Assembly (NCBI RefSeq): GCF_000331105.1
Contig: NC_020054.1
Span: 672,001 to 736,000, forward strand
Direction of reading: 5' to 3'
From: Fibrella aestuarina BUZ 2
GTDB taxonomy: Bacteria; Bacteroidota; Bacteroidia; Cytophagales; Spirosomataceae
Length of the DNA stretch: 64,000 nucleotides
Shown in pieces: positions 1 through 64,000 of the stretch. Every line of letters starts with the position of its first letter. The stretch's first letter is position 1. The position numbers and the translations under genes were made by a program. Under the pieces are notes generated by a model that was given only the letters and a program-made list of their open reading frames with translations, ran no database searches and was not told where the DNA came from.

Positions 1-232
1 TCCACTCGCCAAACAGCTCGATCACCACGGCCTGCCGTTCGTAGTTGGCGTAGAGAATCTTGCAATACAGCGTTTCGGAACCGATCTCGTCCCAAAGCGG
101 ATGGATGTAGTAGCCGTAAATGTCGTTCTCGTACTGCATCGTATTGTAGGTACGTTCGTAGAACGGCGACTGCTCATCGTCGGAAGCAGCATAGTACTTC
201 TCCCAGCCATAAAACGGTTCAATATCTTGCAT
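1..232 (-). CDS. Partial hypothetical protein, 3' end outside window
   Basis: The ATG is at 232-230 and the frame runs open to the window edge, giving 77 residues. The product is acidic and very rich in Tyr, Trp and Phe (begins MQDIEPFYGWEKYY, later YENDIYGYYIHPLW). It has no signal peptide or membrane segment. I do not recognise the family. It is transcribed away from the MFS gene at 503, with 270 bp of shared upstream DNA. One copy of the dispersed octamer lies inside it at 149. Confidence 0.6.
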   Translation of the reverse strand, partial: MQDIEPFYGWEKYYAASDDEQSPFYERTYNTMQYENDIYGYYIHPLWDEIGSETLYCKILYANYERQAVVIELFGEW

Positions 233-502
233 AATGGTTGAGTAACGCAGGCGAGCGGCCTACTGTTTCCGCCTTTTATTTCGAGCTCTCAATCAATAAA
301 AAGGTTAGCGAAATTGAGGTGGCCCGCCGGGGAAAAGGGCAAAAATAAGCCTTGCTAACGGCCCGGTAAGCGGGAAATCACCGAAATAGGAACGCAGGAA
401 TGATCTTAAATCTATTAAATGGATCGACTAACTAGTTAAACAATGAGTTGCTTAATCTAGCACATAGCCTGCCGGTTGGCAGGTTTTTTTGTGTACACGC
501 TG
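233..502. promoter_or_regulatory. Divergent intergenic leader region
   Basis: This 270-bp gap separates the leftward partial gene from the MFS gene at 503, so promoters for both should lie here. I see no convincing TAnnTTTG box. At 443-460 there is a five-codon ATG-to-TAG frame (MSCLI), directly followed by the terminator hairpin at 468-490. Confidence 0.4.
468..490 (+). terminator. Intrinsic-terminator-like hairpin before the MFS start
   Basis: A 6-bp stem CCTGCC/GGCAGG with a GGTT loop is followed by seven T residues (484-490). It lies 12 bp upstream of the ATG at 503 and no + strand gene precedes it in this gap. It therefore looks like a leader attenuator rather than the end of an upstream transcript. 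Confidence 0.6.
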
Positions 503-1753
503 ATGTTCAAGAATCCAAAACTGGCACTTGTGTACGGCATCACCTTTATTGATGCCGTCGTTGCGGGAGGGGTAGGCCCGCTGTTCAACAAATACACCGA
601 AACGCTGTCGGCCAAGCAGGTCTGGGTCATGGCTGGCTCGGCCCTGTTGCTGGGTCTGCAACTTGTGTTATCGCCCGTACTGGGGGCTTTATCCGACAAA
701 ATTGGGCGCCGCCCCGTGTTGATCGGTACCGCGCTTGGCTCCCTGCTGGCACCCTTTCTGTTGCTCCCGGTCAACGTGGGTGGTTACCTGAGCAACCGGG
801 CCGTTGAAGGCACAACCAATGGCATGTCGTCGGTGCTGCGCTCGGCGGTGGTCGACATGGCTCCCAAGCAGGACATGATGCAGCAAACGAGCATTCAGGG
901 AAGCATTACGGCGCTGGGCGCGTTGTTTGGCCCAGCGGTGGGCGGTGTGCTGATCATCGCGCTGGCGCAGGCCCGGTTCGATCCCATTCCGATCGTGATT
1001 ATGTGTATCGGGCTGGCGGTGCTCAATGTGGTGCTGACGTTCATCTTTAAAGAGACCAACCAAAAGGAGAAGCAGCCGGTCGAACTGAAAGAGTTGAAAG
1101 CAAAAGCCCTGAACGCGATCAAAGTGAAAACGCTCTGGGATCAACTCGCCGAGGTCGACAAGAAGCTAGAGGGCTTCAAAGACCTGTATATTTTGCAACT
1201 GCTGTCGTTGCTGGCGCTGGGCTACTACAATTACTTCATCGCCTACCTCATTGTGGGCGATCTGGGCCTGACGCCCAAACAGGCCTCGTTCTTCTTCATT
1301 TATTACAGCCTGATCACCTTTGCCACGAACCTGCTGTTTTTTCAGTTTGCGGTTAAGCACGTCAACCAACGGAAAATGCTGATCGTGCTGGCTTTCGTGG
1401 GCATCGGCGTGATGGGGCTGTATGCGTTCACGGGTGGGAGCGTGATGATGCTCTACATCGCGGCTACCGTCGATTCGCTGAGTATTGGTTTGCTCGCCGG
1501 GCTGATCTCGGGCCTCACCTCGCAACTCGTATCGAAAGGAGAGGGGCAGGGTAGTATTTTCGGCGATACGCAGGCGCTGGGCGGCGTGGCGAGTTTCATG
1601 GCGGCCGTGGCGACAACGCTGCTGACCGCCGTGGATGCGCGGGCGCCGTTTATCTTCTATGCGTTGGCGCTGGGCGTAATTGCCTACCGGGCCATCTACC
1701 TGCCCGAAGCGTCGGCGAAGGAAACCGAGCCGGCCAATCAGAACTACGTATAA
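503..1753 (+). CDS. MFS transporter, TetA/DHA1-like
   Basis: A 416-residue polytopic membrane protein of the major facilitator superfamily. The loop after TM2 carries the family motif A as LSDKIGRRPVLIG, and the second half (from about residue 225) repeats the TM pattern, giving roughly 12 segments with a Lys/Glu-rich central loop. I chose ATG 503 (MFKNPKL) because an earlier in-frame start would fall inside the terminator hairpin. The substrate cannot be read; TetA-like drug/proton antiporters are the nearest recognisable group. It converges on the lipid kinase with an 11-bp gap. Confidence 0.85.
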   Translation: MFKNPKLALVYGITFIDAVVAGGVGPLFNKYTETLSAKQVWVMAGSALLLGLQLVLSPVLGALSDKIGRRPVLIGTALGSLLAPFLLLPVNVGGYLSNRAVEGTTNGMSSVLRSAVVDMAPKQDMMQQTSIQGSITALGALFGPAVGGVLIIALAQARFDPIPIVIMCIGLAVLNVVLTFIFKETNQKEKQPVELKELKAKALNAIKVKTLWDQLAEVDKKLEGFKDLYILQLLSLLALGYYNYFIAYLIVGDLGLTPKQASFFFIYYSLITFATNLLFFQFAVKHVNQRKMLIVLAFVGIGVMGLYAFTGGSVMMLYIAATVDSLSIGLLAGLISGLTSQLVSKGEGQGSIFGDTQALGGVASFMAAVATTLLTAVDARAPFIFYALALGVIAYRAIYLPEASAKETEPANQNYV

Positions 1754-1764
1754 GCGGAAGCAGG

Positions 1765-2673
1765 TCAGAGGAGCACCAACAGGCTGGCCGGCAATACCCG
1801 AACCGTGCACTCGTTGCCCGGAAGCAGCACGGGTTCGCCATCGGCATGGGCCAGCAACGTATCTGGCCCATCCAGGTCAGGGGCATCGTCGGTGACTTTG
1901 GCCAATGTGGCCTGCCGGAGAGGCTGGCTTGCCCAGTAGGAAGATTGGTTGAGGGTTCGGTTGAAGAGCTGCCAACCGATCATGGCCACCATGTGGCCGG
2001 GGAAGGGCCGAATCAGGCATACATCGAGCAGGCCGTCGGAGACGTTAGCGTTGGGAGCAATCCAGGCGTTGTTGCCAAATTGGGCAGCGTTGGCGATGGT
2101 CAGCGAGAAAAGTGGCCCGGCAGGTACGTTATTGATGAGGTAACTGGCCGGTTGGTAATTCCAGAAGGCCTGATAGGTGGTGCGGACGTAGGTTTGTAAC
2201 CCACGCACGGGCTGTTTGGCAAATTCGTGGGCTACGTAGGCCTCGAAACCCAGGCCCGCAGTGCAGAAAAAAGGCAACTCGTTCAGTTCGGCGCTGTCGA
2301 TCAGAACGGGCCGCCCACTGATGGCTTTCTGAATGGCTTTTTGCGGGTTCATCGGGATCCCCAAGTGCCGCGCCAGCCCATTGCCCGACCCCATCGGGAT
2401 GATGCCCAGCGCCGTGGCCGTTTTGCGGAGCGCGCGGGCCGTTTCGTTGACGGTACCGTCGCCCCCCATGACCAGCACGCGCCGGATGCCGCTTCGGGCT
2501 GCCTGCGCGGCCAGCTCGGTGGCATGGCCCGCGTGGGTGGTGGTGATGATCTCCGGTTGAAAGCCCTGACGTTGCGCTTCGGCCACAATGTAGGTGCGAA
2601 GGGCCTCTTTCTGCGCCAGCGGCAACGTACCTGAAAGCGGATTGATAATAACGAGCAGGTCGGTGGCGGGCAT
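1765..2673 (-). CDS. Diacylglycerol kinase family lipid kinase (YegS/DagK-like)
   Basis: 302 residues with the DAGK catalytic domain. The nucleotide-binding GGDGTVNE lies near residue 70 and GSGNGLARHLG near residue 97, both diagnostic of the family. Members phosphorylate diacylglycerol or related lipids at the inner membrane surface; the exact lipid is not predictable. The length is usual for YegS/DgkB proteins. A 37-residue membrane peptide gene lies immediately upstream, three bases before its ATG, so the two are probably co-transcribed. Confidence 0.9.
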   Translation of the reverse strand: MPATDLLVIINPLSGTLPLAQKEALRTYIVAEAQRQGFQPEIITTTHAGHATELAAQAARSGIRRVLVMGGDGTVNETARALRKTATALGIIPMGSGNGLARHLGIPMNPQKAIQKAISGRPVLIDSAELNELPFFCTAGLGFEAYVAHEFAKQPVRGLQTYVRTTYQAFWNYQPASYLINNVPAGPLFSLTIANAAQFGNNAWIAPNANVSDGLLDVCLIRPFPGHMVAMIGWQLFNRTLNQSSYWASQPLRQATLAKVTDDAPDLDGPDTLLAHADGEPVLLPGNECTVRVLPASLLVLL

Positions 2674-2676
2674 CAG

Positions 2677-2790
2677 CTAGGCAAAAAACAGAAACATCAG
2701 GGCAATGAAAACGATAATGAAAATGTAATACCACCCGTCGGAGAAGACGTAGGGCTTATATTCCCGGTAAAAATCACGTAACCATTTCAT
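2677..2790 (-). CDS. 37-residue small membrane protein
   Basis: ATG at 2790-2788, TAG at 2679-2677. The product starts MKWLRDFYREYKPYVFSDGW, then has one strongly hydrophobic stretch (IFIIVFIALMFLFF) and ends at residue 37, so it is a single-pass small membrane protein. Its stop is three bases before the lipid kinase start, which supports translation as the first gene of a two-gene operon. The next gene on the + strand starts only 19 bp away, so the promoters must overlap coding sequence. Function is unknown. Confidence 0.65.
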   Translation of the reverse strand: MKWLRDFYREYKPYVFSDGWYYIFIIVFIALMFLFFA

Positions 2791-2809
2791 GCCCTAAAGT
2801 TCGCCAAAA

Positions 2810-3241
2810 ATGAGACACCTGCTTTGCCTTATCGTTCTACTCGCGCTCGCTCAATCGAGTATGGCCCAGACAGCGGCCGACCGCCAGGAAGTGCTTGGTA
2901 TTCTAAAACGCCAGAACAACGACTGGAACGCCGGCCGCGTCGAGCAGTTTATGGTTGGCTATTGGCCGTCCGATTCGCTAACGTTTGTGGGGAAGGCAGG
3001 GATTACCTACGGGTATGCGGCCACGCTGGCCAATTACAAAAAGCGCTACCCCGACCGGGCGTCGATGGGTACGTTGGCCTTCACGATTCTGAAGGTCGAC
3101 TTTCCCGGACCCAACGTGGCCTACGTGATCGGGAAGTGGCACCTGACCCGCCCGCAGATTGGCGACGTAGGTGGGCATTTTACGCTCTTATGGCGCAAGA
3201 TCAACGGTCGCTGGCTGATCGTCAGCGATCATTCTTCGTAG
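2810..3241 (+). CDS. Secreted NTF2-like protein (DUF4440/SnoaL)
   Basis: 143 residues with a Sec signal peptide (MRHLLCLIVLLALAQSSMA, cleavage before or after Q20). The mature part is a single NTF2-like cone domain: N-terminal helix with ILKRQNNDWNAG, then strand pattern ending FTLLWRKINGRWLIVSDHSS, typical of DUF4440. Such domains bind small ligands or act as enzymes; nothing fixes a substrate here. The gene ends exactly where an inverted repeat begins. Confidence 0.8.
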   Translation: MRHLLCLIVLLALAQSSMAQTAADRQEVLGILKRQNNDWNAGRVEQFMVGYWPSDSLTFVGKAGITYGYAATLANYKKRYPDRASMGTLAFTILKVDFPGPNVAYVIGKWHLTRPQIGDVGGHFTLLWRKINGRWLIVSDHSS

Positions 3242-3350
3242 AATGAATAATGTACGATGTACAATGTACAATGGCGCTGTCGGCAAGCGGGCTTTCGTAA
3301 GCGGAACGTCGCCCGGCCCATTGTACATTGTACATCGTACATTATTCATT
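3242..3350. repeat. Perfect 33-bp inverted repeat between convergent genes
   Basis: Arms 3242-3274 and 3318-3350 are exact reverse complements, separated by 43 bp. Each arm is made of the unit AATGTAC plus an ATGAATAAT end. The left arm begins one base after the stop of the NTF2-like gene, and the right arm overlaps the TAA of the DUF2795 gene. It could fold into a long RNA hairpin on either strand. A related repeat lies at 4701-4806. Confidence 0.9.
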
Positions 3351-3570
3351 AGTACTCGTCTTCGTTGAAGAAGAAGTCGTCTTTGGTAGGGTAATCGGGC
3401 CAGATTTCTTCGATGCTCTCGTAGGGTTGGCCGTCGTCTTCCAGTTCCTGAAGGTTTTCAACCACTTCCAGCGGGGCGCCCGACCGGATCGAGAAGTCAA
3501 TGAGTTCGTCTTTGGTGGCGGGCCAGGGAGCATCTTCCAGGTAAGATGCAAGTTCGAGAGTCCAGTACAT
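3349..3570 (-). CDS. DUF2795 family protein
   Basis: 73 residues, acidic, starting at ATG 3570 (MYWTLELASYLEDAPWPATK). The conserved core reads KDELIDFSIRSGAPLEVVENLQEL, followed by an Asp/Glu-rich tail ending FNEDEY. Proteins of this kind are widespread in Bacteroidota and have no assigned function. A longer frame upstream exists but is not conserved in character, and a promoter box at 3615-3622 sits about 45 bp before this ATG, supporting the shorter start. Confidence 0.8.
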   Translation of the reverse strand: MYWTLELASYLEDAPWPATKDELIDFSIRSGAPLEVVENLQELEDDGQPYESIEEIWPDYPTKDDFFFNEDEY

Positions 3571-3614
3571 AGTAGAAAAAATTACGCTTTTAAGGTCCGT
3601 ATTTTTTGAGGCTG

Positions 3615-3622
3615 CAAAAGTA
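3615..3622 (-). promoter_or_regulatory. Bacteroidota -7 box TACTTTTG for DUF2795 gene
   Basis: On the minus strand this reads TACTTTTG, matching the TAnnTTTG consensus used by the Bacteroidota primary sigma factor. A TTG lies 16 bp further upstream, slightly closer than the usual 19-21 bp. Confidence 0.55.
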
Positions 3623-3836
3623 AAAAAAAACACTAATGCAACACGATACGCTATTTGTTTTTCAAAACTGACTGTTAGCAGGTTATGGCATAAACGGCTT
3701 CGTGGGGGCAATGTTATAAAAACAGCAGAGAAAATGTACGGGTTAGATTACCGTTTATTAAGCGCTGTTCGCTTTTACGTTACTCCGCCTGTCGTTGTTA
3801 CCAAACCGCCGATATTTAGCAAGAAACACATCGATC

Positions 3837-4712
3837 ATGCCCTATACACTTCAAAATCAATACCTCCGGGTGGGTATTCGCGAGCAGGGAGCCGAACTAA
3901 CGTCGTTGTTCGACCTGACGACCCAAACCGAACATCTCTGGCAGGCCGACCCCAACGTGTGGCCCTGGCATGCGCCTAATCTTTTTCCTGTGGTAGGCGG
4001 CCAAACCAACGATCAACTGCTGATCGACGGACAGACGTACCCAATGAAACGCCACGGTTTTGCCCGAACCAGCGTCTTTACCTGCACAGAGGCCTCCGAC
4101 ACGCACGCCGTTTTTGAGCTGCGTTCGTCGGAAGCGACCAAACAGCAGTTTCCGTACGAGTTTGTGTTCGAGATCAGCTACACGCTCGACGACCGCGAAC
4201 TCGAAGTCAAATACCGGGTAAAGAACCCTACGTCGACCAACCTGTTTATGTCGTTGGGTGCGCACCCGGCTTTCAATGTGCCGTTTGCACCCGACGAAAC
4301 GTACTCCGATTACTACATTGAATTCGCTGACGATGAAGTATTGGAAACCAGCACGTTGGCGTCCAGTGGCCTGCTGTCGGGCGACAAACAACCGGTGGCG
4401 CTCGACAAGCGACACCTGAACCTGACGCCTGACCTGTTTGACAACGACGCGTTGGTGTTATTGACGCTCAAATCACGGAGCGTCACGTTGCGGAGCCATA
4501 AAAACCCACACCACATCCGCCTCGACTTTGCGCTGTTTCCGTATTTGGGCATCTGGGCCAAACCGGGTGCGCCTTTTGTGTGCATTGAACCCTGGCTGGG
4601 CGTCGCCGATACCGAAACCAAACCCCGCCCCATCGAAGGCAAGCAGGGCATTCAGCGCGTCACGCCCCGGAGCGCGTTCGTCGCGCATTACACGATATCG
4701 GTGAATGAATAA
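3837..4712 (+). CDS. Aldose 1-epimerase family protein (LacX/YeaD-like)
   Basis: 291 residues from ATG 3837 (MPYTLQNQYLRVGI). The features RVGIREQGAELTSL, WPWHAPNLFPVVGG and KRHGFARTSVF belong to the LacX branch of the galactose-mutarotase superfold, and GAHPAFNVPF carries the conserved active-site His. These enzymes interconvert alpha and beta anomers of hexoses or hexose phosphates in the cytoplasm; the substrate is not known for this branch. The C-terminus (VNE-stop) is encoded within the left arm of the repeat at 4701. Confidence 0.85.
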   Translation: MPYTLQNQYLRVGIREQGAELTSLFDLTTQTEHLWQADPNVWPWHAPNLFPVVGGQTNDQLLIDGQTYPMKRHGFARTSVFTCTEASDTHAVFELRSSEATKQQFPYEFVFEISYTLDDRELEVKYRVKNPTSTNLFMSLGAHPAFNVPFAPDETYSDYYIEFADDEVLETSTLASSGLLSGDKQPVALDKRHLNLTPDLFDNDALVLLTLKSRSVTLRSHKNPHHIRLDFALFPYLGIWAKPGAPFVCIEPWLGVADTETKPRPIEGKQGIQRVTPRSAFVAHYTISVNE

Positions 4713-4806
4713 TGTACAATGTATGATGTATAATGAGCCAGACGGCGTACTGCTAGCATACCCCATTGTACATTGTACATTATTCATTCACGTACATTAT
4801 TCATTC
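4701..4806. repeat. Inverted repeat related to the one at 3242
   Basis: The outer 21 bp at 4701-4721 are the exact reverse complement of 4771-4791, extended by imperfect pairing inward. A further partial copy of the same unit (ACATTATTCATTC) follows at 4794-4806. The repeat encodes the last residues and stop of both convergent genes: the epimerase on the left and GldA on the right (stop TAA at 4799-4797). Confidence 0.85.
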
Positions 4807-5750
4807 CCACCCGTCAGCGTCTTAAACACGCCTTCGAGGGAGGTTTCCTGCTGGCGGAGGCCAATGAGCGTGAGGTTGCGGTCGGCGGCGAGGCGGAAGA
4901 TGGCGGCGCGCAGGTCGGCGTTGGCGGGTGCCGTTACCTGATACTGCCCCTGTCCGGTGCGCTCGACGGCCGTCACGCCGGGCAGGCTGCGCAGGAGTGC
5001 TGGGTCGGGTAAATCGCGTTCAAATTCAGCCAGGTACGTTGCCGTATCCACGAGTTGACCGCCGCCGTACCGGGTACGCAGTTCCGCCAGGGGGCTGTCG
5101 GCGACGAGTTGGCCTCTGTTGATGATCACGACGCGGTCGCAGAGGGCCTCTACTTCCTGCATGATGTGGGTGGAAAAGAGCACGGTTTTGTCGCGACCGG
5201 CGGTTTTGATCACCTGCCGGATGTCGGCCAGCTGATTGGGGTCGAGGCCGGTGGTGGGTTCATCGAGGATCAATACGGGCGGGTTGTGCAATAGTGCCTG
5301 CGCCAGTCCTACGCGTTGCCGGTAGCCTTTCGACAGTTGCCCGATGCGTTTGTGCTGCTCGGGCCCCAGGCCCACCTGCTCGAGTACGTCGGCAACGCGT
5401 TGGCTCAGGGCCTGCCCGCTCAGGGTGTGGAGCCGCCCCGCGAACCGAAGGAATTCCTTCACGTACAGATCGAGGTAGAGCGGGTTGTGCTCGGGCAGGT
5501 AACCCACGCTGCGCCGAACGGCCATCGGGTCGGTTTGCACGTCGTGGCCGTTGACGAGCACCGTGCCGCTGCTGGGTGGCAGGTAGCCCGTGGCAATCTT
5601 CATGGTGGTGGATTTTCCGGCTCCGTTCGGCCCCAGAAAACCAACGATCTGCCCCGGTTCGACCGAAAACGTGAGGTCGTCTACGGCCCGGCGGGTATCG
5701 GTCCCGTTGGCGCTATATTGCTTGGTTAGGTTCTGTATCTGAATCGACAT
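4797..5750 (-). CDS. gldA: Gliding-motility ABC transporter ATP-binding protein GldA
   Basis: 317 residues starting at ATG 5750 (MSIQIQNLTKQY). Walker A GPNGAGKST is at about 40-48, the signature LSKGYRQR near 140 and Walker B LILDEP near 160. The stretch VGYLPEHNPLYLDLYVKEFL is characteristic of GldA, which with GldF and GldG forms an ABC exporter required for gliding in Flavobacterium johnsoniae. The permease genes are not in this window. Because some gliding bacteria lack these genes and some non-gliders keep them, motility cannot be concluded. A general ABC exporter ATPase remains possible. Confidence 0.82.
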   Translation of the reverse strand: MSIQIQNLTKQYSANGTDTRRAVDDLTFSVEPGQIVGFLGPNGAGKSTTMKIATGYLPPSSGTVLVNGHDVQTDPMAVRRSVGYLPEHNPLYLDLYVKEFLRFAGRLHTLSGQALSQRVADVLEQVGLGPEQHKRIGQLSKGYRQRVGLAQALLHNPPVLILDEPTTGLDPNQLADIRQVIKTAGRDKTVLFSTHIMQEVEALCDRVVIINRGQLVADSPLAELRTRYGGGQLVDTATYLAEFERDLPDPALLRSLPGVTAVERTGQGQYQVTAPANADLRAAIFRLAADRNLTLIGLRQQETSLEGVFKTLTGGNE

Positions 5751-5834
5751 TGCACGGAGATAACGTATTTTCGGCAAAAAACAGCAATTTTAGTCGTAGA
5801 GACGCAACTCTGTGCGTCGCCACGAACGCATTTC

Positions 5835-7472
5835 ATGAGCAATTCTATCCTTCGCAAAAAATCCGTAACACAGGCCGTTGGCGACACGGGCGGTCATCAG
5901 CTAACCAAAATTCTGGGGGTGCGTGATCTGACTTCCTTCGGAATTGCCGCCATCATTGGGGCTGGTATTTTCAGCACCATCGGGCGGGCGAGTCTGGCGG
6001 GTGGCCCGGCGGTGTCGCTGCTGTTTGTGTTTACGGCGATCGCCTGCGTATTTACGGCCCTGAGTTACGCCCAGTTTGCCAGCACCGTGCCCGTAAGTGG
6101 CAGCGCCTATACGTACGCCTACGTGTCGTTTGGTGAGATTTTCGCCTGGATCATCGGTTGGGCGCTTATTCTCGAATATGCCGTTTCCAACATGGTGGTG
6201 GCCATTTCCTGGTCCGAATACTTCACGTCGATGCTGGCGGGTTTCGGGGTGCATTTTCCCGACTATCTGGGTACTGACTATGGCTCGGCGGCCAGCGCGG
6301 CCGAAAAACTGCGAGCGGGCACCGAAACGCTGACCGACGGCGAAAAAATGCTGGCGGCGGCCTATGATGCCGCGCCAAGTATTGGTGGTTTGAAAGTGAT
6401 TCTGGATCTGCCCGCCGGGGTGATCACCGTCCTGATTACGTCGCTGGTGTACGTAGGAATTAAAGAGTCGCGGGCGGCGAGCAACCTGCTGGTGGTACTG
6501 AAACTCGCCGTGATTGCGCTGGTGATCGTAGCGGGAGCCTTCTTCGTGAAACCCGAAAACTGGTCGCCGTTTGCGCCCAACGGTATCAAAGGGGTGCTGG
6601 GGTCGGTGGCGTCGGTGTTTTTTGCCTTTATCGGCTTCGACTCCATCTCGACGACGGCCGAAGAGTGCAAAAACCCACAGCGCGATCTGCCCCGCGCCAT
6701 GCTATACTGCCTCGCCATCTGTACCACGCTGTACGTGCTGATTACGCTGGTGCTAACGGGCATGGTAAACTATAAGGAACTGGGCGTCGATGATCCGCTG
6801 GCCTACGTGTTTCAGAAAGTAGACATGAACTTCATTGCGGGCGTTATTTCGGTCAGTGCCGTGGTGGCCATTACGAGCGCGCTGCTGGTGTATCAGCTGG
6901 GCCAACCGCGTATCTGGATGACGATGAGCCGCGACGGGCTGCTGTGGCCCAAATTCGCCCAGATTCACCCACGTTTTCACACGCCTTCGTTCGCGACGAT
7001 TGTGACGGGCGCGCTGGTAGCCATTCCGTCGTTGTTTCTGGACATGCAGTTTTTCATCGACCTCACCAGCGTGGGTACGTTCTTCGCGTTCATTCTGGTG
7101 TGCGGCGGTATTTTGTACCTCGACAGCAGCGGGCTCTCGGCGCAGTCGAAGTTCAAAGTGCCTTACGTTAACGGCAAGTACATCATCGGGATCGGGTTTG
7201 TGCTGGCGTTGGCCTACGCGCTCAGTGCGGGCGCTTTCACGGCTGGCTTGGCCGAAAAACCCCTGCTGATCGTGTTCTGGCTTGTGTGGGGTACGTTGTC
7301 GGTGCTGGCCTTCCGGCGGAATTTCTCACTGCTCCCGGTGCTGGGTATCCTCACCAACCTCTACCTGATGACCGAACTGGGCATCACCAACTGGGTCATC
7401 TTCGTGATCTGGCTCGTGATCGGTCTGGTGCTGTATTTCTCGTACGGCTACCGCAAGAGCAAGCTGGCGTAG
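5835..7472 (+). CDS. APC family amino acid permease
   Basis: 545 residues with about 12-14 TM segments. The N-terminal GIAAIIGAGIFSTIG is the substrate-site GAG(I/V)F motif of the amino acid-polyamine-organocation family. The later FFAFIGFDSISTTAEECKNPQRDLP is typical of the cationic amino acid transporter (CAT/YfnA) branch. It would import amino acids across the inner membrane. The TM3-TM4 loop is enlarged by an Ala/Glu-rich segment (residues about 150-180). It ends seven bases before the perfect inverted repeat at 7479. Confidence 0.9.
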   Translation: MSNSILRKKSVTQAVGDTGGHQLTKILGVRDLTSFGIAAIIGAGIFSTIGRASLAGGPAVSLLFVFTAIACVFTALSYAQFASTVPVSGSAYTYAYVSFGEIFAWIIGWALILEYAVSNMVVAISWSEYFTSMLAGFGVHFPDYLGTDYGSAASAAEKLRAGTETLTDGEKMLAAAYDAAPSIGGLKVILDLPAGVITVLITSLVYVGIKESRAASNLLVVLKLAVIALVIVAGAFFVKPENWSPFAPNGIKGVLGSVASVFFAFIGFDSISTTAEECKNPQRDLPRAMLYCLAICTTLYVLITLVLTGMVNYKELGVDDPLAYVFQKVDMNFIAGVISVSAVVAITSALLVYQLGQPRIWMTMSRDGLLWPKFAQIHPRFHTPSFATIVTGALVAIPSLFLDMQFFIDLTSVGTFFAFILVCGGILYLDSSGLSAQSKFKVPYVNGKYIIGIGFVLALAYALSAGAFTAGLAEKPLLIVFWLVWGTLSVLAFRRNFSLLPVLGILTNLYLMTELGITNWVIFVIWLVIGLVLYFSYGYRKSKLA

Positions 7473-7478
7473 GGAAAA

Positions 7479-7571
7479 GAGTGAAAGAGCGAATGAGTGA
7501 AAGAGTGGTGGGTTACTAGATTGCACACTAGTGCTGTAACCACACTCTTTCACTCATTCGCTCTTTCACTC
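7479..7571. repeat. Perfect 29-bp inverted repeat, GAGTGAAAGAG family
   Basis: Arms 7479-7507 and 7543-7571 are exact reverse complements built from GAGTGAAAG / GAATGAG units, with an inner GTTAC/GTAAC pairing. It fills the gap between convergent genes and abuts the TAA of the methyltransferase gene at 7573-7575. Related repeats lie at 9854-9946 and 24873-25024. Confidence 0.92.
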
Positions 7572-7572
7572 G

Positions 7573-8343
7573 TTAGTTTCTCCCGAAGATCAGCACGTGT
7601 TGCTGGGGGAGGCGGGCGTCGTTTTTGAGCAGCTTCAGGCCGAGGGCCGCCATTTCGCGGGTGGCTTGCTGGGCCGTCATTTTGTGGTGCTCCTTGATGG
7701 GTACGTTGGGGTCTTCGCCGCGGTACTCGACCAGCACGATGCGACCACCGGGTTTAAGGGCTTTCACCAGCGCCTGACCCATTTCGCGGGGGTGATCAAA
7801 CTCGTGGTAGGCATCCACCATCAGGGCGATGTCGACGCTGTTGGCGGGGAGTTTAGGATCGGTGATGGTGCCGAGCACGGGTTGCACGTTGGGCGTTCCG
7901 GCTTTTTTCTTGCCCTGATTCAGGTACTCGATCATTTCGGGCTGAATATCGACGGCGAAAACGTTGCCCTTCGGCAGCGCCCTGGCGAGCCGGAACGTGA
8001 AATAGCCCGTACCAGCGCCAATATCGGCTACGGCGTCGGTAGGTTTGAGGTCGAGGATATCAAGGAGCAGATCAGTGCGTTCTTCCTGCTGCCGTTCGGG
8101 GCGTTCGAGCCACTCGGCGCCCAGATGCCCCATCACCTGCGCAATCTCCCGACCCATGTAGACTTTGCCGATGCCGTCGTAGGCGGGTTTCTTCTCGGTA
8201 TAGCCGGTTGCGGGCTGGGTACGTTCCGCCGTTGGGCTAGTTGCCTGGGTACGTTGCTCCGTCGACTGACTGTGGCCGCAGCCCGCCATCAAGCAAAGGG
8301 CCACCAGAAAAAGCCATGCCGGGTACGTTCCTTCCTTGTTCAT
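7573..8343 (-). CDS. Lipoprotein-type class I SAM-dependent methyltransferase
   Basis: 256 residues from ATG 8343. It has a lipoprotein signal (LFLVALCLMAGC, lipidated Cys near residue 22), a Ser/Thr/Gln-rich linker, then a Rossmann methyltransferase domain with motif I VADIGAGTGYF at about 105-115, an acidic end of strand 2 (VFAVDIQPEM) and YHEFDHPREM. It therefore looks exported and membrane-anchored, which is odd for an enzyme that needs cytosolic SAM. Similar signal-peptide methyltransferases are annotated in other Bacteroidota. The substrate is unknown. Three copies of the dispersed octamer fall in its N-terminal part. Confidence 0.85.
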   Translation of the reverse strand: MNKEGTYPAWLFLVALCLMAGCGHSQSTEQRTQATSPTAERTQPATGYTEKKPAYDGIGKVYMGREIAQVMGHLGAEWLERPERQQEERTDLLLDILDLKPTDAVADIGAGTGYFTFRLARALPKGNVFAVDIQPEMIEYLNQGKKKAGTPNVQPVLGTITDPKLPANSVDIALMVDAYHEFDHPREMGQALVKALKPGGRIVLVEYRGEDPNVPIKEHHKMTAQQATREMAALGLKLLKNDARLPQQHVLIFGRN

Positions 8344-8473
8344 TGCGTTGTCGTTTAGTGAATAACGAACGGAACGCGCTTTTGTCCAGTCAATTTTAGC
8401 TGGAATAACCTCCCATGACAGCACTGTACGAGATGAGATGACCGACACGGCTGGAGCCGTGCGTTACTTATCA

Positions 8474-9853
8474 CTACCTTGGTGCCAGCCAGGCTTCGGG
8501 GTTCATTTTGGCGAACTCTTTCCAGATCTGGAATTGCAGTTCGGCGTTACCGCGGCTGTCGGTGCTGACGGCGCCGATGGTTTCGCGGGCTTTTACGCGT
8601 TCGCCTACTTTCACGCGCACGTCTTTGAGCTTGGCGTAGATGGTGTAGTAATCGCCGTGCTGAATGGCCACCACGTTCTGGCTGCCCATCACGTATTCGA
8701 CGTTCATCACGATACCGTCGTAGATAGCCCGGACGGGCTCGCCCGCGTTGGTCTGAATGTCGATGCCGGGGTTGGAGACTTTCACGCCTTTCAGCACCGG
8801 GTGAGCATGCACGCCGAACCGCTCCGACACAAAGCCGCGCTGCACGGGCCACGGCAGGCGGCGGCGCGAGGCGGCAAACGACGAGCCAAGGGCCAGTTCT
8901 TCGCGGTTAAGGTTGCTGCTTGTGCGGGTGGCGTCGGCGGCGGCCGCGGCGGGCTCCGGTTCGGGAATCACCACGGGCGGCGGGGCGGGTTTGCCTTCTT
9001 CGGCGGCTTTGGCTACGGCTTCGGCGCGTTTGCGCTCGGCTTCGCGGCGTTCAGCAGCACGGCGGGCGGCTTCGACCTTGGCGAGGCGGGCGCGTTCGGC
9101 GCGTTCGCGGGCGGCCCGGGCGGCACGTTCGCGGGCTTCGCGGGCGATGATGGCCGTAATCATGTTTTCGAGTCGGCCCAGGTTGCGGCGGCTTTCGGCC
9201 AGTTCGGTGCGGAGTTCGCTCTCTTTCTGGCTCAACTGCTGCACCACCTTGTTCTTGTCGTCTTTCAGCGTTTCGAGCTTCTCGGTCTCCTGCACCTTGG
9301 CCGTCAGCACGCCTTTCTGTTCGCGGCGTTTGCGCTCGGTGGCGTTACGCTTGGCGCTCAGTTCGCCCTGCACATTTTCGATGTGTACTTTCTGGGTCTG
9401 CCGGGCTTTGGCGTACTGTTTCAGGTAGCGGTAGCGAGCCACCAACTGATTGAAGTTTTCCGACGAGAACAGAAAGCCGAGCGGGTTGAGTTGCTGGCGG
9501 CGTTTGTCGGCGGCGTAGATCATCTGCGCGTATTCGACCCGCAGCTTTTTCAGGTCGCTATCGAGCACCTGACTGGCGCGGCGCAGGTCGCTGATCTCAG
9601 TTTCGCTCAGCTTTATATCGTCGGAGAGCAGGTTGATCTGTTTGGTCTGCGCCTCGATCTGCTCATTGAGGGCCTTTAGCTGACTCATCGACACCTGCTT
9701 TTCCGAGGCGGTCTTTTTCAGCACAGCCTGCAATTCGGCCAGTTTGGCCATGTTCCGCCGCTTTTCGTTCTCCAACGCCTGCCGGTCCCGTTTCTGAGCC
9801 AGTAACGGGGCGGTGGAGACCAGGATAAACAGCAGTAGAACGAGGCAGCGCAT
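8474..9853 (-). CDS. EnvC-like amidase activator (degenerate M23/LytM)
   Basis: 459 residues: signal peptide (MRCLVLLLFILVSTAPLLAQ), a long coiled coil (about 22-270, ending in an Ala/Arg/Glu-rich stretch), a Pro-rich linker and a C-terminal LytM domain (about 340-455). The zinc ligands of active M23 peptidases are not intact: the HxxxD motif reads NPGID and the HxH loop reads YAKL. This is the pattern of EnvC, which does not cut peptidoglycan itself but activates periplasmic amidases at division. It follows the DUF4292 gene, an arrangement familiar in Bacteroidota. Confidence 0.85.
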   Translation of the reverse strand: MRCLVLLLFILVSTAPLLAQKRDRQALENEKRRNMAKLAELQAVLKKTASEKQVSMSQLKALNEQIEAQTKQINLLSDDIKLSETEISDLRRASQVLDSDLKKLRVEYAQMIYAADKRRQQLNPLGFLFSSENFNQLVARYRYLKQYAKARQTQKVHIENVQGELSAKRNATERKRREQKGVLTAKVQETEKLETLKDDKNKVVQQLSQKESELRTELAESRRNLGRLENMITAIIAREARERAARAARERAERARLAKVEAARRAAERREAERKRAEAVAKAAEEGKPAPPPVVIPEPEPAAAAADATRTSSNLNREELALGSSFAASRRRLPWPVQRGFVSERFGVHAHPVLKGVKVSNPGIDIQTNAGEPVRAIYDGIVMNVEYVMGSQNVVAIQHGDYYTIYAKLKDVRVKVGERVKARETIGAVSTDSRGNAELQFQIWKEFAKMNPEAWLAPR

Positions 9854-9946
9854 AGGGTGAATGAGTGAAAGAGTAAATGAGATAAGAAGTGAAAGAACAG
9901 TTGCATTAGTGTCATCACCCTTTCACTCATTCGCTCGTTCACTCTT
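9854..9946. repeat. Imperfect inverted repeat, GAGTGAAAGAG family
   Basis: A left arm at about 9854-9880 pairs imperfectly (about six mismatches in 24) with a right arm at about 9917-9946. The unit is the same as in the perfect repeat at 7479-7571. The right arm touches the TAA stop of the DUF4292 gene (9948-9946), so it sits between two co-directional genes of one block. Confidence 0.75.
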
Positions 9947-10866
9947 TATTTTCTTTGGTACTTCGCCGGGATGGTGAAGGGGAAACCGGGGTTTTTATCC
10001 ACCAACTCGACTTTGTTGTGTTTGATGCGAATCAGCGTCTGGTAGAACTGCCCGTCGGTTTTGGACGTGTAGTCGAGCGTGACCAGACTTGAATACGGAA
10101 ACACGAAGTTATTGAGCGCGTTAAAATCTTCGTAATCCAGCCGAAGCGCGTTTTTGGTCGGCTGCTCGGTGACCATCAGGCGTTTGAGCTTCCGGTCGTT
10201 TTCGCCGATGTAGTTTTCGACCAGCACTTTACCGGCATCCTGCCGCAGCAACAGGTAATCGCGCTCGTTTTTGATCTTCTGAGCGGGCCGCTTGGGCAAG
10301 GGCAGGTTGCCCACGATCAGCGCTTGCAGGAGGTCGTAGTTCATATCGAAATTGAACTGGCGGCTCAGCGTGGGGAAATCAGTAACGATGTACTCCTGTT
10401 GCAGCTTGTCCATGATCACGACCGAATCGCGGCTGATGAGCGCCCGCACGGCTTCGATGCCCAGTTTGGAAATACTGATCCAGATGAGGCTGTCTTTGCG
10501 CACGCGTAGGTTGAGGCTGGCGTTGCTAATGTCCTGCGTTTTGCTCTTGAACGACAGCTTCGATTTGGCCGTCAGGTACCGGAAGTCGATCTCGGCCACG
10601 TTGGCGCGAGCTTCTTCGATACCGGGCCGGGGGCGGGTGTTGGCCGTCGTCGACGTGGGAGCGGGCGTTGTGGGAGCCGCTGTCGTTCCGGTGGCCGGGG
10701 CACTGACGATCCGCGCCGTGTCGGCGGGGGCTGGGTACGTTCCGGGCCGTTGGGCGAGCGTATCGGGGGTAGACGAGGGGGAGTTGGTGACTACTTGCCG
10801 CCGGTGACAGGCCGCTTGCGTCAACAGAACTAACAGGAAGAGTGCGTGCAGCAGGCTTCTATTCAT
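9946..10866 (-). CDS. DUF4292 lipoprotein (LolA/LolB-like fold)
   Basis: 306 residues from ATG 10866 (MNRSLLHALFLLVLLTQAAC), with a lipobox at the end of the signal. A long Thr/Pro/Ala-rich linker (to about residue 85) leads to the DUF4292 domain, which contains RKDSLIWISISKLGIEAVRALISRD-like text (shown only in part) and a C-terminal YTSKTDGQFYQTLIRIK region. The domain is thought to adopt a LolB-like fold and is found with TPR and EnvC-like genes in this phylum. The start overlaps the end of the TPR gene by eight bases, indicating translational coupling. Confidence 0.85.
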   Translation of the reverse strand: MNRSLLHALFLLVLLTQAACHRRQVVTNSPSSTPDTLAQRPGTYPAPADTARIVSAPATGTTAAPTTPAPTSTTANTRPRPGIEEARANVAEIDFRYLTAKSKLSFKSKTQDISNASLNLRVRKDSLIWISISKLGIEAVRALISRDSVVIMDKLQQEYIVTDFPTLSRQFNFDMNYDLLQALIVGNLPLPKRPAQKIKNERDYLLLRQDAGKVLVENYIGENDRKLKRLMVTEQPTKNALRLDYEDFNALNNFVFPYSSLVTLDYTSKTDGQFYQTLIRIKHNKVELVDKNPGFPFTIPAKYQRK

Positions 10867-12682
10867 ACAATTTTCCGCCGGCGATCTTCTGATCGAGCCG
10901 GTCGCTGGTCTCGCCTTTTTGTTTCGCCAAGCGCCATTGGTCAATGGCCTTCGTTTTCTCACCTAGCTGAAACAAGACATCGCCATAATGTTCACGAATG
11001 GTCCCGCTGATATTGGCCGGGTCGGCAGCGATGGCCTGCTCCAGAAACTTCCGGGCTTCGGCGTATTCTTTCAGCGTGTACAACACCCAGGCGTGGGTGT
11101 CCAGGTACGTTGCATTTTTAGGGTGCCGCTCGGCCAGCTTGCTCGACATGGCTTTGGCTTTGGCCAGGTTCTCTTTCCGCAACGACAGAAAATAGCTGTA
11201 GTTGTTGAGTACCCGGTCGTTCAGTGGGTCTGTTTTGAGCGCGGCCTCGTAGGCTTCGTCGGAGCGGGCGTGGTCGCGCAGGCCGTTGTAGGCGTCACCC
11301 AACTGCCCGTTGATGTCGGCCAGCATCTGGGTGTTGCTGAACAGCAGCTTCCGGCTTTCGTCGAGCGCATCTACGGCCTGCTGGTAATGGCGGCGGTAAA
11401 GGTGAGCTGAGCCGTTGGCATACCACAGCCGCCCCTGCGCCGGAAAGACTTCGAGGGCTTTTTCGGTGTGCACCAGGATGCTGTCGACCTGCCCCAGATC
11501 GCTGTCCAGTTCGATGATGGCGCCCCACACTTCATAAACCGAGGGGTCGAGGCGGGCGGCGCGTACGTAGGCATCCCGGGCTTCGGCCTTCCGATTCTGC
11601 TGCGTGAGCAAATCGGCGAGCATCACCTGGGCTTTGGCATCGTTAGGACTTTGCTTGGCCAGATTCTCGGCCATTTTCAAGGCGTCCTGCTTCACCACAG
11701 GGCTGTCGCCAGCGATGCCCATGTAGCTTGACAGAATGCGGGCCTTCAGGCCGGCTTCCAGATTCGGATTCGACAGCACTTTCTGCAACTCCTCGCCCGA
11801 CTTGTCCATGTTGCCCTGCTTGCGGTAAATGTCGGCCAGCATCATGTGGGCCTGAGGGCTGTCGGGGTTCAGCTTCAGCGCTCGCTCGAGCCAGGTGATG
11901 GCCATCGGCACGCGCTCATTGGCCACTAGCAGTTCGGCCCCCTCGACCAGGAAATCGGGGTCAGCGGGCTCCGAGGCGATCAACTTTTCGGCCTCTTCAA
12001 TTGCCTTGTCGACCTTATTCTGCTTCAGGTAGATGCGTTGTTTCTGGCGGGTGATCTCTTCATTCAGGCCCATGGCCTTTTCCACGCGGTCGTAGGTGGC
12101 GAGGGCCTTGTCAGGCTTATCGTCGAAGAGGTAAATAGCGGCCAGTTCAACGCCGTATTCGATGGTTTCCTGCCCTTTCTGAAGCAGGGTTTCGTATAGT
12201 TCTTCGGCTTCGGCGTAGCGTTTCTGTTTGACGTACAGTTCGGCCACCTGAAGCAGGTAGTAGGAGTTGCCGGCGTTGAGCCGGTAGGCTTTCTGCGCAA
12301 AGGGCAGCGCCTCGCTCGTTTTACCGGCCTTGATCAACGCTGTAGCCATCGCATACTGCGCGGCGGCGTTGTCGGGGTTCTTCTGAATCAGTTTTTCAAG
12401 GGCCGTAATGGCTTTCGTCGGCTCGTCGACCAGAATGTAGCGGTAGGCGTCGGTAAACTCGGTTTCCTCGGCAACGGCCTTATCTGATTTACTGGTTGGC
12501 TGGGCAATCGCCCCGTTATCGGCGGGGAGGGTGCTGGAGGCAGGGGCCGTTGGCTGGGTACGTGGCTGTGCCCACGCGTGGCCGCCAGCCACAAGGCAGG
12601 CCAGGCCTACCGCCACCAACCGACGTTGCCACGCGATTGCCGCCGCCTTTCTTTTCGTATCCTGTGTGGTGCGCGTATACAT
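10859..12682 (-). CDS. Secreted tetratricopeptide-repeat protein
   Basis: 607 residues from ATG 12682; an upstream TTG would add 11 residues. A signal peptide (LVAVGLACLVAGGHAWA) is followed by at least ten TPR units, for example NPDNAAAQYAMATALIKAGK and PDSPQAHMMLADIYRKQGN, spanning about 85-600. TPR arrays mediate protein contacts; here the protein is periplasmic or outer-membrane associated. It overlaps the DUF4292 lipoprotein gene and precedes the EnvC-like gene, so the three probably serve one envelope function. Confidence 0.85.
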   Translation of the reverse strand: MYTRTTQDTKRKAAAIAWQRRLVAVGLACLVAGGHAWAQPRTQPTAPASSTLPADNGAIAQPTSKSDKAVAEETEFTDAYRYILVDEPTKAITALEKLIQKNPDNAAAQYAMATALIKAGKTSEALPFAQKAYRLNAGNSYYLLQVAELYVKQKRYAEAEELYETLLQKGQETIEYGVELAAIYLFDDKPDKALATYDRVEKAMGLNEEITRQKQRIYLKQNKVDKAIEEAEKLIASEPADPDFLVEGAELLVANERVPMAITWLERALKLNPDSPQAHMMLADIYRKQGNMDKSGEELQKVLSNPNLEAGLKARILSSYMGIAGDSPVVKQDALKMAENLAKQSPNDAKAQVMLADLLTQQNRKAEARDAYVRAARLDPSVYEVWGAIIELDSDLGQVDSILVHTEKALEVFPAQGRLWYANGSAHLYRRHYQQAVDALDESRKLLFSNTQMLADINGQLGDAYNGLRDHARSDEAYEAALKTDPLNDRVLNNYSYFLSLRKENLAKAKAMSSKLAERHPKNATYLDTHAWVLYTLKEYAEARKFLEQAIAADPANISGTIREHYGDVLFQLGEKTKAIDQWRLAKQKGETSDRLDQKIAGGKLYE

Positions 12683-12877
12683 ACCCAATAAGCTACCTAT
12701 CAAACGCCTCAGCAAGGGCTGGTATTGCCATGCTGCGCCAGTCGGGGCCGGAATGATAATTGACTGACGCTTCGTGCCAATCGACGATAATCAGGCCGAA
12801 GCGTACATAACAAATGTACGGCAAAATACCAGAAAGCAGATGAAGCAGTACGGTAGGAAAGCAGGGCTGCCGCTGGC

Positions 12878-15085
12878 CTATTTCCGAATCAATAACCGCT
12901 GACCAACCTCAATGTTGTAGTTGGTTAGGTTATTCCAGCGCATCAGGTCGGGGATGCTCACTTTGTTGATCAGGGCGACCCGGTAAACGGTCTGTCCCGG
13001 TTGCACGACATGGTAGAACTGCTTGCCGTTGACCTTGGGCGTCTCGACCCGGAAGTTATTGATGACCCCCTTCGACTGCACCCGAATGACCGACTTGGGT
13101 GGCGGCGGGTTCCATTTGCTGTCGATGTCGACCGACGATTCGCTGTATTCGCGCTGTTTGGTTGTCGGGGGCGTCGGGCGGGTAGTAGTGGGTGACGGAA
13201 CGGGACGGGTCGTGGCGGTGGTGGCCGTTGTCGACGGCGTTCCGGTGACCGGGCGCGTTGGGGGTACGTTGTCGGCCACAACGGGCTGTGGCGCTGTGGG
13301 GGCCGGTTTCGGGCTGTTGGTCGACGGGGTGGTTGTGGGCGCAGGTTCGTCATCGGCAACCGTGACGGGGCGGCTCACGATCAGCTGCGAGCCGGGAACC
13401 AGCGGTTTACGGTACGACAGGTTGTTCCACGACATCAGGTCGATGAGCTTCAGGTTGAACTGCTGCGCAACGCTCGAATGCGTGTCGCCTTTTTTCACCG
13501 TGTAGAACGCAAACCCCTTGTTGGCGTTACCACCGTCGGTGGGCGGCGGGGTGGGGCGAGGCGTAGCGGTACCCATGCGCATCGAGATAGCCCGTTGCGA
13601 CGAGTCGGGGTTGGCGAGGGTCCAGTTGGGCGGGGCCGGGCTATCAACCGCCGATTCCTCATCTTCCCGCGTGAGCTTGCGCTGGGCAAGTGCCGGTTCG
13701 GAATCAGGGAAGACATCGGGCATTTTCTGGTATTCGACCGGCTGATCTTTCGGGCGGCGTTCCTGCATCCAGAGAATACGCCCCGGCTGCACGCGCTGCG
13801 TAGCCTCCATGCGGTTGAACGTCAACAGGGATTTAAGCCGAACGCCATACATGTTCGACACGTCGCGCAGCGTCTGACCGGGCTGCACTACGTGGAACGG
13901 CACCTTGGCTTTGCGGTCTTTCATTTCCAGGTAATACAACTCGCCGGGCCTGATCAGGTCGCGCTCGGTCAGGTCGTTGACCTGCATGAACCGTTTGAGG
14001 TCCATGCCGCCGTAATACGACAGCGTAATGATGTTGTCGCACGATTGGGCCTGAATGCCTTTGTGCCCGTTGATTTCGTAGAAAATAGCCGACGCCCGGG
14101 TAAGCGGGTCATTGGAGGTGGAGACGGGCAGGCGACGAAGCACGGGGAAGCCCATATCGCGCCGAACGGGCTGCTGCGCGGGCGATTGCTGGGTTTGTAC
14201 GGTTGCGTTGACCTGGCTCCGCACCGAGATATACTCGTTGGGGGTCAGGCGGATCAGCACCGGGTACGTCTTGTCGGTAGGGATCAGGCGTACTTTGAGC
14301 CACTCGTTGAACGGCACAAACCGGTTTTGTTCGATGCCCAACTCGGCCGCAATGGAAGCCAGCGATTTGCCCCGACCCTGCCGGTAATCGTACAGCAGAA
14401 ACTGATCGGTTGGGCGAATCAGCGGCGCTTCGCGCTCGAATACCAGCTTGCGCGCCAGCACCGTCCAGATGGCATCGGGGCTGTCGAGACCCAGTTGCAG
14501 TGTGCCTTTTGTTGCCGTGGGCGTGTTGGCCGGTACGTCGGCCGCCATGGTCGACCGCTGGCCCTGCAGAAAGGCAATCAGCGTTCTGGCCCAGTTGGTG
14601 CGTTTGGTCAGCAGCGCAGTCAGCTCGGCCAGTGTGGCGTCGGAGGCCGACGAGAGGTTAAGGCGTTCGTCGACGACGTTGTCCACGCGTAGGTGCAACA
14701 GGCTGGCGCGGGTGGCGTCGAGCCCCCAATAGCCGCCATTAGGCTGAAAAGGCAGGCAGGCGTATCGGAAATCGGAGGGGGCATTATGTTCTTCCAGCAG
14801 GGGTTCCAGTACCGAATCGATGTTGCGCATCTGCTCGATGGCGTTGCGCAGACCTGTTGGGTCTGAGTAAAGCCGGGCTATTTCCTGCTGCACCCGCTGC
14901 TGACTGGGGGCCGTCAGGTAGACGGTAACGCCCGCAAACTGAACCTCGGTGGGTACAGTGGGCATTCCCTGACTTAGCGCTAAATCAGTAAGCAAACACA
15001 GCAATAGAAGGATGCCCCAGCGGGCAGACGGCAGTAACACAGGCGTTCGTTTCGTTTCTGGGTGGAGGGCTTTAAGTCTGGTCAA
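12878..15085 (-). CDS. LysM-repeat protein with degenerate MltD-like domain
   Basis: 735 residues. A hydrophobic signal (GILLLLCLLTDLALSQG) is followed by a domain resembling the MltD lytic transglycosylase (about 90-175): APSDFRYACLPFQPNGGYWGL and VDNVVDERLNLS match its layout, but the catalytic Glu of the ALxESG motif is absent. Next come LysM domains at about 345-400 (weak), 402-448, 530-577 and 690-735 (YHVVQPGQTVYRVA), split by Pro/Thr-rich linkers. It should bind peptidoglycan without cutting it. The start is TTG 15085; a GTG at 15034 is an alternative. It heads the TPR-DUF4292-EnvC block. Confidence 0.82.
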   Translation of the reverse strand: MTRLKALHPETKRTPVLLPSARWGILLLLCLLTDLALSQGMPTVPTEVQFAGVTVYLTAPSQQRVQQEIARLYSDPTGLRNAIEQMRNIDSVLEPLLEEHNAPSDFRYACLPFQPNGGYWGLDATRASLLHLRVDNVVDERLNLSSASDATLAELTALLTKRTNWARTLIAFLQGQRSTMAADVPANTPTATKGTLQLGLDSPDAIWTVLARKLVFEREAPLIRPTDQFLLYDYRQGRGKSLASIAAELGIEQNRFVPFNEWLKVRLIPTDKTYPVLIRLTPNEYISVRSQVNATVQTQQSPAQQPVRRDMGFPVLRRLPVSTSNDPLTRASAIFYEINGHKGIQAQSCDNIITLSYYGGMDLKRFMQVNDLTERDLIRPGELYYLEMKDRKAKVPFHVVQPGQTLRDVSNMYGVRLKSLLTFNRMEATQRVQPGRILWMQERRPKDQPVEYQKMPDVFPDSEPALAQRKLTREDEESAVDSPAPPNWTLANPDSSQRAISMRMGTATPRPTPPPTDGGNANKGFAFYTVKKGDTHSSVAQQFNLKLIDLMSWNNLSYRKPLVPGSQLIVSRPVTVADDEPAPTTTPSTNSPKPAPTAPQPVVADNVPPTRPVTGTPSTTATTATTRPVPSPTTTRPTPPTTKQREYSESSVDIDSKWNPPPPKSVIRVQSKGVINNFRVETPKVNGKQFYHVVQPGQTVYRVALINKVSIPDLMRWNNLTNYNIEVGQRLLIRK

Positions 15086-15389
15086 CGGCCATTTGAGCGG
15101 CTAAAATAGGGAAAATCGTTGACGCAACGGAGAGTTACAACGGGATGTCCACAAACCGACCGGCAATCGGAGCGAATGGTCCAACCGATGCGTTAATCAG
15201 CAGTAACTTGCCTGGAGAAAGCCCAATTTAACGAACTGAATACCTGGTTTTGGTTGCTTAAGATGTGTAGTGGTGGTAACCATTTATCACTATGCGTTTA
15301 TGGGTGAACGATAATCAAAATCATTTATTAGTCACTCAATCGGTTTATTCACCGACGAAGACAATCTTGCACCATTAACTCGGACTACC
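15086..15389. other. 304-bp divergent intergenic region
   Basis: Lies between the LysM gene (minus) and the kinase gene (plus) and must hold both promoters. I see no exact TAnnTTTG box, no gene and no RNA. A short TGGTAACCA inverted repeat occurs near 15277. Confidence 0.4.
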
Positions 15390-16391
15390 ATGCACCTTGA
15401 TGCGCAGCATCCCACTGAACTACAGACCTACCTGATCCGCAACGGCTGGCTCAGCGACGATGAACCCATCGTTTCGCTCAGTAAACCCGGTGAGGGTAAT
15501 ATGAACTATACACTGCGGGTTCAAACGACTACCCGGTCACTGATTGTCAAACAGGCGCGTGGGTACGTTGAGAAGTATCCAAGTATCGCTGCCCCCACCG
15601 AACGCGCCGTGATCGAGGGGCGCTTCTACCAACAGATCGCCACCAACCCCCAACTGGCGCAGGCAATGCCCGCACTGTTGGGTATGGATGAAGCCGAATC
15701 GGTGCTGGTGCTGGAGGATTTGGGTACGTCCAGCGACTACACCTGGCTTTACCAGCAGGCCAGCAAAATCCATGCCGAGGATATAAAACGGCTTGTTGGG
15801 TATTTATCCTTATTGCATGCGCAATTCCAGACGGCTGAGCTCGATTTAGCGTTCGCCAATGATGCCATGAGGCGGCTTAATTATGAGCATATCTTCAGCT
15901 ACCCGTTCCTGGAGGAGAACGGGTTTGACCTGGATACGGTAGAGCCAGGCTTACAGGAAGCCGCCCTGCCCTACAAGCAAAACGAGGCGCTGAAGGTCGC
16001 TGCACACGCCCTCGGCGAGCGGTACGTTGGCGCGGCGCCCGCCGGTACGTTGGTGACACTGTTGCACGGCGACTTTTACCCCGGCAGCTGGCTTCAGACA
16101 GCGAGTGGCGTACGGGTGATCGATCCGGAATTCTGTTTCTATGGCCCCGCTGAGTTTGACCTGGGCGTTATGATCGCTCACATGCACATGGCCCGACAGG
16201 GTGCCGAACTGATCAGGCTGGTCAAGGCGACGTATGTGCGGCCCGAAGGCTTCGATGAACGCCTCCTGAACCAGTTTACGGGCATTGAGATATTACGCCG
16301 CCTGATCGGGCTGGCTCAGCTGCCGCTGACGTTGTCACTTGGTGAAAAAGTGGCGCTACTGGCCGTAGGTGAGCAGTTGGTCATGGCTTAA
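15390..16391 (+). CDS. Phosphotransferase (APH/5-methylthioribose kinase-like)
   Basis: 333 residues with the aminoglycoside-phosphotransferase kinase fold. KPGEGNMNYTLRV is the glycine loop region, LIVKQARGYVEKYP holds the ATP-contacting Lys, LLHGDFYPGSWL (about 225) the catalytic loop and VIDPEFCFYGPAEFD the metal-binding Asp. The VKQARxYVEKYP text resembles methylthioribose kinases, but other small-molecule kinases of this fold are possible. It precedes a nucleoside hydrolase gene by 28 bp on the same strand. Three octamer copies lie within it. Confidence 0.75.
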   Translation: MHLDAQHPTELQTYLIRNGWLSDDEPIVSLSKPGEGNMNYTLRVQTTTRSLIVKQARGYVEKYPSIAAPTERAVIEGRFYQQIATNPQLAQAMPALLGMDEAESVLVLEDLGTSSDYTWLYQQASKIHAEDIKRLVGYLSLLHAQFQTAELDLAFANDAMRRLNYEHIFSYPFLEENGFDLDTVEPGLQEAALPYKQNEALKVAAHALGERYVGAAPAGTLVTLLHGDFYPGSWLQTASGVRVIDPEFCFYGPAEFDLGVMIAHMHMARQGAELIRLVKATYVRPEGFDERLLNQFTGIEILRRLIGLAQLPLTLSLGEKVALLAVGEQLVMA

Positions 16392-16419
16392 GGGCGCGTA
16401 AGCCATTCATTGACACTTT

Positions 16420-17433
16420 ATGAAGCAGACGAAATCAAGTTACCGACGGAGAAGTCGGGCGAGTGCCGTTTTTTGGGGTCTACTGGTTTTGGGGTTACTA
16501 GGCCGGTCAGGTACGTTATTGGGGCAGCCGTCACCCAAACGGATCTGGCTCGATACCGACATCATGGTCGGGATGCCCGATAAAAGTGGCGCCCGCGAAG
16601 TTGATGACGCCATTGCCCTGATGATGGCCCTGCGGCATGCCGACAAGGTACAGCTGGTGGGCATCAGCACAGTCACTTACGTAACGTATGGGACGGCAAT
16701 TACTCAGAAACTACTGGGTTATTATAATAAGACCGGGCGTCAGATTCCGGTTTATCGGGGCTCGGATACGTTGCGCGACATTGGGCGCGAAACGGATGCC
16801 AGTAGGGCGCTGGCGGCGGCGCTACGTCGCGAAAAAATGCCAATTCTAGCCATTGGCCCCCTCACCAATGTGGCGACTGTGTTGAAAAACCATCCCGAAC
16901 TGGCAACGCAGATCGAGTCGGTGGTGGTTTGTGCGGGTCGTACGCCGGGGTTGCCCTTCCGGCCTGGTCTGCAAACGCTGACGGTGGGCGACTACAATTT
17001 CGAGATGGACCCCGACGCTTTTCGGGTGTTGTTCGACTCGGGCGTAAAGGTGGTGCTGTCGGGCTACGAGTGCAGCGTGTATACTTTTTTGGGGCGAACG
17101 GATCTGGATTTCCTGGCGCGGGGCTCGGCGGGCGACCGTTGGCTGAGTCAGACTCTGCGGCCCTGGCAGTTGCTCAACAAAAAGCTCTTTGGTACCGACG
17201 GGTTTGTGCCCTGGGATACCACCCCGCTGGGCTACCTCACGCACCCCAACTACTTCAACTACTACGAGAACATTCCCGTCCGCATCAACACGCGCGTGTC
17301 AGACACCGACGGGAAGTCGCAGAAGCCTTTTCTGGAGGTGTCGTATGATTACAAAGACACGCCCTGGCGGGCTACCTATGCCTACAAAACGCTTCCCGGT
17401 TTTGAAGAGATCGTAATTGAAAGTCTGAAATAG
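16420..17433 (+). CDS. Exported nucleoside hydrolase (inosine/uridine-preferring family)
   Basis: 337 residues, N-terminal signal or anchor (AVFWGLLVLGLLGRSGTLLG) then the IUNH domain. The calcium-binding motif, normally DxDxxxDD, is split: LDTDIMVG at about 43-50 and EVDDAIALM after a 13-residue insert. AIGPLTNVA (about 145) and the later NFEMDPDAF (about 190) fit the substrate-site elements. The enzyme would cleave nucleosides to ribose and base in the periplasm. It ends two bases from the convergent ABC permease gene. Confidence 0.85.
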   Translation: MKQTKSSYRRRSRASAVFWGLLVLGLLGRSGTLLGQPSPKRIWLDTDIMVGMPDKSGAREVDDAIALMMALRHADKVQLVGISTVTYVTYGTAITQKLLGYYNKTGRQIPVYRGSDTLRDIGRETDASRALAAALRREKMPILAIGPLTNVATVLKNHPELATQIESVVVCAGRTPGLPFRPGLQTLTVGDYNFEMDPDAFRVLFDSGVKVVLSGYECSVYTFLGRTDLDFLARGSAGDRWLSQTLRPWQLLNKKLFGTDGFVPWDTTPLGYLTHPNYFNYYENIPVRINTRVSDTDGKSQKPFLEVSYDYKDTPWRATYAYKTLPGFEEIVIESLK

Positions 17434-17435
17434 GG

Positions 17436-19106
17436 TTACACAACGGTGATACCGCCCCAATCGGTGCGGCGGTACGACCGGAACAGCAGCCACGCAATGA
17501 GTAGCATGATGGGGATTGCTGCCCACACGCCATACGGGATGTAGCTCAGGCCCCAATGCGCTACACCCACCAGCCCGACGACCAGCATGCTGATCAGGGA
17601 GCGCGTTGTCATGTTTTGCTGCACGGCATCCTGCGTCATCGAGAACGGTAAGCTACGTTCACCCATCGTGACCGAAATCAGGAGCATCACCAGCGAACCC
17701 GTCAGCGCCAGCAGCACGTCGGGCAATACGTCGATGCCTTTCCGGTAAAACACGTAGGCAGCCAGTAAGGCAAAATAAGGCAGCATCAGCTTGACGATTA
17801 CGGCTTTCAGTCCGCCCGCCAGCAGTTCACCGGGCCGGCTGATGGGCGTGGTGGCGTAGATCCAGGCGGCTTTGTAGCTGTCCGAAACGGTGATCTGCAT
17901 GATGGCGCCCAACATGTATAGGCTGCTGAGGTACAGAATAAACAGATGCGACTGCGAAAACGACGCCATACCCGACTGGCGGCTGCTCATCATCACGACA
18001 TAGACGATGCCGAAAGCCAGCGATGGGTACGTCTTCAGTTTGAATTTCCGGTCGCGGCTGGTGAGGTGCCAGATCATGGTGAAGGTGGCGCGCTCCAGCG
18101 GCGAGGTTGTCAGCCAGCCGGCCAGCCGATCGGCCAGCGATGGTTTCGCCAGGGAGCCAGGTACGTTGGTGGCTGTCGGTTGTGGGGCGGTGGGCTGCCG
18201 TTCGGCCAGATCGAGGGTGGCCATGCGGTTGCCGAATAGCGGCCCCAGCACCCGACTCATGAGCCAAAGACCTGCAAACGGAACGGTCAGGATAAGGACT
18301 AGCCCCAGCCAATGCCAAGTATCGGCGGTTTGGTTGATGAGCAGGTCGAGGCTGCCTGCGCACCAGAAAGGGGGCAGCAGGAGCATCCACCACTGCCCGG
18401 TTAGCAGGGTTGGGTTGAGTGGGTCGGCGTTGTTGAAAAAGCGGGGCATAAGCTGAAAGCTGCCGTAGAACAGCACGCCCAGCACGATCTGGAAATAGTT
18501 GATGGTTTCGCGCAGCCGTTCTTCGCTCATAAAACGCATCAGCAGCAGGTAGAACACGTTGGTCAGAAAGAGCGACAGAATGGCCACCAACAGCACCAGC
18601 AGGAGCGTCAGCAACCCGGCAATCGGCCCGAACCGGCTGGATATGATCAGGATACCCACTACGCTGACCGCCAGCGCAAAGGTGAGCAGGTAACTGGCGA
18701 TGTGCGTGATCCGGGCGGCCAGGATCGTGCGCCCATCGACCGGCCTGAACAGCAAAATCTGGTTATCGGTTGAGTCGAGCACGACCGCCGAAAAATCGGT
18801 GATGAGCGTCATGGCGCAGATGGCCATGACGTAGCCGAAGAACAGCACCGCAGGCATCAGTACGGCGCCCGGCGACACGAAGGCGAGCGGTATAGCCGTG
18901 AACAGGCCCAAGAAGGCATACAGGGCAAGCGATTTCCAGTACCCATTGGTATTCTGCCCCTCTTTCTGGCGCCAGTTGGTAAAGGCTGGTACGGGGCGGC
19001 GGTTGTCGAGCGAGAGTTTTACGGCCAGGATGGCCCGCATCTGGGCGTAATTTACGCCCAGCAACTGCCACAGCGGTAGCAGCCGGTCTGTAATCCAGAG
19101 AGTCAT
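17436..19106 (-). CDS. ABC exporter permease subunit
   Basis: 556 residues with about 10-12 TM segments spread through the chain, including LALYAFLGLFTAIPLAF, LLTLLLVLLVAILSLFL and a C-terminal GVWAAIPIMLLIAWLLF. No catalytic motif is seen. It starts 29 bp downstream of an ABC ATPase gene in the same direction, so the pair forms an ABC-2-like export system. The exported substrate is unknown. Confidence 0.78.
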   Translation of the reverse strand: MTLWITDRLLPLWQLLGVNYAQMRAILAVKLSLDNRRPVPAFTNWRQKEGQNTNGYWKSLALYAFLGLFTAIPLAFVSPGAVLMPAVLFFGYVMAICAMTLITDFSAVVLDSTDNQILLFRPVDGRTILAARITHIASYLLTFALAVSVVGILIISSRFGPIAGLLTLLLVLLVAILSLFLTNVFYLLLMRFMSEERLRETINYFQIVLGVLFYGSFQLMPRFFNNADPLNPTLLTGQWWMLLLPPFWCAGSLDLLINQTADTWHWLGLVLILTVPFAGLWLMSRVLGPLFGNRMATLDLAERQPTAPQPTATNVPGSLAKPSLADRLAGWLTTSPLERATFTMIWHLTSRDRKFKLKTYPSLAFGIVYVVMMSSRQSGMASFSQSHLFILYLSSLYMLGAIMQITVSDSYKAAWIYATTPISRPGELLAGGLKAVIVKLMLPYFALLAAYVFYRKGIDVLPDVLLALTGSLVMLLISVTMGERSLPFSMTQDAVQQNMTTRSLISMLVVGLVGVAHWGLSYIPYGVWAAIPIMLLIAWLLFRSYRRTDWGGITVV

Positions 19107-19135
19107 AGAAACGGATGAGTCCGAGGCGCTCGGGC

Positions 19136-19909
19136 TTATTGAGTAAGGGTGTGGATGAACTCTTCGGCGACGGTATTCTGCGTACCGGTGCCAGTAAGCT
19201 GCCCAAACAACTGTTCGAGCGATTCCGAATCACGCTGCGCCTGCAACTGGGCGTAGGAGCCGTCGGCCACGATCTGCCCGGCGTTGATGATGATGATGCG
19301 ATCCGATATTTTCTCGACTACATCCATGATGTGCGAGCTGTAGAAAACCGTCTTGCCAGCGTCGGCCAGTTGGCGGATGATCTGCTTCACCAGCACCACT
19401 GCGTTGGCGTCGAGCCCCGAGAGCGGCTCATCCAGAAACAGCAGGTCGGGGTTATGGAGAAGGCCCGAAATGAGCAGCACCTTTTGCCGCATTCCTTTCG
19501 AGAAGGTGGTCATGCGGTCGTTGGCCTGAAATTCCAGCCCAAACAGGCGCAGCAGGTCGGCCGCTTTGCGTTCGATGCTGGCGTTGTCGAGTTCGTAAAG
19601 TTGCCCCACAAAACGCAGGTATTCCATCGGGCTGAGCAGGTCGTAGAGGGCGGCGTTTTCGGGAACGTACCCAATGCGCCGCTTTACGGCCATCGCTTCC
19701 GTGCGCAGGTCGTGGCCCAGCACCCGCACCTCACCCCGATAATCGGGCAACATACCGATCAACGTTTTGATGGTGGTGGATTTACCGGCTCCATTGGGGC
19801 CAATGTAGCCCACAACCTGACCCGCCTCCACGCTGAGATCGATACCCTTCAGGATCTTCGTAGAGCCGTAGTATTGCTCCAGGTTAGTAATGTCAATAAC
19901 AGGGTTCAT
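19136..19909 (-). CDS. ABC transporter ATP-binding protein
   Basis: 257 residues from ATG 19909. Walker A GPNGAGKST is at about 37-45, the signature reads FSKGMRQKV (about 140), and Walker B LLFLDEPLSGLD follows. RRIGYVPENAALYDLLSPMEYL places it with drug/lipid exporter ATPases (CcmA/NatA type). It is the first gene of a two-gene operon with the permease at 17436-19106. Confidence 0.88.
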   Translation of the reverse strand: MNPVIDITNLEQYYGSTKILKGIDLSVEAGQVVGYIGPNGAGKSTTIKTLIGMLPDYRGEVRVLGHDLRTEAMAVKRRIGYVPENAALYDLLSPMEYLRFVGQLYELDNASIERKAADLLRLFGLEFQANDRMTTFSKGMRQKVLLISGLLHNPDLLFLDEPLSGLDANAVVLVKQIIRQLADAGKTVFYSSHIMDVVEKISDRIIIINAGQIVADGSYAQLQAQRDSESLEQLFGQLTGTGTQNTVAEEFIHTLTQ

Positions 19910-20105
19910 GAATCGGTTAAGTCTAATCGATGGTGGATGGAAGATACACGGTTAAGATGGATTTAGCGCCGCAATCGGATTATTGGTTTAGGGGTTGGAT
20001 AGATGGCCTAAAGCGGCTTTGCCTGCCACAGGCTGACCGATGGGGCCCTCTGACGGATGAGACTGCGACCGGATAAATAGAAAACTTTGAACGTCAAGCT
20101 TATTT

Positions 20106-20119
20106 TTGAACAATGTTCA
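20106..20119. promoter_or_regulatory. TetR operator, upstream copy
   Basis: The 14-mer TTGAACAATGTTCA contains the inverted repeat GAACA-A-TGTTC (20108-20118). It lies between two TATTTTTG boxes (20101-20108 and 20121-20128) just upstream of the TetR ATG at 20157, so binding should block the regulator's own promoter. Confidence 0.8.
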
Positions 20120-20120
20120 T

Positions 20121-20128
20121 TATTTTTG
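20121..20128 (+). promoter_or_regulatory. -7 box TATTTTTG for the TetR gene
   Basis: Matches TAnnTTTG, 29 bp before the ATG at 20157. A second identical box at 20101-20108 overlaps the operator. No well-spaced -33 TTTG was found for the downstream box. Confidence 0.5.
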
Positions 20129-20156
20129 CTTTTGTAGTAAGGTGATCAGCAGTGTA

Positions 20157-20765
20157 ATGGGTGTATCGGAACGGAAAGCACGGGAAAAGGAAGAACTCAG
20201 ATCACTGATTCTGAACGGCGCTATGGCGCTTTTCGCCGAAAAGGGGGTTGAGAACGTCACGATCCGCAACATTGCCGAGGCCATTGAATACAGCGTCGGA
20301 ACGGTGTACGTGTACTTCAAAGACAAGAACGCCATTCTGCACGCGCTTCATACGGAGGGTTTTTTGCAGTTAGGTAGCCTGTTTCAGACGCTGGCTCAGG
20401 TGACCGACCCTATGGAGCGGCTGCGGGCATCGGGTCGGCTGTATCTCCAGTTTGCGGTCGCCAACCCGGATATGTACGACTTGATGTTCAACATGAAAGC
20501 ACCCCTTGATTTTGTAGAGGATTGCGCCGAGGAAGAGTGGAATGAGGGGAAATCAGCCTTCAATTTTTTGCTACATGTCGTGGAGGATTGTCTGATGGCG
20601 GGCTTTTTTAAGGGCCACCGGGCTAAGCCGTTAGCGTTTATGATCTGGAGCACTGTGCATGGCATGTGTCACCTGGCCATTGCCCGGCGGACTGATGTGG
20701 TTGGGCTGGAGAAACCTGTGGAAGAAGGCTTCGCCGAATTTCTGATGCTCCTGGACAGGGTCTAA
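20157..20765 (+). CDS. TetR/AcrR family regulator with WHG-type C-terminal domain
   Basis: 202 residues from ATG 20157 (MGVSERKAREKEE). The helix-turn-helix spans about 33-56 (VTIRNIAEAIEYSVGTVYVYF), followed by a ligand domain whose LRASGRLYLQFAVANPDMYDLMF resembles the WHG class. An earlier in-frame ATG at 20106 would place the coding region over the operator and promoter, so it is rejected. Identical inverted operator copies lie on both sides of the gene, at 20106 and 20783, which suggests control of itself and of the membrane protein gene downstream. Confidence 0.88.
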   Translation: MGVSERKAREKEELRSLILNGAMALFAEKGVENVTIRNIAEAIEYSVGTVYVYFKDKNAILHALHTEGFLQLGSLFQTLAQVTDPMERLRASGRLYLQFAVANPDMYDLMFNMKAPLDFVEDCAEEEWNEGKSAFNFLLHVVEDCLMAGFFKGHRAKPLAFMIWSTVHGMCHLAIARRTDVVGLEKPVEEGFAEFLMLLDRV

Positions 20766-20782
20766 ATTTTTTGCCTCTTCAG

Positions 20783-20796
20783 TGAACATTGTTCAA
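20783..20796. promoter_or_regulatory. TetR operator, downstream copy
   Basis: TGAACATTGTTCAA is the exact reverse complement of the 14-mer at 20106-20119. It lies 82 bp before the ATG of the membrane protein at 20878, so that gene is the likely target. Confidence 0.8.
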
Positions 20797-20877
20797 TTGT
20801 AGATCAGAGTTCAAAAATAACCTGTGCCTTAACTGGCCTGCTTTTAACAATCAACGTACACTAAACAGTTTTTACAC

Positions 20878-21690
20878 ATGAAATCGATGCTGACTGTACT
20901 TCGGGAACGCAACGAACTGCTATTCCAATTTGGGCTGATCTGCCTGGTATTGGCGCTGGCTTGCGTCGCCTTGATCTGGTTTATGCGTACGCAGGTGCTG
21001 GGCGTTAATGCGTGGTACAAACCCCTCAAGTTTTTCCTGTCGACCGCCGTATTCGTCTGGTCGATGGCCTGGTACACCGGTTATCTGACCGAACGCAGCA
21101 CCGTTGCCTGGTACTCGTGGGGTATGGTGGCACTTTTTGGCATCGAGCTGGTCTACATCGTGGTGCAGGCAGCCCGGGGGCAGCAATCGCATTTCAACGT
21201 CGGCACGCCCGTGACCGCTTCGTTTTGGGTGATCATGGCCGTATCAGCGGTAGGCATTTCCATCTGGACAGCGCGGGTTGGACTACTGTTTTTTCGGCAT
21301 GATTTCCCCGAATTGCCCGCAGCCTACGTCTGGGGTATCCGGCTGGGTTTGGTGCTGTTTGTGCTCTTTTCGATGCAGGGGCTGGCTATGGGTGGCCGCA
21401 TGGCCCACACGGTTGGTAGTGCCGACGGTGGACCCGGCTTGCCCGTCGTGAACTGGAGCACTCAGTATGGCGACCTTCGGATTGCGCATTTTCTGGGTAT
21501 GCACGCGCTACAGGTGGTGCCGTTGCTGGCGTATTATCTGCTGAAAGACATTTGGCAGGTGGTGCTGGTGAGCGTGCTGTATGGGACCGTGACGCTGGTG
21601 ATTTTCATTCAGGCCTTGCAGGGCAAACCGCTACTTCGGTTTGGTAGCCGATTGGCGGACACGGCTATCGGGACTGCGGCGAGTCAGTAA
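20878..21690 (+). CDS. Polytopic membrane protein under TetR control
   Basis: 270 residues, about seven TM segments (for example FGLICLVLALACVALIWFM, FFLSTAVFVWSMAWYTGYL, MVALFGIELVYIVVQAA). Conserved-looking loop features are WYKPLKFFLS, GRMAHTVGSADGGPGLPV and HFLGMHALQVVPLLAYYL, with two His in the last that could bind a metal or haem. I do not recognise a named family. The operator at 20783-20796 links it to the TetR gene. Confidence 0.75.
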   Translation: MKSMLTVLRERNELLFQFGLICLVLALACVALIWFMRTQVLGVNAWYKPLKFFLSTAVFVWSMAWYTGYLTERSTVAWYSWGMVALFGIELVYIVVQAARGQQSHFNVGTPVTASFWVIMAVSAVGISIWTARVGLLFFRHDFPELPAAYVWGIRLGLVLFVLFSMQGLAMGGRMAHTVGSADGGPGLPVVNWSTQYGDLRIAHFLGMHALQVVPLLAYYLLKDIWQVVLVSVLYGTVTLVIFIQALQGKPLLRFGSRLADTAIGTAASQ

Positions 21691-21781
21691 CGCGGTGGTG
21701 AAATGAGGTTTAATAAGGGAAGCAGAACCAAGTTTACGCGACAATCTGCTACTTTGACCGTTGAACTTCGATTAGCCTACC

Positions 21782-22933
21782 TTGAGCCTGATTCTTACCC
21801 CCCGCCTTCGTTCGCTCGATGCGTTTCGCGGCCTGACTGTTGCGGCCATGATTCTGGTCAATAATGCCGGTGACTGGGCGCACAGCTACGCCCCGCTGAA
21901 GCACGCACCCTGGAACGGCTGGACCCCCACCGACCTGATTTTTCCCTTCTTTCTGTTCATTGTGGGCGTGTCGATCACGTTTGCGCTGAGCAAAAGGCAG
22001 ACAAGCTTGCTGGAAGATGAAAAGACACAACGGCTGAAGATTATCCGGCGCGGCGTAACCCTGTTCGCGCTGGGCTTTTTTCTCAACCTCTTCCCCCGTT
22101 TCGACTTTGCCAACGTCCGCATCATGGGTGTTCTCCAACGCATCGGGATTGTCTATACGGTTTGCGCGCTGGTGTTTCTGCGCACCTCGCCCCGGCAGCA
22201 AGTAAACCTGATTCTGCTCATTCTGATCGGCTATTTTCTATTGATGACGATGGTGCCCGTGCCGGGAATTGGCTATGCCAACCTCGAACCGGAAACAAAT
22301 CTGGCCGCCTGGATCGATCGGACCATCCTCACCCCAGCGCACTGCTACCGGTCGTCGAAGGTATGGGACCCTGAGGGCCTGCTGAGTACCGTGCCCGCCA
22401 TTGCTACGGGTTTGCTGGGGCTGCTGGCTGGGCGGTGGCTGCGCTCCACGCGCTACGGTACCACCGTGCGCGAAAGCCAGAAAGCCCTGTTTCTGTTTTT
22501 GGCTGGCCTGCTAATGGCCTTCGTGGGTACGTTGTTCGATACGGTCTTTCCAATCAACAAGGCGCTCTGGACAAGCAGCTACGTGTTGCTGGCGGGTGGG
22601 CTCGCCATGTGCGGGTTGGCTATCTTTTACTACCTCATCGACGTGCGTCGGGCCTTCCAACTGAGTGGTTTGCTGGTCGCGTTTGGTGTCAACGCCATCA
22701 CCGTCTTCTTCCTGTCGGGCCTGATTCCGCGTATGATGGGCCTGATTCTGGTTGATGGGCCCGATGGTACTAAACTGGGCTTGAAAGAATACCTGTATCG
22801 CACGTTCATCGCCCCGCCGTTCGATCCTATCGACCCCCGGCTGTCGTCGTTGGTCGGTGCGCTGACGTTTGTGGGCATCTGGGCCGTCATCCTCTGGATC
22901 ATGTATCGCCGCCGGATCATCATCAAAGTATAG
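21782..22933 (+). CDS. HGSNAT/NagX-like acyltransferase (DUF5009 family)
   Basis: 383 residues with about ten TM segments. RLRSLDAFRGLTVAAMILVNN at the N-terminus and the HAPWNGWTPTDLIFPFFLF stretch are hallmarks of the heparan-alpha-glucosaminide N-acetyltransferase family, whose loop His takes the acetyl group across the membrane. In Bacteroidota, relatives (NagX) are associated with amino-sugar use. The start is TTG 21782; there is no nearby in-frame ATG and the conserved region begins ten residues later. It is 79 bp upstream of an isochorismatase-like gene. Confidence 0.85.
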   Translation: MSLILTPRLRSLDAFRGLTVAAMILVNNAGDWAHSYAPLKHAPWNGWTPTDLIFPFFLFIVGVSITFALSKRQTSLLEDEKTQRLKIIRRGVTLFALGFFLNLFPRFDFANVRIMGVLQRIGIVYTVCALVFLRTSPRQQVNLILLILIGYFLLMTMVPVPGIGYANLEPETNLAAWIDRTILTPAHCYRSSKVWDPEGLLSTVPAIATGLLGLLAGRWLRSTRYGTTVRESQKALFLFLAGLLMAFVGTLFDTVFPINKALWTSSYVLLAGGLAMCGLAIFYYLIDVRRAFQLSGLLVAFGVNAITVFFLSGLIPRMMGLILVDGPDGTKLGLKEYLYRTFIAPPFDPIDPRLSSLVGALTFVGIWAVILWIMYRRRIIIKV

Positions 22934-23012
22934 GTAGCCCATTTCCTCAGTTCTCAGGTACGTTGTCGGCTGGAGACGGTTGTGTTTACCCAACCTACCC
23001 CTCCCTCAACCA

Positions 23013-23618
23013 ATGAACAACCCAAGTGAAGACCTGCATGGCAATGCGCCGGATTCGTCGCCAGTAGCGTTGCTGATCGTCGACATGATCAACGACCTGG
23101 AGTTTCCCGAAGGCCCTGCTTTTCTGGAACCCTCGCTGGCCGCCGCCGACCGGATCGCCGCGTTAAAGCGCCGGGCCAAGGAAGCGGGTATACCCGTCGT
23201 TTACGTAAATGATAATTTTGGCAAGTGGCGGTCGAGCTTTGATGAACTGTTGCAGCACTGCCTGACCGACGACGTGCGGGGCAGGCCTATCGCCGAACGG
23301 CTGAAGCCCGATGCCGATGAGTACATCGTGCTGAAACCCAAGCATTCGGTTTTCTTTTCGACGACGCTCGAAACGCTGCTGACGTACCTGAAAACCCAAA
23401 CGCTCATCCTGACGGGTATCGCCGCCGACGTGTGCATCCAGTTTTCGGCCATCGACGCCTACATGCGCGATCTGAAACTGATCGTACCCGCCGACTGCAT
23501 CGCGTCGGGGTCGGCTGAAAATACGCAACAGGCATTGACCTACATGCAACGCGTGTTGAGCGCCGACACTACTCAATCGGCGGAGCTGGATTTGGGAAAA
23601 TTGCTGGTTCAGAGCTAG
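23013..23618 (+). CDS. Isochorismatase-family cysteine hydrolase
   Basis: 201 residues from ATG 23013 (MNNPSEDL). The catalytic triad is visible: Asp in LLIVDMIND (near 23), Lys in LKPKHSVFF (near 110) and Cys in GIAADVCIQFSA (near 140), with the usual cis-peptide before Cys region. The family hydrolyses amides such as nicotinamide, ureidoacrylate or N-carbamoyl compounds; none can be singled out. It converges on the SpmAB gene with a 10-bp gap. Confidence 0.85.
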   Translation: MNNPSEDLHGNAPDSSPVALLIVDMINDLEFPEGPAFLEPSLAAADRIAALKRRAKEAGIPVVYVNDNFGKWRSSFDELLQHCLTDDVRGRPIAERLKPDADEYIVLKPKHSVFFSTTLETLLTYLKTQTLILTGIAADVCIQFSAIDAYMRDLKLIVPADCIASGSAENTQQALTYMQRVLSADTTQSAELDLGKLLVQS

Positions 23619-23628
23619 CTGGCAGCTG

Positions 23629-24864
23629 CTAGTGGAAAAAGAAGTAGCCCAGCGCGATGCCGGCGATGACGCCAATCAGGTCGGCGAGTAGACCGGCGAC
23701 GATGGCATAGCGGGTTTTTTTGATGCCCACCGAACCGAAATACAAGGCTACGATGTAGAACGTGGTATCGGCGGCTCCCTGAAAAATGCAACTCAGGCGG
23801 CCTACAAACGAGTCCGGACCAAACTGCTTCATAGCGTCGATCATCAACGCCCGGGAGGCGCTACCACTCAGCGGCCGCATCAGCGCGACGGGCAGGGCGT
23901 CGGTAAAATCGGTGTTGACGCCCGTCAGGCCGATCACGTATTTCATGCTGTCGACCACGTAGGTCATCGCCCCGGAATTGCGGAAAGCACCAATGGCCAC
24001 CAACATGCCCACGAGGTAGGGAATAATGCGCACGGACGTTTCGAAACCGGCTTTGGCGCCTTCGATAAAGGTGTCGAATACGTCGATCCGCTGCCGAATC
24101 GCGCCGATCAAAAATGTCACGACGATGCTCATTAGCAGGACGTTACCCGTTACTTTCGATACGGTTTCCAACTGCTCTTTCGGCAACTGACCCAGGTACC
24201 AGAGCGCCAGCCCAAGAAAGGCCGTCACGCCGCCGATGCCGCCCAGCACCGTTCGGTTTACCAGGTTGAGCCGCTGCTTGATACCCACGATCAGGATGCT
24301 GGCAACTGTGGCTACATAAGTCCCGATGAGGCAGGGAATAAACACGTCCGATGGGTCGGCGGCACCCAGAATGGCCCGTTGCGCCATGATCCCCAGCGGA
24401 ATGATCGTGAGGCCGGAGGTGTGCAGGACCAGAAACATGATCTGCGCGTTGCTTGCCGTGTCTTTGGTGGGGTTCAGCTCCTGTAGGCTTTGCATGGCTT
24501 TCAGGCCGAAGGGCGTAGCCGCATTGTCGAGGCCAAGCATGTTCGCCGAAAAGTTCATGATCATCTGCCCGTTGGCGGGGTGATCCTTCGGTACTTCGGG
24601 AAAGAGCTTGTTGAAAAACGGCCCGATTACCCGCGCAATCGCCCCGATCGCCCCTATTTTTTCGGCGATGTTGAGCAGACCCAGAAAGAACGTCATCACG
24701 CCCGCGAGCGGCAGGGCAATGTCCATGACGGCCGCTTTACTTGAATCGAACAGGCCCTCAACGAGCAGCTTGAAGATTTCGGTATCGCCCAATACAATGA
24801 GCTTGAACAGGGCTACCAGAAACGCAATCAGAAAAAAAGCAACCCAGATGTAATTGAGGGCCAT
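23629..24864 (-). CDS. SpmA-SpmB fusion, nucleoside-recognition (Gate) protein
   Basis: 411 residues with about ten TM segments in two halves. The first half (to about 200) matches SpmA (FSANMLGLDNAATPFGLKAM), the second (about 215-411) SpmB (GAKAGFETSVRIIPYLVGM, LMRPLSGSASRALM). In Bacillus these are two separate genes for spore-core dehydration; in non-spore-formers such as Bacteroidota the fused form is common and its role is not established, probably transport. Confidence 0.85.
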   Translation of the reverse strand: MALNYIWVAFFLIAFLVALFKLIVLGDTEIFKLLVEGLFDSSKAAVMDIALPLAGVMTFFLGLLNIAEKIGAIGAIARVIGPFFNKLFPEVPKDHPANGQMIMNFSANMLGLDNAATPFGLKAMQSLQELNPTKDTASNAQIMFLVLHTSGLTIIPLGIMAQRAILGAADPSDVFIPCLIGTYVATVASILIVGIKQRLNLVNRTVLGGIGGVTAFLGLALWYLGQLPKEQLETVSKVTGNVLLMSIVVTFLIGAIRQRIDVFDTFIEGAKAGFETSVRIIPYLVGMLVAIGAFRNSGAMTYVVDSMKYVIGLTGVNTDFTDALPVALMRPLSGSASRALMIDAMKQFGPDSFVGRLSCIFQGAADTTFYIVALYFGSVGIKKTRYAIVAGLLADLIGVIAGIALGYFFFH

Positions 24865-24872
24865 GGACTACA

Positions 24873-25024
24873 ATGAGCGAAAGAGTGAATGAGCGAAAGT
24901 GCGAGCAGGCCTTCGTTCCGATGTAAGTTTACAGTCGGAAACGTCAGCAAACAACCTATTGCTTCATGACCCGCTTCGTCTGTAGCCTACTCGCCCTTTC
25001 ACTCATTCACTCGGTCGCTCATTC
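24873..25024. repeat. Inverted repeat whose right arm encodes a signal peptide
   Basis: The left arm 24873-24905 and right arm 24990-25024 pair over 33 bp with four mismatches. They use the GAGTGAATGAG / GAGCGAAAG units of the repeats at 7479 and 9854. The left arm is intergenic; the right arm lies inside the dipeptidase gene and encodes residues about 9-20 of its signal peptide. Confidence 0.82.
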
Positions 25025-25607
25025 ACAATTAGTTGATGTGCAGCAACTCGACCCGTCGATTCTGGTCGAACTGAAATACTCGACAACCGACAATTTTGTG
25101 AAAAAGGATGTCTACGGCGACCTCACGCAGGCCTATCTGCAACCGATGGCGGCGCGCAAGCTGGTAGCGGCCAGCAAGTGGCTTCAGGTACGTAGGCCCG
25201 AGCTGCGGCTGCTCGTGTACGATGCTGCCCGGCCTCAGTCGGCGCAGTGGAAGCTCTGGAACGCGTTGCCTCAATACACTGAACGCCAGCGACGTACCTA
25301 CGTGGCCGACCCGCGCGAGGGTTCCATCCATAGTTACGGCTGCGCCGTTGACCTCACCCTCGCCACTGCCGATGGTAAACCGCTCGACATGGGAACGCCC
25401 TACGATTTCTTTGGCCCCAAAGCCTACCCCACTCAGGAAGAACGACTGCTGCGGGCGGGGCAGCTCACCCGGCAACAGGTCGACAACCGGCGGCTGCTAC
25501 GTCAGGCCATGCAGGCGGCGGGCTTCATGCCCATCAACTACGAATGGTGGCACTTCAACGCGCTCTCCCGTCGGCAGGCCAAAGCGCGCTACAAGCTCGT
25601 GGAATAA
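24966..25607 (+). CDS. ddpX: D-alanyl-D-alanine dipeptidase (VanX/DdpX, M15D)
   Basis: 213 residues. The signal peptide (MTRFVCSLLALSLIHSVAHS) directs it to the periplasm. Zinc-site motifs are intact: SIHSYGCAVDLTL (about 119-131, SxHxxGxAxD) and EWWH (193-196). VYDAARPQSAQW carries the substrate-binding Arg. It hydrolyses D-Ala-D-Ala; in this setting that is more likely nutrient recycling from peptidoglycan than vancomycin resistance, since no VanA/VanH genes are near. Part of its signal peptide is encoded by a repeat arm. Confidence 0.9.
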   Translation: MTRFVCSLLALSLIHSVAHSQLVDVQQLDPSILVELKYSTTDNFVKKDVYGDLTQAYLQPMAARKLVAASKWLQVRRPELRLLVYDAARPQSAQWKLWNALPQYTERQRRTYVADPREGSIHSYGCAVDLTLATADGKPLDMGTPYDFFGPKAYPTQEERLLRAGQLTRQQVDNRRLLRQAMQAAGFMPINYEWWHFNALSRRQAKARYKLVE

Positions 25608-25609
25608 GG

Positions 25610-26812
25610 TCAGTGCACCGGCGCACGACGGCTCGATGCCACGACGGCAAAGCGATCTTTCAGGCGTAGGAATGGCTGCTCGAAAAAGCGATACGACAGC
25701 CAGGCCAGCAGCGTCGTCAGGCCAAAGGTGGTTGTATAAAGGGCCGCCGTTAGCGCGCTATTTACCTGTCCGTTGGCAACCAGCGACGTGGGCCAGGTAC
25801 GTATGAAGAGGTTGAGCAGCAGCGTCAGGACGAGGGGGTGGTACATGTACAGCCCATACGAAATGTCGCCCATGAAGCGCGTCAGCGGGTTATCGAGTTT
25901 AAGCAGCGAGTGCGGATTCCCGGCCAGATTCAGGATGGCAAAGCAGAAAAACAGGGCGTAGAACTCGTAATTGAAACCCGTGGGTTTGAGGCTGAATATC
26001 AGTGCCAGCCCCAACAACGCATAGACGCCCAGTTGCACATCGCGCCGAAACAGGATCGGTAATACAGGATGCCGCCGAAACAACAGCCACGCTCCGGCCC
26101 CGCCGATGGCCATACAGCCAATGCGGAACTGCGCCAGGAAATAAGCCAGAAAGCCAAACAGGCTGTCCCGGTTCAGGTCGCTGCTATACACCGCCCGTAC
26201 GACGAACCGTTCGTAGAGAAACCAGCCCGCCAGCAAAACCACCACGCTCAACACAACCTGAAGGGTGCGCTTCGGGTTGGGGCTCAGAATCAGCCACGGC
26301 CACATCAGGTAGAATTGTTCCTCCACGCCAATCGACCAGGTGTGTGAGACCATCGGCGCGGCGCCGTAGAGGGCTACGGCCACGTTGGGGAAAATACTGC
26401 AATAGAGCGCGACCTGCGTCCAGAAATGCGCCACGCCGGGCCCAATCTGCCCCAGAAATTCGGTGGGCGTTTGGAGTAGCCGTACGTGCGGCCAGACAAA
26501 AAGCCCCGTCAGTACGGTGAGAAAGTATAGCGGCCAGATGCGGAGAATACGCCGGATGTAGAATTTACGGATGTCGACCCGGCCCGTCCGTTGTTGCTCG
26601 GCCAGCAACAGGTACGTGATGAGAAAGCCGCTCAGCACAAAAAACAGCGACACGCCCTGCCGACCCAGCTGATAGATGAACGGCCGGGCCCAGAGGTCTT
26701 CGCGCCCCAGCAGAAACACGGTTTTGTATTCTTCCAGATGGTGGACAATCACCGCCGATGCCGCAATAAACCGGACCCCGTTGAACCCTTTAAAATAAAT
26801 TGAACCCGACAT
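25610..26812 (-). CDS. Acyltransferase 3 family membrane protein (OafA-like)
   Basis: 400 residues from ATG 26812 (MSGSIYFKGFNGVRF). About ten TM segments; conserved elements FNGVRFIAASAVIVHHL, with the catalytic His, and SLFFVLSGFLITYLL identify acyltransferase 3. SIGVEEQFYLMWPWL is the usual TM loop signature. These enzymes O-acetylate or succinylate surface polysaccharide. It ends two bases from the convergent dipeptidase gene. Confidence 0.9.
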   Translation of the reverse strand: MSGSIYFKGFNGVRFIAASAVIVHHLEEYKTVFLLGREDLWARPFIYQLGRQGVSLFFVLSGFLITYLLLAEQQRTGRVDIRKFYIRRILRIWPLYFLTVLTGLFVWPHVRLLQTPTEFLGQIGPGVAHFWTQVALYCSIFPNVAVALYGAAPMVSHTWSIGVEEQFYLMWPWLILSPNPKRTLQVVLSVVVLLAGWFLYERFVVRAVYSSDLNRDSLFGFLAYFLAQFRIGCMAIGGAGAWLLFRRHPVLPILFRRDVQLGVYALLGLALIFSLKPTGFNYEFYALFFCFAILNLAGNPHSLLKLDNPLTRFMGDISYGLYMYHPLVLTLLLNLFIRTWPTSLVANGQVNSALTAALYTTTFGLTTLLAWLSYRFFEQPFLRLKDRFAVVASSRRAPVH

Positions 26813-26878
26813 GGCGGTAAAGATAATGGGCCGCGAACACGGTCCGCTGCCCATCCGATGTGTATCCTTTGTCGTTCC

Positions 26879-29005
26879 TTACAGCGAGAAGGCGACAAAT
26901 TGCCTGCCCGTTTTGGTGCCTAGTTTGCTACCCCCGCAGGCGATCACGACATACTGCTTCCCGCCCACTTCGTAGATGCTTGGGGTAGCGTAAGCTGCCG
27001 CCGGGAGCGTCGTTTGCCAAAGCACCTTGCCCGTTTTGGTATCGAACACCCGAAACTGCTCGTCTTTGGTGGCCCCAATAAACAGCAGCCCACTCGCCGT
27101 AACGGCCGGACCGCCGTAGTTTTCGGTGCCGGTAGGCGTGCCACCGTTCTTCTCGGAAATGGCTTTCACGTCGCCCAGCGGTACCTGCCAGCGGTGCTTG
27201 CCCGTGTTGAGGTCGATGGCCGTCAGCGTGCCCCAGGGCGGCGCAATGGCCGGCATACCCTGACTGTCGACAAAGCGGTTATAGCCCGTCACTTTATAAG
27301 GCTGATAGGGTTGCCGCGAGGTGGCGGACGTCGCGTACGCGCTGACCTCCTGCTTTTCAACCCCGAACAGAAAATCGACCAGTGCCTTTTTCTCGTCGGC
27401 GGTCAGTTGGGTGAAGCCGGGCATTATGCCTTTGCCGCCACTCACGATCTGCGATACATAAGCGCGGTCACGCCGTTGACCAATATCGACCAGCGATGGG
27501 TAGCCGCTCTTTGGGTTGCCTTTGCGCTCGGGCCCGTGGCAGCTCTGGCAATTGAGTGTATATACGCGCTGACCAGGGCTGAGGTGCGCCAGTTCGTCGG
27601 CTTTAGGCGTGTCGCGAAGCTTAAAAATCCAGGCCATTTCGTTGGCGTTGACATACAACGTACCTGACCCATCGGCGGCTGATCCACCCCACTCGGCGCC
27701 ACCGTCGCAGCCGGGAAAGAGCAACGTACCGGCCCCACGATTGATGGGCGCAAACGGTCGGCTGTCGATCTGCTTAAACAGGGTCGTAATCGAATCTTTA
27801 TCAACCGAATAGGGATTCAGCTGATCGACGGTCAGGGTCTGCCGGGCAAAGGGTGCGGGCAGGGTCGGTACGGGCTGCGTGGGCCAAGTCGTCTCGCCAG
27901 GTACGTCGGACTTGGGTACGGGAATTTCCTTGATCGGGAAGATGGGGCGGCCGGTGGTGCGGTCAAACACATACACGTAGCCGGATTTGGTCGTTTGGGC
28001 CACCACATCGACCGGTTTGCCGTTTTGCTGAATGGTCAGCAGCGTGGGTGGCGCGGGCAGGTCGCGGTCCCAGATATCGTGGTGAAAAAACTGAAAATGC
28101 CAGAGCCGTTTGCCGCTGTTGGCGTCGAGGGCGAGCAGGCAATTGGCGTAGAGGTTCTGGCCTTTGCGGTTGCCGCCGTAGAAATCATACGAAGCCGACC
28201 CCGTGGGCACAAACACAATCCCGCGTTTGGAATCGACGGCCATGCCTGCCCAGCAGTTGGCCCCGCCAATATCGGGGTTTTTGTAGGCGTCTTTGGGCCA
28301 GGTTTCGTAACCCGCCTCGCCGGGATGCGGAATGGTCCGAAACGTCCAGGCCAGTCGGCCTGTTTGCACGTCGAAGGCGCGTACGTAGCCCGGTGCCGCC
28401 CCCGCTTCTTCTGACACCCGCACGGGCATGATGATCAGGTTCTGGTAAATGGCACCCGGCGTGTTGGAGATGATAAACTTGTCCTTATTCGTGTCGCCCA
28501 GGCCAATGTGCAGGTCGAGGCGTCCGTTATCGCCAAAGGTCGGAACGGTTTTGCCGGTGCGGGCATCGAGGGCGTAGATATGGCTGCCCATCGTGTACAG
28601 AATACGCCGGTCGTTCCCGTCGGCCGATTGCCAGTAGGAGACACCCCGGCTCGTGCTGTGCCAGGCATTCAGCTTTTCGCCGTCGAAGCGCCACAGCTCA
28701 CGGCCCGTGGCGGCATCGAGCGCAAACGCCTGCACGGCTGCTGTTACGCCGTAGAGCACCCCATCAACGATGATTGGGTTGCACTGCATTTGTCCGGCGT
28801 CGGGCGCGTCGTAGGTCCAGGCTACGCGCAGGTTTTGTACGTTATCGGGCGTAATCTGCGTTAGAGGCGAGTAGTGCGCCCGGTCGGGGCCACCCAGGTA
28901 ATCGGCCCAGTTAGTAGTACCAGCGGTTTTGGTAGGCGGATCGGGCAGGAAGGTGAACGCCAGACCGGCAAAAAGGGCAAGCGCTGGCAGCGATCGGTTC
29001 ATCAT
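26879..29005 (-). CDS. PQQ-dependent quinoprotein dehydrogenase with inserted cytochrome c domain
   Basis: 708 residues. A signal peptide (LALFAGLAFTFLP) precedes an eight-bladed PQQ propeller like that of glucose dehydrogenases (WADYLGGPDRAHYSPLTQI, ALDANSGKRLWHFQ). Between blades, a c-type cytochrome domain is inserted: CQSCH at 486-490 with axial Met in GIMPGF near 525. The protein ends in propeller again (about 590-708). It would oxidise a sugar or alcohol in the periplasm and pass electrons to its own haem. No PQQ synthesis genes are in the window. Confidence 0.88.
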   Translation of the reverse strand: MMNRSLPALALFAGLAFTFLPDPPTKTAGTTNWADYLGGPDRAHYSPLTQITPDNVQNLRVAWTYDAPDAGQMQCNPIIVDGVLYGVTAAVQAFALDAATGRELWRFDGEKLNAWHSTSRGVSYWQSADGNDRRILYTMGSHIYALDARTGKTVPTFGDNGRLDLHIGLGDTNKDKFIISNTPGAIYQNLIIMPVRVSEEAGAAPGYVRAFDVQTGRLAWTFRTIPHPGEAGYETWPKDAYKNPDIGGANCWAGMAVDSKRGIVFVPTGSASYDFYGGNRKGQNLYANCLLALDANSGKRLWHFQFFHHDIWDRDLPAPPTLLTIQQNGKPVDVVAQTTKSGYVYVFDRTTGRPIFPIKEIPVPKSDVPGETTWPTQPVPTLPAPFARQTLTVDQLNPYSVDKDSITTLFKQIDSRPFAPINRGAGTLLFPGCDGGAEWGGSAADGSGTLYVNANEMAWIFKLRDTPKADELAHLSPGQRVYTLNCQSCHGPERKGNPKSGYPSLVDIGQRRDRAYVSQIVSGGKGIMPGFTQLTADEKKALVDFLFGVEKQEVSAYATSATSRQPYQPYKVTGYNRFVDSQGMPAIAPPWGTLTAIDLNTGKHRWQVPLGDVKAISEKNGGTPTGTENYGGPAVTASGLLFIGATKDEQFRVFDTKTGKVLWQTTLPAAAYATPSIYEVGGKQYVVIACGGSKLGTKTGRQFVAFSL

Positions 29006-29126
29006 GACAGTTTAGGACAATTCATCAAATATAGTTGGACAAAGGCAATGCCGCTACGCATTTTGGTGGCCCGAACCTGAGTGCGTGGGTTGCATTTCTA
29101 ATCGGCTGGCTGAACCTTTGCGAACA

Positions 29127-29528
29127 ATGAAAAACCCCTTCTTTTACGTGCTACTGCTCGTGCTGGTGCTGCTCGACGGCTGGCTTATGTCGCACCCCAA
29201 CCTGCTGGGTCGGGCTGGCATCTTTTTCTACGATTACAATTACCTCAAAACCTTTCCGCGGGCGTTGGGAACCGTAGCGGCGGTGGTTGGGCTGGCTGTG
29301 TTGCTGGCCTGGGTGGGAAGCCGGGCCGGGCGCGCCGTATCGTTGGCCTTACTGCTGATGCTGCTCGTCTTGAGCGGGTACTGGTTTGCCATCAGCGTCG
29401 GCCAGTTTAACTCGGGCGTGTACAAACTGACCGGCGCGGGTTTCCGGGCGGGGGCTATCCTGCTACCGGGGCTGGTTGTGCTGGTCTTTGGCAAAGGGCT
29501 GTACGATACCCTGACCCAACGCCGTTAA
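29127..29528 (+). CDS. Small polytopic membrane protein
   Basis: 133 residues from ATG 29127 (MKNPFFYVLLLVLVLLDGWLM). Four predicted TM segments, including LGTVAAVVGLAVLLAWV, AVSLALLLMLLVLSGYWF and GAILLPGLVVLVFGK. No family recognised. It lies 28 bp upstream of the SDR gene on the same strand and may be its operon partner. Confidence 0.72.
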   Translation: MKNPFFYVLLLVLVLLDGWLMSHPNLLGRAGIFFYDYNYLKTFPRALGTVAAVVGLAVLLAWVGSRAGRAVSLALLLMLLVLSGYWFAISVGQFNSGVYKLTGAGFRAGAILLPGLVVLVFGKGLYDTLTQRR

Positions 29529-29556
29529 GTTTACTTCCTAAACAACATCCGATTCG

Positions 29557-30324
29557 ATGAACACCTTATTTTCGTTACAGGGGCAGCGCGCCTTAGTCAC
29601 CGGGGCTACCAAAGGCATCGGCGAGGCCATTACCCGCCAATTTCTGCAACTCGGCGCGGCCGTCTTTATGGTTGCCCGCGACAACGACCTGCTTCAGCAA
29701 CAGCTAACCGATTATCGGCAACAGGGCTACACCGTGGAAGGCCTCGCCATCGACATGAGCCAGCCTGACTCGGTAGAAAAACTGGTTCAGACCGTGCGCG
29801 ACGGCTGGGGTAGCATCACGGTGCTGGTCAACAACGTTGGTACGAACGTGCGCAAGTCCACCGCCGAGTATTCAGCCGACGATTATGATTACGTCATGAA
29901 CACCAACCTGCGGCAAGCCTACGAACTCTCGCAGGCAACGTACCCACTGCTGAAGGCCGTGGGCCAGAGCAGCATCGTGTTCGTGTCGTCGGTGTCGGGT
30001 CAAACCCATACGAGCAGCGGCTCGCTCTATGGCATGAGCAAGGCCGCCATCAACCAACTCACGCGCAACCTGGCGGTGGAATGGGCTACCGACGGCATCC
30101 GGGTCAACGCCGTCGCACCCTGGTACATCCGTACGCCGCTGGCCGCCCCCGTGCTCGACAACCCCGATAAGCTGGCCGGTATTCTGGCCCGGACGCCCAT
30201 GAAGCGGGTGGGCGAGCCTGAAGAAGTAGCCTCGGCGGTATCGTTCCTGAGTATGCCCGCCGCCAGCTACATCACCGGGCAGGTACTGGCCCTCGATGGG
30301 GGGCTGCTCGCCTGGGGGTATTAA
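29557..30324 (+). CDS. SDR family oxidoreductase (tropinone reductase-like)
   Basis: 255 residues with the classical short-chain dehydrogenase layout: cofactor motif TGATKGIG (15-22), NNVG near 90, catalytic Ser in FVSSVSG (about 142) and YGMSK (about 157-161). The C-terminal [10 protein letters not shown] is also typical. The substrate is not defined. The last four bases overlap the convergent MFS gene. Confidence 0.9.
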
Positions 30325-31565
30325 GCCGCCGGTTGAGCCATGCTGGCTTGCATGCGGCGAAAGAGCGTGAGCAGAACCAGTAAGAGCGTGATGGGCACCA
30401 GCGAGGCGTAGAAAGCAGCTTGCCCGCCGTAGAGCTCAAACACGCGGCCCGTAATGAGTGAGCCCGTCGTGCCACCCAGCGCCGAGAACACGACAATCAG
30501 CCCCGCCATCGGTCCGTGTTGGCGCAGGGGCAGGCTGCTGAGGATCGCGGAGTTAATGGCCGGGTAAATAGGCGCGATGAACAACCCAATCAGCGGAAAA
30601 ATGAAGGCTGCCGCGGGCGCATCGCCCCAGCCGTAGTCGTTGTTCATCACAGCCTGGCTGGCGGCCTGCTCGGCAAGGGGAAGTGCCAGCAACACCAGCC
30701 CTCCCGCGATGACCAGGCAGCTCATCAGCAGCCAGTACCACGACACTTTCTGGAGAATGAATCCGGCCAGAAACCGCCCCAGCGCCGTACTTGCCGCCAG
30801 AATGCTCGCCATCTGAATGCTCAACGAGGCGGGTAGCTTCAGGTATTTATTGTTGAACGTGGGTAGCCAGCTCATAATGCCCTGTTCCATCAAGACATAC
30901 GTAAAAGCCGTCAGCACAAACACCAGCACCACGGGCGTCACGGCCAGCCGCAGCATATCGGCCATGTTGTTGAGCCCCACCGCCTTCTCGCCCGAACGTA
31001 CCTGCGATTCGTCGAGGGGCGTAGTCAGCAGCAGCAAAAAGGCGGCACCGGCCATGGCGGCCAGCACGTAATACACCCGCAGCCAGTTGGTCGACTGGGG
31101 TTGGCTGCTATCGACAAACGCGCTGAACAGAAAGTAGCCCGACAGCACGCCAATCATGAAAATCGACTCCAGGAAGTTCATGAAACTGGCGTGTTCGTCG
31201 GCGTCGCGCGTGACGAGGCCAATCGTGGCGAAGGCGGAGACTTTGATCAGCGCAAAACTGGACCCGACGGCAGCGAACAGCAGTTTGGTCGTCCAGAAAG
31301 CAGGAACCTGCGGCATGAGCAGGCAGGCAACGGTAACCAGGCCGAGGGCCGTCAGCATGGCCTGTTTATAGCCAATCCGGGTTATGAACGAAGCAACGAC
31401 AAACGAAACCAAGGCAATCGACAGGTCTTTGAAGGCTTCGAGGATCGAGGCGCCCGTGGCTGAAACACCGTAATTGTTCTGGACTTGTAAAATCACGGTC
31501 CCGACGCTGTTGAGCAGGATGGCAAACACAACGTAGTTCAGAAAAAGGGAAAGCTTTAGGCGCAT
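30321..31565 (-). CDS. MFS transporter
   Basis: 414 residues, 12 predicted TM segments. N-terminal [19 protein letters not shown] and the [13 protein letters not shown] loop fit the major facilitator superfamily, of the FucP/sugar-transporter-like or nitrate-like type rather than drug exporters. No substrate can be assigned. It faces the SDR gene with a 4-bp overlap of stop codons (TTAA shared). Confidence 0.85.
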
Positions 31566-31575
31566 GGTGGTGAAT

Positions 31576-31699
31576 TTTTAACGCAAAGGCGGGAAGATTA
31601 CGCAAAGAACGCAACCATTTGGGCCTTAGCCGTATTGCAGAAAGTATATAATTCATTGGGTACGTCTTTCGCGTTATCCGTTGTGTCTTTGCGGTAAAA
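31576..31699. repeat. Imperfect inverted repeat with CGCAAAGA units
   Basis: Left arm about 31576-31613 and right arm about 31663-31699 share TTTTAnCGCAAAG ends and ACGCnAAAGA cores in inverted orientation. It fills the divergent gap between the MFS gene (minus) and trehalase (plus). CGCAAAG-rich repeats of this type are common between genes in Bacteroidota. Confidence 0.65.
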
Positions 31700-31709
31700 C
31701 CACGTTTCT

Positions 31710-33200
31710 ATGTCTCTTTTTCACGACGTGCAGATGGGTCGGGTCTTTCCTGATCAGAAAACGTTTGTCGACTGTATCCCTAATGAGAATCCGGCTGAGG
31801 TTGAGGCGGCTTACGAAGCGGCCCGTCAGCAGCCCGATTTTGAGCTGTCTACCTTTGTGCTGGCTCATTTTACGCTGCCCGAACGCCCCGCTACCGACTA
31901 CGTCAGCGATACCCGCCTGACCACGGCGGCGCACATCGACCGGCTGTGGGAGCGGCTCACGCGCCCCGCCGACGTACCTGTGCCGCATGATTCGCGGGTG
32001 GCGCTACCCCATCCGTATGTGGTGCCGGGCGGCCGTTTCCGCGAAATCTTTTACTGGGATAGTTACTTTACGATGCTGGGGTTGCGCGAGTCGGGCCGCA
32101 CCGACCTGATCCGGGACATGATCGATAATTTTGCCTACCTCATCGACACCGTTGGTTTTATTCCGAATGGCAACCGAACGTATTTTCTGAGCCGGTCGCA
32201 ACCGCCGTTTTTCGGGCTGATGGTGCAACTGCTGGCCCACATCGACGGGCCCGCCGTGCTGACAACGTACCTGCCGCAACTGGAAAAAGAATATGCCTTC
32301 TGGATGCACGGTGCCGACGCACTGTCGGCCGACAAGCGGGTTGGAAAACGGGTCGTGCGCCTGCCAAATGGAGCCATCCTGAATCGCCATTGGGACCCAT
32401 CGCCCACACCCCGCCCCGAATCGTATCGGCAGGAGCTGGAACTGACGCCCGACGCGCAGGAGCTGGGTACGTTGCCCGAAACGCTCTACACGCACATCCG
32501 GGCCGCCTGCGAATCGGGTTGGGATTTCAGCAGCCGGTGGTTTACCGAGGAACAATCGATGGCTACAATCCGCGCCGCCGACATCATACCCGTCGATCTG
32601 AACTGCCTGCTCTACACGCTTGAACAAACGCTGGCCAGGGCCTACGCAAGCGCAGACAATACAACGAAGCAGGCTACGTTCGAACAGGCCGCCACCAATC
32701 GGCAGGCGCTCATTCTGACCACGTTCTGGAACGCCGAAACGGGCTTTTTCCATGACTACGCCATAGATACCAACGAGCTAACCCCCTCGCTGACGCTGGC
32801 CGCCGCGTTTCCGCTGTTCTGCAAGCTGGCGACGCCCGAACAGGCCGCGCAGGTGCACGAGCGACTCAAGGCCGATTTCCTGCAGGCGGGTGGCTGGGTG
32901 ACCACGCTTTGCCAAAGTGGGCAGCAGTGGGACTGGCCTAACGGCTGGGCACCGTTGCAATGGATTGTCTACAAAGGCCTGCTCAACTACAGCTTTGCCG
33001 AAACCGCGCACGAAGGCCGCGACAATTGGGTAACTCTCAACGACAAGGTATTCCGGGCAACGGGCAAGATGATGGAAAAATACAACGTGGTCGATGCAGC
33101 CCTCACCACGGGCGGCGGCGAATACCCTAACCAAGACGGCTTTGGCTGGACCAACGGCGTGTATCTGGCCTTGACGACGGGTGGCGGGGAAAAAGATTAG
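31710..33200 (+). CDS. treF: Trehalase, glycoside hydrolase family 37
   Basis: 496 residues. Both GH37 signatures are exact: PGGRFREIFYWDSY at 106-119 and QWDWPNGWAP near 406-415. It cleaves trehalose to two glucose. No signal peptide is present, so it should act in the cytoplasm, hence TreF rather than TreA. The Gly-rich lid (TTGGGEYPNQDGFGW) near the C-terminus is followed by a second ALTTGGGE at the very end, an unusual repetition. It overlaps the McrC-like gene by four bases, tail to tail. Confidence 0.93.
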   Translation: MSLFHDVQMGRVFPDQKTFVDCIPNENPAEVEAAYEAARQQPDFELSTFVLAHFTLPERPATDYVSDTRLTTAAHIDRLWERLTRPADVPVPHDSRVALPHPYVVPGGRFREIFYWDSYFTMLGLRESGRTDLIRDMIDNFAYLIDTVGFIPNGNRTYFLSRSQPPFFGLMVQLLAHIDGPAVLTTYLPQLEKEYAFWMHGADALSADKRVGKRVVRLPNGAILNRHWDPSPTPRPESYRQELELTPDAQELGTLPETLYTHIRAACESGWDFSSRWFTEEQSMATIRAADIIPVDLNCLLYTLEQTLARAYASADNTTKQATFEQAATNRQALILTTFWNAETGFFHDYAIDTNELTPSLTLAAAFPLFCKLATPEQAAQVHERLKADFLQAGGWVTTLCQSGQQWDWPNGWAPLQWIVYKGLLNYSFAETAHEGRDNWVTLNDKVFRATGKMMEKYNVVDAALTTGGGEYPNQDGFGWTNGVYLALTTGGGEKD

Positions 33201-34504
33201 GTAGCCTCGATCGTGGCCAGAACGGCGTCAACCTCGTCCATCAGCGGGTTATCCAGATTGAACGGCACTACGTATAGCCGGAGCGACGGGTCATAGCCAA
33301 AGACCCGCAACGGTTGCTTAAAATGCTCGTGGGCAGGGTAGATCAGCACCAGTTGGGTGGCGTCGTACTTTTTGCCGTAGGCATAGAGCTGGTACAAATC
33401 GGCCTGATCAATGCCGTAATGGCCGTTGGTGTCCTGGGCGTTGATCGTCTTCCACTTCGTATCGAGGATGATCGTCTGACCATTGCGCCGCAGCAGCAGA
33501 TCGGGGCGGAGTTTGAAACGGGGCTGCCCTTCGTGTTCATCGATCAAATGGGCTGAAGCGGATTGTACCTCGGCCCCCACGCGCCGAAACCCCGCCGCTA
33601 CGTACTGCTCAAACACCCGCTCGATCGGAAACAGCAGGCAGGCCGCTACCTGCGGGCCTTCGCACAGGCTGGCTCCCCGGCCACCGAGTAGCCAACCCGC
33701 CAGCCGCAACGCCGGCTCATACGTTCGGGGCAGGCGACTCGTCTGGCCAGCCTGCTGAAGGGATGCCAACTGCGGCGCCAGCCCGCCCGGCCGATTGGGG
33801 TTGTAGGTCGGCGTCGATACGTCGGCCAACGTACCCAGCAACTGGCGGCAACGCGTCTGGTTGCTGGTGGTTCGGGTACGTTGCGCAACGTGCAGCAGAG
33901 CCAGTTTCAGCAGCCGGTTGGGCGCAATATCCGGCGTGTGGTCGTCGTAGCGAACGGCCAGCTGATCGGGGCGATATTGGCGGAGCTGATCGGCGAGGCG
34001 CAGTTTGCCGCGCAGCACCGGTAGATCGGCCTCCTGGGTGACGTAAGCCCGAGCCAGGCCACCGCTCAGTGCCTGCGCCGTTTCGCGCAGAAAGGCGTCG
34101 ATGAATACTTCCCAGAGCGGCAACGGACTGGGGCCGCTATGCGCCGTGTTGATGTACCGAAAGGGCGGGTCGGAGAGGTGCCGCAACAGCGAGGGTAGGT
34201 AGCCCACGCGAGGCTGGATGTCGAATGCCAGGCCGCCGCGCAGTTCGAGCAGCCCCACGTAGTTGCGCAGCCGGATCATCTCGCGGTTGCGGTGGAGGGC
34301 GTAGGTCAGCAGGCCGTCGGCGTCGGGCAGGGTAGCAGCCAGTTGTTTGACCGCATCGAATGCTTCATCGGGCAGCAGCAATTCGTCGGGCAGCGCGGGT
34401 CCGTTGGGGGCATCGCTGGCGCGGCGCAGGGTGGTGCGTTCGGTGACGGTGTAGAGCAAGGCCGGGATGCGTTCAGGAGGCAGAGACGCCCAACGAAGGT
34501 ACAA
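33197..34504 (-). CDS. McrC-family restriction nuclease, no McrB nearby
   Basis: 435 residues. The N-terminal half holds the McrC-type region (GLLELRGGLAFDIQPRVGYLPSLLRHL and the central LPVLRGKLRLADQLRQ). The C-terminal part has a PD-(D/E)xK nuclease: KLRPDLLL then IILDTKWK at about 330-350. McrC normally works with the AAA+ GTPase McrB to cut modified-cytosine DNA. No McrB or other AAA+ gene lies in this window: the neighbours are a META lipoprotein upstream and trehalase downstream. The start is unclear; TTG 34504 is used, nine bases after the upstream stop. Confidence 0.85.
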   Translation of the reverse strand: MYLRWASLPPERIPALLYTVTERTTLRRASDAPNGPALPDELLLPDEAFDAVKQLAATLPDADGLLTYALHRNREMIRLRNYVGLLELRGGLAFDIQPRVGYLPSLLRHLSDPPFRYINTAHSGPSPLPLWEVFIDAFLRETAQALSGGLARAYVTQEADLPVLRGKLRLADQLRQYRPDQLAVRYDDHTPDIAPNRLLKLALLHVAQRTRTTSNQTRCRQLLGTLADVSTPTYNPNRPGGLAPQLASLQQAGQTSRLPRTYEPALRLAGWLLGGRGASLCEGPQVAACLLFPIERVFEQYVAAGFRRVGAEVQSASAHLIDEHEGQPRFKLRPDLLLRRNGQTIILDTKWKTINAQDTNGHYGIDQADLYQLYAYGKKYDATQLVLIYPAHEHFKQPLRVFGYDPSLRLYVVPFNLDNPLMDEVDAVLATIEAT

Positions 34505-34513
34505 CCTAAGCGG

Positions 34514-35371
34514 CTACGGCGCTTTGGTCAGCGTCATCACGTATTGCCCGTTGGCCAGCAGCGTCAGGCGGTCTTTACCAATGCGGAAGAGTGTCGATTG
34601 CTGAAGCGCTTCCAGGTACGTCTCCTCGAAGGGATTGGCGCACTTCTTATTCGTCGTGTTTTTCACCGTGAACTGCACGTGGTCGCCGTCGGCAATGATC
34701 TCACCTTTCAGCTTGTTGCAGCCCGTAGTGCCTTCCACTTTATTGTCGCTCAGGTCGATCATGAGCTGGGGTAGTTCGTTGCTGGGAAACTGACCAGCTC
34801 GCACCCGCTGCCCTTTGAAGGTTTCGAGTGTCCAGGTGCCGTCGAGGCGATCACTGCCTTTGATAAACGAACCATACCCCTGGTAGCGGCGCCCATTGGC
34901 ATCGACCCGCACCGTATAGGCGTAGGTACGTCCCGTGAGGTTGTCGCGGGCGGCCGTTGGCTCGATATATACCTTCATGCGGCTGGGCCGATTGGCGGCG
35001 TAAGATCGGCGGCTGGCGGTAGCTACCAGGCCCCCACCAACGCGGGCGTCGAGCAGCACACCACTCCGTTTGCCAATCGGCTGCGGCTTGGGCATCTCGG
35101 CTACCAGCGTAGCGCTGCTGTAGGGTTTGAACAGAATCTGCCGCGAGAAATCGATGTCCATCGACCACTCGGATGGGGTGATGCCAGCGGCAACGAAATC
35201 GATGCCGGTTTGCCGTTTTGCCCGCCATTGGGCTGCTTCGGGCAGCGGGGCAACGGGTGCTTTTTTAGCGTCGGCGGTTTTGGTTGAGGGGAGGGCCGAT
35301 CGGTTACAACTAATTAGGGATATGAGCCACATACTCACCAGCCCTACGACACGAACAAATCTCATATGCAT
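34514..35371 (-). CDS. META (HslJ-like) domain lipoprotein
   Basis: 285 residues. The lipobox LISLISC near residue 22 marks an outer or inner membrane lipoprotein. The N-terminal half resembles an uncharacterised COG3650-like domain (QWRAKRQTGIDFVAAGITPSEW). The C-terminal META domain starts at about 170 with LDGTWTLETF and contains GTTGCNKLKG and KKCANPF, standard for HslJ-like proteins. The role is unknown; HslJ relates to novobiocin tolerance in E. coli. Confidence 0.85.
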   Translation of the reverse strand: MHMRFVRVVGLVSMWLISLISCNRSALPSTKTADAKKAPVAPLPEAAQWRAKRQTGIDFVAAGITPSEWSMDIDFSRQILFKPYSSATLVAEMPKPQPIGKRSGVLLDARVGGGLVATASRRSYAANRPSRMKVYIEPTAARDNLTGRTYAYTVRVDANGRRYQGYGSFIKGSDRLDGTWTLETFKGQRVRAGQFPSNELPQLMIDLSDNKVEGTTGCNKLKGEIIADGDHVQFTVKNTTNKKCANPFEETYLEALQQSTLFRIGKDRLTLLANGQYVMTLTKAP

Positions 35372-35504
35372 ATCCTACAACGCCAATAGGCTAACAATTA
35401 GTGCCTCGAAAAGCGCGAAAACCGGGTGGTTGCCGGTCGCTGGCCCCGTAACCGGGCAGGCATCTTGAAAATAGACTTTCCAGACTTTAGCCTTTTTTTG
35501 CGGT

Positions 35505-36509
35505 ATGAAACCCTCAACACCTGTTCGCTTCGCCATGATTGGCGGCGGTAGCTGGGCTACGGCACTCATCAAAATTTTGTCGGAAGGCAACGTCAGCATC
35601 CGTTGGTGGTTGCGTAGCCAGGCCGACGCCGAGCACATCAAACGCTTTCATCACAACAAGAGCTACCTCAGCGATGTACAGATCAACACCCGCAAGGTGA
35701 AGGTCTGCACCAAAATCCGGGAGGCCATCCGCGATGCCGACTACGTGATTCTGGCCGTACCTGCCGCTTTCATCGCCGACGCGCTGAAGGGGCTTAAAGC
35801 GGATCATTTCGAGGGGAAAGGGGTCATTTCAGCCATCAAAGGCATGATCCCCACGAGCAACCAACTGGTGACCGACTGGATATCCGACGTGTACGACGTA
35901 CCCAGCGGGAAGATCTGCTGCATTGCCGGTCCCTGCCACGCCGAAGAAGTGGCCCTTGAAAAACAATCGTACCTGACAATCGCCAGTGCCGGTACACATT
36001 GCGCCGAAGAGGTGGCCCAACTGTTGACCTGCCGGTTTGTGCAGGCCTCGCCCCTCAATGACCTGTATGGGGTGGAATACAGCGCCGTGATGAAAAACAT
36101 CATCGCGCTGGCCTGCGGGATCACCCACGGCCTGGGCTACGGCGATAACTTTCAAGCGGTACTGGTGTCCAACGCTATGCAGGAAATCCGGCGGTTTGTC
36201 GACGCCACTTACCCCATGCAGCGTGATCTGAGCCGCTCAGCTTACCTGGGCGACCTGCTGGTGACGTCCTATTCCCCCTTTAGCCGTAACCGTACGTTTG
36301 GTAACCTTATCGGCCGGGGCTATACCATTCAGTCGGCGCAGATGGAGATGAACATGATTGCCGAAGGCTACTACGCCGTTCGGAGCATTCATGCCATCAA
36401 CGAGGAATACAACGTATCGTTGCCCATCACCGAAGCCGTGTACCGCATTTTATACGAAGGGGCCTCGCCTGCTTCCGAAATGGCCGATCTGAAAGGTAAA
36501 TTGAGTTAA
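35505..36509 (+). CDS. gpsA: Glycerol-3-phosphate dehydrogenase [NAD(P)+]
   Basis: 334 residues. NAD-binding GGGSWATAL at 13-21, the GPCHAEEVALE motif near 145 and the catalytic Lys in SAVMKNIIALACG near 190 identify GpsA. It reduces dihydroxyacetone phosphate to sn-glycerol 3-phosphate for phospholipid synthesis. The usual GPSHAxE reads GPCHAEE here. It is followed after 7 bp by a DoxX gene and then a glycosyltransferase run. Confidence 0.92.
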   Translation: MKPSTPVRFAMIGGGSWATALIKILSEGNVSIRWWLRSQADAEHIKRFHHNKSYLSDVQINTRKVKVCTKIREAIRDADYVILAVPAAFIADALKGLKADHFEGKGVISAIKGMIPTSNQLVTDWISDVYDVPSGKICCIAGPCHAEEVALEKQSYLTIASAGTHCAEEVAQLLTCRFVQASPLNDLYGVEYSAVMKNIIALACGITHGLGYGDNFQAVLVSNAMQEIRRFVDATYPMQRDLSRSAYLGDLLVTSYSPFSRNRTFGNLIGRGYTIQSAQMEMNMIAEGYYAVRSIHAINEEYNVSLPITEAVYRILYEGASPASEMADLKGKLS

Positions 36510-36516
36510 CATCCCT

Positions 36517-36927
36517 ATGCACTTACATCGCGATTTAGGCGTGCTGGCTATTCGGCTGGCCTTTGGATATCAGTTGATTGCCGGGGCGTGGGCCTATGCT
36601 TCGTCGCCGTCGGTGAAAATGCCCGAATTCATGGGCTACCTCACCACCATCGGGTTTCCGTTCCCAACCGTCGGGGCCTATCTGGCCATTTATACTGAAT
36701 TGATCGGGGGTTTATTGTGGGTGCTGGGCTACCAGACCCGGCTGGCATCGGCGCTGCTGCTGATCAACTTTACGGTGGCTGTCATGCTGGCCCATGTCCG
36801 CATCGGCGATAGCTACGCGAATACGTTTCCGTCGCTCAATATCTGGGTAATCAGCCTGTTTCTGCTGCTCAACGGGGCCGGACGTTATTCGGTTGGCGAG
36901 TGGCTGCATCAGCGGAAGTGGCAGTAG
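36517..36927 (+). CDS. DoxX family membrane protein
   Basis: 136 residues with four TM segments. LAIRLAFGYQLIAGAW and the ELIGGLLWVLGYQTRLASALLLINF region match DoxX/DoxD-like quinone-pathway proteins. It begins seven bases after gpsA, so is probably co-transcribed. Function is not predictable. Confidence 0.82.
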   Translation: MHLHRDLGVLAIRLAFGYQLIAGAWAYASSPSVKMPEFMGYLTTIGFPFPTVGAYLAIYTELIGGLLWVLGYQTRLASALLLINFTVAVMLAHVRIGDSYANTFPSLNIWVISLFLLLNGAGRYSVGEWLHQRKWQ

Positions 36928-36993
36928 GCAGGAATAAGCCAGCAGGAGCGGGGCTATCGACACCTTTACGGGCGTTTTGTTGTATATACCCTT

Positions 36994-37695
36994 GTGAATC
37001 CAGCTGTACCGCCCGTCGTCGTCGTTATCATTCCGGCCTTTAATGAAGAGAACTCCGTTGGCCAGGTTATTCGCGAAATTCCCGCCAGTCTGGTGAGCGA
37101 AGTGATCGTCGTCAACAACAACTCCAACGACCAAACGGCGGTGCAGGCCGCCGCCGCCGGGGCTACCGTGCTCGACGAGCCCGTGCAGGGTTACGGGCGG
37201 GCTTGCCTGCGCGGCATTGCCTACGCTCGAAATCGCCAACAAAAGCCCGACATTGTCGTTTTTCTCGATGCCGACTACTCCGATTATCCAGCCGACATGA
37301 CCGAGGTGGTAGCCCCGCTGCTAACCGGTCAAGCCGATCTGGTAGTTGGGTCGCGGGCACTGGGGCAACGGCAGCGCGGCTCCATGACCCCCCAACAGGT
37401 TTTTGGCAATTGGCTGGCTACCCGGCTGATGGATTGGCTGTATGACGTGCGCTTTACCGACTTGGGTCCATTCCGGGCGATTCGCTTCGATAGCCTGCTG
37501 GCCCTCGATATGCGCGATCAGACTTACGGCTGGACGGTGGAGATGCAACTCAAAGCGGCCAAGCTGGGCCTGCGGTGCCAGGAGGTGCCCGTTCGGTATC
37601 GTCGCCGGATTGGCCACTCGAAGATTTCAGGTACGTTGAAAGGCACCGTGCTGGCCGGGTACAAGATTTTGAGTACAATTTTTCGGTATCGGTAG
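36994..37695 (+). CDS. Glycosyltransferase family 2, polyprenyl-phosphate sugar synthase type
   Basis: 233 residues from GTG 36994. PPVVVVIIPAFNEENSVGQVI opens the GT2 fold, FLDADYSDYP (about 90-99) gives the metal-binding DxD-like site, and GSRALGQR, DLGPFRAIRF and RRIGHSKISGTLKG resemble DPM1/dolichyl-phosphate mannose synthase-like enzymes. There is no C-terminal membrane domain. It probably makes a lipid-linked sugar used by the GT-C enzyme two genes downstream. Confidence 0.85.
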   Translation: MNPAVPPVVVVIIPAFNEENSVGQVIREIPASLVSEVIVVNNNSNDQTAVQAAAAGATVLDEPVQGYGRACLRGIAYARNRQQKPDIVVFLDADYSDYPADMTEVVAPLLTGQADLVVGSRALGQRQRGSMTPQQVFGNWLATRLMDWLYDVRFTDLGPFRAIRFDSLLALDMRDQTYGWTVEMQLKAAKLGLRCQEVPVRYRRRIGHSKISGTLKGTVLAGYKILSTIFRYR

Positions 37696-37742
37696 CGCTG
37701 CCGCCTAACGTTATAGACTCGTCAGACCCTGGTTGTCTGTTT

Positions 37743-39236
37743 ATGGAATCGCTCATCATTGCCCTGTATGCAACCATTCTGTTGCTGTTGTTCGCATACA
37801 ACCTGGGGCAACTTAGTCTCATTGTGATCTACCTCCGGTCGGGTCGGCAGCGGAAGGCAAAGATCATTATGCCCGGCTCGGTCGACTGGCACGCCTTGCC
37901 GCCCGTGACGGTGCAACTACCCCTTTACAACGAACGCTACGTGGTGGAACGGCTGATCGACGCCGTAGCCGCCCTGCACTACCCCGCTGATAAGCTGGAG
38001 ATTCAGGTCCTCGACGACTCGACCGACGATTCGATTCTGTTGAGCGAAAAAAAGGTGGCCGAGTACCAGCAACGGGGCGTCAATATCCAACTGATTCGCC
38101 GTCCCGAACGAACGGGTTTCAAGGCTGGCGCGCTGGCGTATGGCCTTGACCGGTCGATGGGTGAATTCGTGGCCATTTTCGACGCCGACTTCGTGCCCGA
38201 CCCCGATTTCCTGCTCAAAACGGTGCCGCATTTCAGCAACCAGAAAGTGGGTATCGTCCAGACCCGCTGGACGCACCTCAACGAAGGCTACTCACTGCTG
38301 ACCCAGTTGCAGGCGTTTGGTCTGAATGCCCATTTCTTCATCGAACAGGGCGGACGCAATGCCGCCGATCTGTTCATGAATTTTAACGGCACGGCAGGCG
38401 TGTGGCGTAAACAGACCATCTACGACGCCGGCGGCTGGAGCAGCGATACGCTCACCGAAGACCTCGACCTAAGCTACCGGGCGCAGCTGAAGGGCTGGAA
38501 GTTTGTCTACCGGGAAGATGTGGGGTCACCCGCCGAACTGCCCGTGGCGATGAACGCGCTGAAATCGCAGCAGTACCGTTGGATGAAGGGCGCCGCCGAA
38601 TGCGCCCGGCGGCTGATGATGAGCGTGTTGCGTTCGCCGAATGTGCCGCTCGTAAACAAGCTTCACGCATTTTTTCACCTCTTCAGTAGCTCTACCTTCC
38701 TGCTGGTGTTTCTGCTGGCCGTGCTGAGCGTGCCGGTACTCTACATCCGCAGCCGCCACCCCGAGTGGGACTCGGTGTATTACCTCATCAATTTTTTCCA
38801 GATTAACCTCGTCATTCTGGTGCTGTTCTACGGCATTCCGTTCTGGCTCACACGTCGGCAGTCGGGCAATGGAGCGGCGGCCTTTATCTGGTTTTTCCCG
38901 ATGTACTCATCGCTGATGATGGGGCTGTCCCTGCACAACACCATCGCCGTAGTTGAAGGGTATATCGGCCGCAAAACGCCGTTTGTCCGGACGCCCAAAT
39001 TCAACGTGCAGAACGGGTCGGATAGCTGGCGGAGCAACGTTTATGTTACGCAGGGGCTACCGTGGCTGACACTGCTCGAAGGGGGCATGATGCTCTATTT
39101 CATCGCGGGCATTGCGCTGGGCCTTCATTTGCACGACTACCGGATGCTGTTCTTCCACTGGATGCTGACCGTTGGCTTCGGCACGGTGTTCGTATATTCG
39201 CTGCTGCATACCGTGCGCCGGTACACGCCCGCCTGA
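37743..39236 (+). CDS. Processive GT2, cellulose/glucomannan synthase-like
   Basis: 497 residues from ATG 37743 (MESLIIALYATILLL). One N-terminal TM, a GT2 domain with VQLPLYNERYVVERLI, FDADFVPDP (about 145), TEDLDLSYR and QQYRWMKG (about 276; the QxxRW product-site motif), then about four C-terminal TM segments. It would polymerise a beta-linked glycan and move it across the membrane, resembling plant CslA-like enzymes. No BcsB or PilZ partner is near. Confidence 0.87.
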   Translation: MESLIIALYATILLLLFAYNLGQLSLIVIYLRSGRQRKAKIIMPGSVDWHALPPVTVQLPLYNERYVVERLIDAVAALHYPADKLEIQVLDDSTDDSILLSEKKVAEYQQRGVNIQLIRRPERTGFKAGALAYGLDRSMGEFVAIFDADFVPDPDFLLKTVPHFSNQKVGIVQTRWTHLNEGYSLLTQLQAFGLNAHFFIEQGGRNAADLFMNFNGTAGVWRKQTIYDAGGWSSDTLTEDLDLSYRAQLKGWKFVYREDVGSPAELPVAMNALKSQQYRWMKGAAECARRLMMSVLRSPNVPLVNKLHAFFHLFSSSTFLLVFLLAVLSVPVLYIRSRHPEWDSVYYLINFFQINLVILVLFYGIPFWLTRRQSGNGAAAFIWFFPMYSSLMMGLSLHNTIAVVEGYIGRKTPFVRTPKFNVQNGSDSWRSNVYVTQGLPWLTLLEGGMMLYFIAGIALGLHLHDYRMLFFHWMLTVGFGTVFVYSLLHTVRRYTPA

Positions 39237-39316
39237 GCGTTGCTGGTTGGTTACCTGCCCGTTGTAGATCACGCGGTACGTACCCACACTGACCAGCAAC
39301 CACGAATGCGCAGCAA

Positions 39317-40714
39317 ATGACGAATACCTTGTTTCTTCGCTGGGGCTGGCTGTTGCTGTCGGCCTGCCTGTTTGGCTTGTTGGGGTACACCATCGCCCGC
39401 ACGCAGTTTTCGGGACTGATCGGCCTTTACTTCCTGCTGTTCTGGGGCTACAACCTACGCGTTCGTCCGCTGTTGATGGCCACGCCGCGGCTCGATACGG
39501 CTCCCCGGCCCGACCGGTTTCTGTTTGGGTCGGCCCTGCTGTTTCGGGTGTTGCTGCTGGGGGCGTTGCCCGCGCTCTCCGACGATTATGCCCGCTTCAT
39601 CTGGGACGGTCGCCTGCTGCTGAATGGCGTCAATCCGTTTCGGTATCTGCCCTCTGAACTGATGGCGGGCGGCGCCGGCCCCACCATCCCGATCGACGCT
39701 AACCTGTATGCGTTGCTCAACTCGCCCAATTACTTCACGGTATACCCGCCCGTCAATCAGGCTATTTTTGCCTTGGCGGCCTGGGCGTTTCCCACAAATT
39801 TGCTGGGCGGTGTCGTGCTGATGCGTAGCCTGATTATCCTCGCCGAAGCGGGTACGATAGCACTGATGGTGAAACTGCTGGCGCATTACAAGAAAGATCC
39901 CAACCTGGCCCTGCTCTACGCCCTGAACCCGCTGGTGATTCTGGAGCTGACGGGCAACGTTCATTTTGAAGGGATGATGATCGGCTTCGTATTGCTGGCG
40001 GTTTGGCTTTGGGTACGTTACCCCCAAAACGGCCCCCGCCGAATGGGGCTATCGGCTGGGGCGTTTGCGCTGGGTATTTGCACCAAACTGATCCCGCTGA
40101 TGCTGCTGCCGCTGGCCGTCACGCAGCTTGGCTGGCGGCGGGGGCTGCTATATAGCGGACTGGTATGCGGGCTGGTAGCGGTGCTGTTCATTCCCTTTTT
40201 CGACATTGAGATGGTACAGCACATGCTCATGAGCATCGACCTGTACTTCCGAAAGTTCGAGTTCAACGCCAGCCTGTATTACCTCATTCGGGCGGCGGGT
40301 TACTGGCTCTATGAGTACAATTGGCTCAGTAGCATCGGCGGCTGGCTATCAGTACTAACCACGGGTGGGCTGCTACTGATTGCTTTCAGGCGACGGAGCC
40401 AGACCGTACCGGTAGCGATTCAGGCGCTCTGGATGCTGACGTTCTACTTTTTGATGGCCACGACGGTGCACCCCTGGTACATTACGTCGCTGGTGGCGGC
40501 CACCGTTTTTACGGCCACAGATACCAGTCGCCCGTTTCGTTATCCGCTGCTGTGGTCGGCGCTAATCTGGGTGTCCTACGCCGCCTACCAGTACAATCCT
40601 GTCTACGAAAAGCCAGCCCTGCTCCTGGTTGAGTACGTACCGGTGCTGGCCTTGCTGATTTTTGAGTTGAAACGGAACCCGGATGAAGCCGATCGGGCAG
40701 ATGCTCGCAGCTAG
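39317..40714 (+). CDS. GT-C type mannosyltransferase-like membrane protein
   Basis: 465 residues, about 11 TM segments. The first periplasmic loop has LSDDYARFIWDGRLLLNGVNPF, and NYFTVYPPVNQAIF follows; this DD/WDGR pattern is seen in polyprenol-phosphate-mannose dependent GT-C enzymes. It likely takes sugar from a lipid carrier, consistent with the GT2 gene at 36994. The three glycosyltransferase genes run in one direction with gaps of 47 and 80 bp. Confidence 0.8.
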   Translation: MTNTLFLRWGWLLLSACLFGLLGYTIARTQFSGLIGLYFLLFWGYNLRVRPLLMATPRLDTAPRPDRFLFGSALLFRVLLLGALPALSDDYARFIWDGRLLLNGVNPFRYLPSELMAGGAGPTIPIDANLYALLNSPNYFTVYPPVNQAIFALAAWAFPTNLLGGVVLMRSLIILAEAGTIALMVKLLAHYKKDPNLALLYALNPLVILELTGNVHFEGMMIGFVLLAVWLWVRYPQNGPRRMGLSAGAFALGICTKLIPLMLLPLAVTQLGWRRGLLYSGLVCGLVAVLFIPFFDIEMVQHMLMSIDLYFRKFEFNASLYYLIRAAGYWLYEYNWLSSIGGWLSVLTTGGLLLIAFRRRSQTVPVAIQALWMLTFYFLMATTVHPWYITSLVAATVFTATDTSRPFRYPLLWSALIWVSYAAYQYNPVYEKPALLLVEYVPVLALLIFELKRNPDEADRADARS

Positions 40715-40740
40715 ATTGTCCACCGCGTATTAGCCAACTG

Positions 40741-40800
40741 CATTAGTGGGAGGAATAAATCTGTGTTTATCCACCCAATCAGGTTCATCCGTGTTTCCAT
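40741..40800. repeat. Single arm of CCGTGTTT/ATCCG-type intergenic repeat
   Basis: The 92-bp gap at 40715-40806 contains TCTGTGTTTATCC and GGTTCATCCGTGTTTCC, similar to the repeat family at 59158-59269. No inverted partner is seen, so this looks like a remnant. Confidence 0.45.
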
Positions 40801-40806
40801 TGTATC

Positions 40807-41277
40807 ATGAAGCGTTTACACAAATTCAAGAACTACGACGTTCACTCGATTACGACAACATCTGGTGAACGGCGCAATGCCAACATTGCTACCTGGGTAA
40901 TGCAAACGGCGCTGGGCGGTAGCCGGCTGGCGGTGGCGCTTTACAAAGTCGACTACACGATCGAACTGGTGCGTGAAAGCGGTCTGCTCAACGTCAACCT
41001 CCTGGCGCAGGACCAAACGGGCCTGATCCGTAAACTCGGGCAGCAGTCGGGGCGCGATAAAGACAAGTTCGTGCGCCTTCCGCATGCCCTCGACGAACGC
41101 GGATGCCCCTACCTTACCGAGGCCGTCGGCTACGCTCAATGCCGGGTGCTCGACAGCATCGACGCGGGCGACCATGAGCTGTTTGTTTGTGAAGTACTGA
41201 AGCAGGTGGTGCTAAACCCCGACAAGCCTGTGTTAACCAACGACTACCTCAAGGCCAAGAAGCTAGTGAGGGGCTAA
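40807..41277 (+). CDS. Flavin reductase-like FMN-binding protein
   Basis: 156 residues. GERRNANIATWVMQTALGG and YTIELVRESGLLNVNLLAQ follow the flavin-reductase-like split-barrel that binds FMN (flavoredoxin group). It would transfer electrons to or from free flavin in the cytoplasm; the partner is unknown. It ends seven bases before the MTHFS gene, likely in one operon. Confidence 0.8.
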   Translation: MKRLHKFKNYDVHSITTTSGERRNANIATWVMQTALGGSRLAVALYKVDYTIELVRESGLLNVNLLAQDQTGLIRKLGQQSGRDKDKFVRLPHALDERGCPYLTEAVGYAQCRVLDSIDAGDHELFVCEVLKQVVLNPDKPVLTNDYLKAKKLVRG

Positions 41278-41284
41278 CCGACCC

Positions 41285-41893
41285 ATGACCAAGGCCGACA
41301 TTCGCCGCCACTATAAAGCCCGCCGTGCAGCCCTATCCCCCGCTGACGTTGCCGCCCTAAGCGAGCAACTGGCTGAACTGTTTTTTGCCGACGATCAGAT
41401 CCGGGCCTATCTCAACGTACCTAACGCGGTGCTGCACACGTTCCTGCCCATCCGTCGGCAGCAGGAGGTAGATACCTGGCACATTATCCGGCGGCTCAGG
41501 GCGGAATGGCCGCAGATTGTAGTGCTCTCATCGATTACCGATCCGGCAACGCACGCGCTTACGTCGTTCCGGCTTACGCCTGACACCATTCTGACCGAAA
41601 ACCGCTGGGGTATTCCTGAACCGGCAGGGCCTGTAGATACCAACGTACCCACGCCAACGCTGGTGCTGGTCCCGTTGCTGGCTTTCGATACGCAGGGGCA
41701 TCGGGTTGGTTACGGCGGCGGCTATTACGACCGGTTTTTGTCCCAACTGCCCCGCATGTGCCAAACGATTGGCTTGTCGTTTTTTCCAGCCCTTTCCCGC
41801 CTTGATTCCATAGAACCAACGGACGTACCGCTGACGGCCTGCATCGAGCCAGCGCAAGTAGTAAAATGGTCACTTTTCAACGAAAAATCATAA
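41285..41893 (+). CDS. 5-formyltetrahydrofolate cyclo-ligase
   Basis: 202 residues. The family signature VGYGGGYYDRFL is at about 139-150, and the N-terminal KADIRRHYKARRAALSP holds the ATP-binding basic residues. It converts 5-formyl-THF with ATP to 5,10-methenyl-THF in the one-carbon pool. Two octamer copies (41414, 41642) lie inside. Confidence 0.92.
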   Translation: MTKADIRRHYKARRAALSPADVAALSEQLAELFFADDQIRAYLNVPNAVLHTFLPIRRQQEVDTWHIIRRLRAEWPQIVVLSSITDPATHALTSFRLTPDTILTENRWGIPEPAGPVDTNVPTPTLVLVPLLAFDTQGHRVGYGGGYYDRFLSQLPRMCQTIGLSFFPALSRLDSIEPTDVPLTACIEPAQVVKWSLFNEKS

Positions 41894-41962
41894 ATTGGTT
41901 TATTGTTTTTCTACGAAATAGCCAATTAGTTTGCATTCTTGTTTTATTAGTAATGCAACTAC

Positions 41963-42670
41963 ATGCGGAAAATTTACCTCTTTACAACCATTGGTTTAGT
42001 GAGCGCCATCAGCAGTTTTGGACAAGTGTTGTTTGGTATTCAGGGAAGTGGTCAGTCGACCAACATTGCCGTAACAGCTCCCGTGGGTGGGCAGCAAATC
42101 GTATCGGATCTGTCGGCGTATCTCAAACCCAAGTATGGTTTCCGGGCGGGCCTGATGGCCGACATTCCCATCACCGATAACCTCTCGCTACGGCCTCAAC
42201 TGCTCTACTCGGCAAAAGGCACGACACTGGATTTAAGCAGCCTGCTGGGTGGGCTTGGGAGTGTCGACAAAAGTGTATTTCAGGCGCCGATCAGCTACAA
42301 CTTCATCGAACTGCCCATCCAGGCGATGTATGGGCTCGATGCGGGGCCGGGTCGCGTGGTACTGGGCGCGGGTCCCTACGTGGGTTACCTACTCAACGCC
42401 AACGTGACGTTCTCGGGCGATACGCAGGATGTGGATCTGGCCGGTACCAAACGGCTCGACCTGGGGGCGCAGGCGTCGATCGGCTACGAACTACCCATGG
42501 GTATCACGGCGTCGGTGTATTACGCACACGGTTTTACCAATCTGTCGTCCGATCAGGGCGTTTCGTCGTCGGGCGGGGCTACGCCATCGCTGAGTATCAA
42601 TGGGGCTGGCACGGCCAATACCCGCGCTTTCGGCCTTACGATAGGTTTCTTCTTCGGTGCCGGTAATTAG
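41963..42670 (+). CDS. Outer-membrane beta-barrel protein, first of tandem pair
   Basis: 235 residues with a signal peptide (MRKIYLFTTIGLVSAISSFGQ). The mature chain has alternating strands of the OmpA-like/PorT type: GFRAGLMADIPITDNLSLRPQLLYS, YNFIELPIQAMYGLDAGPG, RAFGLTIGFFFG at the C-terminus ends in an aromatic as outer-membrane barrels do. It is clearly paralogous to the gene at 42828; the two share layout throughout. Function unknown. Confidence 0.85.
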   Translation: MRKIYLFTTIGLVSAISSFGQVLFGIQGSGQSTNIAVTAPVGGQQIVSDLSAYLKPKYGFRAGLMADIPITDNLSLRPQLLYSAKGTTLDLSSLLGGLGSVDKSVFQAPISYNFIELPIQAMYGLDAGPGRVVLGAGPYVGYLLNANVTFSGDTQDVDLAGTKRLDLGAQASIGYELPMGITASVYYAHGFTNLSSDQGVSSSGGATPSLSINGAGTANTRAFGLTIGFFFGAGN

Positions 42671-42827
42671 GTAGCCGTTTTAGTTTATAAGGAACATACG
42701 TAAGACCGTATGACGCCATCAGGTTACGTAGAGCTGTTTCTATTCACGCAGACAAGCCTTACCAAACTGATGGATGCCCTATTCAGGGCTAGTTCGTTTA
42801 TAAGCTACCCTTTACTCAACCTTCTGT

Positions 42828-43520
42828 ATGCGTAAATTCATCTATTCAATGATCAGCTGTCTGCTGACGACCACCGCCTTGTTCGGTCAAGTTCGGTTCG
42901 GATTACAGGGCAGCGGTCAGCTCGCCACTATCGCCGAAAAGGCACCTCAGGGGCAGGGGTTGCCTAATTCGACTGACTATACCAAGCAGCGATTCGGGTT
43001 TCGGGCGGGAGTCATGGCCGATATACCCGTGTCGGAGCAGTTTTCGATCCGTCCACAATTGCTTTATTCGGTTAAAGGCACCAAGGTTAACCTGGGTGAC
43101 TTGCTTGGTGGCGTTCCTACAGGCGTTGATCCCAATAAACTGGAATTGACGCTCAACTACAATTTTCTGGAGCTACCCGTTCTGGTAATGTACGGGCTCG
43201 ATGCGGGTCCCGGCCGGGTTGTGCTGGGTGCTGGTCCGTATGCTGCGTATTTGTTAAAGACTAGCTCCACTTTCGATGGGAAGACCCTGAACGATGATCT
43301 GGCAGACGAAAAACGGCTCGACTATGGCCTTGCTGCTTCGGCTGGCTATGAACTGCCGATGGGCGTTACCCTCTCTGCCTACTATTCGCTGGGTCTGGCC
43401 AACTTGGCCGCTGGTTCAGCAACCAATATTCCCGGAACAGGTTCGGTCGCAAATACAGGTAGTGCCTACCACCGAGCTTTCGGCCTCACACTCGGCTATT
43501 TCTTTGGCTCCGGTAAATAG
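42828..43520 (+). CDS. Outer-membrane beta-barrel protein, second of tandem pair
   Basis: 230 residues, signal peptide MRKFIYSMISCLLTTTALFGQ. Blocks such as RFGFRAGVMADIPVSEQFSIRP, YGLDAGPGRVVLGAGPYAAYLL and ELPMGVTLSAYYSLGLANL align directly with the upstream copy. The pair arose by duplication and has diverged considerably. A terminator follows at 43544-43585. Confidence 0.85.
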   Translation: MRKFIYSMISCLLTTTALFGQVRFGLQGSGQLATIAEKAPQGQGLPNSTDYTKQRFGFRAGVMADIPVSEQFSIRPQLLYSVKGTKVNLGDLLGGVPTGVDPNKLELTLNYNFLELPVLVMYGLDAGPGRVVLGAGPYAAYLLKTSSTFDGKTLNDDLADEKRLDYGLAASAGYELPMGVTLSAYYSLGLANLAAGSATNIPGTGSVANTGSAYHRAFGLTLGYFFGSGK

Positions 43521-43543
43521 ATTGAAACGGCTCGCCTCTTAAT

Positions 43544-43585
43544 AACGTACCCGGCTTTTTTCAAAAGGCTGGGTACGTTGTTTTT
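43544..43585 (+). terminator. Terminator built from two inverted GGTACGTT octamers
   Basis: AACGTACCC (43544-43552) pairs with GGGTACGTT (43571-43579); the inner CGGCTTTT/AAAAGGC also pairs, giving a stem of about 16 bp. It is followed by GTTTTTG. It lies 23 bp after the stop of the second barrel gene and is a good intrinsic terminator whose stem ends are copies of the dispersed octamer. Confidence 0.85.
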
Positions 43586-43629
43586 GTAGCAAGGTGTTGA
43601 AATGAAAGTGTAATTCGTAAAAAAAGGCC

Positions 43630-43637
43630 GTACTTTT
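43630..43637 (+). promoter_or_regulatory. -7 box TACTTTTG for asd
   Basis: Matches TAnnTTTG, 34 bp before the asd ATG at 43672. No clear TTTG at the proper -33 spacing is present. Confidence 0.6.
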
Positions 43638-43671
43638 GCGGTCAATTTTTCAATAAAACCGAATAATTTCT

Positions 43672-44682
43672 ATGAAAATCGCAGTCGTTGGGGCCACAGG
43701 CTTAGTCGGTGGCGAGATGTTGAAGGTGCTGGAGGAGCGGAGTTTCCCCGTTACCGAGTTGATACCCGTAGCCTCTGAACGGTCGGTGGGTAAACAGGTA
43801 ATGTTTAAGGGTAAACCCGTGACGGTGGTCAGCTACGACGAAGCCATTGCCCGAAAACCCGCGATTGCCATTTTCTCGGCGGGCGGTAGTACGTCGCTCG
43901 AATTGGCCCCGCGTTTTGCTGAGGCAGGCATCACGGTAATCGACAACTCGTCGGCTTGGCGCATGGATCCCAGCAAGAAACTGGTAGTGCCCGAAGTAAA
44001 CGCCGATACGCTCACTGCCGCCGACAAGATCATTGCTAACCCGAACTGCTCGACGATTCAGATGGTGGTGGTGCTGAAGCCGTTGCACGAAAAGTACGGC
44101 ATCAAGCGCGTCGTTGTTTCGACGTACCAATCAGTTACGGGTACGGGCAAAGCGGCTGTCGATCAGTTGTTTGCCGAGCGAAACGGCGACGAATCGGTGG
44201 CCAAGGTATACCCGCACCCCATCGACCTGAACGTGCTGCCCCACATCGACGTATTCCTCGATAACGGCTATACGAAAGAGGAAATGAAGATGGTGAAGGA
44301 AACTTGCAAGATCATGGGCGACGACTCGATCCGGGTGACGGCCACAACGGTGCGCATCCCGACGATCGGTGGCCACTCGGAAGCCGTCAACATCGAGTTT
44401 GAGCGCGATTTCGATCTGGCCGAGGTAACCCGCCTCTTGAGCGAAGCTGAAGGCGTAGTGGTGCAGGACGATCCGGCCAATAAGATCTACCCCATGCCGC
44501 TGACGGCACATGGCAAAGACGAGGTATTTGTGGGCCGTATCCGCCGCGACGAAAGCCAGCCCAACACGCTGAACCTCTGGATTGTAGCTGATAACCTGCG
44601 CAAGGGAGCCGCTACCAACGCCGTGCAAATCGCCGAATACCTGATGAAGCACGATCTGGTGGAAAGCGAAGTTGGCGTATAA
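43672..44682 (+). CDS. asd: Aspartate-semialdehyde dehydrogenase
   Basis: 336 residues. NADP-binding GATGLVGGEMLKVL (7-20), the active-site Cys in IANPNCSTIQ (about 126) and the later GGHSEAVN with the catalytic His (near 233) are all present. It reduces aspartyl phosphate to aspartate semialdehyde on the route to lysine, diaminopimelate, threonine and methionine. It stands alone between a promoter box and a strong terminator. Confidence 0.94.
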   Translation: MKIAVVGATGLVGGEMLKVLEERSFPVTELIPVASERSVGKQVMFKGKPVTVVSYDEAIARKPAIAIFSAGGSTSLELAPRFAEAGITVIDNSSAWRMDPSKKLVVPEVNADTLTAADKIIANPNCSTIQMVVVLKPLHEKYGIKRVVVSTYQSVTGTGKAAVDQLFAERNGDESVAKVYPHPIDLNVLPHIDVFLDNGYTKEEMKMVKETCKIMGDDSIRVTATTVRIPTIGGHSEAVNIEFERDFDLAEVTRLLSEAEGVVVQDDPANKIYPMPLTAHGKDEVFVGRIRRDESQPNTLNLWIVADNLRKGAATNAVQIAEYLMKHDLVESEVGV

Positions 44683-44715
44683 ACAGCCGGGTTTTTACGG
44701 CAACCGCATATAAAC

Positions 44716-44751
44716 AAAAAAGCCAATTGGGTCGATCCAATTGGCTTTTTT
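44716..44751. terminator. Bidirectional intrinsic terminator after asd
   Basis: A 15-bp perfect stem, AAAAAAGCCAATTGG (44716-44730) and its complement (44737-44751), with a 6-base loop. The A-run and T-run on both sides let it act for asd on + and for the small gene at 44790 on -. Confidence 0.92.
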
Positions 44752-44789
44752 GTGCGGTCAGGTGCAGGCTAAAGAGGCGCTGGGCCGAC

Positions 44790-44978
44790 TTAGTTGCCTC
44801 GTTTGCGTTTGAGGGCGGTGCGGCTGGCGACCTCGGCCTGGAATTTGATCTTCAGTTTCCGGTCGAGTTCTTTGTCGCGAGGTACGTAGATGCTGGTTTT
44901 TCCATCCGAAAACTTCAGCTGCCAATACACATTATCGGTAGTCGGCGGGATGGACGTATAAACAGGCTTGTCGCTCAT
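44790..44978 (-). CDS. 62-residue conserved-looking hypothetical protein
   Basis: ATG 44978 (MSDKPVYTSIPPTT); an upstream TTG would add three residues. The chain has a YWQLKFSDGKTSIYVPRDKE core and a basic tail ending RKRGN. No signal or membrane segment. Family not recognised. It lies between asd and the cold-shock gene and faces the bidirectional terminator. Confidence 0.6.
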   Translation of the reverse strand: MSDKPVYTSIPPTTDNVYWQLKFSDGKTSIYVPRDKELDRKLKIKFQAEVASRTALKRKRGN

Positions 44979-45026
44979 AATTGGCAAACGTGAAGGATGA
45001 TAAACTCTGACGTAGGGACACCTTGT

Positions 45027-45473
45027 CTACGCGGCTACTTTCTTAACGCCGATAGCACTGGCACCCTTGGGCGTCATGGTTATCTCAAACGTCACTTTAT
45101 CTTTTTCGGTGATGGCATCCACCAGCCCGTTCATGTGCACAAAAATGCTCTCCTGGCTCTTAAGGTCGCGGATGAAGCCATACCCTTTTGAGGCATTGAA
45201 GAACGTAACCACACCCTGGCGGATCGGGTCTTCTGCCTCGCGGTCTTCCTGCCGCTGCACCCCGATCTGGATGTCTTCCTGGTTGATGTCGCGTCGGCGT
45301 TTGGGGTCAGGTGGTGTCGAAGTAATGTTGCCATTCTCGTCCACATAGACCATCATCTCTTCCAGGCTAAGGCCTTTCTTCGCGGTTGCTTTGCGCTCCT
45401 CGCGTTTCTCTTCTTTGTCTTTGCGTTTTTTCTGACGTAATTTCTCTTTCTCTTTTTTGCTGAAAGTCTCCAT
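45027..45473 (-). CDS. Cold-shock domain protein with charged N-terminal extension
   Basis: 148 residues. The first 85 are highly charged Lys/Arg/Glu (KKEKEKLRQKKRKDK). The C-terminal cold-shock domain (about 86-146) has the RNA-binding motifs KGYGFI (RNP1) and SIFVHM (RNP2). The standard CspA is about 67 residues; the extended form is common in Bacteroidota and may aid RNA or ribosome binding. The upstream 150 bp may be its leader; GC-rich inverted pieces occur near 45480-45510. Confidence 0.87.
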   Translation of the reverse strand: METFSKKEKEKLRQKKRKDKEEKREERKATAKKGLSLEEMMVYVDENGNITSTPPDPKRRRDINQEDIQIGVQRQEDREAEDPIRQGVVTFFNASKGYGFIRDLKSQESIFVHMNGLVDAITEKDKVTFEITMTPKGASAIGVKKVAA

Positions 45474-45623
45474 TTACCGGGGGGAAAAGCGGGTTGGCCC
45501 CGCTGATGAATGATATCCGCTTAGCAAGCACCGGTCGACAGAAAACAGAGTTGGTGTCGCGACTTTCACTAATCTGATATATAGATAACTGGATATGAGT
45601 AAAATAAGTTGAGCTTGGGAAAA

Positions 45624-47780
45624 CTAATTACCGGTGACACTAGTTTTAGTCGGCAATTCGATCATAAACGTCGTTCCGGCGCCTTCTTCCGACTCCACGC
45701 GCAACGTACCGGCGTGGCCTTTGCTGATAATATCGTAGCTCAGACTGAGCCCTAAGCCAGTGCCCTGCCCAGTGGGTTTCGTGGTGAAAAAAGGCTGAAA
45801 GATTTTTTCCCGAACCGCCGCCGGAATCCCCATCCCGTTGTCGCTGACCCGGATACTGACCCGGTTGGCCGACTGCTCAGTTTTCACCGAAACGGTTGGC
45901 TCGTAGCCCACCTGATCCTGCCTTGCGCGCTCCTGAACGGCGTAAAACGCATTGTTGAACAGGTTAAGCAGCACCCGCCCGATGTCTTGACCGACCACGG
46001 AAAGCGGCGGCAACGCAGGGTCGAACTCCGTAACGAGTTTCGCGTTGAACGATTTGTCTTTCGCGCGAAGACCATGGTAACTCAGCCGCAGGTACTCATC
46101 GGCCAGCGCGTTGAGGTCGGTCGGTTGCCGCTCGCCACTGCTGCTGCGGCTGTGTTCGAGCATGCCGCGCACAATGTTTGACGCCCGTTTGCCGTGATGC
46201 CCAATTTTTTCCAGATTCTGCGTCAGGTCGGTGAGGAGTTCGGCTTCGAGGGCTTCATCGCGGTTGGACCGGGTACGTTCATCGCCCAGTTCCTGCGCCA
46301 GCTCAAGGCTGACTTCGGCGAAGTTGTTGACGAAGTTGAGCGGGTTCTGAATTTCGTGGGCGATGCCGGCCGTCAATTCGCCGAGCGAGGCCATTTTTTC
46401 GCGCTGCACCAATTGTTGCTGCGTCGTTCGTAGCTCGTCCAGCGACTGGCTGAGCGCCTGGGTACGTTCGGCAACCTGTTGTTCGAGTAGCACCTTTTGT
46501 CGGGTCAATATCTCTTCCTTCTCGGCCGACAGCTGCTTCACTTCGGCCAGATGCTGTGTCAATTGCTGATTGGTCTGGGCGTTTTCGCGGGCCAGAAGCA
46601 ATGCAAGGGTAAGCGGGGCCGTCATAAAGAAAATATTGTCGATCAGTTGATTGATCGTGTTGGCATTACTGGCCACCCAGGCACCCAATAAAACGTTGAT
46701 TACCAACTGGCTGGTTAGGATCGTGATGAGTATCGCCAGGCTCCCCATTACGATCCAGCCATCCGCAATTTTCCGCTTGATAGCCCTGATACTCAGTACC
46801 ATGCCCAGTGTCAGTAGGATAGCGATCCCCCAGGGGAAAATGTAGGCAGTCAGGTCAAGGGGTGTGTAGGACGAGATAAAGACGTTGGTCAGCATCACGC
46901 CAGCCGTCAGCCAGAACAACCAGTGGGGGCGCTGATGTAAATGCAGGTAATAGGTGAGCAGGAGGGACGAGAAGTAGAGCGTAAGCATCAACGCGCTGAA
47001 CAGCGTTGCCCATTCGGCCCACACAGAATCCGTAGAATAGCGGGTAAGGTTGGCCATGACGAACCACAATACCCCAAAAAACATAGACAGGCTGAAAATC
47101 AGATTAATGCGCTTCCGACGGTAGATATAGTACAGGAGGTGAATGGTAGCCAGCGCCAGAAAAAAGCCCAGGAGCCAGTAATTATTGACCGCGTCCCAGT
47201 GGGTACGTCTGGTGACGCGCCACGTCAGGCCGTCGGTGGGGACAAGCCGCACACTAAAAACGGACCCTACCCGGTCGAGCCGACTCGGCATGTACCAGGC
47301 TAGCGGTTTACGAGCCAAGCGCAGCGCCAGCGTGTGGAGGCCGGCCGATAGGTTGGGCAACTGAACGTATTCGCCCTGCGGCGAAAGGTGTTTCTGACGG
47401 ATTTTCCCCTGCCCGTCGATCTGCCCAAAGCGGTGAATCAGCCGTCCGTCGACATACACGTCAGCGGCCCAACGTTCGAACACCCGCAACGACAGCGCCC
47501 TCGCCGCTACGGACGAATCGACCTGTAGGCGCAGCCGTGCCCAGCCAATGCCTTTCTGTTTGTACTCGGTTAGCTGCGCAACCGTCGGGTAAACGGGAAT
47601 GGTATCCCAACGGCGAGCGTCGAAATTCGGATCGGCCCAGGCCGGGTTATCACCTGCCTGCCAGCGCCAGTACGTATCGAGGAGCTGCCCCTCATCGGGT
47701 AAGCGATTGATGCGGAAACTTTGCGCGCACGTAGCCGTATACAGCAGACAACCGAAAAAGAACAGCAGGGCCGATTTCAT
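45624..47780 (-). CDS. 7TM-DISM sensor histidine kinase
   Basis: 718 residues: signal peptide (to about 20), an extracellular jelly-roll-like DISMED2 domain (about 25-190), seven TM segments (about 205-395), a coiled coil (about 405-455), and a HisKA/HATPase core. The phosphorylated His is in GIAHEIQNPLNFVNN (near 474); ATP-binding boxes read NLFNNAFYAV, SDNGMGIP and GTGLGLS. It would sense an extracellular, possibly carbohydrate, signal. No response regulator gene is adjacent. Confidence 0.9.
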   Translation of the reverse strand: MKSALLFFFGCLLYTATCAQSFRINRLPDEGQLLDTYWRWQAGDNPAWADPNFDARRWDTIPVYPTVAQLTEYKQKGIGWARLRLQVDSSVAARALSLRVFERWAADVYVDGRLIHRFGQIDGQGKIRQKHLSPQGEYVQLPNLSAGLHTLALRLARKPLAWYMPSRLDRVGSVFSVRLVPTDGLTWRVTRRTHWDAVNNYWLLGFFLALATIHLLYYIYRRKRINLIFSLSMFFGVLWFVMANLTRYSTDSVWAEWATLFSALMLTLYFSSLLLTYYLHLHQRPHWLFWLTAGVMLTNVFISSYTPLDLTAYIFPWGIAILLTLGMVLSIRAIKRKIADGWIVMGSLAILITILTSQLVINVLLGAWVASNANTINQLIDNIFFMTAPLTLALLLARENAQTNQQLTQHLAEVKQLSAEKEEILTRQKVLLEQQVAERTQALSQSLDELRTTQQQLVQREKMASLGELTAGIAHEIQNPLNFVNNFAEVSLELAQELGDERTRSNRDEALEAELLTDLTQNLEKIGHHGKRASNIVRGMLEHSRSSSGERQPTDLNALADEYLRLSYHGLRAKDKSFNAKLVTEFDPALPPLSVVGQDIGRVLLNLFNNAFYAVQERARQDQVGYEPTVSVKTEQSANRVSIRVSDNGMGIPAAVREKIFQPFFTTKPTGQGTGLGLSLSYDIISKGHAGTLRVESEEGAGTTFMIELPTKTSVTGN

Positions 47781-47816
47781 GACCCCTAATGTAAGGAGTT
47801 CGCAACGTACCTGACG

Positions 47817-47850
47817 ACAAAAAGCCCCCGCCGTTTCCGGCAGAGGCTTT
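47817..47850 (-). terminator. Terminator of the succinate dehydrogenase operon
   Basis: On the minus strand, AAAGCC-GCCG pairs with CGGC-GGCTTT with small internal bulges, followed by TTTTTG. It lies 27 bp after the sdhB stop and before the histidine kinase start region. An octamer copy at 47804 borders it. Confidence 0.75.
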
Positions 47851-47876
47851 GCTCAAGGGACATCCAGGTACGTATA

Positions 47877-48629
47877 TTAAACGACCTCCGAGGTGACCTT
47901 CGCGCCCAGGTACTCGCGGTTGAGGCGGGCGATATGGTCAAGCGAAATCGATTTGGGGCATTCGACTGAGCAGGCACCCGTAAACGAGCAGGCACCGAAG
48001 CCTTCGGCGTCCATCTGGGCGACCATTTTCTCGGCGCGTTGGCTGGCTTCGGCTTTGCCTTGTGGCAACACGGCCAGGTGCGACACTTTAGCCGCCACAA
48101 ACAACATTGCCGAGGCATTTTTGCAGGCTGCCACGCAGGCACCGCAACCGATGCACTGCGCCGCATCCATAGCTTCGTCGGCAATGGGTCGCGGAATAAG
48201 CGTTTCGTTGGCGTCGCGGGCCGAGCCCGTGTTTACCGAAATGTAGCCACCTGCCTGAACAACGCGATCAAACGCCGCCCGATCGACCATCAGGTCTTTA
48301 ATAACCGGGAACGCGCGTGCCCGCCAGGGTTCTACCACGATGGTGTCGCCATCGGAGAAGCTCCGCATGTGCAACTGGCAGGTTGTGGCGCCGGTTTGGG
48401 GCCCATGCGCCCGGCCGTTGATATACATCGAACACATGCCACAGATACCTTCCCGGCAGTCGTGATCGAAAGCGATGATTTCCTCGCCCTTCTTGGTCAG
48501 TTCGCCGTTCAACACGTCGAACATTTCCAGAAATGACATATCGGGCGAGATATTATCTAAGCTATACTCAACCAGTTTGCCCGCCGCATTCTGGTTGCGC
48601 TGTCTCCAGACTTTAAGATTGATTTTCAT
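47877..48629 (-). CDS. sdhB: Succinate dehydrogenase/fumarate reductase iron-sulfur subunit
   Basis: 250 residues from ATG 48629 ([10 protein letters not shown]). The 2Fe-2S site has CREGICGMC (58-66) with a fourth Cys in TTCQLH; the 4Fe-4S site is [11 protein letters not shown] (near 158) and the 3Fe-4S site is GACSVECPK. It passes electrons from the flavoprotein to quinone in the inner membrane. It is the last gene of sdhC-sdhA-sdhB, the order of Bacteroidota type B enzymes. Confidence 0.94.
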
Positions 48630-48650
48630 AAATGAAATGTCATTTGCAGA

Positions 48651-48721
48651 CATCGGCTGCGCGTCATTTATGGTTATCTATCGCTTTTATACGAATGACC
48701 ATGAATGACGCGCGGCCGATG
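48651..48721. repeat. Intercistronic inverted repeat between sdhA and sdhB
   Basis: Arms 48651-48677 and 48695-48721 pair over 27 bp with three mismatches, the motif being CATCGGC-GCGCGTCATT. It occupies most of the 97-bp gap between sdhA and sdhB within the operon. A hairpin here could protect or split the transcript. Confidence 0.82.
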
Positions 48722-48726
48722 ACCTT

Positions 48727-50664
48727 TTATTTATAGCTCCGCTGTGTCAGTTTCACGTTTTCGAAGGCAAGCTCTTCTTTGTGAAGCACTTCGGGCTGAT
48801 TGTCGCCTCTGTATTCCCAGGCCGCCACGTAGGCAAAGTTGGCATCGTCGCGCAGGGCTTCGCCATCTTCGGTCTGGTGTTCTTCGCGGAAGTGACCGCC
48901 GCACGACTCCTCCCGATTCAACGCATCGTCGACCATCAGTTCACCCAACTCGAGGAAATCGGCTACGCGACCGGCGTGTTCGAGCGACTGGTTCATCTCT
49001 TCGTTTTCGCCCATCACACGCACGTTTTGCCAGAAGTCGGCCCGCAGCTCCTGAATCATCTTCTTGGCTTTGGTCAACCCTTCGGCACTCCGCGACATCC
49101 CGCAGTATTCCCACATAATATGACCCAACGCCTTGTGGTACTCATCGACGGTCTTGCTGCCTTTGATGCTCAGGAACCGGTCGATCTGATGCTTCACGCT
49201 TTGCTCGGCTTCTTTGAAAGCAGGAGCCTCCACGGGAAGCTTATCGGCGGGACCGATGGTGGCCAGGTAATCACCGAGGGTGTAGGGGATTACGAAGTAC
49301 CCGTCGGCCAGGCCTTGCATGAGGGCTGATGCCCCCAGGCGGTTGGCACCGTGGTCCGAGAAGTTGGCTTCGCCCAGCGCATACAGGCCAGGTACGTTGG
49401 TCATTAGGTTGTAGTCGACCCAGAGGCCCCCCATCGTGTAGTGCACGGCGGGGTAGATCATCATCGGCGTCTCATACGGGTTGTCGTCGACGATCTTCTC
49501 ATACATCTCGAACAGGTTACCGTATTTAGCTTCGATGGTTTTACGACCGTCGCGTTTGATGGCATCGGCAAAGTCGAGGTACACGGCCAGACCGGTCGCC
49601 GCTACACCGCGCCCTTCGTCGCACACGTATTTGGCATTCCGCGACGCCACGTCGCGCGGCACGAGGTTACCGAACGAGGGGTACCGGCGCTCCAGGAAGT
49701 AGTCGCGGTCTTCTTCTTTCAGGTCGGTGGGTTTCAATTGGCCCTTCCGAATCTTTTCAGCGTCTTCCTGCCGTTTTGGTACCCACACGCGACCATCGTT
49801 CCGCAGCGATTCCGACATCAGCGTCAGCTTCGACTGGTAATCGCCTTTAACCGGGATACAGGTCGGGTGAATCTGCGTGTAGCAAGGGTTGGCCATCAGG
49901 GCGCCCCGCTTGTGTGCCCGCCACGCCGCCGTCACGTTGGAATTCATGGCGTTGGTCGACAGGTAAAATACGTTACCGTAGCCACCTGAGCACAACAGCA
50001 CGGCATGCGCCGAGTGCGACTCGATTTTGCCCGTCACGAGGTTCCGCGTGATGATGCCGCGGGCCTTGCCGCCTTCCACCACCACGTCGAGCATCTCGGT
50101 GCGGGGGAACATCTTCACTTTACCGCTGGCAATCTGGCGGCTCAGGGCCGAATAGGCACCCAACAGCAGCTGCTGACCGGTTTGGCCACGTGCATAGAAG
50201 GTGCGGCTTACCTGCGCCCCACCGAACGACCGGTTAGCAAGCAGTCCGCCGTATTCACGGGCAAAGGGCACTCCCTGCGCCACGCACTGGTCGATGATGT
50301 TGACACTCACCTCGGCGAGGCGGTACACGTTGCCTTCGCGGGCCCGGTAGTCGCCTCCTTTGATGGTGTCGTAGAACAGACGGAAGATACTATCGCCGTC
50401 GTTCTGATAGTTTTTTGCCGCGTTGATACCCCCCTGCGCCGCAATGCTGTGCGCCCGGCGGGGGCTATCCTGGAAACAGAACGCTTTTACGTTGTAGCCC
50501 AATTCGGCCAGCGACGCGGCGGCCGAAGCTCCGGCCAAGCCCGTTCCAACGACAATGACTTCGTATTTACGCTTGTTGGCCGGGTTCACCAGCTTCAGGC
50601 TAAACTTGTGCCGCGACCATTTTTCGGCCAGCGGTCCCTCCGGAATTTTTGACTCTAAGTTCAT
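48727..50664 (-). CDS. sdhA: Succinate dehydrogenase/fumarate reductase flavoprotein subunit
   Basis: 645 residues. The FAD-binding [19 protein letters not shown] (about 37-55), the covalent-flavin His in [15 protein letters not shown] (near 86) and the substrate-site HPTCIPV and [11 protein letters not shown] motifs are present. It oxidises succinate to fumarate (or the reverse) on the cytoplasmic side. It follows sdhC by 25 bp. Confidence 0.95.
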
Positions 50665-50689
50665 AGACGCTCGTTGTTAGGAAAGCTAA

Positions 50690-51388
50690 TTATCCGATGA
50701 CACCTACGTGTTTCAGGTAAAAATAAACCGGCATGGCTGCGAACAGAGCCGGGATCAATATAGCAAACACATACACCCCCAGGAACTCAATGAGGGGCGT
50801 ATACTTCTTGTGGCGGAGGCCCAGGGTCTGGAAACCGCTCTTGAAGCCATGAACAAGGTGGTAGCCCAGGGCGCCCATCGAAATCACATACAGGAGCACG
50901 TACCACCAATTAGAGAATGCTTCGACCACGATTTTGTAGAGGTCTTTGTATTCTTTGCCATCGTATTCGGCAACCGGAATGGGGCCGAAGTGCATGGTGT
51001 ACCAGAAGGTCCGCATGTGGATCACGATGAAGATCAGCAGGATGGTTCCCAAGATACCCATGTTGCGCGACGACCAGGGGCTGTTGGCTTCGGGCCGCTG
51101 GTAGGCGTATTTCACTGGGCGGGAGGCCTGATTGTGGCGCGTCAGGATGAGGGCCATCAGGGCGTGAACGATAATGGACGTGTATAGCAGGTAAGACACG
51201 GTCATGATTAGCGGATTGTGCGTCATGAAGTAGCTATACTCGTTGAACGCCCGCCCTTCATCGCCTTTAAACAATTGCAGATTGCCCGCTACGTGAACGA
51301 TCAGGAATGTGCAGAGAAACAAGCCGGTCAGTGCCATTATCACTTTCCGGCCCAGCGAACTGGCTAACGTTTGGGTTACCCAAGACAT
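50690..51388 (-). CDS. sdhC: Succinate dehydrogenase cytochrome b subunit
   Basis: 232 residues with five TM segments, the di-haem type B anchor. Conserved His lie in FLIVHVAGNLQLF, IIVHALMAL, FIVIHMRTFW and GYHLVHGFKSG; these ligate the two haems b. It anchors SdhA and SdhB and reduces menaquinone. It is the first gene of the operon, behind a promoter at 51473-51503. Confidence 0.93.
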   Translation of the reverse strand: MSWVTQTLASSLGRKVIMALTGLFLCTFLIVHVAGNLQLFKGDEGRAFNEYSYFMTHNPLIMTVSYLLYTSIIVHALMALILTRHNQASRPVKYAYQRPEANSPWSSRNMGILGTILLIFIVIHMRTFWYTMHFGPIPVAEYDGKEYKDLYKIVVEAFSNWWYVLLYVISMGALGYHLVHGFKSGFQTLGLRHKKYTPLIEFLGVYVFAILIPALFAAMPVYFYLKHVGVIG

Positions 51389-51753
51389 AGGTTATTGTGA
51401 CAGATATACAGTTGAAAAACACCAGACTACGCCCTTACGTGCCCGCCACTTTACGGGACCGTCAAGACCGCGCAAAAGTACAGGCCAACCGCTACGCAAA
51501 CAAGGTAAAACCCCGTTTTTCGGCCCGCTGCTTACCCAGCTTAGTTACCACTCGATCAACGTAGTGTGCAAAAAATTTGTTTAATGTTTGCGAATAAAAC
51601 CTAAACAAATGGCGGCTGGGTACGTTCGGCGCGTGGTTAGCTAAGGCTTAGCGAAGCAAACGAAGCGATTAGACTGGGGGCAATAGCGGGTTGGTGTGTA
51701 GCTTGCTTTATCGGCTTGTCTAAGTCGAATTAACAGGCCAACTACTCATCCGC
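51389..51753. other. 365-bp divergent intergenic region, sdhC / SUMF1-sialidase
   Basis: It holds the sdh promoter (51473-51503) and an octamer copy at 51619. The stretch 51570-51620 is AT-rich with two TTTG-like elements (TTTGTTTAATGTTTG) that may be the promoter of the gene at 51754. No gene or RNA is seen. Confidence 0.5.
51473..51503 (-). promoter_or_regulatory. sdhCAB promoter, TTG-N20-TACTTTTG
   Basis: On the minus strand the -7 box TACTTTTG is at 51480-51473, and TTGTTTG is at 51503-51497, placing TTG 20 bp from the -7 box as in Bacteroidota consensus promoters. It is 85 bp upstream of the sdhC ATG. Confidence 0.7.
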
Positions 51754-53766
51754 ATGATTACCCGAGCATTGCTACTCGTACTTTTAGCCGTAAACTACCC
51801 CGCGCCGATCTGTCTGGCGCAGACAACCAACTCGCTGGGCATGCCGCTCGTGCCGATTCCGGCGGGGTCGTTTTACAGGGGGGCGGAGCGAAAAGGGAAG
51901 GATATCGACGAAAGCCCCGTGCACCGGGTAACCCTCGCCAATGGCTTCCTGATGGGAGCTACTGAAGTAACCAACGCGCAGTACGAAGCCTTCAACCCCA
52001 CGCACCGGCAACTCCGCGGTAAACAGGGGTTTTCAACCGGCGACAACGAAGCCGTGGTGTTTGTGAGCTATCCCGAAGCCGTCTCGTTCTGTGCCTGGCT
52101 GTCGCAGAAGGAAGGGAAGCCATACCGCCTCCCCACCGAAGCCGAATGGGAATATGCCTGCCGGGCGGGTAGTATCAGTGATTTCTCGATGGGTAACGTG
52201 CTGCCCGCCGCTTACCACAAAAGCCAGACAACCAACCGCGACGCCCAGACGGTGTCGCTGGAAGTGGGGAAAACGCCCGCTAACCCATGGAGGCTCTTCG
52301 ACATGCACGGCAACGTGGAAGAATGGTGTCTCGACTGGTATGGTCCCTATGCGTCTGGTCCCCAGCGCGACCCGGTTGGGCGGGCCACGGGCCTGTATCG
52401 GGTTACACGCGGCGGTAGCCACGGTACGCCGGTTCAGTTTCTGCGGTCGGCTAACCGGCTTGGCATGATTCCCGCCGACAAAAGCTGGCTGGTTGGTTTT
52501 CGGGTGGTGCAGGCACCTATGCCTGCGTCTGCTCCGCTGCCGGTTATGGCGCCCCCGCCTTATCCCCGCGCCATTTCGCAACAGAAAGCCAACTGGCCCC
52601 GCCTCGATGCAACAAAGCCCATTTTTCACGAACCGCTGCGCTACGTGCTTGAGCCCGACTGTGGGCGGAAGGTGCCGTTCTACAGCCATAACCATCAACC
52701 GGCGGTCACCTGGTGCTCCAACGGCGATCTGCTGGCAATCTGGTTTTCGACCGATGAAGAAAGTGGCCGCGAGATGACCGTACTGTCGAGCCGGTTTCGG
52801 GCCGGGCAGTGGGACGAACCTTCGGAGTTTTTTAAGGTGCCCGATCGGAACATGACCGGCGCCTCGTTGTTGCACGACGGCAACGGAACTATCTACCACA
52901 TGAACGGCGTGGAAACCGACGGCGACTGGCAGGATCTGGCGATGGTGCTGCGAACCAGCCGCGACAACGGCGCTACCTGGACTGCCCCGGCCCTGGTAGC
53001 CCCCGAGCATACTAAACGCCATCAGGTCATTGCGGGTATGATCCAGACCCGGGAAGGCTGGCTGGTGCAACCCGCCGACGCCGATCCGGGGCCAACGGGT
53101 GGTACGGCGATTCACGTCAGCAAGGACAAGGGACGTACCTGGACCAACCCGTATGTGGGCGAGCAAACCCCCAGCTTCCGGGCGGGCGAGACGGGCGGGC
53201 TCATTGCCGGTATCCATGCCGGGGTCGTGCAATTGAAAAACGGCGACCTGCTTGCCTTTGGTCGAAAGAACGACATTCCCGCCCCCGACAGCTCGGGCCT
53301 GCGGATGCCGATGAGCCTGTCGCACGATGGGGGCAAGACCTGGACCTACGCGCCCTCGCCGTTTCCGCCGGTCTGGAGCGGGCAGCGGCTGGTGGTATCG
53401 CGGCTCAACGAAGGGCCGCTGTTGCTGGTATCGTTCACGCACCACCCCGACGACCGCAACCCGGCGGGCATGACGTTCAGAGCCGTCGATGGTACAAGCT
53501 ACAAAGGCTACGGTATGTACGCTGCACTGTCGTTTGATGAGGGTAAAACCTGGCCGGTGGTCAAACTCGTCACCGACGGTCGGGAGCGCTACCTGAACGG
53601 CGGCGCCTGGACGGGGGCGTTCGAGATGAACAAGACCCATGCCGAGCCTAAGGGCTACTTGGCCATGACCCAAACCCCCGACAACGTTATTCACGTGCTG
53701 AGCAGTAGCCTCCATTATCGGTTCAATCTGGCCTGGTTAAACGCACTGCCTGCTCCGGTGAAATAA
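51754..53766 (+). CDS. Fusion of SUMF1-like domain and sialidase-like BNR propeller
   Basis: 670 residues. A signal peptide (MITRALLLVLLAVNYPAPICLAQ) is followed by a SUMF1/FGE-fold domain (about 27-255; FLMGATEVTNAQYEAF, YRLPTEAEWEYACRAG, DMHGNVEEWCLDWYG). The catalytic Cys pair of true formylglycine enzymes is lacking (GGSHGTPVQFLRSANR), so it is probably a binding module. A Pro-rich linker leads to a propeller (about 295-665) with four Asp boxes: SRDNGATW, SKDKGRTW, SHDGGKTW and SFDEGKTW. The enzyme part may act on a surface or host glycan. Confidence 0.85.
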   Translation: MITRALLLVLLAVNYPAPICLAQTTNSLGMPLVPIPAGSFYRGAERKGKDIDESPVHRVTLANGFLMGATEVTNAQYEAFNPTHRQLRGKQGFSTGDNEAVVFVSYPEAVSFCAWLSQKEGKPYRLPTEAEWEYACRAGSISDFSMGNVLPAAYHKSQTTNRDAQTVSLEVGKTPANPWRLFDMHGNVEEWCLDWYGPYASGPQRDPVGRATGLYRVTRGGSHGTPVQFLRSANRLGMIPADKSWLVGFRVVQAPMPASAPLPVMAPPPYPRAISQQKANWPRLDATKPIFHEPLRYVLEPDCGRKVPFYSHNHQPAVTWCSNGDLLAIWFSTDEESGREMTVLSSRFRAGQWDEPSEFFKVPDRNMTGASLLHDGNGTIYHMNGVETDGDWQDLAMVLRTSRDNGATWTAPALVAPEHTKRHQVIAGMIQTREGWLVQPADADPGPTGGTAIHVSKDKGRTWTNPYVGEQTPSFRAGETGGLIAGIHAGVVQLKNGDLLAFGRKNDIPAPDSSGLRMPMSLSHDGGKTWTYAPSPFPPVWSGQRLVVSRLNEGPLLLVSFTHHPDDRNPAGMTFRAVDGTSYKGYGMYAALSFDEGKTWPVVKLVTDGRERYLNGGAWTGAFEMNKTHAEPKGYLAMTQTPDNVIHVLSSSLHYRFNLAWLNALPAPVK

Positions 53767-53785
53767 GTGCGCCGATGGGCGTTTA

Positions 53786-53823
53786 CAACGTACCCAGACA
53801 GGCCCCATAAGCTGGGTACGTTG
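53786..53823 (+). repeat. Hairpin from two inverted octamers after the sialidase gene
   Basis: CAACGTACCCAG (53786-53797) and CTGGGTACGTTG (53812-53823) are perfect 12-bp reverse complements with a 14-base loop. It lies 20 bp after the stop codon. The downstream bases CCTTCTC are not a T-run, so it is a weak terminator at best. Confidence 0.85.
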
Positions 53824-53961
53824 CCTTCTCTACCAGGCGCCGGCCAAAGGCTCAGATCCGCCTTATTTTTCTGACTATCAGCTGGGTTGCGGGCTTGCAA
53901 ATGTGCGGCGGGTGGGTTAACTTTACTCTACAGTTTAAGCCTACTAACAACACTAATGAAT

Positions 53962-53996
53962 GCCGGAACGCCTCGTGGGCGACACTCCGGCTTTTT
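53962..53996 (+). terminator. Terminator-like hairpin just before the gene at 54004
   Basis: GCCGGA (53962-53967) pairs with TCCGGC (53986-53991), with an inner CGCC/GGCG stem, followed by five T residues. The ATG at 54004 is eight bases further on. It resembles the hairpin before the MFS gene at 503 and may be an attenuator. Confidence 0.6.
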
Positions 53997-54003
53997 CGCG
54001 CTT

Positions 54004-54687
54004 ATGGCACGCACCAAATATCATCCGAGTCAACTTCAGATTGATTTTCTGGCCGCTTTCCGCCAGATGCTGGTTAGTCTGGGTACGCCCGAAAACCTGC
54101 CCCAAAACGAGGCTCTTTTCGTGCGTATGACCGATCAGTGGGAGAGCACCCGCGTGATTCCGGCTGATCTGCTGTTTCAGAAAAGCCCCGTGGAAGCGGT
54201 CGTCTACCGGCTTAAGAAACAAGATGACCGCCTGGTCTTCCCGGCCGACATGATCGCGGGTGAACTGCGCGGCACACCGGGCCTGACGGGCTTCTCGGCT
54301 AAGTTTCGGGAACAAGGCTGGATTATCCTGCCCGCCGAGCTATCCGGCATGTACAAAAACCTGTTCCTGACGATTCTGACGGCGTCTGTTGGGCTGGAAC
54401 ACCTGTACGCTAACCGCCGCGAGCTGTTGGCCGAAGCCGAGCGCGTAGGGCTGGCGTCGCTATTGCCCGAAGCCGAGATGAAGAAATTCTTCGGTATCAA
54501 GCTGTCGCGTTTCCCTGACTCGTTCCGTAGCGAGGTCGCCAACTATTTCAACCTGCCGTTCGATTATGTGCTGAAGCGGGCACAGCATATGGGCGCCGTT
54601 TCTGACGAAGCGGTCGAAGAAGCCAATAACCCGCGCGCCATCCGGCCGGGTACGTTGCGCAAGGCCGTTAGTTCGCGGGCTGCTTAA
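54004..54687 (+). CDS. Hypothetical protein, possible DNA-interacting fold
   Basis: 227 residues from ATG 54004 (MARTKYHPSQLQIDF); ATG 53956 is a longer alternative but would translate the hairpin. No signal peptide. The chain is helical, with RVIPADLLFQKSPVEAVVYRLK and a C-terminal FPDSFRSEVANYFNLPFDYVLKRAQ that recalls the non-catalytic part of ImmA/IrrE-like proteins, but there is no HEXXH motif. I cannot assign a function. Confidence 0.65.
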   Translation: MARTKYHPSQLQIDFLAAFRQMLVSLGTPENLPQNEALFVRMTDQWESTRVIPADLLFQKSPVEAVVYRLKKQDDRLVFPADMIAGELRGTPGLTGFSAKFREQGWIILPAELSGMYKNLFLTILTASVGLEHLYANRRELLAEAERVGLASLLPEAEMKKFFGIKLSRFPDSFRSEVANYFNLPFDYVLKRAQHMGAVSDEAVEEANNPRAIRPGTLRKAVSSRAA

Positions 54688-54708
54688 GTCATCCTCGGTT
54701 TACGAATC

Positions 54709-54733
54709 AAAAGCCCCGTTTGGGGCTTTTTTT
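54709..54733 (+). terminator. Intrinsic terminator
   Basis: AAAAGCCCC (54709-54717), loop GTTT, GGGGCTTTT (54722-54730) plus three more T. It is 22 bp after the stop of the gene at 54004. An octamer copy follows at 54745. Confidence 0.9.
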
Positions 54734-54807
54734 ATAGCCTGTCAGGTACGTTGTATCCGTGTTTGTAACGCCGCTGTAACCGGTGTTGCCAATCAACGAA
54801 GACGTGT

Positions 54808-55734
54808 TTAAAACAGACTTCCCTGTACGACCTGCGGCTGCAACACTGGCTCCTGTAGATTCAGACTGCACTGTTCGTTAAGTTGGCGGACCCAGTACCG
54901 AATCAGTTCGGGCGCTGTGTCGTTGTCGCCACCGCCGTGGATGAACAGATAGGCTGTTTGCAGCCCTTTATCAAACCATTTCTTGAGCCGCTCGATCCAG
55001 GCATCGCTACGGCTGTAGTCGGTTCGGTGGCCCTCGTTGGCAATGAATCGTAACGTCAGCACGGGACTGCTCAGCCCCATGTGCAGCACGTCGCGCCGAC
55101 CGGCTACATCGGTGATCACGGTGTGTCGGTGCAAGGCGTGAAGCCGTTCCAGCGTCTGCGTCCAGATAGCGGGCTTAAACCAGTCGGGATGGCGGAATTC
55201 AACGGCCACGTCGAGGTCGTCGGGCAGCATCCGCAGGTAGCGTTCGAGCGTCAGCCATTTGTCGGGGCCGAAAACGGGCGGCAGTTGTAGAAACGACATG
55301 CCCAGAAATTCTTCCAAACCAAAAATAGCGTTGATAAACTCGTCGGTGAGCGATTCGGCTCCCTGCAACAGGCGTTCGTGGCTGATGATCTGCGGAAACT
55401 TGGGGCAATAGACAAACGGTCGGCCACTACCAGCGGCTTCGGTTTTCCACTTGTCGATCATGGCGGTCGTGGGAATCTGGTAGTGCGTCAGATTCAGTTC
55501 AATGGTGTTGAACTGCCGCACATAGTGGTGCAGGAAATCTTTCTCCTTGGCCGTGCTCGGGTACACTTTACCCACGTAGTCTTTGTTGGCCCAAACCGGC
55601 CCGCCGATAAACACTTCGGGGCGGGCGTTGGGCGTTACGTTGGCCCATACCCGCGCGTTGAAGGCGTGGCCGGGCGGCAGCGACAGCGCGACGCTATCGA
55701 GGGTGGCGGGATTAGCAACTTTTCCGAAATCCAT
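54808..55734 (-). CDS. DUF72 family protein (YecE-like)
   Basis: 308 residues. VFIGGPVWANKDYVGKVYP, the FNTIELNLTHYQIPT stretch and DVAVEFRHPDWF are the DUF72 core, which adopts a TIM-barrel. YLFIHGGGDNDTAPELI near the end holds the usual conserved polar residues. Function is not established for the family; nuclease or sugar-isomerase-like roles have been proposed from the fold. Confidence 0.87.
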   Translation of the reverse strand: MDFGKVANPATLDSVALSLPPGHAFNARVWANVTPNARPEVFIGGPVWANKDYVGKVYPSTAKEKDFLHHYVRQFNTIELNLTHYQIPTTAMIDKWKTEAAGSGRPFVYCPKFPQIISHERLLQGAESLTDEFINAIFGLEEFLGMSFLQLPPVFGPDKWLTLERYLRMLPDDLDVAVEFRHPDWFKPAIWTQTLERLHALHRHTVITDVAGRRDVLHMGLSSPVLTLRFIANEGHRTDYSRSDAWIERLKKWFDKGLQTAYLFIHGGGDNDTAPELIRYWVRQLNEQCSLNLQEPVLQPQVVQGSLF

Positions 55735-55814
55735 GATGAAGTGATAGCCAAACGACTGGTGCAGCTATAAGCAAAAAGAAGCGGGCTTTGTTTCGTTACG
55801 ATCGGTTCGGTGTA

Positions 55815-56075
55815 CTACCTGTATCCTTTCTGCCATTTCGCCCACGCGTCGTCAGGCTTTTCCACGTACTGCTCAATGTAGCCGCACTCGCCGCAAACCG
55901 CTGCCAGGCTTGGGTACGTAGCTCTATCGGTCAGTTGGACCCACGCGCCGGGTTCTTTAGGCGACGTCAGGTATAGGCCCGGTTGCGCGTAGATTTCGTG
56001 GATGTGGTTGTTGAACCGCACCGGAAACATAATCTTCTCCGACTGACAACGGGCGCAGGTACGTGGTGGGGTCAT
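55815..56075 (-). CDS. Zinc-ribbon protein
   Basis: 86 residues from ATG 56075 (MTPPRTCARCQSEKIM). Two CxxC knuckles, CARC near residue 7 and CGEC near residue 61, can bind one zinc. The last part is acidic/aromatic (YIEQYVEKPDDAWAKWQ). No enzyme motif is visible; a small nucleic-acid or protein binding role is possible. The longer frame upstream lacks similar features. Confidence 0.72.
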   Translation of the reverse strand: MTPPRTCARCQSEKIMFPVRFNNHIHEIYAQPGLYLTSPKEPGAWVQLTDRATYPSLAAVCGECGYIEQYVEKPDDAWAKWQKGYR

Positions 56076-56216
56076 GGCAATTTCTTGGGTATCTATTAAT
56101 GCTTCCTCGAGTGGTCGGAACGTCAGCCAACGATCGAATATACTAACGTCCTGCTTTATCGCTATGGCCAAACAGCCTCCTTGATTGCAAACCGATGCAG
56201 AGGTGCCAACCAGATA

Positions 56217-56396
56217 CTAGTTTTTCTTCAGTTTGTGTCGAAAAAGCAGAAAGAGCACCAGAAACGTCAGTTCACCGATCAGCGCCCATGCCTGTGATTC
56301 GATTTTCCAATGGAAAGGCACCCATTGGCCACTCAAATAAGCGACGAACAGATAACTAACCAGTAAACTAATAGCGACAAGCCCAAGTGTTCTCAT
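56217..56396 (-). CDS. 59-residue small membrane protein
   Basis: ATG 56396-56394, TAG 56219-56217. Two hydrophobic segments, GLVAISLLVSYLFVAYL and AWALIGELTFLVLFLLF, are joined by a short WVPFHWKIESQ loop, and the C-terminus is basic (RHKLKKN), indicating a hairpin with both ends in the cytoplasm. It lies upstream of the zinc-ribbon gene in the same direction with a 141-bp gap. Function unknown. Confidence 0.65.
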   Translation of the reverse strand: MRTLGLVAISLLVSYLFVAYLSGQWVPFHWKIESQAWALIGELTFLVLFLLFRHKLKKN

Positions 56397-56627
56397 AGAC
56401 GTGTGTTATACGGTTCGACCCTTGCCACGTTGTCGTCCTTGCCATCCCATCAGTCAACAGGCAATCGTCAGCATACCAGGATTGACACTATGAAGCTATA
56501 CCGGTATGGATGGCTTTCTGTTTGGCAGATAGCGAGTTTTTGACTTGAAGCGCTGACGGCCAAGGTGTAAATGGCATGAATAAGGCTTGTTTTTGTGCAA
56601 AACGATAAGTTCGCTACTGACTTACAA

Positions 56628-56660
56628 AAAAGGCCGTCTCCAAGTAGGAAACGGCCTTTT
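56628..56660. terminator. Bidirectional intrinsic terminator downstream of fadN
   Basis: AAAAGGCCGT (56628-56637) pairs exactly with ACGGCCTTTT (56651-56660). T-runs exist on both strands, so it can end the minus-strand fadN transcript. Confidence 0.85.
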
Positions 56661-56664
56661 CGGT

Positions 56665-56699
56665 CAAACCTATAAGGTCTTCAAGACCTTATAGGTTTG
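56665..56699. repeat. Perfect 17-bp palindrome with one-base centre
   Basis: The left arm 56665-56681 (CAAACCTATAAGGTCTT) and right arm 56683-56699 are exact reverse complements around base 56682. Such AACCTATAAGGTCTT palindromes recur between genes in Bacteroidota. It sits 10 bp from the fadN stop. Confidence 0.9.
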
Positions 56700-56708
56700 T
56701 TGCTTTTC

Positions 56709-59144
56709 TTAATTTCGCAGGGGTTTGCCGCCTTGCAGCAGGCTTTGGATGCGTTCCAGGGTCTTCTTCTCGCCGGTGAGCGATAGGAAGGCTTCGCGCT
56801 CCAGATCGAGGAGGTATTTCTCCGACACCAGTTGCGGGCTGCTGAGGTCGCCACCGCAGATCACATAGGCTAATTTGTTGGCAATCTTCTCGTCGTGCTC
56901 CGAGATGAAGCGCCCCATCTTCATGGCCGTCACACCCGCCCGGAATAAGGCAATACCCGTCTTACCCTGCACCTTAATGTCGGTGCGTTGCTTGGGTTGC
57001 GTATACCCGTTTTCGGCGAGCTCGATGGCGACCTGCTTGGCCTCGGCAATCTGGCGGCTCCGGTTCAGCACGATCTGCGCCGACGGAAGCAGGTAGTTCA
57101 TCTCGCGGGCCTCCTGTGCCGACGTCGACACTTTCGCCGTGGCGATGTTCATGAAGGCCGATTGCAGGATGTTCAGTTCGGGGTCGCCGGTCTGGTACAG
57201 GTCCGAGCAACGCGCAGCCATTTCTTTGGTGCCGCCCCCGGCCGGGATCAGCCCCACACCGACCTCCACAAGACCCATGTATGTTTCTGAGTGTGCCACG
57301 ACGCGGTCGCAGTGGAGGTTGAGTTCGCAGCCGCCACCCAGCGCCAGGGAGTGCGGTGCGCCCACCACCGGAATCGCCGAATAGCGCGCCCGCATCATGG
57401 CCTGCTGGAAACCGGCAATCATCAGGTTGATTTCGTCGTATTCCTGCTCCAGGGCAAACATGAACAGCGTGGCCAGGTTGGCACCCGCCGAGAAGGCCTC
57501 CGACGACTCATTGCCGATGACCAAGCCCCGGAAATCCTTTTCGGCCAGCGAAATGGCTTTGTTGAGTCCCTCGATCACCTCCGCCCCAAACGTATTCATC
57601 TTCGAGCGGAATTCGAGGTTGATGATGCCGTCGCCGAGATCGTAAATGGCTGAACCCGCGTTTTTCCAGATAACGTTATCGCTCAGGCTTTCCAGAATGA
57701 TAAACGACTCGGTGCCGGGGATGGTCTTGTACGCCTTCGACGGGATGTCGTAGTACTGTTTTTTACCTCCTTCGGTCTTGTAGAAACTCGTAGCGCCGCT
57801 GGCGACCATGTCGTACACCCACTGCGCGGGCTTCCGGTCGAGTTTCTCCATCATGTCGATACCGGCCTGCGCGCCAATGGCATCCCACGTCTCGAACAGG
57901 CCCATCTGCCAGCCAAAGCCCGCTTTGATGGCCTCGTCGATCTTGTACAGTTCGTCGGCGACTTCGGGGATGCGGTTGGTGGCATACTGGAAGCCGTCGG
58001 CAAACGTGCGGCGGTAAAACTCACCCGCTTTATCGGTACCGGCCAGCAGAATCGGGAAACGTTTCCGCAGGCTTTCGACCGCCTTGGTGCTGTCGAGCGT
58101 CGCGAATTTTACCTTCTGCGACGGCTCATACTCAAACGTTTTGAGGTTCAGGGCCAGAATGACCGACTTCCCCTTTTCGTCTTTGACTTTCTTATAAAAA
58201 CCCTGCCCCGTTTTGTCGCCGAGCCACTTGTTGTCGCTCAGTTTCTGCATGGTCGAGGGCAGTTCAAACGCCTTGTGCGACTCGTCGTACTCGAGCTTCA
58301 CCAGGTTGCTCGCCACGTTGACGGTCGTGTCCAGCCCCACCACATCCGACAGCCGGAACGTACCTGACTTGGGCCGCCCCACCACCGGCCCGGTCAGCTT
58401 ATCGACTTCTTCCACGCTCAGGCCCATCTCTTCGGACACCCGGATCGTCTGGATCAGCGAGTGAATGCCCAATCGGTTGGCAATGAAGCCCGGCGTGTCT
58501 TTGGCCAGCACGGTGGTTTTGCCCAGATACAGATCGCCGTAGCTCATCAGAAAATCGATGATGGCGGGGTCGGTCTCGGGGCCGGGGATGATTTCGAGCA
58601 GGCGTAGGTAGCGCGGTGGGTTAAAGAAGTGCGTACCGCAGAAATGCCGCCTGAAATCGTCGGACCGGCCTTCCACCAGCAAATGCATCGGAATGCCCGA
58701 CGTGTTGGACGTAATCAACGTACCTGGCTTGCGGAACTGCTCCACCCGCTCGTACAGGGAGCGCTTGATGTCGAGCCGTTCCACCACCACCTCGATCACC
58801 CAGTCGTAGGTAGCGATGTCTTTGAGGTTATCGTCGAAGTTGCCGAGCTTGACCCGATCGGCGAATTTGGGCGTGTAGAGCGAGGCTGGCGTGGCCTTAA
58901 GCATCGTTTGCCAGGCGTCGTTGACGGGCCGGTTGCGTACGGCGGGGCTGTCGGTGGTGAGGCCTTTGGCGGCTTCGGCGGCGTTGGGTTCACGCGGGAC
59001 GATGTCGAGCAGCAGTACGTCGACGCCAATGTTGGCGAAGTGCGCGGCAATGCGTGAGCCCATAATGCCAGAACCCAGCACAGCTACGCGCCGGATATTG
59101 CGGTTTTTCGTCTGGGTTTGTGGTTTTGCAAGTGTTGCTTCCAT
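56709..59144 (-). CDS. fadN: Bifunctional 3-hydroxyacyl-CoA dehydrogenase / enoyl-CoA hydratase (FadN type)
   Basis: 811 residues. The hydroxyacyl-CoA dehydrogenase part comes first: NAD motif VLGSGIMGSRIA (22-33), GTHFFNPPRYLRLLEI and DTPGFIANRLG. The hydratase domain follows (about 500-700) with SAGANLATL and the oxyanion region LALGGGCELN. This order is that of Bacillus FadN, opposite to E. coli FadB. It carries out two steps of beta-oxidation. The expected thiolase and acyl-CoA dehydrogenase genes are not next to it in this window. Its two octamer copies lie in the dehydrogenase half. Confidence 0.93.
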   Translation of the reverse strand: MEATLAKPQTQTKNRNIRRVAVLGSGIMGSRIAAHFANIGVDVLLLDIVPREPNAAEAAKGLTTDSPAVRNRPVNDAWQTMLKATPASLYTPKFADRVKLGNFDDNLKDIATYDWVIEVVVERLDIKRSLYERVEQFRKPGTLITSNTSGIPMHLLVEGRSDDFRRHFCGTHFFNPPRYLRLLEIIPGPETDPAIIDFLMSYGDLYLGKTTVLAKDTPGFIANRLGIHSLIQTIRVSEEMGLSVEEVDKLTGPVVGRPKSGTFRLSDVVGLDTTVNVASNLVKLEYDESHKAFELPSTMQKLSDNKWLGDKTGQGFYKKVKDEKGKSVILALNLKTFEYEPSQKVKFATLDSTKAVESLRKRFPILLAGTDKAGEFYRRTFADGFQYATNRIPEVADELYKIDEAIKAGFGWQMGLFETWDAIGAQAGIDMMEKLDRKPAQWVYDMVASGATSFYKTEGGKKQYYDIPSKAYKTIPGTESFIILESLSDNVIWKNAGSAIYDLGDGIINLEFRSKMNTFGAEVIEGLNKAISLAEKDFRGLVIGNESSEAFSAGANLATLFMFALEQEYDEINLMIAGFQQAMMRARYSAIPVVGAPHSLALGGGCELNLHCDRVVAHSETYMGLVEVGVGLIPAGGGTKEMAARCSDLYQTGDPELNILQSAFMNIATAKVSTSAQEAREMNYLLPSAQIVLNRSRQIAEAKQVAIELAENGYTQPKQRTDIKVQGKTGIALFRAGVTAMKMGRFISEHDEKIANKLAYVICGGDLSSPQLVSEKYLLDLEREAFLSLTGEKKTLERIQSLLQGGKPLRN

Positions 59145-59157
59145 AAGATTAAAGGGG

Positions 59158-59269
59158 GATGGGACGCGGATGACGCTGATGAACCGGATCTACACGGATT
59201 TTCGATTTGGCTAGGTGTCAAAAAAGAATCCGAATCAATCCGTTCCATCGGCGTCATCCGCGTTCCATC
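59158..59269. repeat. Imperfect inverted repeat, ACGCGGATGACG family
   Basis: Arms 59158-59200 and 59227-59269 match in inverted orientation through GATGG-ACGCGGATGACGC-GATG and an ACGGATT end. The right arm encodes the last residues and TGA stop of the nucleotidyltransferase-like gene. The left arm lies just upstream of the fadN start. Confidence 0.8.
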
Positions 59270-59727
59270 AGTTTACTAAGTTCATCAACGTCGCCAAGGT
59301 CTTTGGCCCGACCAGTAGCGCGCTTTTCGGTGATTAAATCGTTTAGATGAATGACGCGAAAGGGTACATCGTCAAACGTAGCCGGGCGGGCACGAGCGAA
59401 GCAGGCATCAAAGTCCGAGTCGGCAAATGCTTTCAGTGCATGACCCATGTCGAGTGTGAAGCCCTGTTTACCGACTGCGACGGTTGTCCAGCCAAAAAGG
59501 AGCGGTACATGCTGAAGAAGCTCCGCGCCAACCACGTCGTTTTCCGTCAACGCGTTGATTAGCTTCGCTTTGTTGGTTTCGCCAACCCGGATCCAGAGGG
59601 CTAGGTCTTCCGTTGCCCGAACGTACCCGTGAACGATGTTTGCCATCCCACCAACCAGTAAATACTGAACGCCATACTTGTTCAGACTGCGGAATAGCTG
59701 CTGTACATCGTCCTGCGAAATGTCCAT
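59254..59727 (-). CDS. Nucleotidyltransferase-fold protein with altered metal site (DUF6036/AbiEii-like)
   Basis: 157 residues from ATG 59727 (MDISQDDVQQLF). YLLVGGMANIVHGYVRATEDLALWI (shown in parts: LLVGGMAN, HGYVRATEDLALWI) is the N-terminal nucleotidyltransferase signature, at about 22-46. The expected DxD metal pair reads D-L-A: the second Asp is Ala (codon GCC where GAC would be expected). A frame extending upstream to 59838 lacks a good start. It lies between MarR and fadN in the same direction. It may be inactive or act through binding. Confidence 0.75.
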   Translation of the reverse strand: MDISQDDVQQLFRSLNKYGVQYLLVGGMANIVHGYVRATEDLALWIRVGETNKAKLINALTENDVVGAELLQHVPLLFGWTTVAVGKQGFTLDMGHALKAFADSDFDACFARARPATFDDVPFRVIHLNDLITEKRATGRAKDLGDVDELSKLMERG

Positions 59728-59847
59728 TGGTTTTGGCGGATTAGTTGGGTTGCTCCGGTAAAACACGCTCGCGACCCGCATCAGTCCGACGAAGCGGTCA
59801 AGTAAAGGCTGAGCGCGGATGGGCAAAACCGGTTGCATAGGCGGGCG

Positions 59848-60318
59848 TTACACGACGTCTTCCACCGGGGCGTTGGTGGCTTTGAGTTTGTTGTTTTCCT
59901 CTTCGACCAGCAGGTTGATCTCTTTGATGACATCGAAAAAGACGACGAGCTTATCGAGGGGAATTTTTTCGCGGATCATTTTATTGAATTCGATGACGCC
60001 TTCGCGGGCCATTTCGCGCTTGGCGCGCCCTTCGTCGGTGAGGTAGATACGCACAAAGCGCTTATCGGCCTCGTCGGTTTCGCGCCGGATGAGCCCGCGC
60101 TCTTCCAGGCCCTTCAGCATCCGGACCAGGCTACGCGGCTCCATGCCCAGCAAGGGGCCAATTTTGGTCGCTGGTGTGCCCTGTTCCGTGTCAATGTTAA
60201 GCAGCACGTAGCCCGTTGCCATCGTCAGGCCGAAGCTACCGGCATGGGCGTTGTACATGCGGGAGATCGCATGCCAGGCCCATTTTATATGGAAATCAAC
60301 GGTTTTCTCTTTCTTCAT
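59848..60318 (-). CDS. MarR family regulator, likely of fatty-acid degradation
   Basis: 156 residues from ATG 60318 (MKKEKTVDFH); a GTG at 60333 would add five. The winged helix spans about 50-105 with TPATKIGPLLGMEPRSLVRML and the wing EADKRFVRIYLT. The wing Arg/Asp pattern is typical of MarR. It precedes the FadN-type gene, and in this phylum MarR regulators of similar sequence lie with beta-oxidation genes. A perfect 14-bp palindrome at 60407-60420 overlaps its promoter. Confidence 0.87.
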   Translation of the reverse strand: MKKEKTVDFHIKWAWHAISRMYNAHAGSFGLTMATGYVLLNIDTEQGTPATKIGPLLGMEPRSLVRMLKGLEERGLIRRETDEADKRFVRIYLTDEGRAKREMAREGVIEFNKMIREKIPLDKLVVFFDVIKEINLLVEEENNKLKATNAPVEDVV

Positions 60319-60381
60319 CTGGTGTCGGTTCACGTACCGATAGCGACGCTGTTCGTTTCGCCGCTGCCACCGTAACCTTCA

Positions 60382-60389
60382 CAAAACTA
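60382..60389 (-). promoter_or_regulatory. -7 box TAGTTTTG for the MarR gene
   Basis: Minus-strand TAGTTTTG fits TAnnTTTG and lies 64 bp before the ATG at 60318. The palindrome at 60407-60420 begins 17 bp upstream of it, over the -33 position. Confidence 0.65.
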
Positions 60390-60406
60390 CAATTTTTTCA
60401 GAAATA

Positions 60407-60420
60407 GTATGCATGCATAC
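60407..60420. promoter_or_regulatory. MarR operator candidate, perfect palindrome GTATGCATGCATAC
   Basis: A 14-bp perfect palindrome occupying the -33 region of the MarR promoter. Position, size and symmetry fit a MarR dimer site and autorepression. I found no second exact copy near fadN, fabG or the MaoC gene. Confidence 0.75.
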
Positions 60421-60509
60421 GGTTTTTGAAAAAACGATGCGTGGCAAGTAATCAATCCGCTGCCAGTCGACTGACCGCGTATCGCTCATCACGTACCACG
60501 CATCGTTCG

Positions 60510-61247
60510 TCAGGAAGCCTGCCCGCCGTTGACGCCCAGTACCTGTCCGTTTACGAACGAGGCTTCGTCGGAGGCCAGGTAAAGGTAAGCGTAGGCAATG
60601 TCCAGCGGTTCGCCCATTCGTTTGGCGGGAATCAGTTGAATAGTGGCCTGCCGGGCTTCTTCGGGCATGGCGTCGGTCATATCGGTGCGGATGAAGCCGG
60701 GGGCCACCGCATTGGCTGTGATACCTTTCGAGCCCAGTTCTTTAGCCCAAGTGCGGCACATGGCCACCACTCCCGCTTTAGTGGCGGCGTAGTTGGTCTG
60801 CCCAAAATTACCGTGAATACCAACTACCGACGAGGTGCAGATAATGCGCCCGTACTTCTGCTCGACCATGTGCGGCACCACCGCTTTGGTGCAATTGAAC
60901 ACGCCCGTGAGGTTCACGTCGATCACCTGTTGCCACTCCAGGTGGCTCATTTTCAAAAGCGTACGGTCGCGGGTGATGCCCGCGTTGTTGACCAGAATAT
61001 CGATCTGCCCGTATTGCTCGAGCACCGCCCGAACGGCCTCTTCCACGCTGGGTACGTCGGTCACGCTGACCCGCATGAACGTGGCCTTGTAGCCTTGATC
61101 GCGCAAGGTCTGGGCCGTGTCTTCGCCCTCGTCGAGCATATCCCAGATCACGACGGCAGCACCCTCGCGGGTGAAGAGTTCGGCGGCGGCCCGGCCAATG
61201 CCGCGAGCCCCGCCGGTGATAATGGCCGTTTTATTGGCTAAACGCAT
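60510..61247 (-). CDS. 3-oxoacyl-[ACP/CoA] reductase, FabG/PhaB-like
   Basis: 245 residues from ATG 61247 (MRLANKTAIITGG). SDR motifs: TGGARGIG (10-17), NNAG near 88, Ser in CTSSVVG and YAATKAG (about 152). VNGQVLGVNGG ends the chain. It reduces 3-oxoacyl-ACP or acetoacetyl-CoA. The MaoC hydratase 61 bp upstream in the same direction suggests an R-3-hydroxyacyl-CoA role, as in PhaB/PhaJ pairs. Confidence 0.88.
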   Translation of the reverse strand: MRLANKTAIITGGARGIGRAAAELFTREGAAVVIWDMLDEGEDTAQTLRDQGYKATFMRVSVTDVPSVEEAVRAVLEQYGQIDILVNNAGITRDRTLLKMSHLEWQQVIDVNLTGVFNCTKAVVPHMVEQKYGRIICTSSVVGIHGNFGQTNYAATKAGVVAMCRTWAKELGSKGITANAVAPGFIRTDMTDAMPEEARQATIQLIPAKRMGEPLDIAYAYLYLASDEASFVNGQVLGVNGGQAS

Positions 61248-61308
61248 AAGGTAACAGGGTTTATGGTAGGTAGAACCGTAAGGGCGGCTTGCGGCGCTAC
61301 GGCGAAAA

Positions 61309-61779
61309 TCACTCAAATAACAGCATAATCAGCTCCGCGACGCAAGCGGGCTTTTGCTGACCGTCGACCTCAAAGACGCACTCGATAATGGCCCGAACGC
61401 CAGTCGATTCTTCGTTGGCATTCTGGGGCTCCACGTGGTGCAGCCAGGCTTTCATGCGCAGGCGGCTGCCGCTGGGCACAGCGTTGGTAAACCGGATCTT
61501 GTTGGCGCCGTAGTTGATCGCCATCTTCACCGACTCGACCCCGTACACGTCGGCCAGCAGGCGCGGCGCCAGCGAGAGCGTTAGAAAACCGTGGGCGATG
61601 GTGGTTTGGTAGGGCGATTCGCGGGCAGCCCGTTCGGTGTCGAGGTGAATCCACTGGTGATCGCCGGTGGCTTCGGCAAATTGCTGAATCTGTTCCTGAC
61701 TGATTGTAACCCAGTCAGTGGTGCCGAGTTCTTGCCCGGCATGGGCCGTAAAAGCGGCGAGGTTAGGGAATGTTTGCAT
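61309..61779 (-). CDS. MaoC family dehydratase (R-specific enoyl-CoA hydratase-like)
   Basis: 156 residues, one hot-dog domain. The hydratase-2 motif is present: FAEATGDHQWIHLD (about 30-43, catalytic Asp and His) and TIAHGFLTLSL. It hydrates trans-2-enoyl-CoA to R-3-hydroxyacyl-CoA. It is followed by the FabG-like gene, forming a two-gene unit at the end of the fatty-acid cluster. Confidence 0.88.
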   Translation of the reverse strand: MQTFPNLAAFTAHAGQELGTTDWVTISQEQIQQFAEATGDHQWIHLDTERAARESPYQTTIAHGFLTLSLAPRLLADVYGVESVKMAINYGANKIRFTNAVPSGSRLRMKAWLHHVEPQNANEESTGVRAIIECVFEVDGQQKPACVAELIMLLFE

Positions 61780-61844
61780 GATAACTGTTGGATACTGGCT
61801 ACTGGAAACCGGATATTTGATGTCTAACCAAGCGTCGCCCGTCT

Positions 61845-62645
61845 GTGCCCAGTGAGTCCCATCCGATAGCCAGTCTGCATTACATCAAATACGGAACGGG
61901 CCCGACAATCTGGCTGGCGTTGCACGGTATCGGGCAGGATGCCAGCTGCTTTGCCCCGTTCGGCGAGCGGTTGGCCCAAACGCACACCATCTACTCACTG
62001 AACCTGCCTTTCCACGGGCCGGACGCCGACGGGCCGGACGCCGAATGGCCTGCTACCATAACCAAACCCTACTGGCAAAGGTTATTGGCCGATTTTCTGT
62101 TGGCCCACCAGATCGACCGTTTTTCGGTGGCGGGGTTCAGCATGGGTGGGCGGTTTGCGCTGGTCACGGCCGAGTTGTTTACCGACCGGATCGATCAGTT
62201 GATCCTGCTGGCGCCCGACGGGGTCACCGACGATCCCTGGTTCAGGACAGCCACCAGCACCCGGGCGGGGCAGGCGGTGCTCCGGTTTATGTTAAATCAT
62301 ACCGGCTTCTTTCACCAGGTCGGGACGGGGTTGGTACGGCTGAAACTGCTGAAACCGGGGCTGTTGCGTTTTGCCGAAGCAACGCTGAAAACCCCCGCGC
62401 AACGTACCCAGATTTACCGGTCCTGGACGGCCTTTCACCCGCTGACGATCGACGTACCCGCGCTGGCGCAACGGCTACGTACCCAGCAGGTAGCGGTGTG
62501 CCTGATTCTGGGCAAATTTGACGCCGTGCTCCCCGCGGCCTACACGCAGCCGTTGTTGCGGGCGCTGCCCGAGTGCCGCCTCGTTGTGCTGCCAACGGGC
62601 CATACGTCGCTGGTGAGGCGGGCGGCCGACGAAATAATGCTATAA
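61845..62645 (+). CDS. Alpha/beta hydrolase
   Basis: 266 residues from GTG 61845 (no ATG is near). LALHGIGQDASCF gives the oxyanion loop, GFSMGG (about 97-102) the nucleophile Ser, GKFDAVLP the acid and TGHTSLV the His. The triad is complete. The substrate is unknown; cap-domain text (HTGFFHQVGTGLVRLKLL) is not diagnostic. A small tandem duplication GPDADGPDAEW occurs near residue 58. Confidence 0.85.
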   Translation: MPSESHPIASLHYIKYGTGPTIWLALHGIGQDASCFAPFGERLAQTHTIYSLNLPFHGPDADGPDAEWPATITKPYWQRLLADFLLAHQIDRFSVAGFSMGGRFALVTAELFTDRIDQLILLAPDGVTDDPWFRTATSTRAGQAVLRFMLNHTGFFHQVGTGLVRLKLLKPGLLRFAEATLKTPAQRTQIYRSWTAFHPLTIDVPALAQRLRTQQVAVCLILGKFDAVLPAAYTQPLLRALPECRLVVLPTGHTSLVRRAADEIML

Positions 62646-62680
62646 TCGTGCACCTTTACGTTTAAGATCGACCAATCGCC

Positions 62681-63655
62681 ATGTTTGTTCAGCGCCATTT
62701 TCTCACCATCGCCGTTGTGCTGTCGGTAGTATTCGCCATTGCGATGGGGGCTACCGTTTACCAGAAAGGCCCCACGCCGCCACCGGCTGCCACGCCAGCC
62801 GCGCAACCCAACTTCCGGGCCTACTGGTTTGGCGGGAAAGCTGAACTCAATCACTACCGGCTCGAGCAAGCGCAATACGGGGCCATGAACCCCGGCGAAG
62901 CGGTTCTGATCTTCGTGACGGAAGATTTTCGGACCGATCAGCAGGTGAAATCCGAGACTGAGGCCAGCCACGACCGCTCGGTACCGGTGCTGAAAACCAA
63001 CTACATCCGTCGCTTCAAAACAGGCGTATACGACTACTCGCTCTTCACGTCGGTGTTTACGCCCATCGATAATCCGGCCTTTCCAAACACGTTGAAAGTC
63101 AGCACCTCGGGGCAGGAGTGGTGCGGCCATAGCTACGTGCAGGTGAGCTACAAAAACAACGGCTTCCGGGTGAGCGGGCGTTCCTATTTCGAGCAGGAGG
63201 TAGCCGAAGACTACGATGTCGATGAGGCCATGCTGGAAGATGAACTGTTCAACCGAATCCGGCTCAACCCCGCCGCCCTACCTACCGGCGACATTCACCT
63301 GATTCCCGGTACACAGGCGGCCCGGCTGCGCCATAAGCGATTGGCCTCGCTGCCCGCCACCGCCACACTCGACACCGTCCGGGCGACGGAGTGGGTACGT
63401 ACCCACGCGCCCAGCCCCGCAGCCAGCCAGGTGGTGGCGTATTCGGTTGACTATAAAGACGATGGGCGGTCGCTGCTTGTGGTATTTGAAACAGCCTTTC
63501 CGCACCGGATCTTGGGCTGGGAAGACACCTACAAAACAAAAGACCGCCTGCTGACGTCGCGGGCGGTCCTGACCAGTTCGTTGCAATCGGACTATTGGGC
63601 CCACAACACCCCCGCCGACAGTACGCTACGGAACCAGTTGGGCGTGGGTTTCTAG
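62681..63655 (+). CDS. Exported protein of unknown function
   Basis: 324 residues with an N-terminal TM anchor or signal (LTIAVVLSVVFAIAMGATVY) and a Pro/Ala linker. The rest is soluble: FRAYWFGGKAELNHYRLEQAQYG, VLIFVTEDF and WCGHSYVQVSYKNNGFRVSGRSYF. This conserved Bacteroidota family is sometimes labelled septum formation inhibitor, but nothing in the sequence resembles the Maf fold. No function assigned. Confidence 0.75.
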   Translation: MFVQRHFLTIAVVLSVVFAIAMGATVYQKGPTPPPAATPAAQPNFRAYWFGGKAELNHYRLEQAQYGAMNPGEAVLIFVTEDFRTDQQVKSETEASHDRSVPVLKTNYIRRFKTGVYDYSLFTSVFTPIDNPAFPNTLKVSTSGQEWCGHSYVQVSYKNNGFRVSGRSYFEQEVAEDYDVDEAMLEDELFNRIRLNPAALPTGDIHLIPGTQAARLRHKRLASLPATATLDTVRATEWVRTHAPSPAASQVVAYSVDYKDDGRSLLVVFETAFPHRILGWEDTYKTKDRLLTSRAVLTSSLQSDYWAHNTPADSTLRNQLGVGF

Positions 63656-63662
63656 GAAGGAC

Positions 63663-64000
63663 CTACCTTACCTCCACTATGGTGAAGGCCGACTGATTGG
63701 GCTGGCGCACTTTATTGGCCACTTTGGTGGGCAGGCGATCGTCGTCGTGGATGAGCAACAGCGTATTGGGTGTCAGAAACGTCAGGTCTTCGGCTTTGTG
63801 CGAAAGCCAGAGCGGCTCGTCAGTCGGGGTACGTACCACGGTCATCGTGCCGATTGCCAGTTCGGCTTCGGTGGCAGTCCACAGGTAAGCGCCTACGTTT
63901 TCGCCGTCTTCATGGGTCGTAATAATCCAGAACAACTTGCGGACCGGGTCGTATTCGAGGCTCGATAACGCCAGCTTACCCGTCAGCTTTTCGGGCGTTT
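63663..64000 (-). CDS. Partial hypothetical protein, 5' end outside window
   Basis: The frame is open to the window edge (about 112 residues seen). Text such as SSLEYDPVRKLFWIITTHED and KAEDLTFLTPNTLLLIHDDD suggests a beta-propeller of the phytase/SdiA-regulated kind, in which acidic loops bind calcium, but too little is visible to be sure. It converges on the gene at 62681 with a 7-bp gap. Confidence 0.6.
   Translation of the reverse strand, partial: TPEKLTGKLALSSLEYDPVRKLFWIITTHEDGENVGAYLWTATEAELAIGTMTVVRTPTDEPLWLSHKAEDLTFLTPNTLLLIHDDDRLPTKVANKVRQPNQSAFTIVEVR

Follow-up and report, generated by a model that had tools for sequence, protein, structure and literature searches.

An asymmetric nine-base word in marked excess in Fibrella aestuarina and a sister word in scattered Spirosomataceae: a candidate signal for DNA uptake or transfer

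The Fibrella aestuarina genome carries a short, non-palindromic word, YRGGTACGT, in large excess over expectation on both strands, whereas its one-mismatch forms stay at chance. A sister word, YRNTACGT, is abundant in scattered genomes of the same family, where its sites arose singly by ordinary point mutations. The pattern implies that something reads the word strictly in double-stranded DNA, or that transfer is biased; our best guess, which we hold tentatively, is that YRGGTACGT serves as a pilus-free uptake or transfer signal.

The initial annotation of the window (the whole 64 kb stretch of DNA analysed) had reported 50 copies of an octamer where about two would be expected at random, and this count proved exact. 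The octamer GGTACGTT occurs 50 times (first copy 149–156, last copy 62401–62408), vs a mean of 1.54 and a maximum of 5 in 100 dinucleotide shuffles and 5.2 copies expected from a third-order Markov model fitted on the window itself. The excess persists genome-wide, with counts far in excess of the Markov expectation: the 6.94 Mb genome contains 4103 copies of GGTACGTT (2029 + 2074 by strand) vs 123 of the reversed word (63 + 60), a 33-fold ratio. The flanking bias described earlier was likewise borne out in the window, where T never precedes the octamer (G 28, A 18, C 4, T 0) and G or C usually follows it (G 34, C 12, A 4, T 0); the consensus RGGTACGTTS is matched by 42 of the 50 copies.

A better-defined unit is YRGGTACGT, mostly followed by T, with 71 copies in the window and 425 in 444 kb of chromosome (~0.96/kb; these pooled counts omit the sampled locus overlapping the window). 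The step before GGTACGT in the 444 kb is TG in 164 cases, CA in 187, CG in 49 and TA in 25, vs 3.4, 5.0, 5.2 and 1.5 expected, respectively (order-3 model with sites masked). The excess is 18-fold overall and as high as 49-fold for TGGGTACGT. The two YR bases interact, TG and CA being favoured over TA and CG. Under the same model, one-mismatch forms were at chance (67 vs 61 and 68 vs 81 expected) and near-misses showed no clear depletion; no long motif flanking YRGGTACGT was seen. The word is non-palindromic in that GGTACGT, or TACGT in the sister word, has YR on one side only.

YRGGTACGT was found on both strands, in all six frames and in coding as well as intergenic DNA, at 0.89/kb within genes (ORFs called by heuristics, not taken from annotation) and 0.95/kb between them, and at 0.71/kb on plasmid C1. 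Coding sites accounted for 374 of the 425 in the 444 kb, whereas 50 synonymous-codon shuffles gave 35 on average (sd 5.3, maximum 49); this upholds the earlier argument that protein constraint does not explain the word, and the enrichment is not a matter of codon pairs in a single frame. Within genes, 268 copies are antisense vs 212 sense. Spacing is near random with slight clustering, and no preference for intergenic DNA, terminators or gene ends was seen. The pairing in terminators proposed in the initial annotation did not generalise: the window contains two intergenic inverted pairs (Table 1), and in the 444 kb, 49 pairs of adjacent copies are separated by under 60 bp, 26 of them inverted (12 with heads outward, 14 inward) and 23 direct, with no excess of inverted ones. 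Nor does the word show replication-strand polarity, with 190:186 copies over twenty 20-kb samples (origin and terminus positions inferred from GC skew; the locus overlapping the window included). KOPS-type origin-to-terminus polarity is absent, and this count rejects replication polarity of the KOPS or Chi kind.

Table 1 Word copies and their local arrangements in the window
Feature	Position	Strand	Remarks
YRGGTACGT array	147..63405	both	71 YRGGTACGT, 88 GGTACGT and 50 GGTACGTT, across the entire window
YRGGTACGT 9-mer starts	147, 2121, 3066, 5031, 7072, 7698, 8216, 8246, 8320, 10732, 11102, 12555, 14261, 15560, 15721, 16508, 18024, 18158, 22524, 22955, 25185, 25794, 26609, 27898, 31657, 32464, 33873, 34613, 34923, 37628, 40010, 43570, 46270, 46459, 47200, 47865, 49389, 51617, 53813, 54647, 54743, 55911, 56056, 61049, 63392	+	
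ACGTACCYR 9-mer starts (minus-strand copies)	2625, 4035, 19665, 23382, 25292, 27658, 29938, 30996, 31972, 32265, 33829, 35896, 39278, 41415, 41643, 43545, 47805, 53133, 53788, 58358, 58718, 59621, 62402, 62452, 62477, 63397	-	
Inverted site pair, terminator-like, T-rich stem between	43545..43578		outside ORFs
Inverted site pair, intergenic	53788..53821		outside ORFs
Two overlapping opposite-strand sites, 14 bp palindrome	63392..63405		
Three direct copies (8216, 8246, 8320)	8216..8328	+	inside one ORF, 7573-8448, - strand
Three direct copies (62402, 62452, 62477)	62402..62485	-	inside one ORF, 61845-62645, + strand

Within the genus, GGTACGTT reached 26–33 times control in three of five genomes and 4.5–5 times in the other two. 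The sister word, with a spacer one base shorter, is high in seven scattered Spirosomataceae genomes, and copies of YRNTACGTY reach 26,616 in one genome; in 300 genomes of other Cytophagales families, strong excess was not seen. The two dialects can be written YR + GG + TACGT and YR + N + TACGT, with YR and TACGT in common and a spacer of two bases or one. In genome G197, the four YR steps are enriched 3.6–8-fold and every other step at most ~1.5-fold, while one-mismatch sister-word forms lie at 0.57–1.18 of expectation. Sister-word densities between and within genes are 4.43 and 5.01 per kb in G197 and 2.24 and 3.21 per kb in G216, and some frames are favoured in genes. At ~5 sites/kb, G197 is denser than any DUS known to us. 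In G114, the first two stretches sampled had little sister word, and later stretches did show it. The spread is patchy: high genomes are scattered and have low close relatives on a single-locus SdhA tree in which 7 of 27 forks are unresolved.

Ortholog alignments revealed how these sites came about. Cores of G197 sites were retained in two low relatives in 10 of 93 and 5 of 91 cases, vs 29% and 31% of control words, and those of G214 sites in a low relative in 8 of 73, vs 26% (gapped sites, 11 and 13 for G197 and 13 for G214, set aside). All seven high sister-word genomes had cores retained less often than control words when compared with six pooled low genomes, themselves related, at the SdhA and AddB loci (SdhA overlaps the earlier G197 and G214 alignments; the AddB loci are new). 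Site-making changes in the sister word included every one of the twelve substitution types and affected each of the seven constrained positions, mostly one to three per site, as polarised by taking the G181 base as older and also by two agreeing outgroups; for G197, this spectrum draws on 94 of 663 sites, in ~19 kb aligned of 140 kb. Insertion of a ready-made unit is rejected, as alignable orthologous sites differ by substitutions (gapped sites tallied apart), and loss of the sister word in low species is disfavoured, since control words are retained there more often than the site cores. High genomes have sites in common more often than control words (G197 41/95 vs 30%; G216 39/76 vs 28%), which calls for either parallel gain or an ancient presence that low lineages have purged. 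F. aestuarina's own word is maintained between two high congeners of 79% identity, with 33 of 42 sites intact vs 26% of control words. In low congeners, its cores were found in 3 of 42 cases vs ~17% for control (p 0.06), which weakly shows gain; these data are thin, and loss in the genus's two low species is possible as well.

Taken as a signal, YRGGTACGT would be the recognition site of a putative sequence-strict reader of double-stranded DNA that acts in intercellular DNA uptake or transfer. Fragments with the exact word would be more successful at entering cells and replacing homologous DNA; such transmission drive, as in DUS and USS, could raise the word everywhere simultaneously, and the word would mark DNA of the same dialect as self. 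Given that the genomes have no type IV pilus ATPase, this machine would do without a pilus, like that of Riemerella in the same phylum, and the two dialects may represent two specificities of related readers. A broader scheme, possible but doubtful, is that the Spirosomataceae have pilus-free, sequence-specific uptake or transfer with switchable dialects, in which a YR-spacer-TACGT reader is repeatedly gained or switched on, rewrites the genome by transmission drive and sets barriers to gene flow.

Each of the genus's five genomes, whether high or low, encodes ComEC. The type IV pilus/type II secretion ATPase (PF00437) had no full-length match in 25 genomes, including all ten high ones; weak matches occurred in 14 of the 25, three of them reaching the cut-off with 24–26 bits over ~60 of 370 positions. 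A type IV pilus machine is therefore rejected. DUF5689, a Riemerella surface candidate, occurs in 2 of 10 high genomes and in 14 of 20 that are mid or low; it does not follow the word (weakly opposite, Fisher p 0.019, kinship uncorrected) and is rejected as the reader. The analysis turned up no reader. Several further observations run against the uptake model: one-mismatch forms do not depart from chance in either dialect, spacing is near random or slightly clustered where uptake should saturate, genomes rich in the sister word are scattered over the family, high genomes have sites in common beyond control, gain of F. aestuarina's own word is only weakly shown, and the density in G197 exceeds that of any DUS known to us. 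The earlier proposal of a DUS/USS equivalent thus survives in part. Copy number, approximate density, non-palindromic form, lack of replication polarity and dialects agree with it, while the pilus ATPase, graded mismatches and a terminator or intergenic preference are missing; among competence genes, ComEC is present and the pilus ATPase absent from the genomes searched. A canonical uptake sequence is not supported, and a DUS-like role through other machinery is possible.

Other processes could be invoked for such a word. That most sites are genic, and that the sister dialect favours some frames, would suit a codon, codon-pair or composition artefact, which we regard as virtually out of the question: it is refuted by the 10-fold excess over synonymous shuffles, the use of all six frames, the similar intergenic density and the 33-fold ratio to the reversed word. 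A site-specific mutator or mismatch-repair bias that writes the word is very improbable. Such processes can work genome-wide and by lineage, but the breadth of the sister-word change spectrum rejects a mutator enzyme and, together with near-misses that are not clearly depleted, indicates that the sites do not come from conversion of a single precursor. Like YRGGTACGT, the Chi site is short, non-palindromic and over-represented; Chi is read as a single strand. A Chi-like recombination hotspot read by AddAB, where a switch in specificity leads the genome to acquire new Chi, is improbable. An AddB-like protein (987–1077 aa frame, PF12705) is encoded by all 18 genomes examined, once in each except G190, where there is a second long one. 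In an AddB tree that carried a long-branch warning, a long branch (0.49) sets the genus's two low genomes apart from its three high ones (98/98), whereas the SdhA locus groups G000 with the low pair (91/84). However, the word has no replication-strand polarity, the preference for TG/CA over TA/CG points to double-stranded reading, and no column in the C-terminal ~790 aa of AddB, the part covered, divides the genomes of the other two genera into high (7) and low (6). The 18-fold overall (49-fold for TGGGTACGT) excess is also far above what we take that of Chi to be.

The main competitor of the uptake or transfer reading is a HIP1-like site, which we consider somewhat unlikely. Here an enzyme or nucleoid protein resident in the cell (for instance a methyltransferase, topoisomerase or condensin) would act on the word, and its activity would make each site slightly beneficial or favoured by repair. 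The all-or-none specificity and the clean YR code of G197 are enzyme-like. Passages in Elhai 2015 describe HIPs at densities of about one per 1000 nt, with HIP1 sporadically giving way to other words, each accompanied by a methyltransferase that matches it. Against this reading, HIPs are palindromic and YRGGTACGT is not, and neither PF01555 nor PF00145 methyltransferases follow the word, for which both are rejected as the reader. Among 18 genomes, PF01555 had no match in high G110, G197, G186 and G114 nor in low G198, and PF00145 none in high G214, G216, G186, G204 and G114 nor in low G113, G195 and G198; PF07669 is present in all 18, high and low. Absence of an enzyme is not decisive, since some high-HIP1 genomes lack a matching one, as a passage in Elhai 2015 states.

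No earlier report of YRGGTACGT or YRNTACGT appeared among the matches listed in the open-licence PMC literature. If the broader scheme with switchable dialects is true, this would be the first self-DNA signal known to us that belongs to neither the Neisseriaceae nor the Pasteurellaceae, its receptor would be of a new type, and gene flow from species to species would meet barriers, that of plasmids included. A word that guides uptake would, through a pilus-less machine, set gene-exchange partners across a large family of environmental bacteria; a HIP1-like word would instead offer a tractable route into a puzzle that dates from 1995 (Robinson et al., as cited in the part of Elhai 2015 used here). 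DUS, USS, HIP1 and Chi are shared by most members of the lineages concerned, which makes them difficult to dissect. In the Spirosomataceae, site gain and upkeep are datable, and as close species differ sharply and two dialects exist, comparison of complete genomes can point to the reader gene.

The USS of Haemophilus influenzae has a density of ~0.8 per kb. YRGGTACGT resembles the Pasteurellaceae USS in its similar density and its antisense lean in genes (268 vs 212), and differs from it in lacking graded mismatches, a bias to gene ends and a long flanking motif; published work reports graded drive of mismatched uptake sequences (Bakkali 2007), a bias of USS to gene ends and a favoured orientation of uptake sequences in genes (van Passel 2008). 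Like the Neisseriaceae DUS, it is a short, non-palindromic word in thousands of copies, with family-level dialects that have a common core and, in one case, differ by a single inserted base, as do wadDUS and AT-DUS in the sections of Frye 2013 cited here, which also give 5918 copies of kingDUS in 2.4 Mb, with kingDUS-like forms adding 21%. Unlike the DUS, it comes with no type IV pilus ATPase, no excess of one-mismatch forms and no excess of inverted pairs, and its sister dialect occurs in scattered lineages, whereas DUS dialects track the species tree (same sections of Frye 2013). Riemerella, also of the Bacteroidota, is competent without pilus homologs (Huang 2021) and likewise has ComEC; the main text of that paper has 0 occurrences of 'uptake sequence', and its DUF5689 candidate does not track our word. 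Unlike Chi, YRGGTACGT has no strand polarity. The HIPs of cyanobacteria, as portrayed in the passages of Elhai 2015, are palindromes that usually come with methyltransferases of matching specificity, whereas YRGGTACGT is asymmetric; HIP1 and the alternate HIPs share with it a density of at least about one site per kb and the sporadic replacement of one word by another.

The initial annotation had singled out GGTACGTT as a highly iterated octamer, and recounting bore this out: the window holds exactly 50 copies on both strands, against 1.54 from shuffles. Across the 6.94-Mb genome (two contigs, 6.78 Mb and 162 kb), it occurs 2029 + 2074 times and the word read backwards 63 + 60 times. In 444 kb of chromosome, made up of the window and 19 further 20-kb samples, counts define the unit as YRGGTACGT, with T and then G mostly following. 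CA (187) and TG (164) dominate the steps ahead of GGTACGT, with CG (49) and TA (25) next; a weak rise is seen for CC, GG, GA and GC, and the remaining eight steps are near chance. Read from the other strand, TG becomes CA, and letters acting independently would not favour the two together over CG and TA; we infer a reader that would recognise a flexible pyrimidine-purine step in double-stranded DNA. The preference varies, as CA outweighs TG in the sister species G112 (90 vs 30). Under an order-3 model with sites masked, TGGGTACGT was observed 164 times (3.4 expected) and CAGGTACGT 187 times (5.0 expected). One-mismatch forms of GGTACGT showed no excess after these two steps (67 vs 61 and 68 vs 81 expected, order 3), and numbered 113 vs 91 expected after CG and 20 vs 29 after TA. 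Mutation combined with selection or drive that acts on nothing but the exact word would leave such an all-or-none pattern.

Site density in the 444 kb is 0.96 per kb (425 sites). ORFs, covering 91% of this sample, hold 374 of the sites in all six frames, against 35 (sd 5.3) in 50 synonymous-codon shuffles, which upholds the earlier view that copies lie in different frames and that protein constraint is an inadequate explanation. When the plasmid is added (604 kb in all), intergenic DNA has 0.95 sites per kb and genes have 0.89; sites are evenly spread along gene length, with antisense orientation commoner in genes than sense (268 vs 212, p 0.012). Inter-site gaps are nearly exponential with some extra short ones, and the largest (9.5 kb, 34% GC, no site) is perhaps a recent arrival. 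Sites showed no replication polarity (190 leading vs 186 lagging) when GC skew was used to guess the origin and terminus; the strand that is locally richer in G carries 210 of them and the opposite one 166. Pairing in terminators, also claimed initially, is no rule, since the 49 close pairs divide about equally into 26 inverted and 23 direct. Separately, the window and stretches L024-L032, L216-L221 and L249-L255 contain a dispersed or tandem repeat family, with words that include GAATGAGTGAAA, AATGTACAATG and ATGAATAATGTA (5 copies each in the window) and, in relatives, the variants AATGAGTGA and AAAGAGYGA.

In a survey of 222 genomes of the family Spirosomataceae, the five genomes of the genus fell into two groups for GGTACGTT: three have very high counts (4103, 3265 and 4379 copies, 26-33 times those of the reversed word), and two have modest ones (650 and 708, 4.5-5 times). 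De novo counts in relatives uncovered a second dialect, YRNTACGT, which is less often followed by G. In 220 kb of the relative G197, it occurs 1114 times (184 expected), with YRGGTACGT near chance (16 vs 12); in the source genome YRNTACGT is at chance (212 vs 213). Enrichment in G197 is 3.6-8-fold for the four YR steps and at most about 1.5-fold for other steps, with no clear excess of one-mismatch cores (0.57-1.18 of expectation). Genome-wide, YRNTACGTY numbers 26,616 in G197 (control 1882), 14,350 in G214, 13,968 in G216, 11,437 in G186, 7808 in G114, 7800 in G115 and 6648 in G204, which places these seven at 5-14 times control. G209, G200, G212 and G205 are intermediate (2.9-3.8 times), and the remaining family genomes, as we read the table, reach at most about 2.3 times. 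In the SdhA-locus tree, high genomes are interspersed with low ones. A sample of 391 genomes from the order includes 300 of other families, and these showed no strong excess (at most about 1.5 times control on our reading of the table). We found no earlier report of either word among the literature matches listed, nor in the available portion of PMC2843746.

The two high congeners G110 and G112, with DNA 79% identical, have kept 33 of 42 aligned YRGGTACGT sites intact, where same-composition control words survive in 26% of cases (p 1e-12); sister-word cores are kept at 62-66% (control 42%) between the high genomes G114 and G115, with no effect at the smaller SdhA and AddB loci (6/14 and 7/12 vs 48-49%). 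Retention from high to low genomes is below control: 10/93 G197 cores are kept in G181 (29%) and 5/91 in G195 (31%), as are 8/73 G214 cores in G182 (26%). At the SdhA and AddB loci, comparing each high genome with six low genomes pooled, this held for all seven: 27/184 in G197, 22/152 in G216 and 22/133 in G214 (control 27% each), 22/101 in G186 (32%), 12/64 in G204 (27%), 11/70 in G114 (24%) and 12/64 in G115 (25%). Conversely, the few words of low genomes are kept in G197 (9/13; 21/27 at the two loci). By all these comparisons, sister-word sites were mostly gained in high lineages. Counting against this simple story, sharing with other high genomes exceeds control (G197 41/95 vs 30%; G216 39/76 vs 28%) and low genomes stand between the sharers in the tree, as would follow either from parallel gain at permissive positions or from old presence purged in low lineages. 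For YRGGTACGT, G110 and G112 sites are kept in low congeners at 3/42 (control about 17%, p 0.06), and at 2/20 (19%) on the SdhA and AddB loci. Source-genome sites, few in number, are kept at 0/5 in high congeners (4/10 vs 19% on the two loci) and at 1/9 in low ones (1/8 on the loci).

Of 663 G197 sites in the compared stretch, 94 have a gap-free counterpart in G181; in 9 of these the counterpart is itself a site, and one, two, three, four or five changes separate the pair in 20, 38, 15, 10 and 2 cases, respectively. All constrained positions show transitions as well as transversions, and a mutator origin was rejected on this breadth; origin from an inserted element was rejected too. Third codon positions take about equal shares of changes inside (132/182) and outside sites (2605/3471). 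Codons with an altered amino acid make up 16.7% inside vs 11.9% outside in G197, 14.4 vs 15.7% in G214, 27 vs 16% in G112 and 22 vs 20% in G110. The force on the word is moderate, genome-wide, and selective or driving.

The 162-kb plasmid contig C1 carries 114 YRGGTACGT in 160 kb (0.71 per kb), and a Fibrella sp. ES10-3-2-2 plasmid (CP155472.1) aligns with its tra genes at 73-78%. Two 49-kb pieces of that plasmid yielded 22 and 26 sites, where 2.4 and 2.2 were expected. YRGTACGT is in 2.4- to 4.2-fold excess on C1 (L236-L243) and CP155472.1 (L348, L349), with no excess (0.6- to 1.1-fold) on three sampled chromosomes, and both plasmids have looser GGTACGT contexts without counterpart there. Fibrella plasmids thus look polyglot, as if they had had past hosts of more than one dialect. 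Elsewhere, a plasmid piece of Spirosoma sp. KNUC1025 has 52 YRNTACGT (22 expected); a piece of S. linguale pSLIN01 (L350) has no excess of it (20 vs 24) and 7 YRGGTACGT (1.8 expected), and neither word is in excess on Runella pRUNSL02.

Features with coordinates
Feature	Stretch	Coordinates	Strand	Remarks
McrC-like protein	window	33197-34504	-	PF10117 profile match, 5.4e-61; no McrB-like neighbour; trehalase downstream
ORF upstream of McrC-like gene	window	34514-35371		META domain only
Largest site-free gap	L019	668-10192
Consecutive genes for a DNA methyltransferase, a helicase and a Piwi-domain protein	CP155472.1, L348	18119-24918		methyltransferase-helicase part aligns with C1; Piwi gene outside the eight longest alignments

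No reader protein was identified among the families searched (PF00437, ComEC, PF01555, PF00145, PF07669, DUF5689 and AddB). PF07669 enzymes and AddB occur in all 18 genomes, high and low, and ComEC in all five of the genus. At the ComEC loci (gene and flanks, L061-L065), G110 and G112 have about 39% DNA identity to the source genome and the low G111 and G113 58%; judged by this unlikeness, a replacement of the gene or of its surroundings may have taken place inside the genus. DUF5689, a domain of a Riemerella competence protein (Huang 2021), is commoner where the word is scarce (2/10 high vs 14/20 mid or low among 30 family genomes).

We tentatively favor the view that the word works like a DUS, the best account of a force similar in genes, gaps and plasmid, of an asymmetric sequence and of dialects. 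Next stands a HIP1-like enzyme site, which is rather unlikely: the clean YR code suits an enzyme, and sporadic word replacement tied to methyltransferases is documented by Elhai (2015), but YRGGTACGT is not palindromic, and each of the methyltransferase families PF01555 and PF00145 is absent from several high genomes. A Chi site is improbable, as the word is unpolarised; the genus AddB tree does split high genomes from low G111 and G113 (L297, L298), contradicting the SdhA tree, with a 0.49 branch on the low side that carries a long-branch warning, and no residue in the C-terminal part of AddB separates high from low in the other two genera. As for DUS-like working, PF00437 searches of 25 genomes detected neither a pilus ATPase nor one of type II secretion. 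The initial assignment to DNA uptake sequences therefore survives in part: three features of DUS/USS, namely the pilus machine, graded mismatch forms and terminator pairing, fail here, so that membership of the class falls, whereas likeness to a DUS in working remains the best account.
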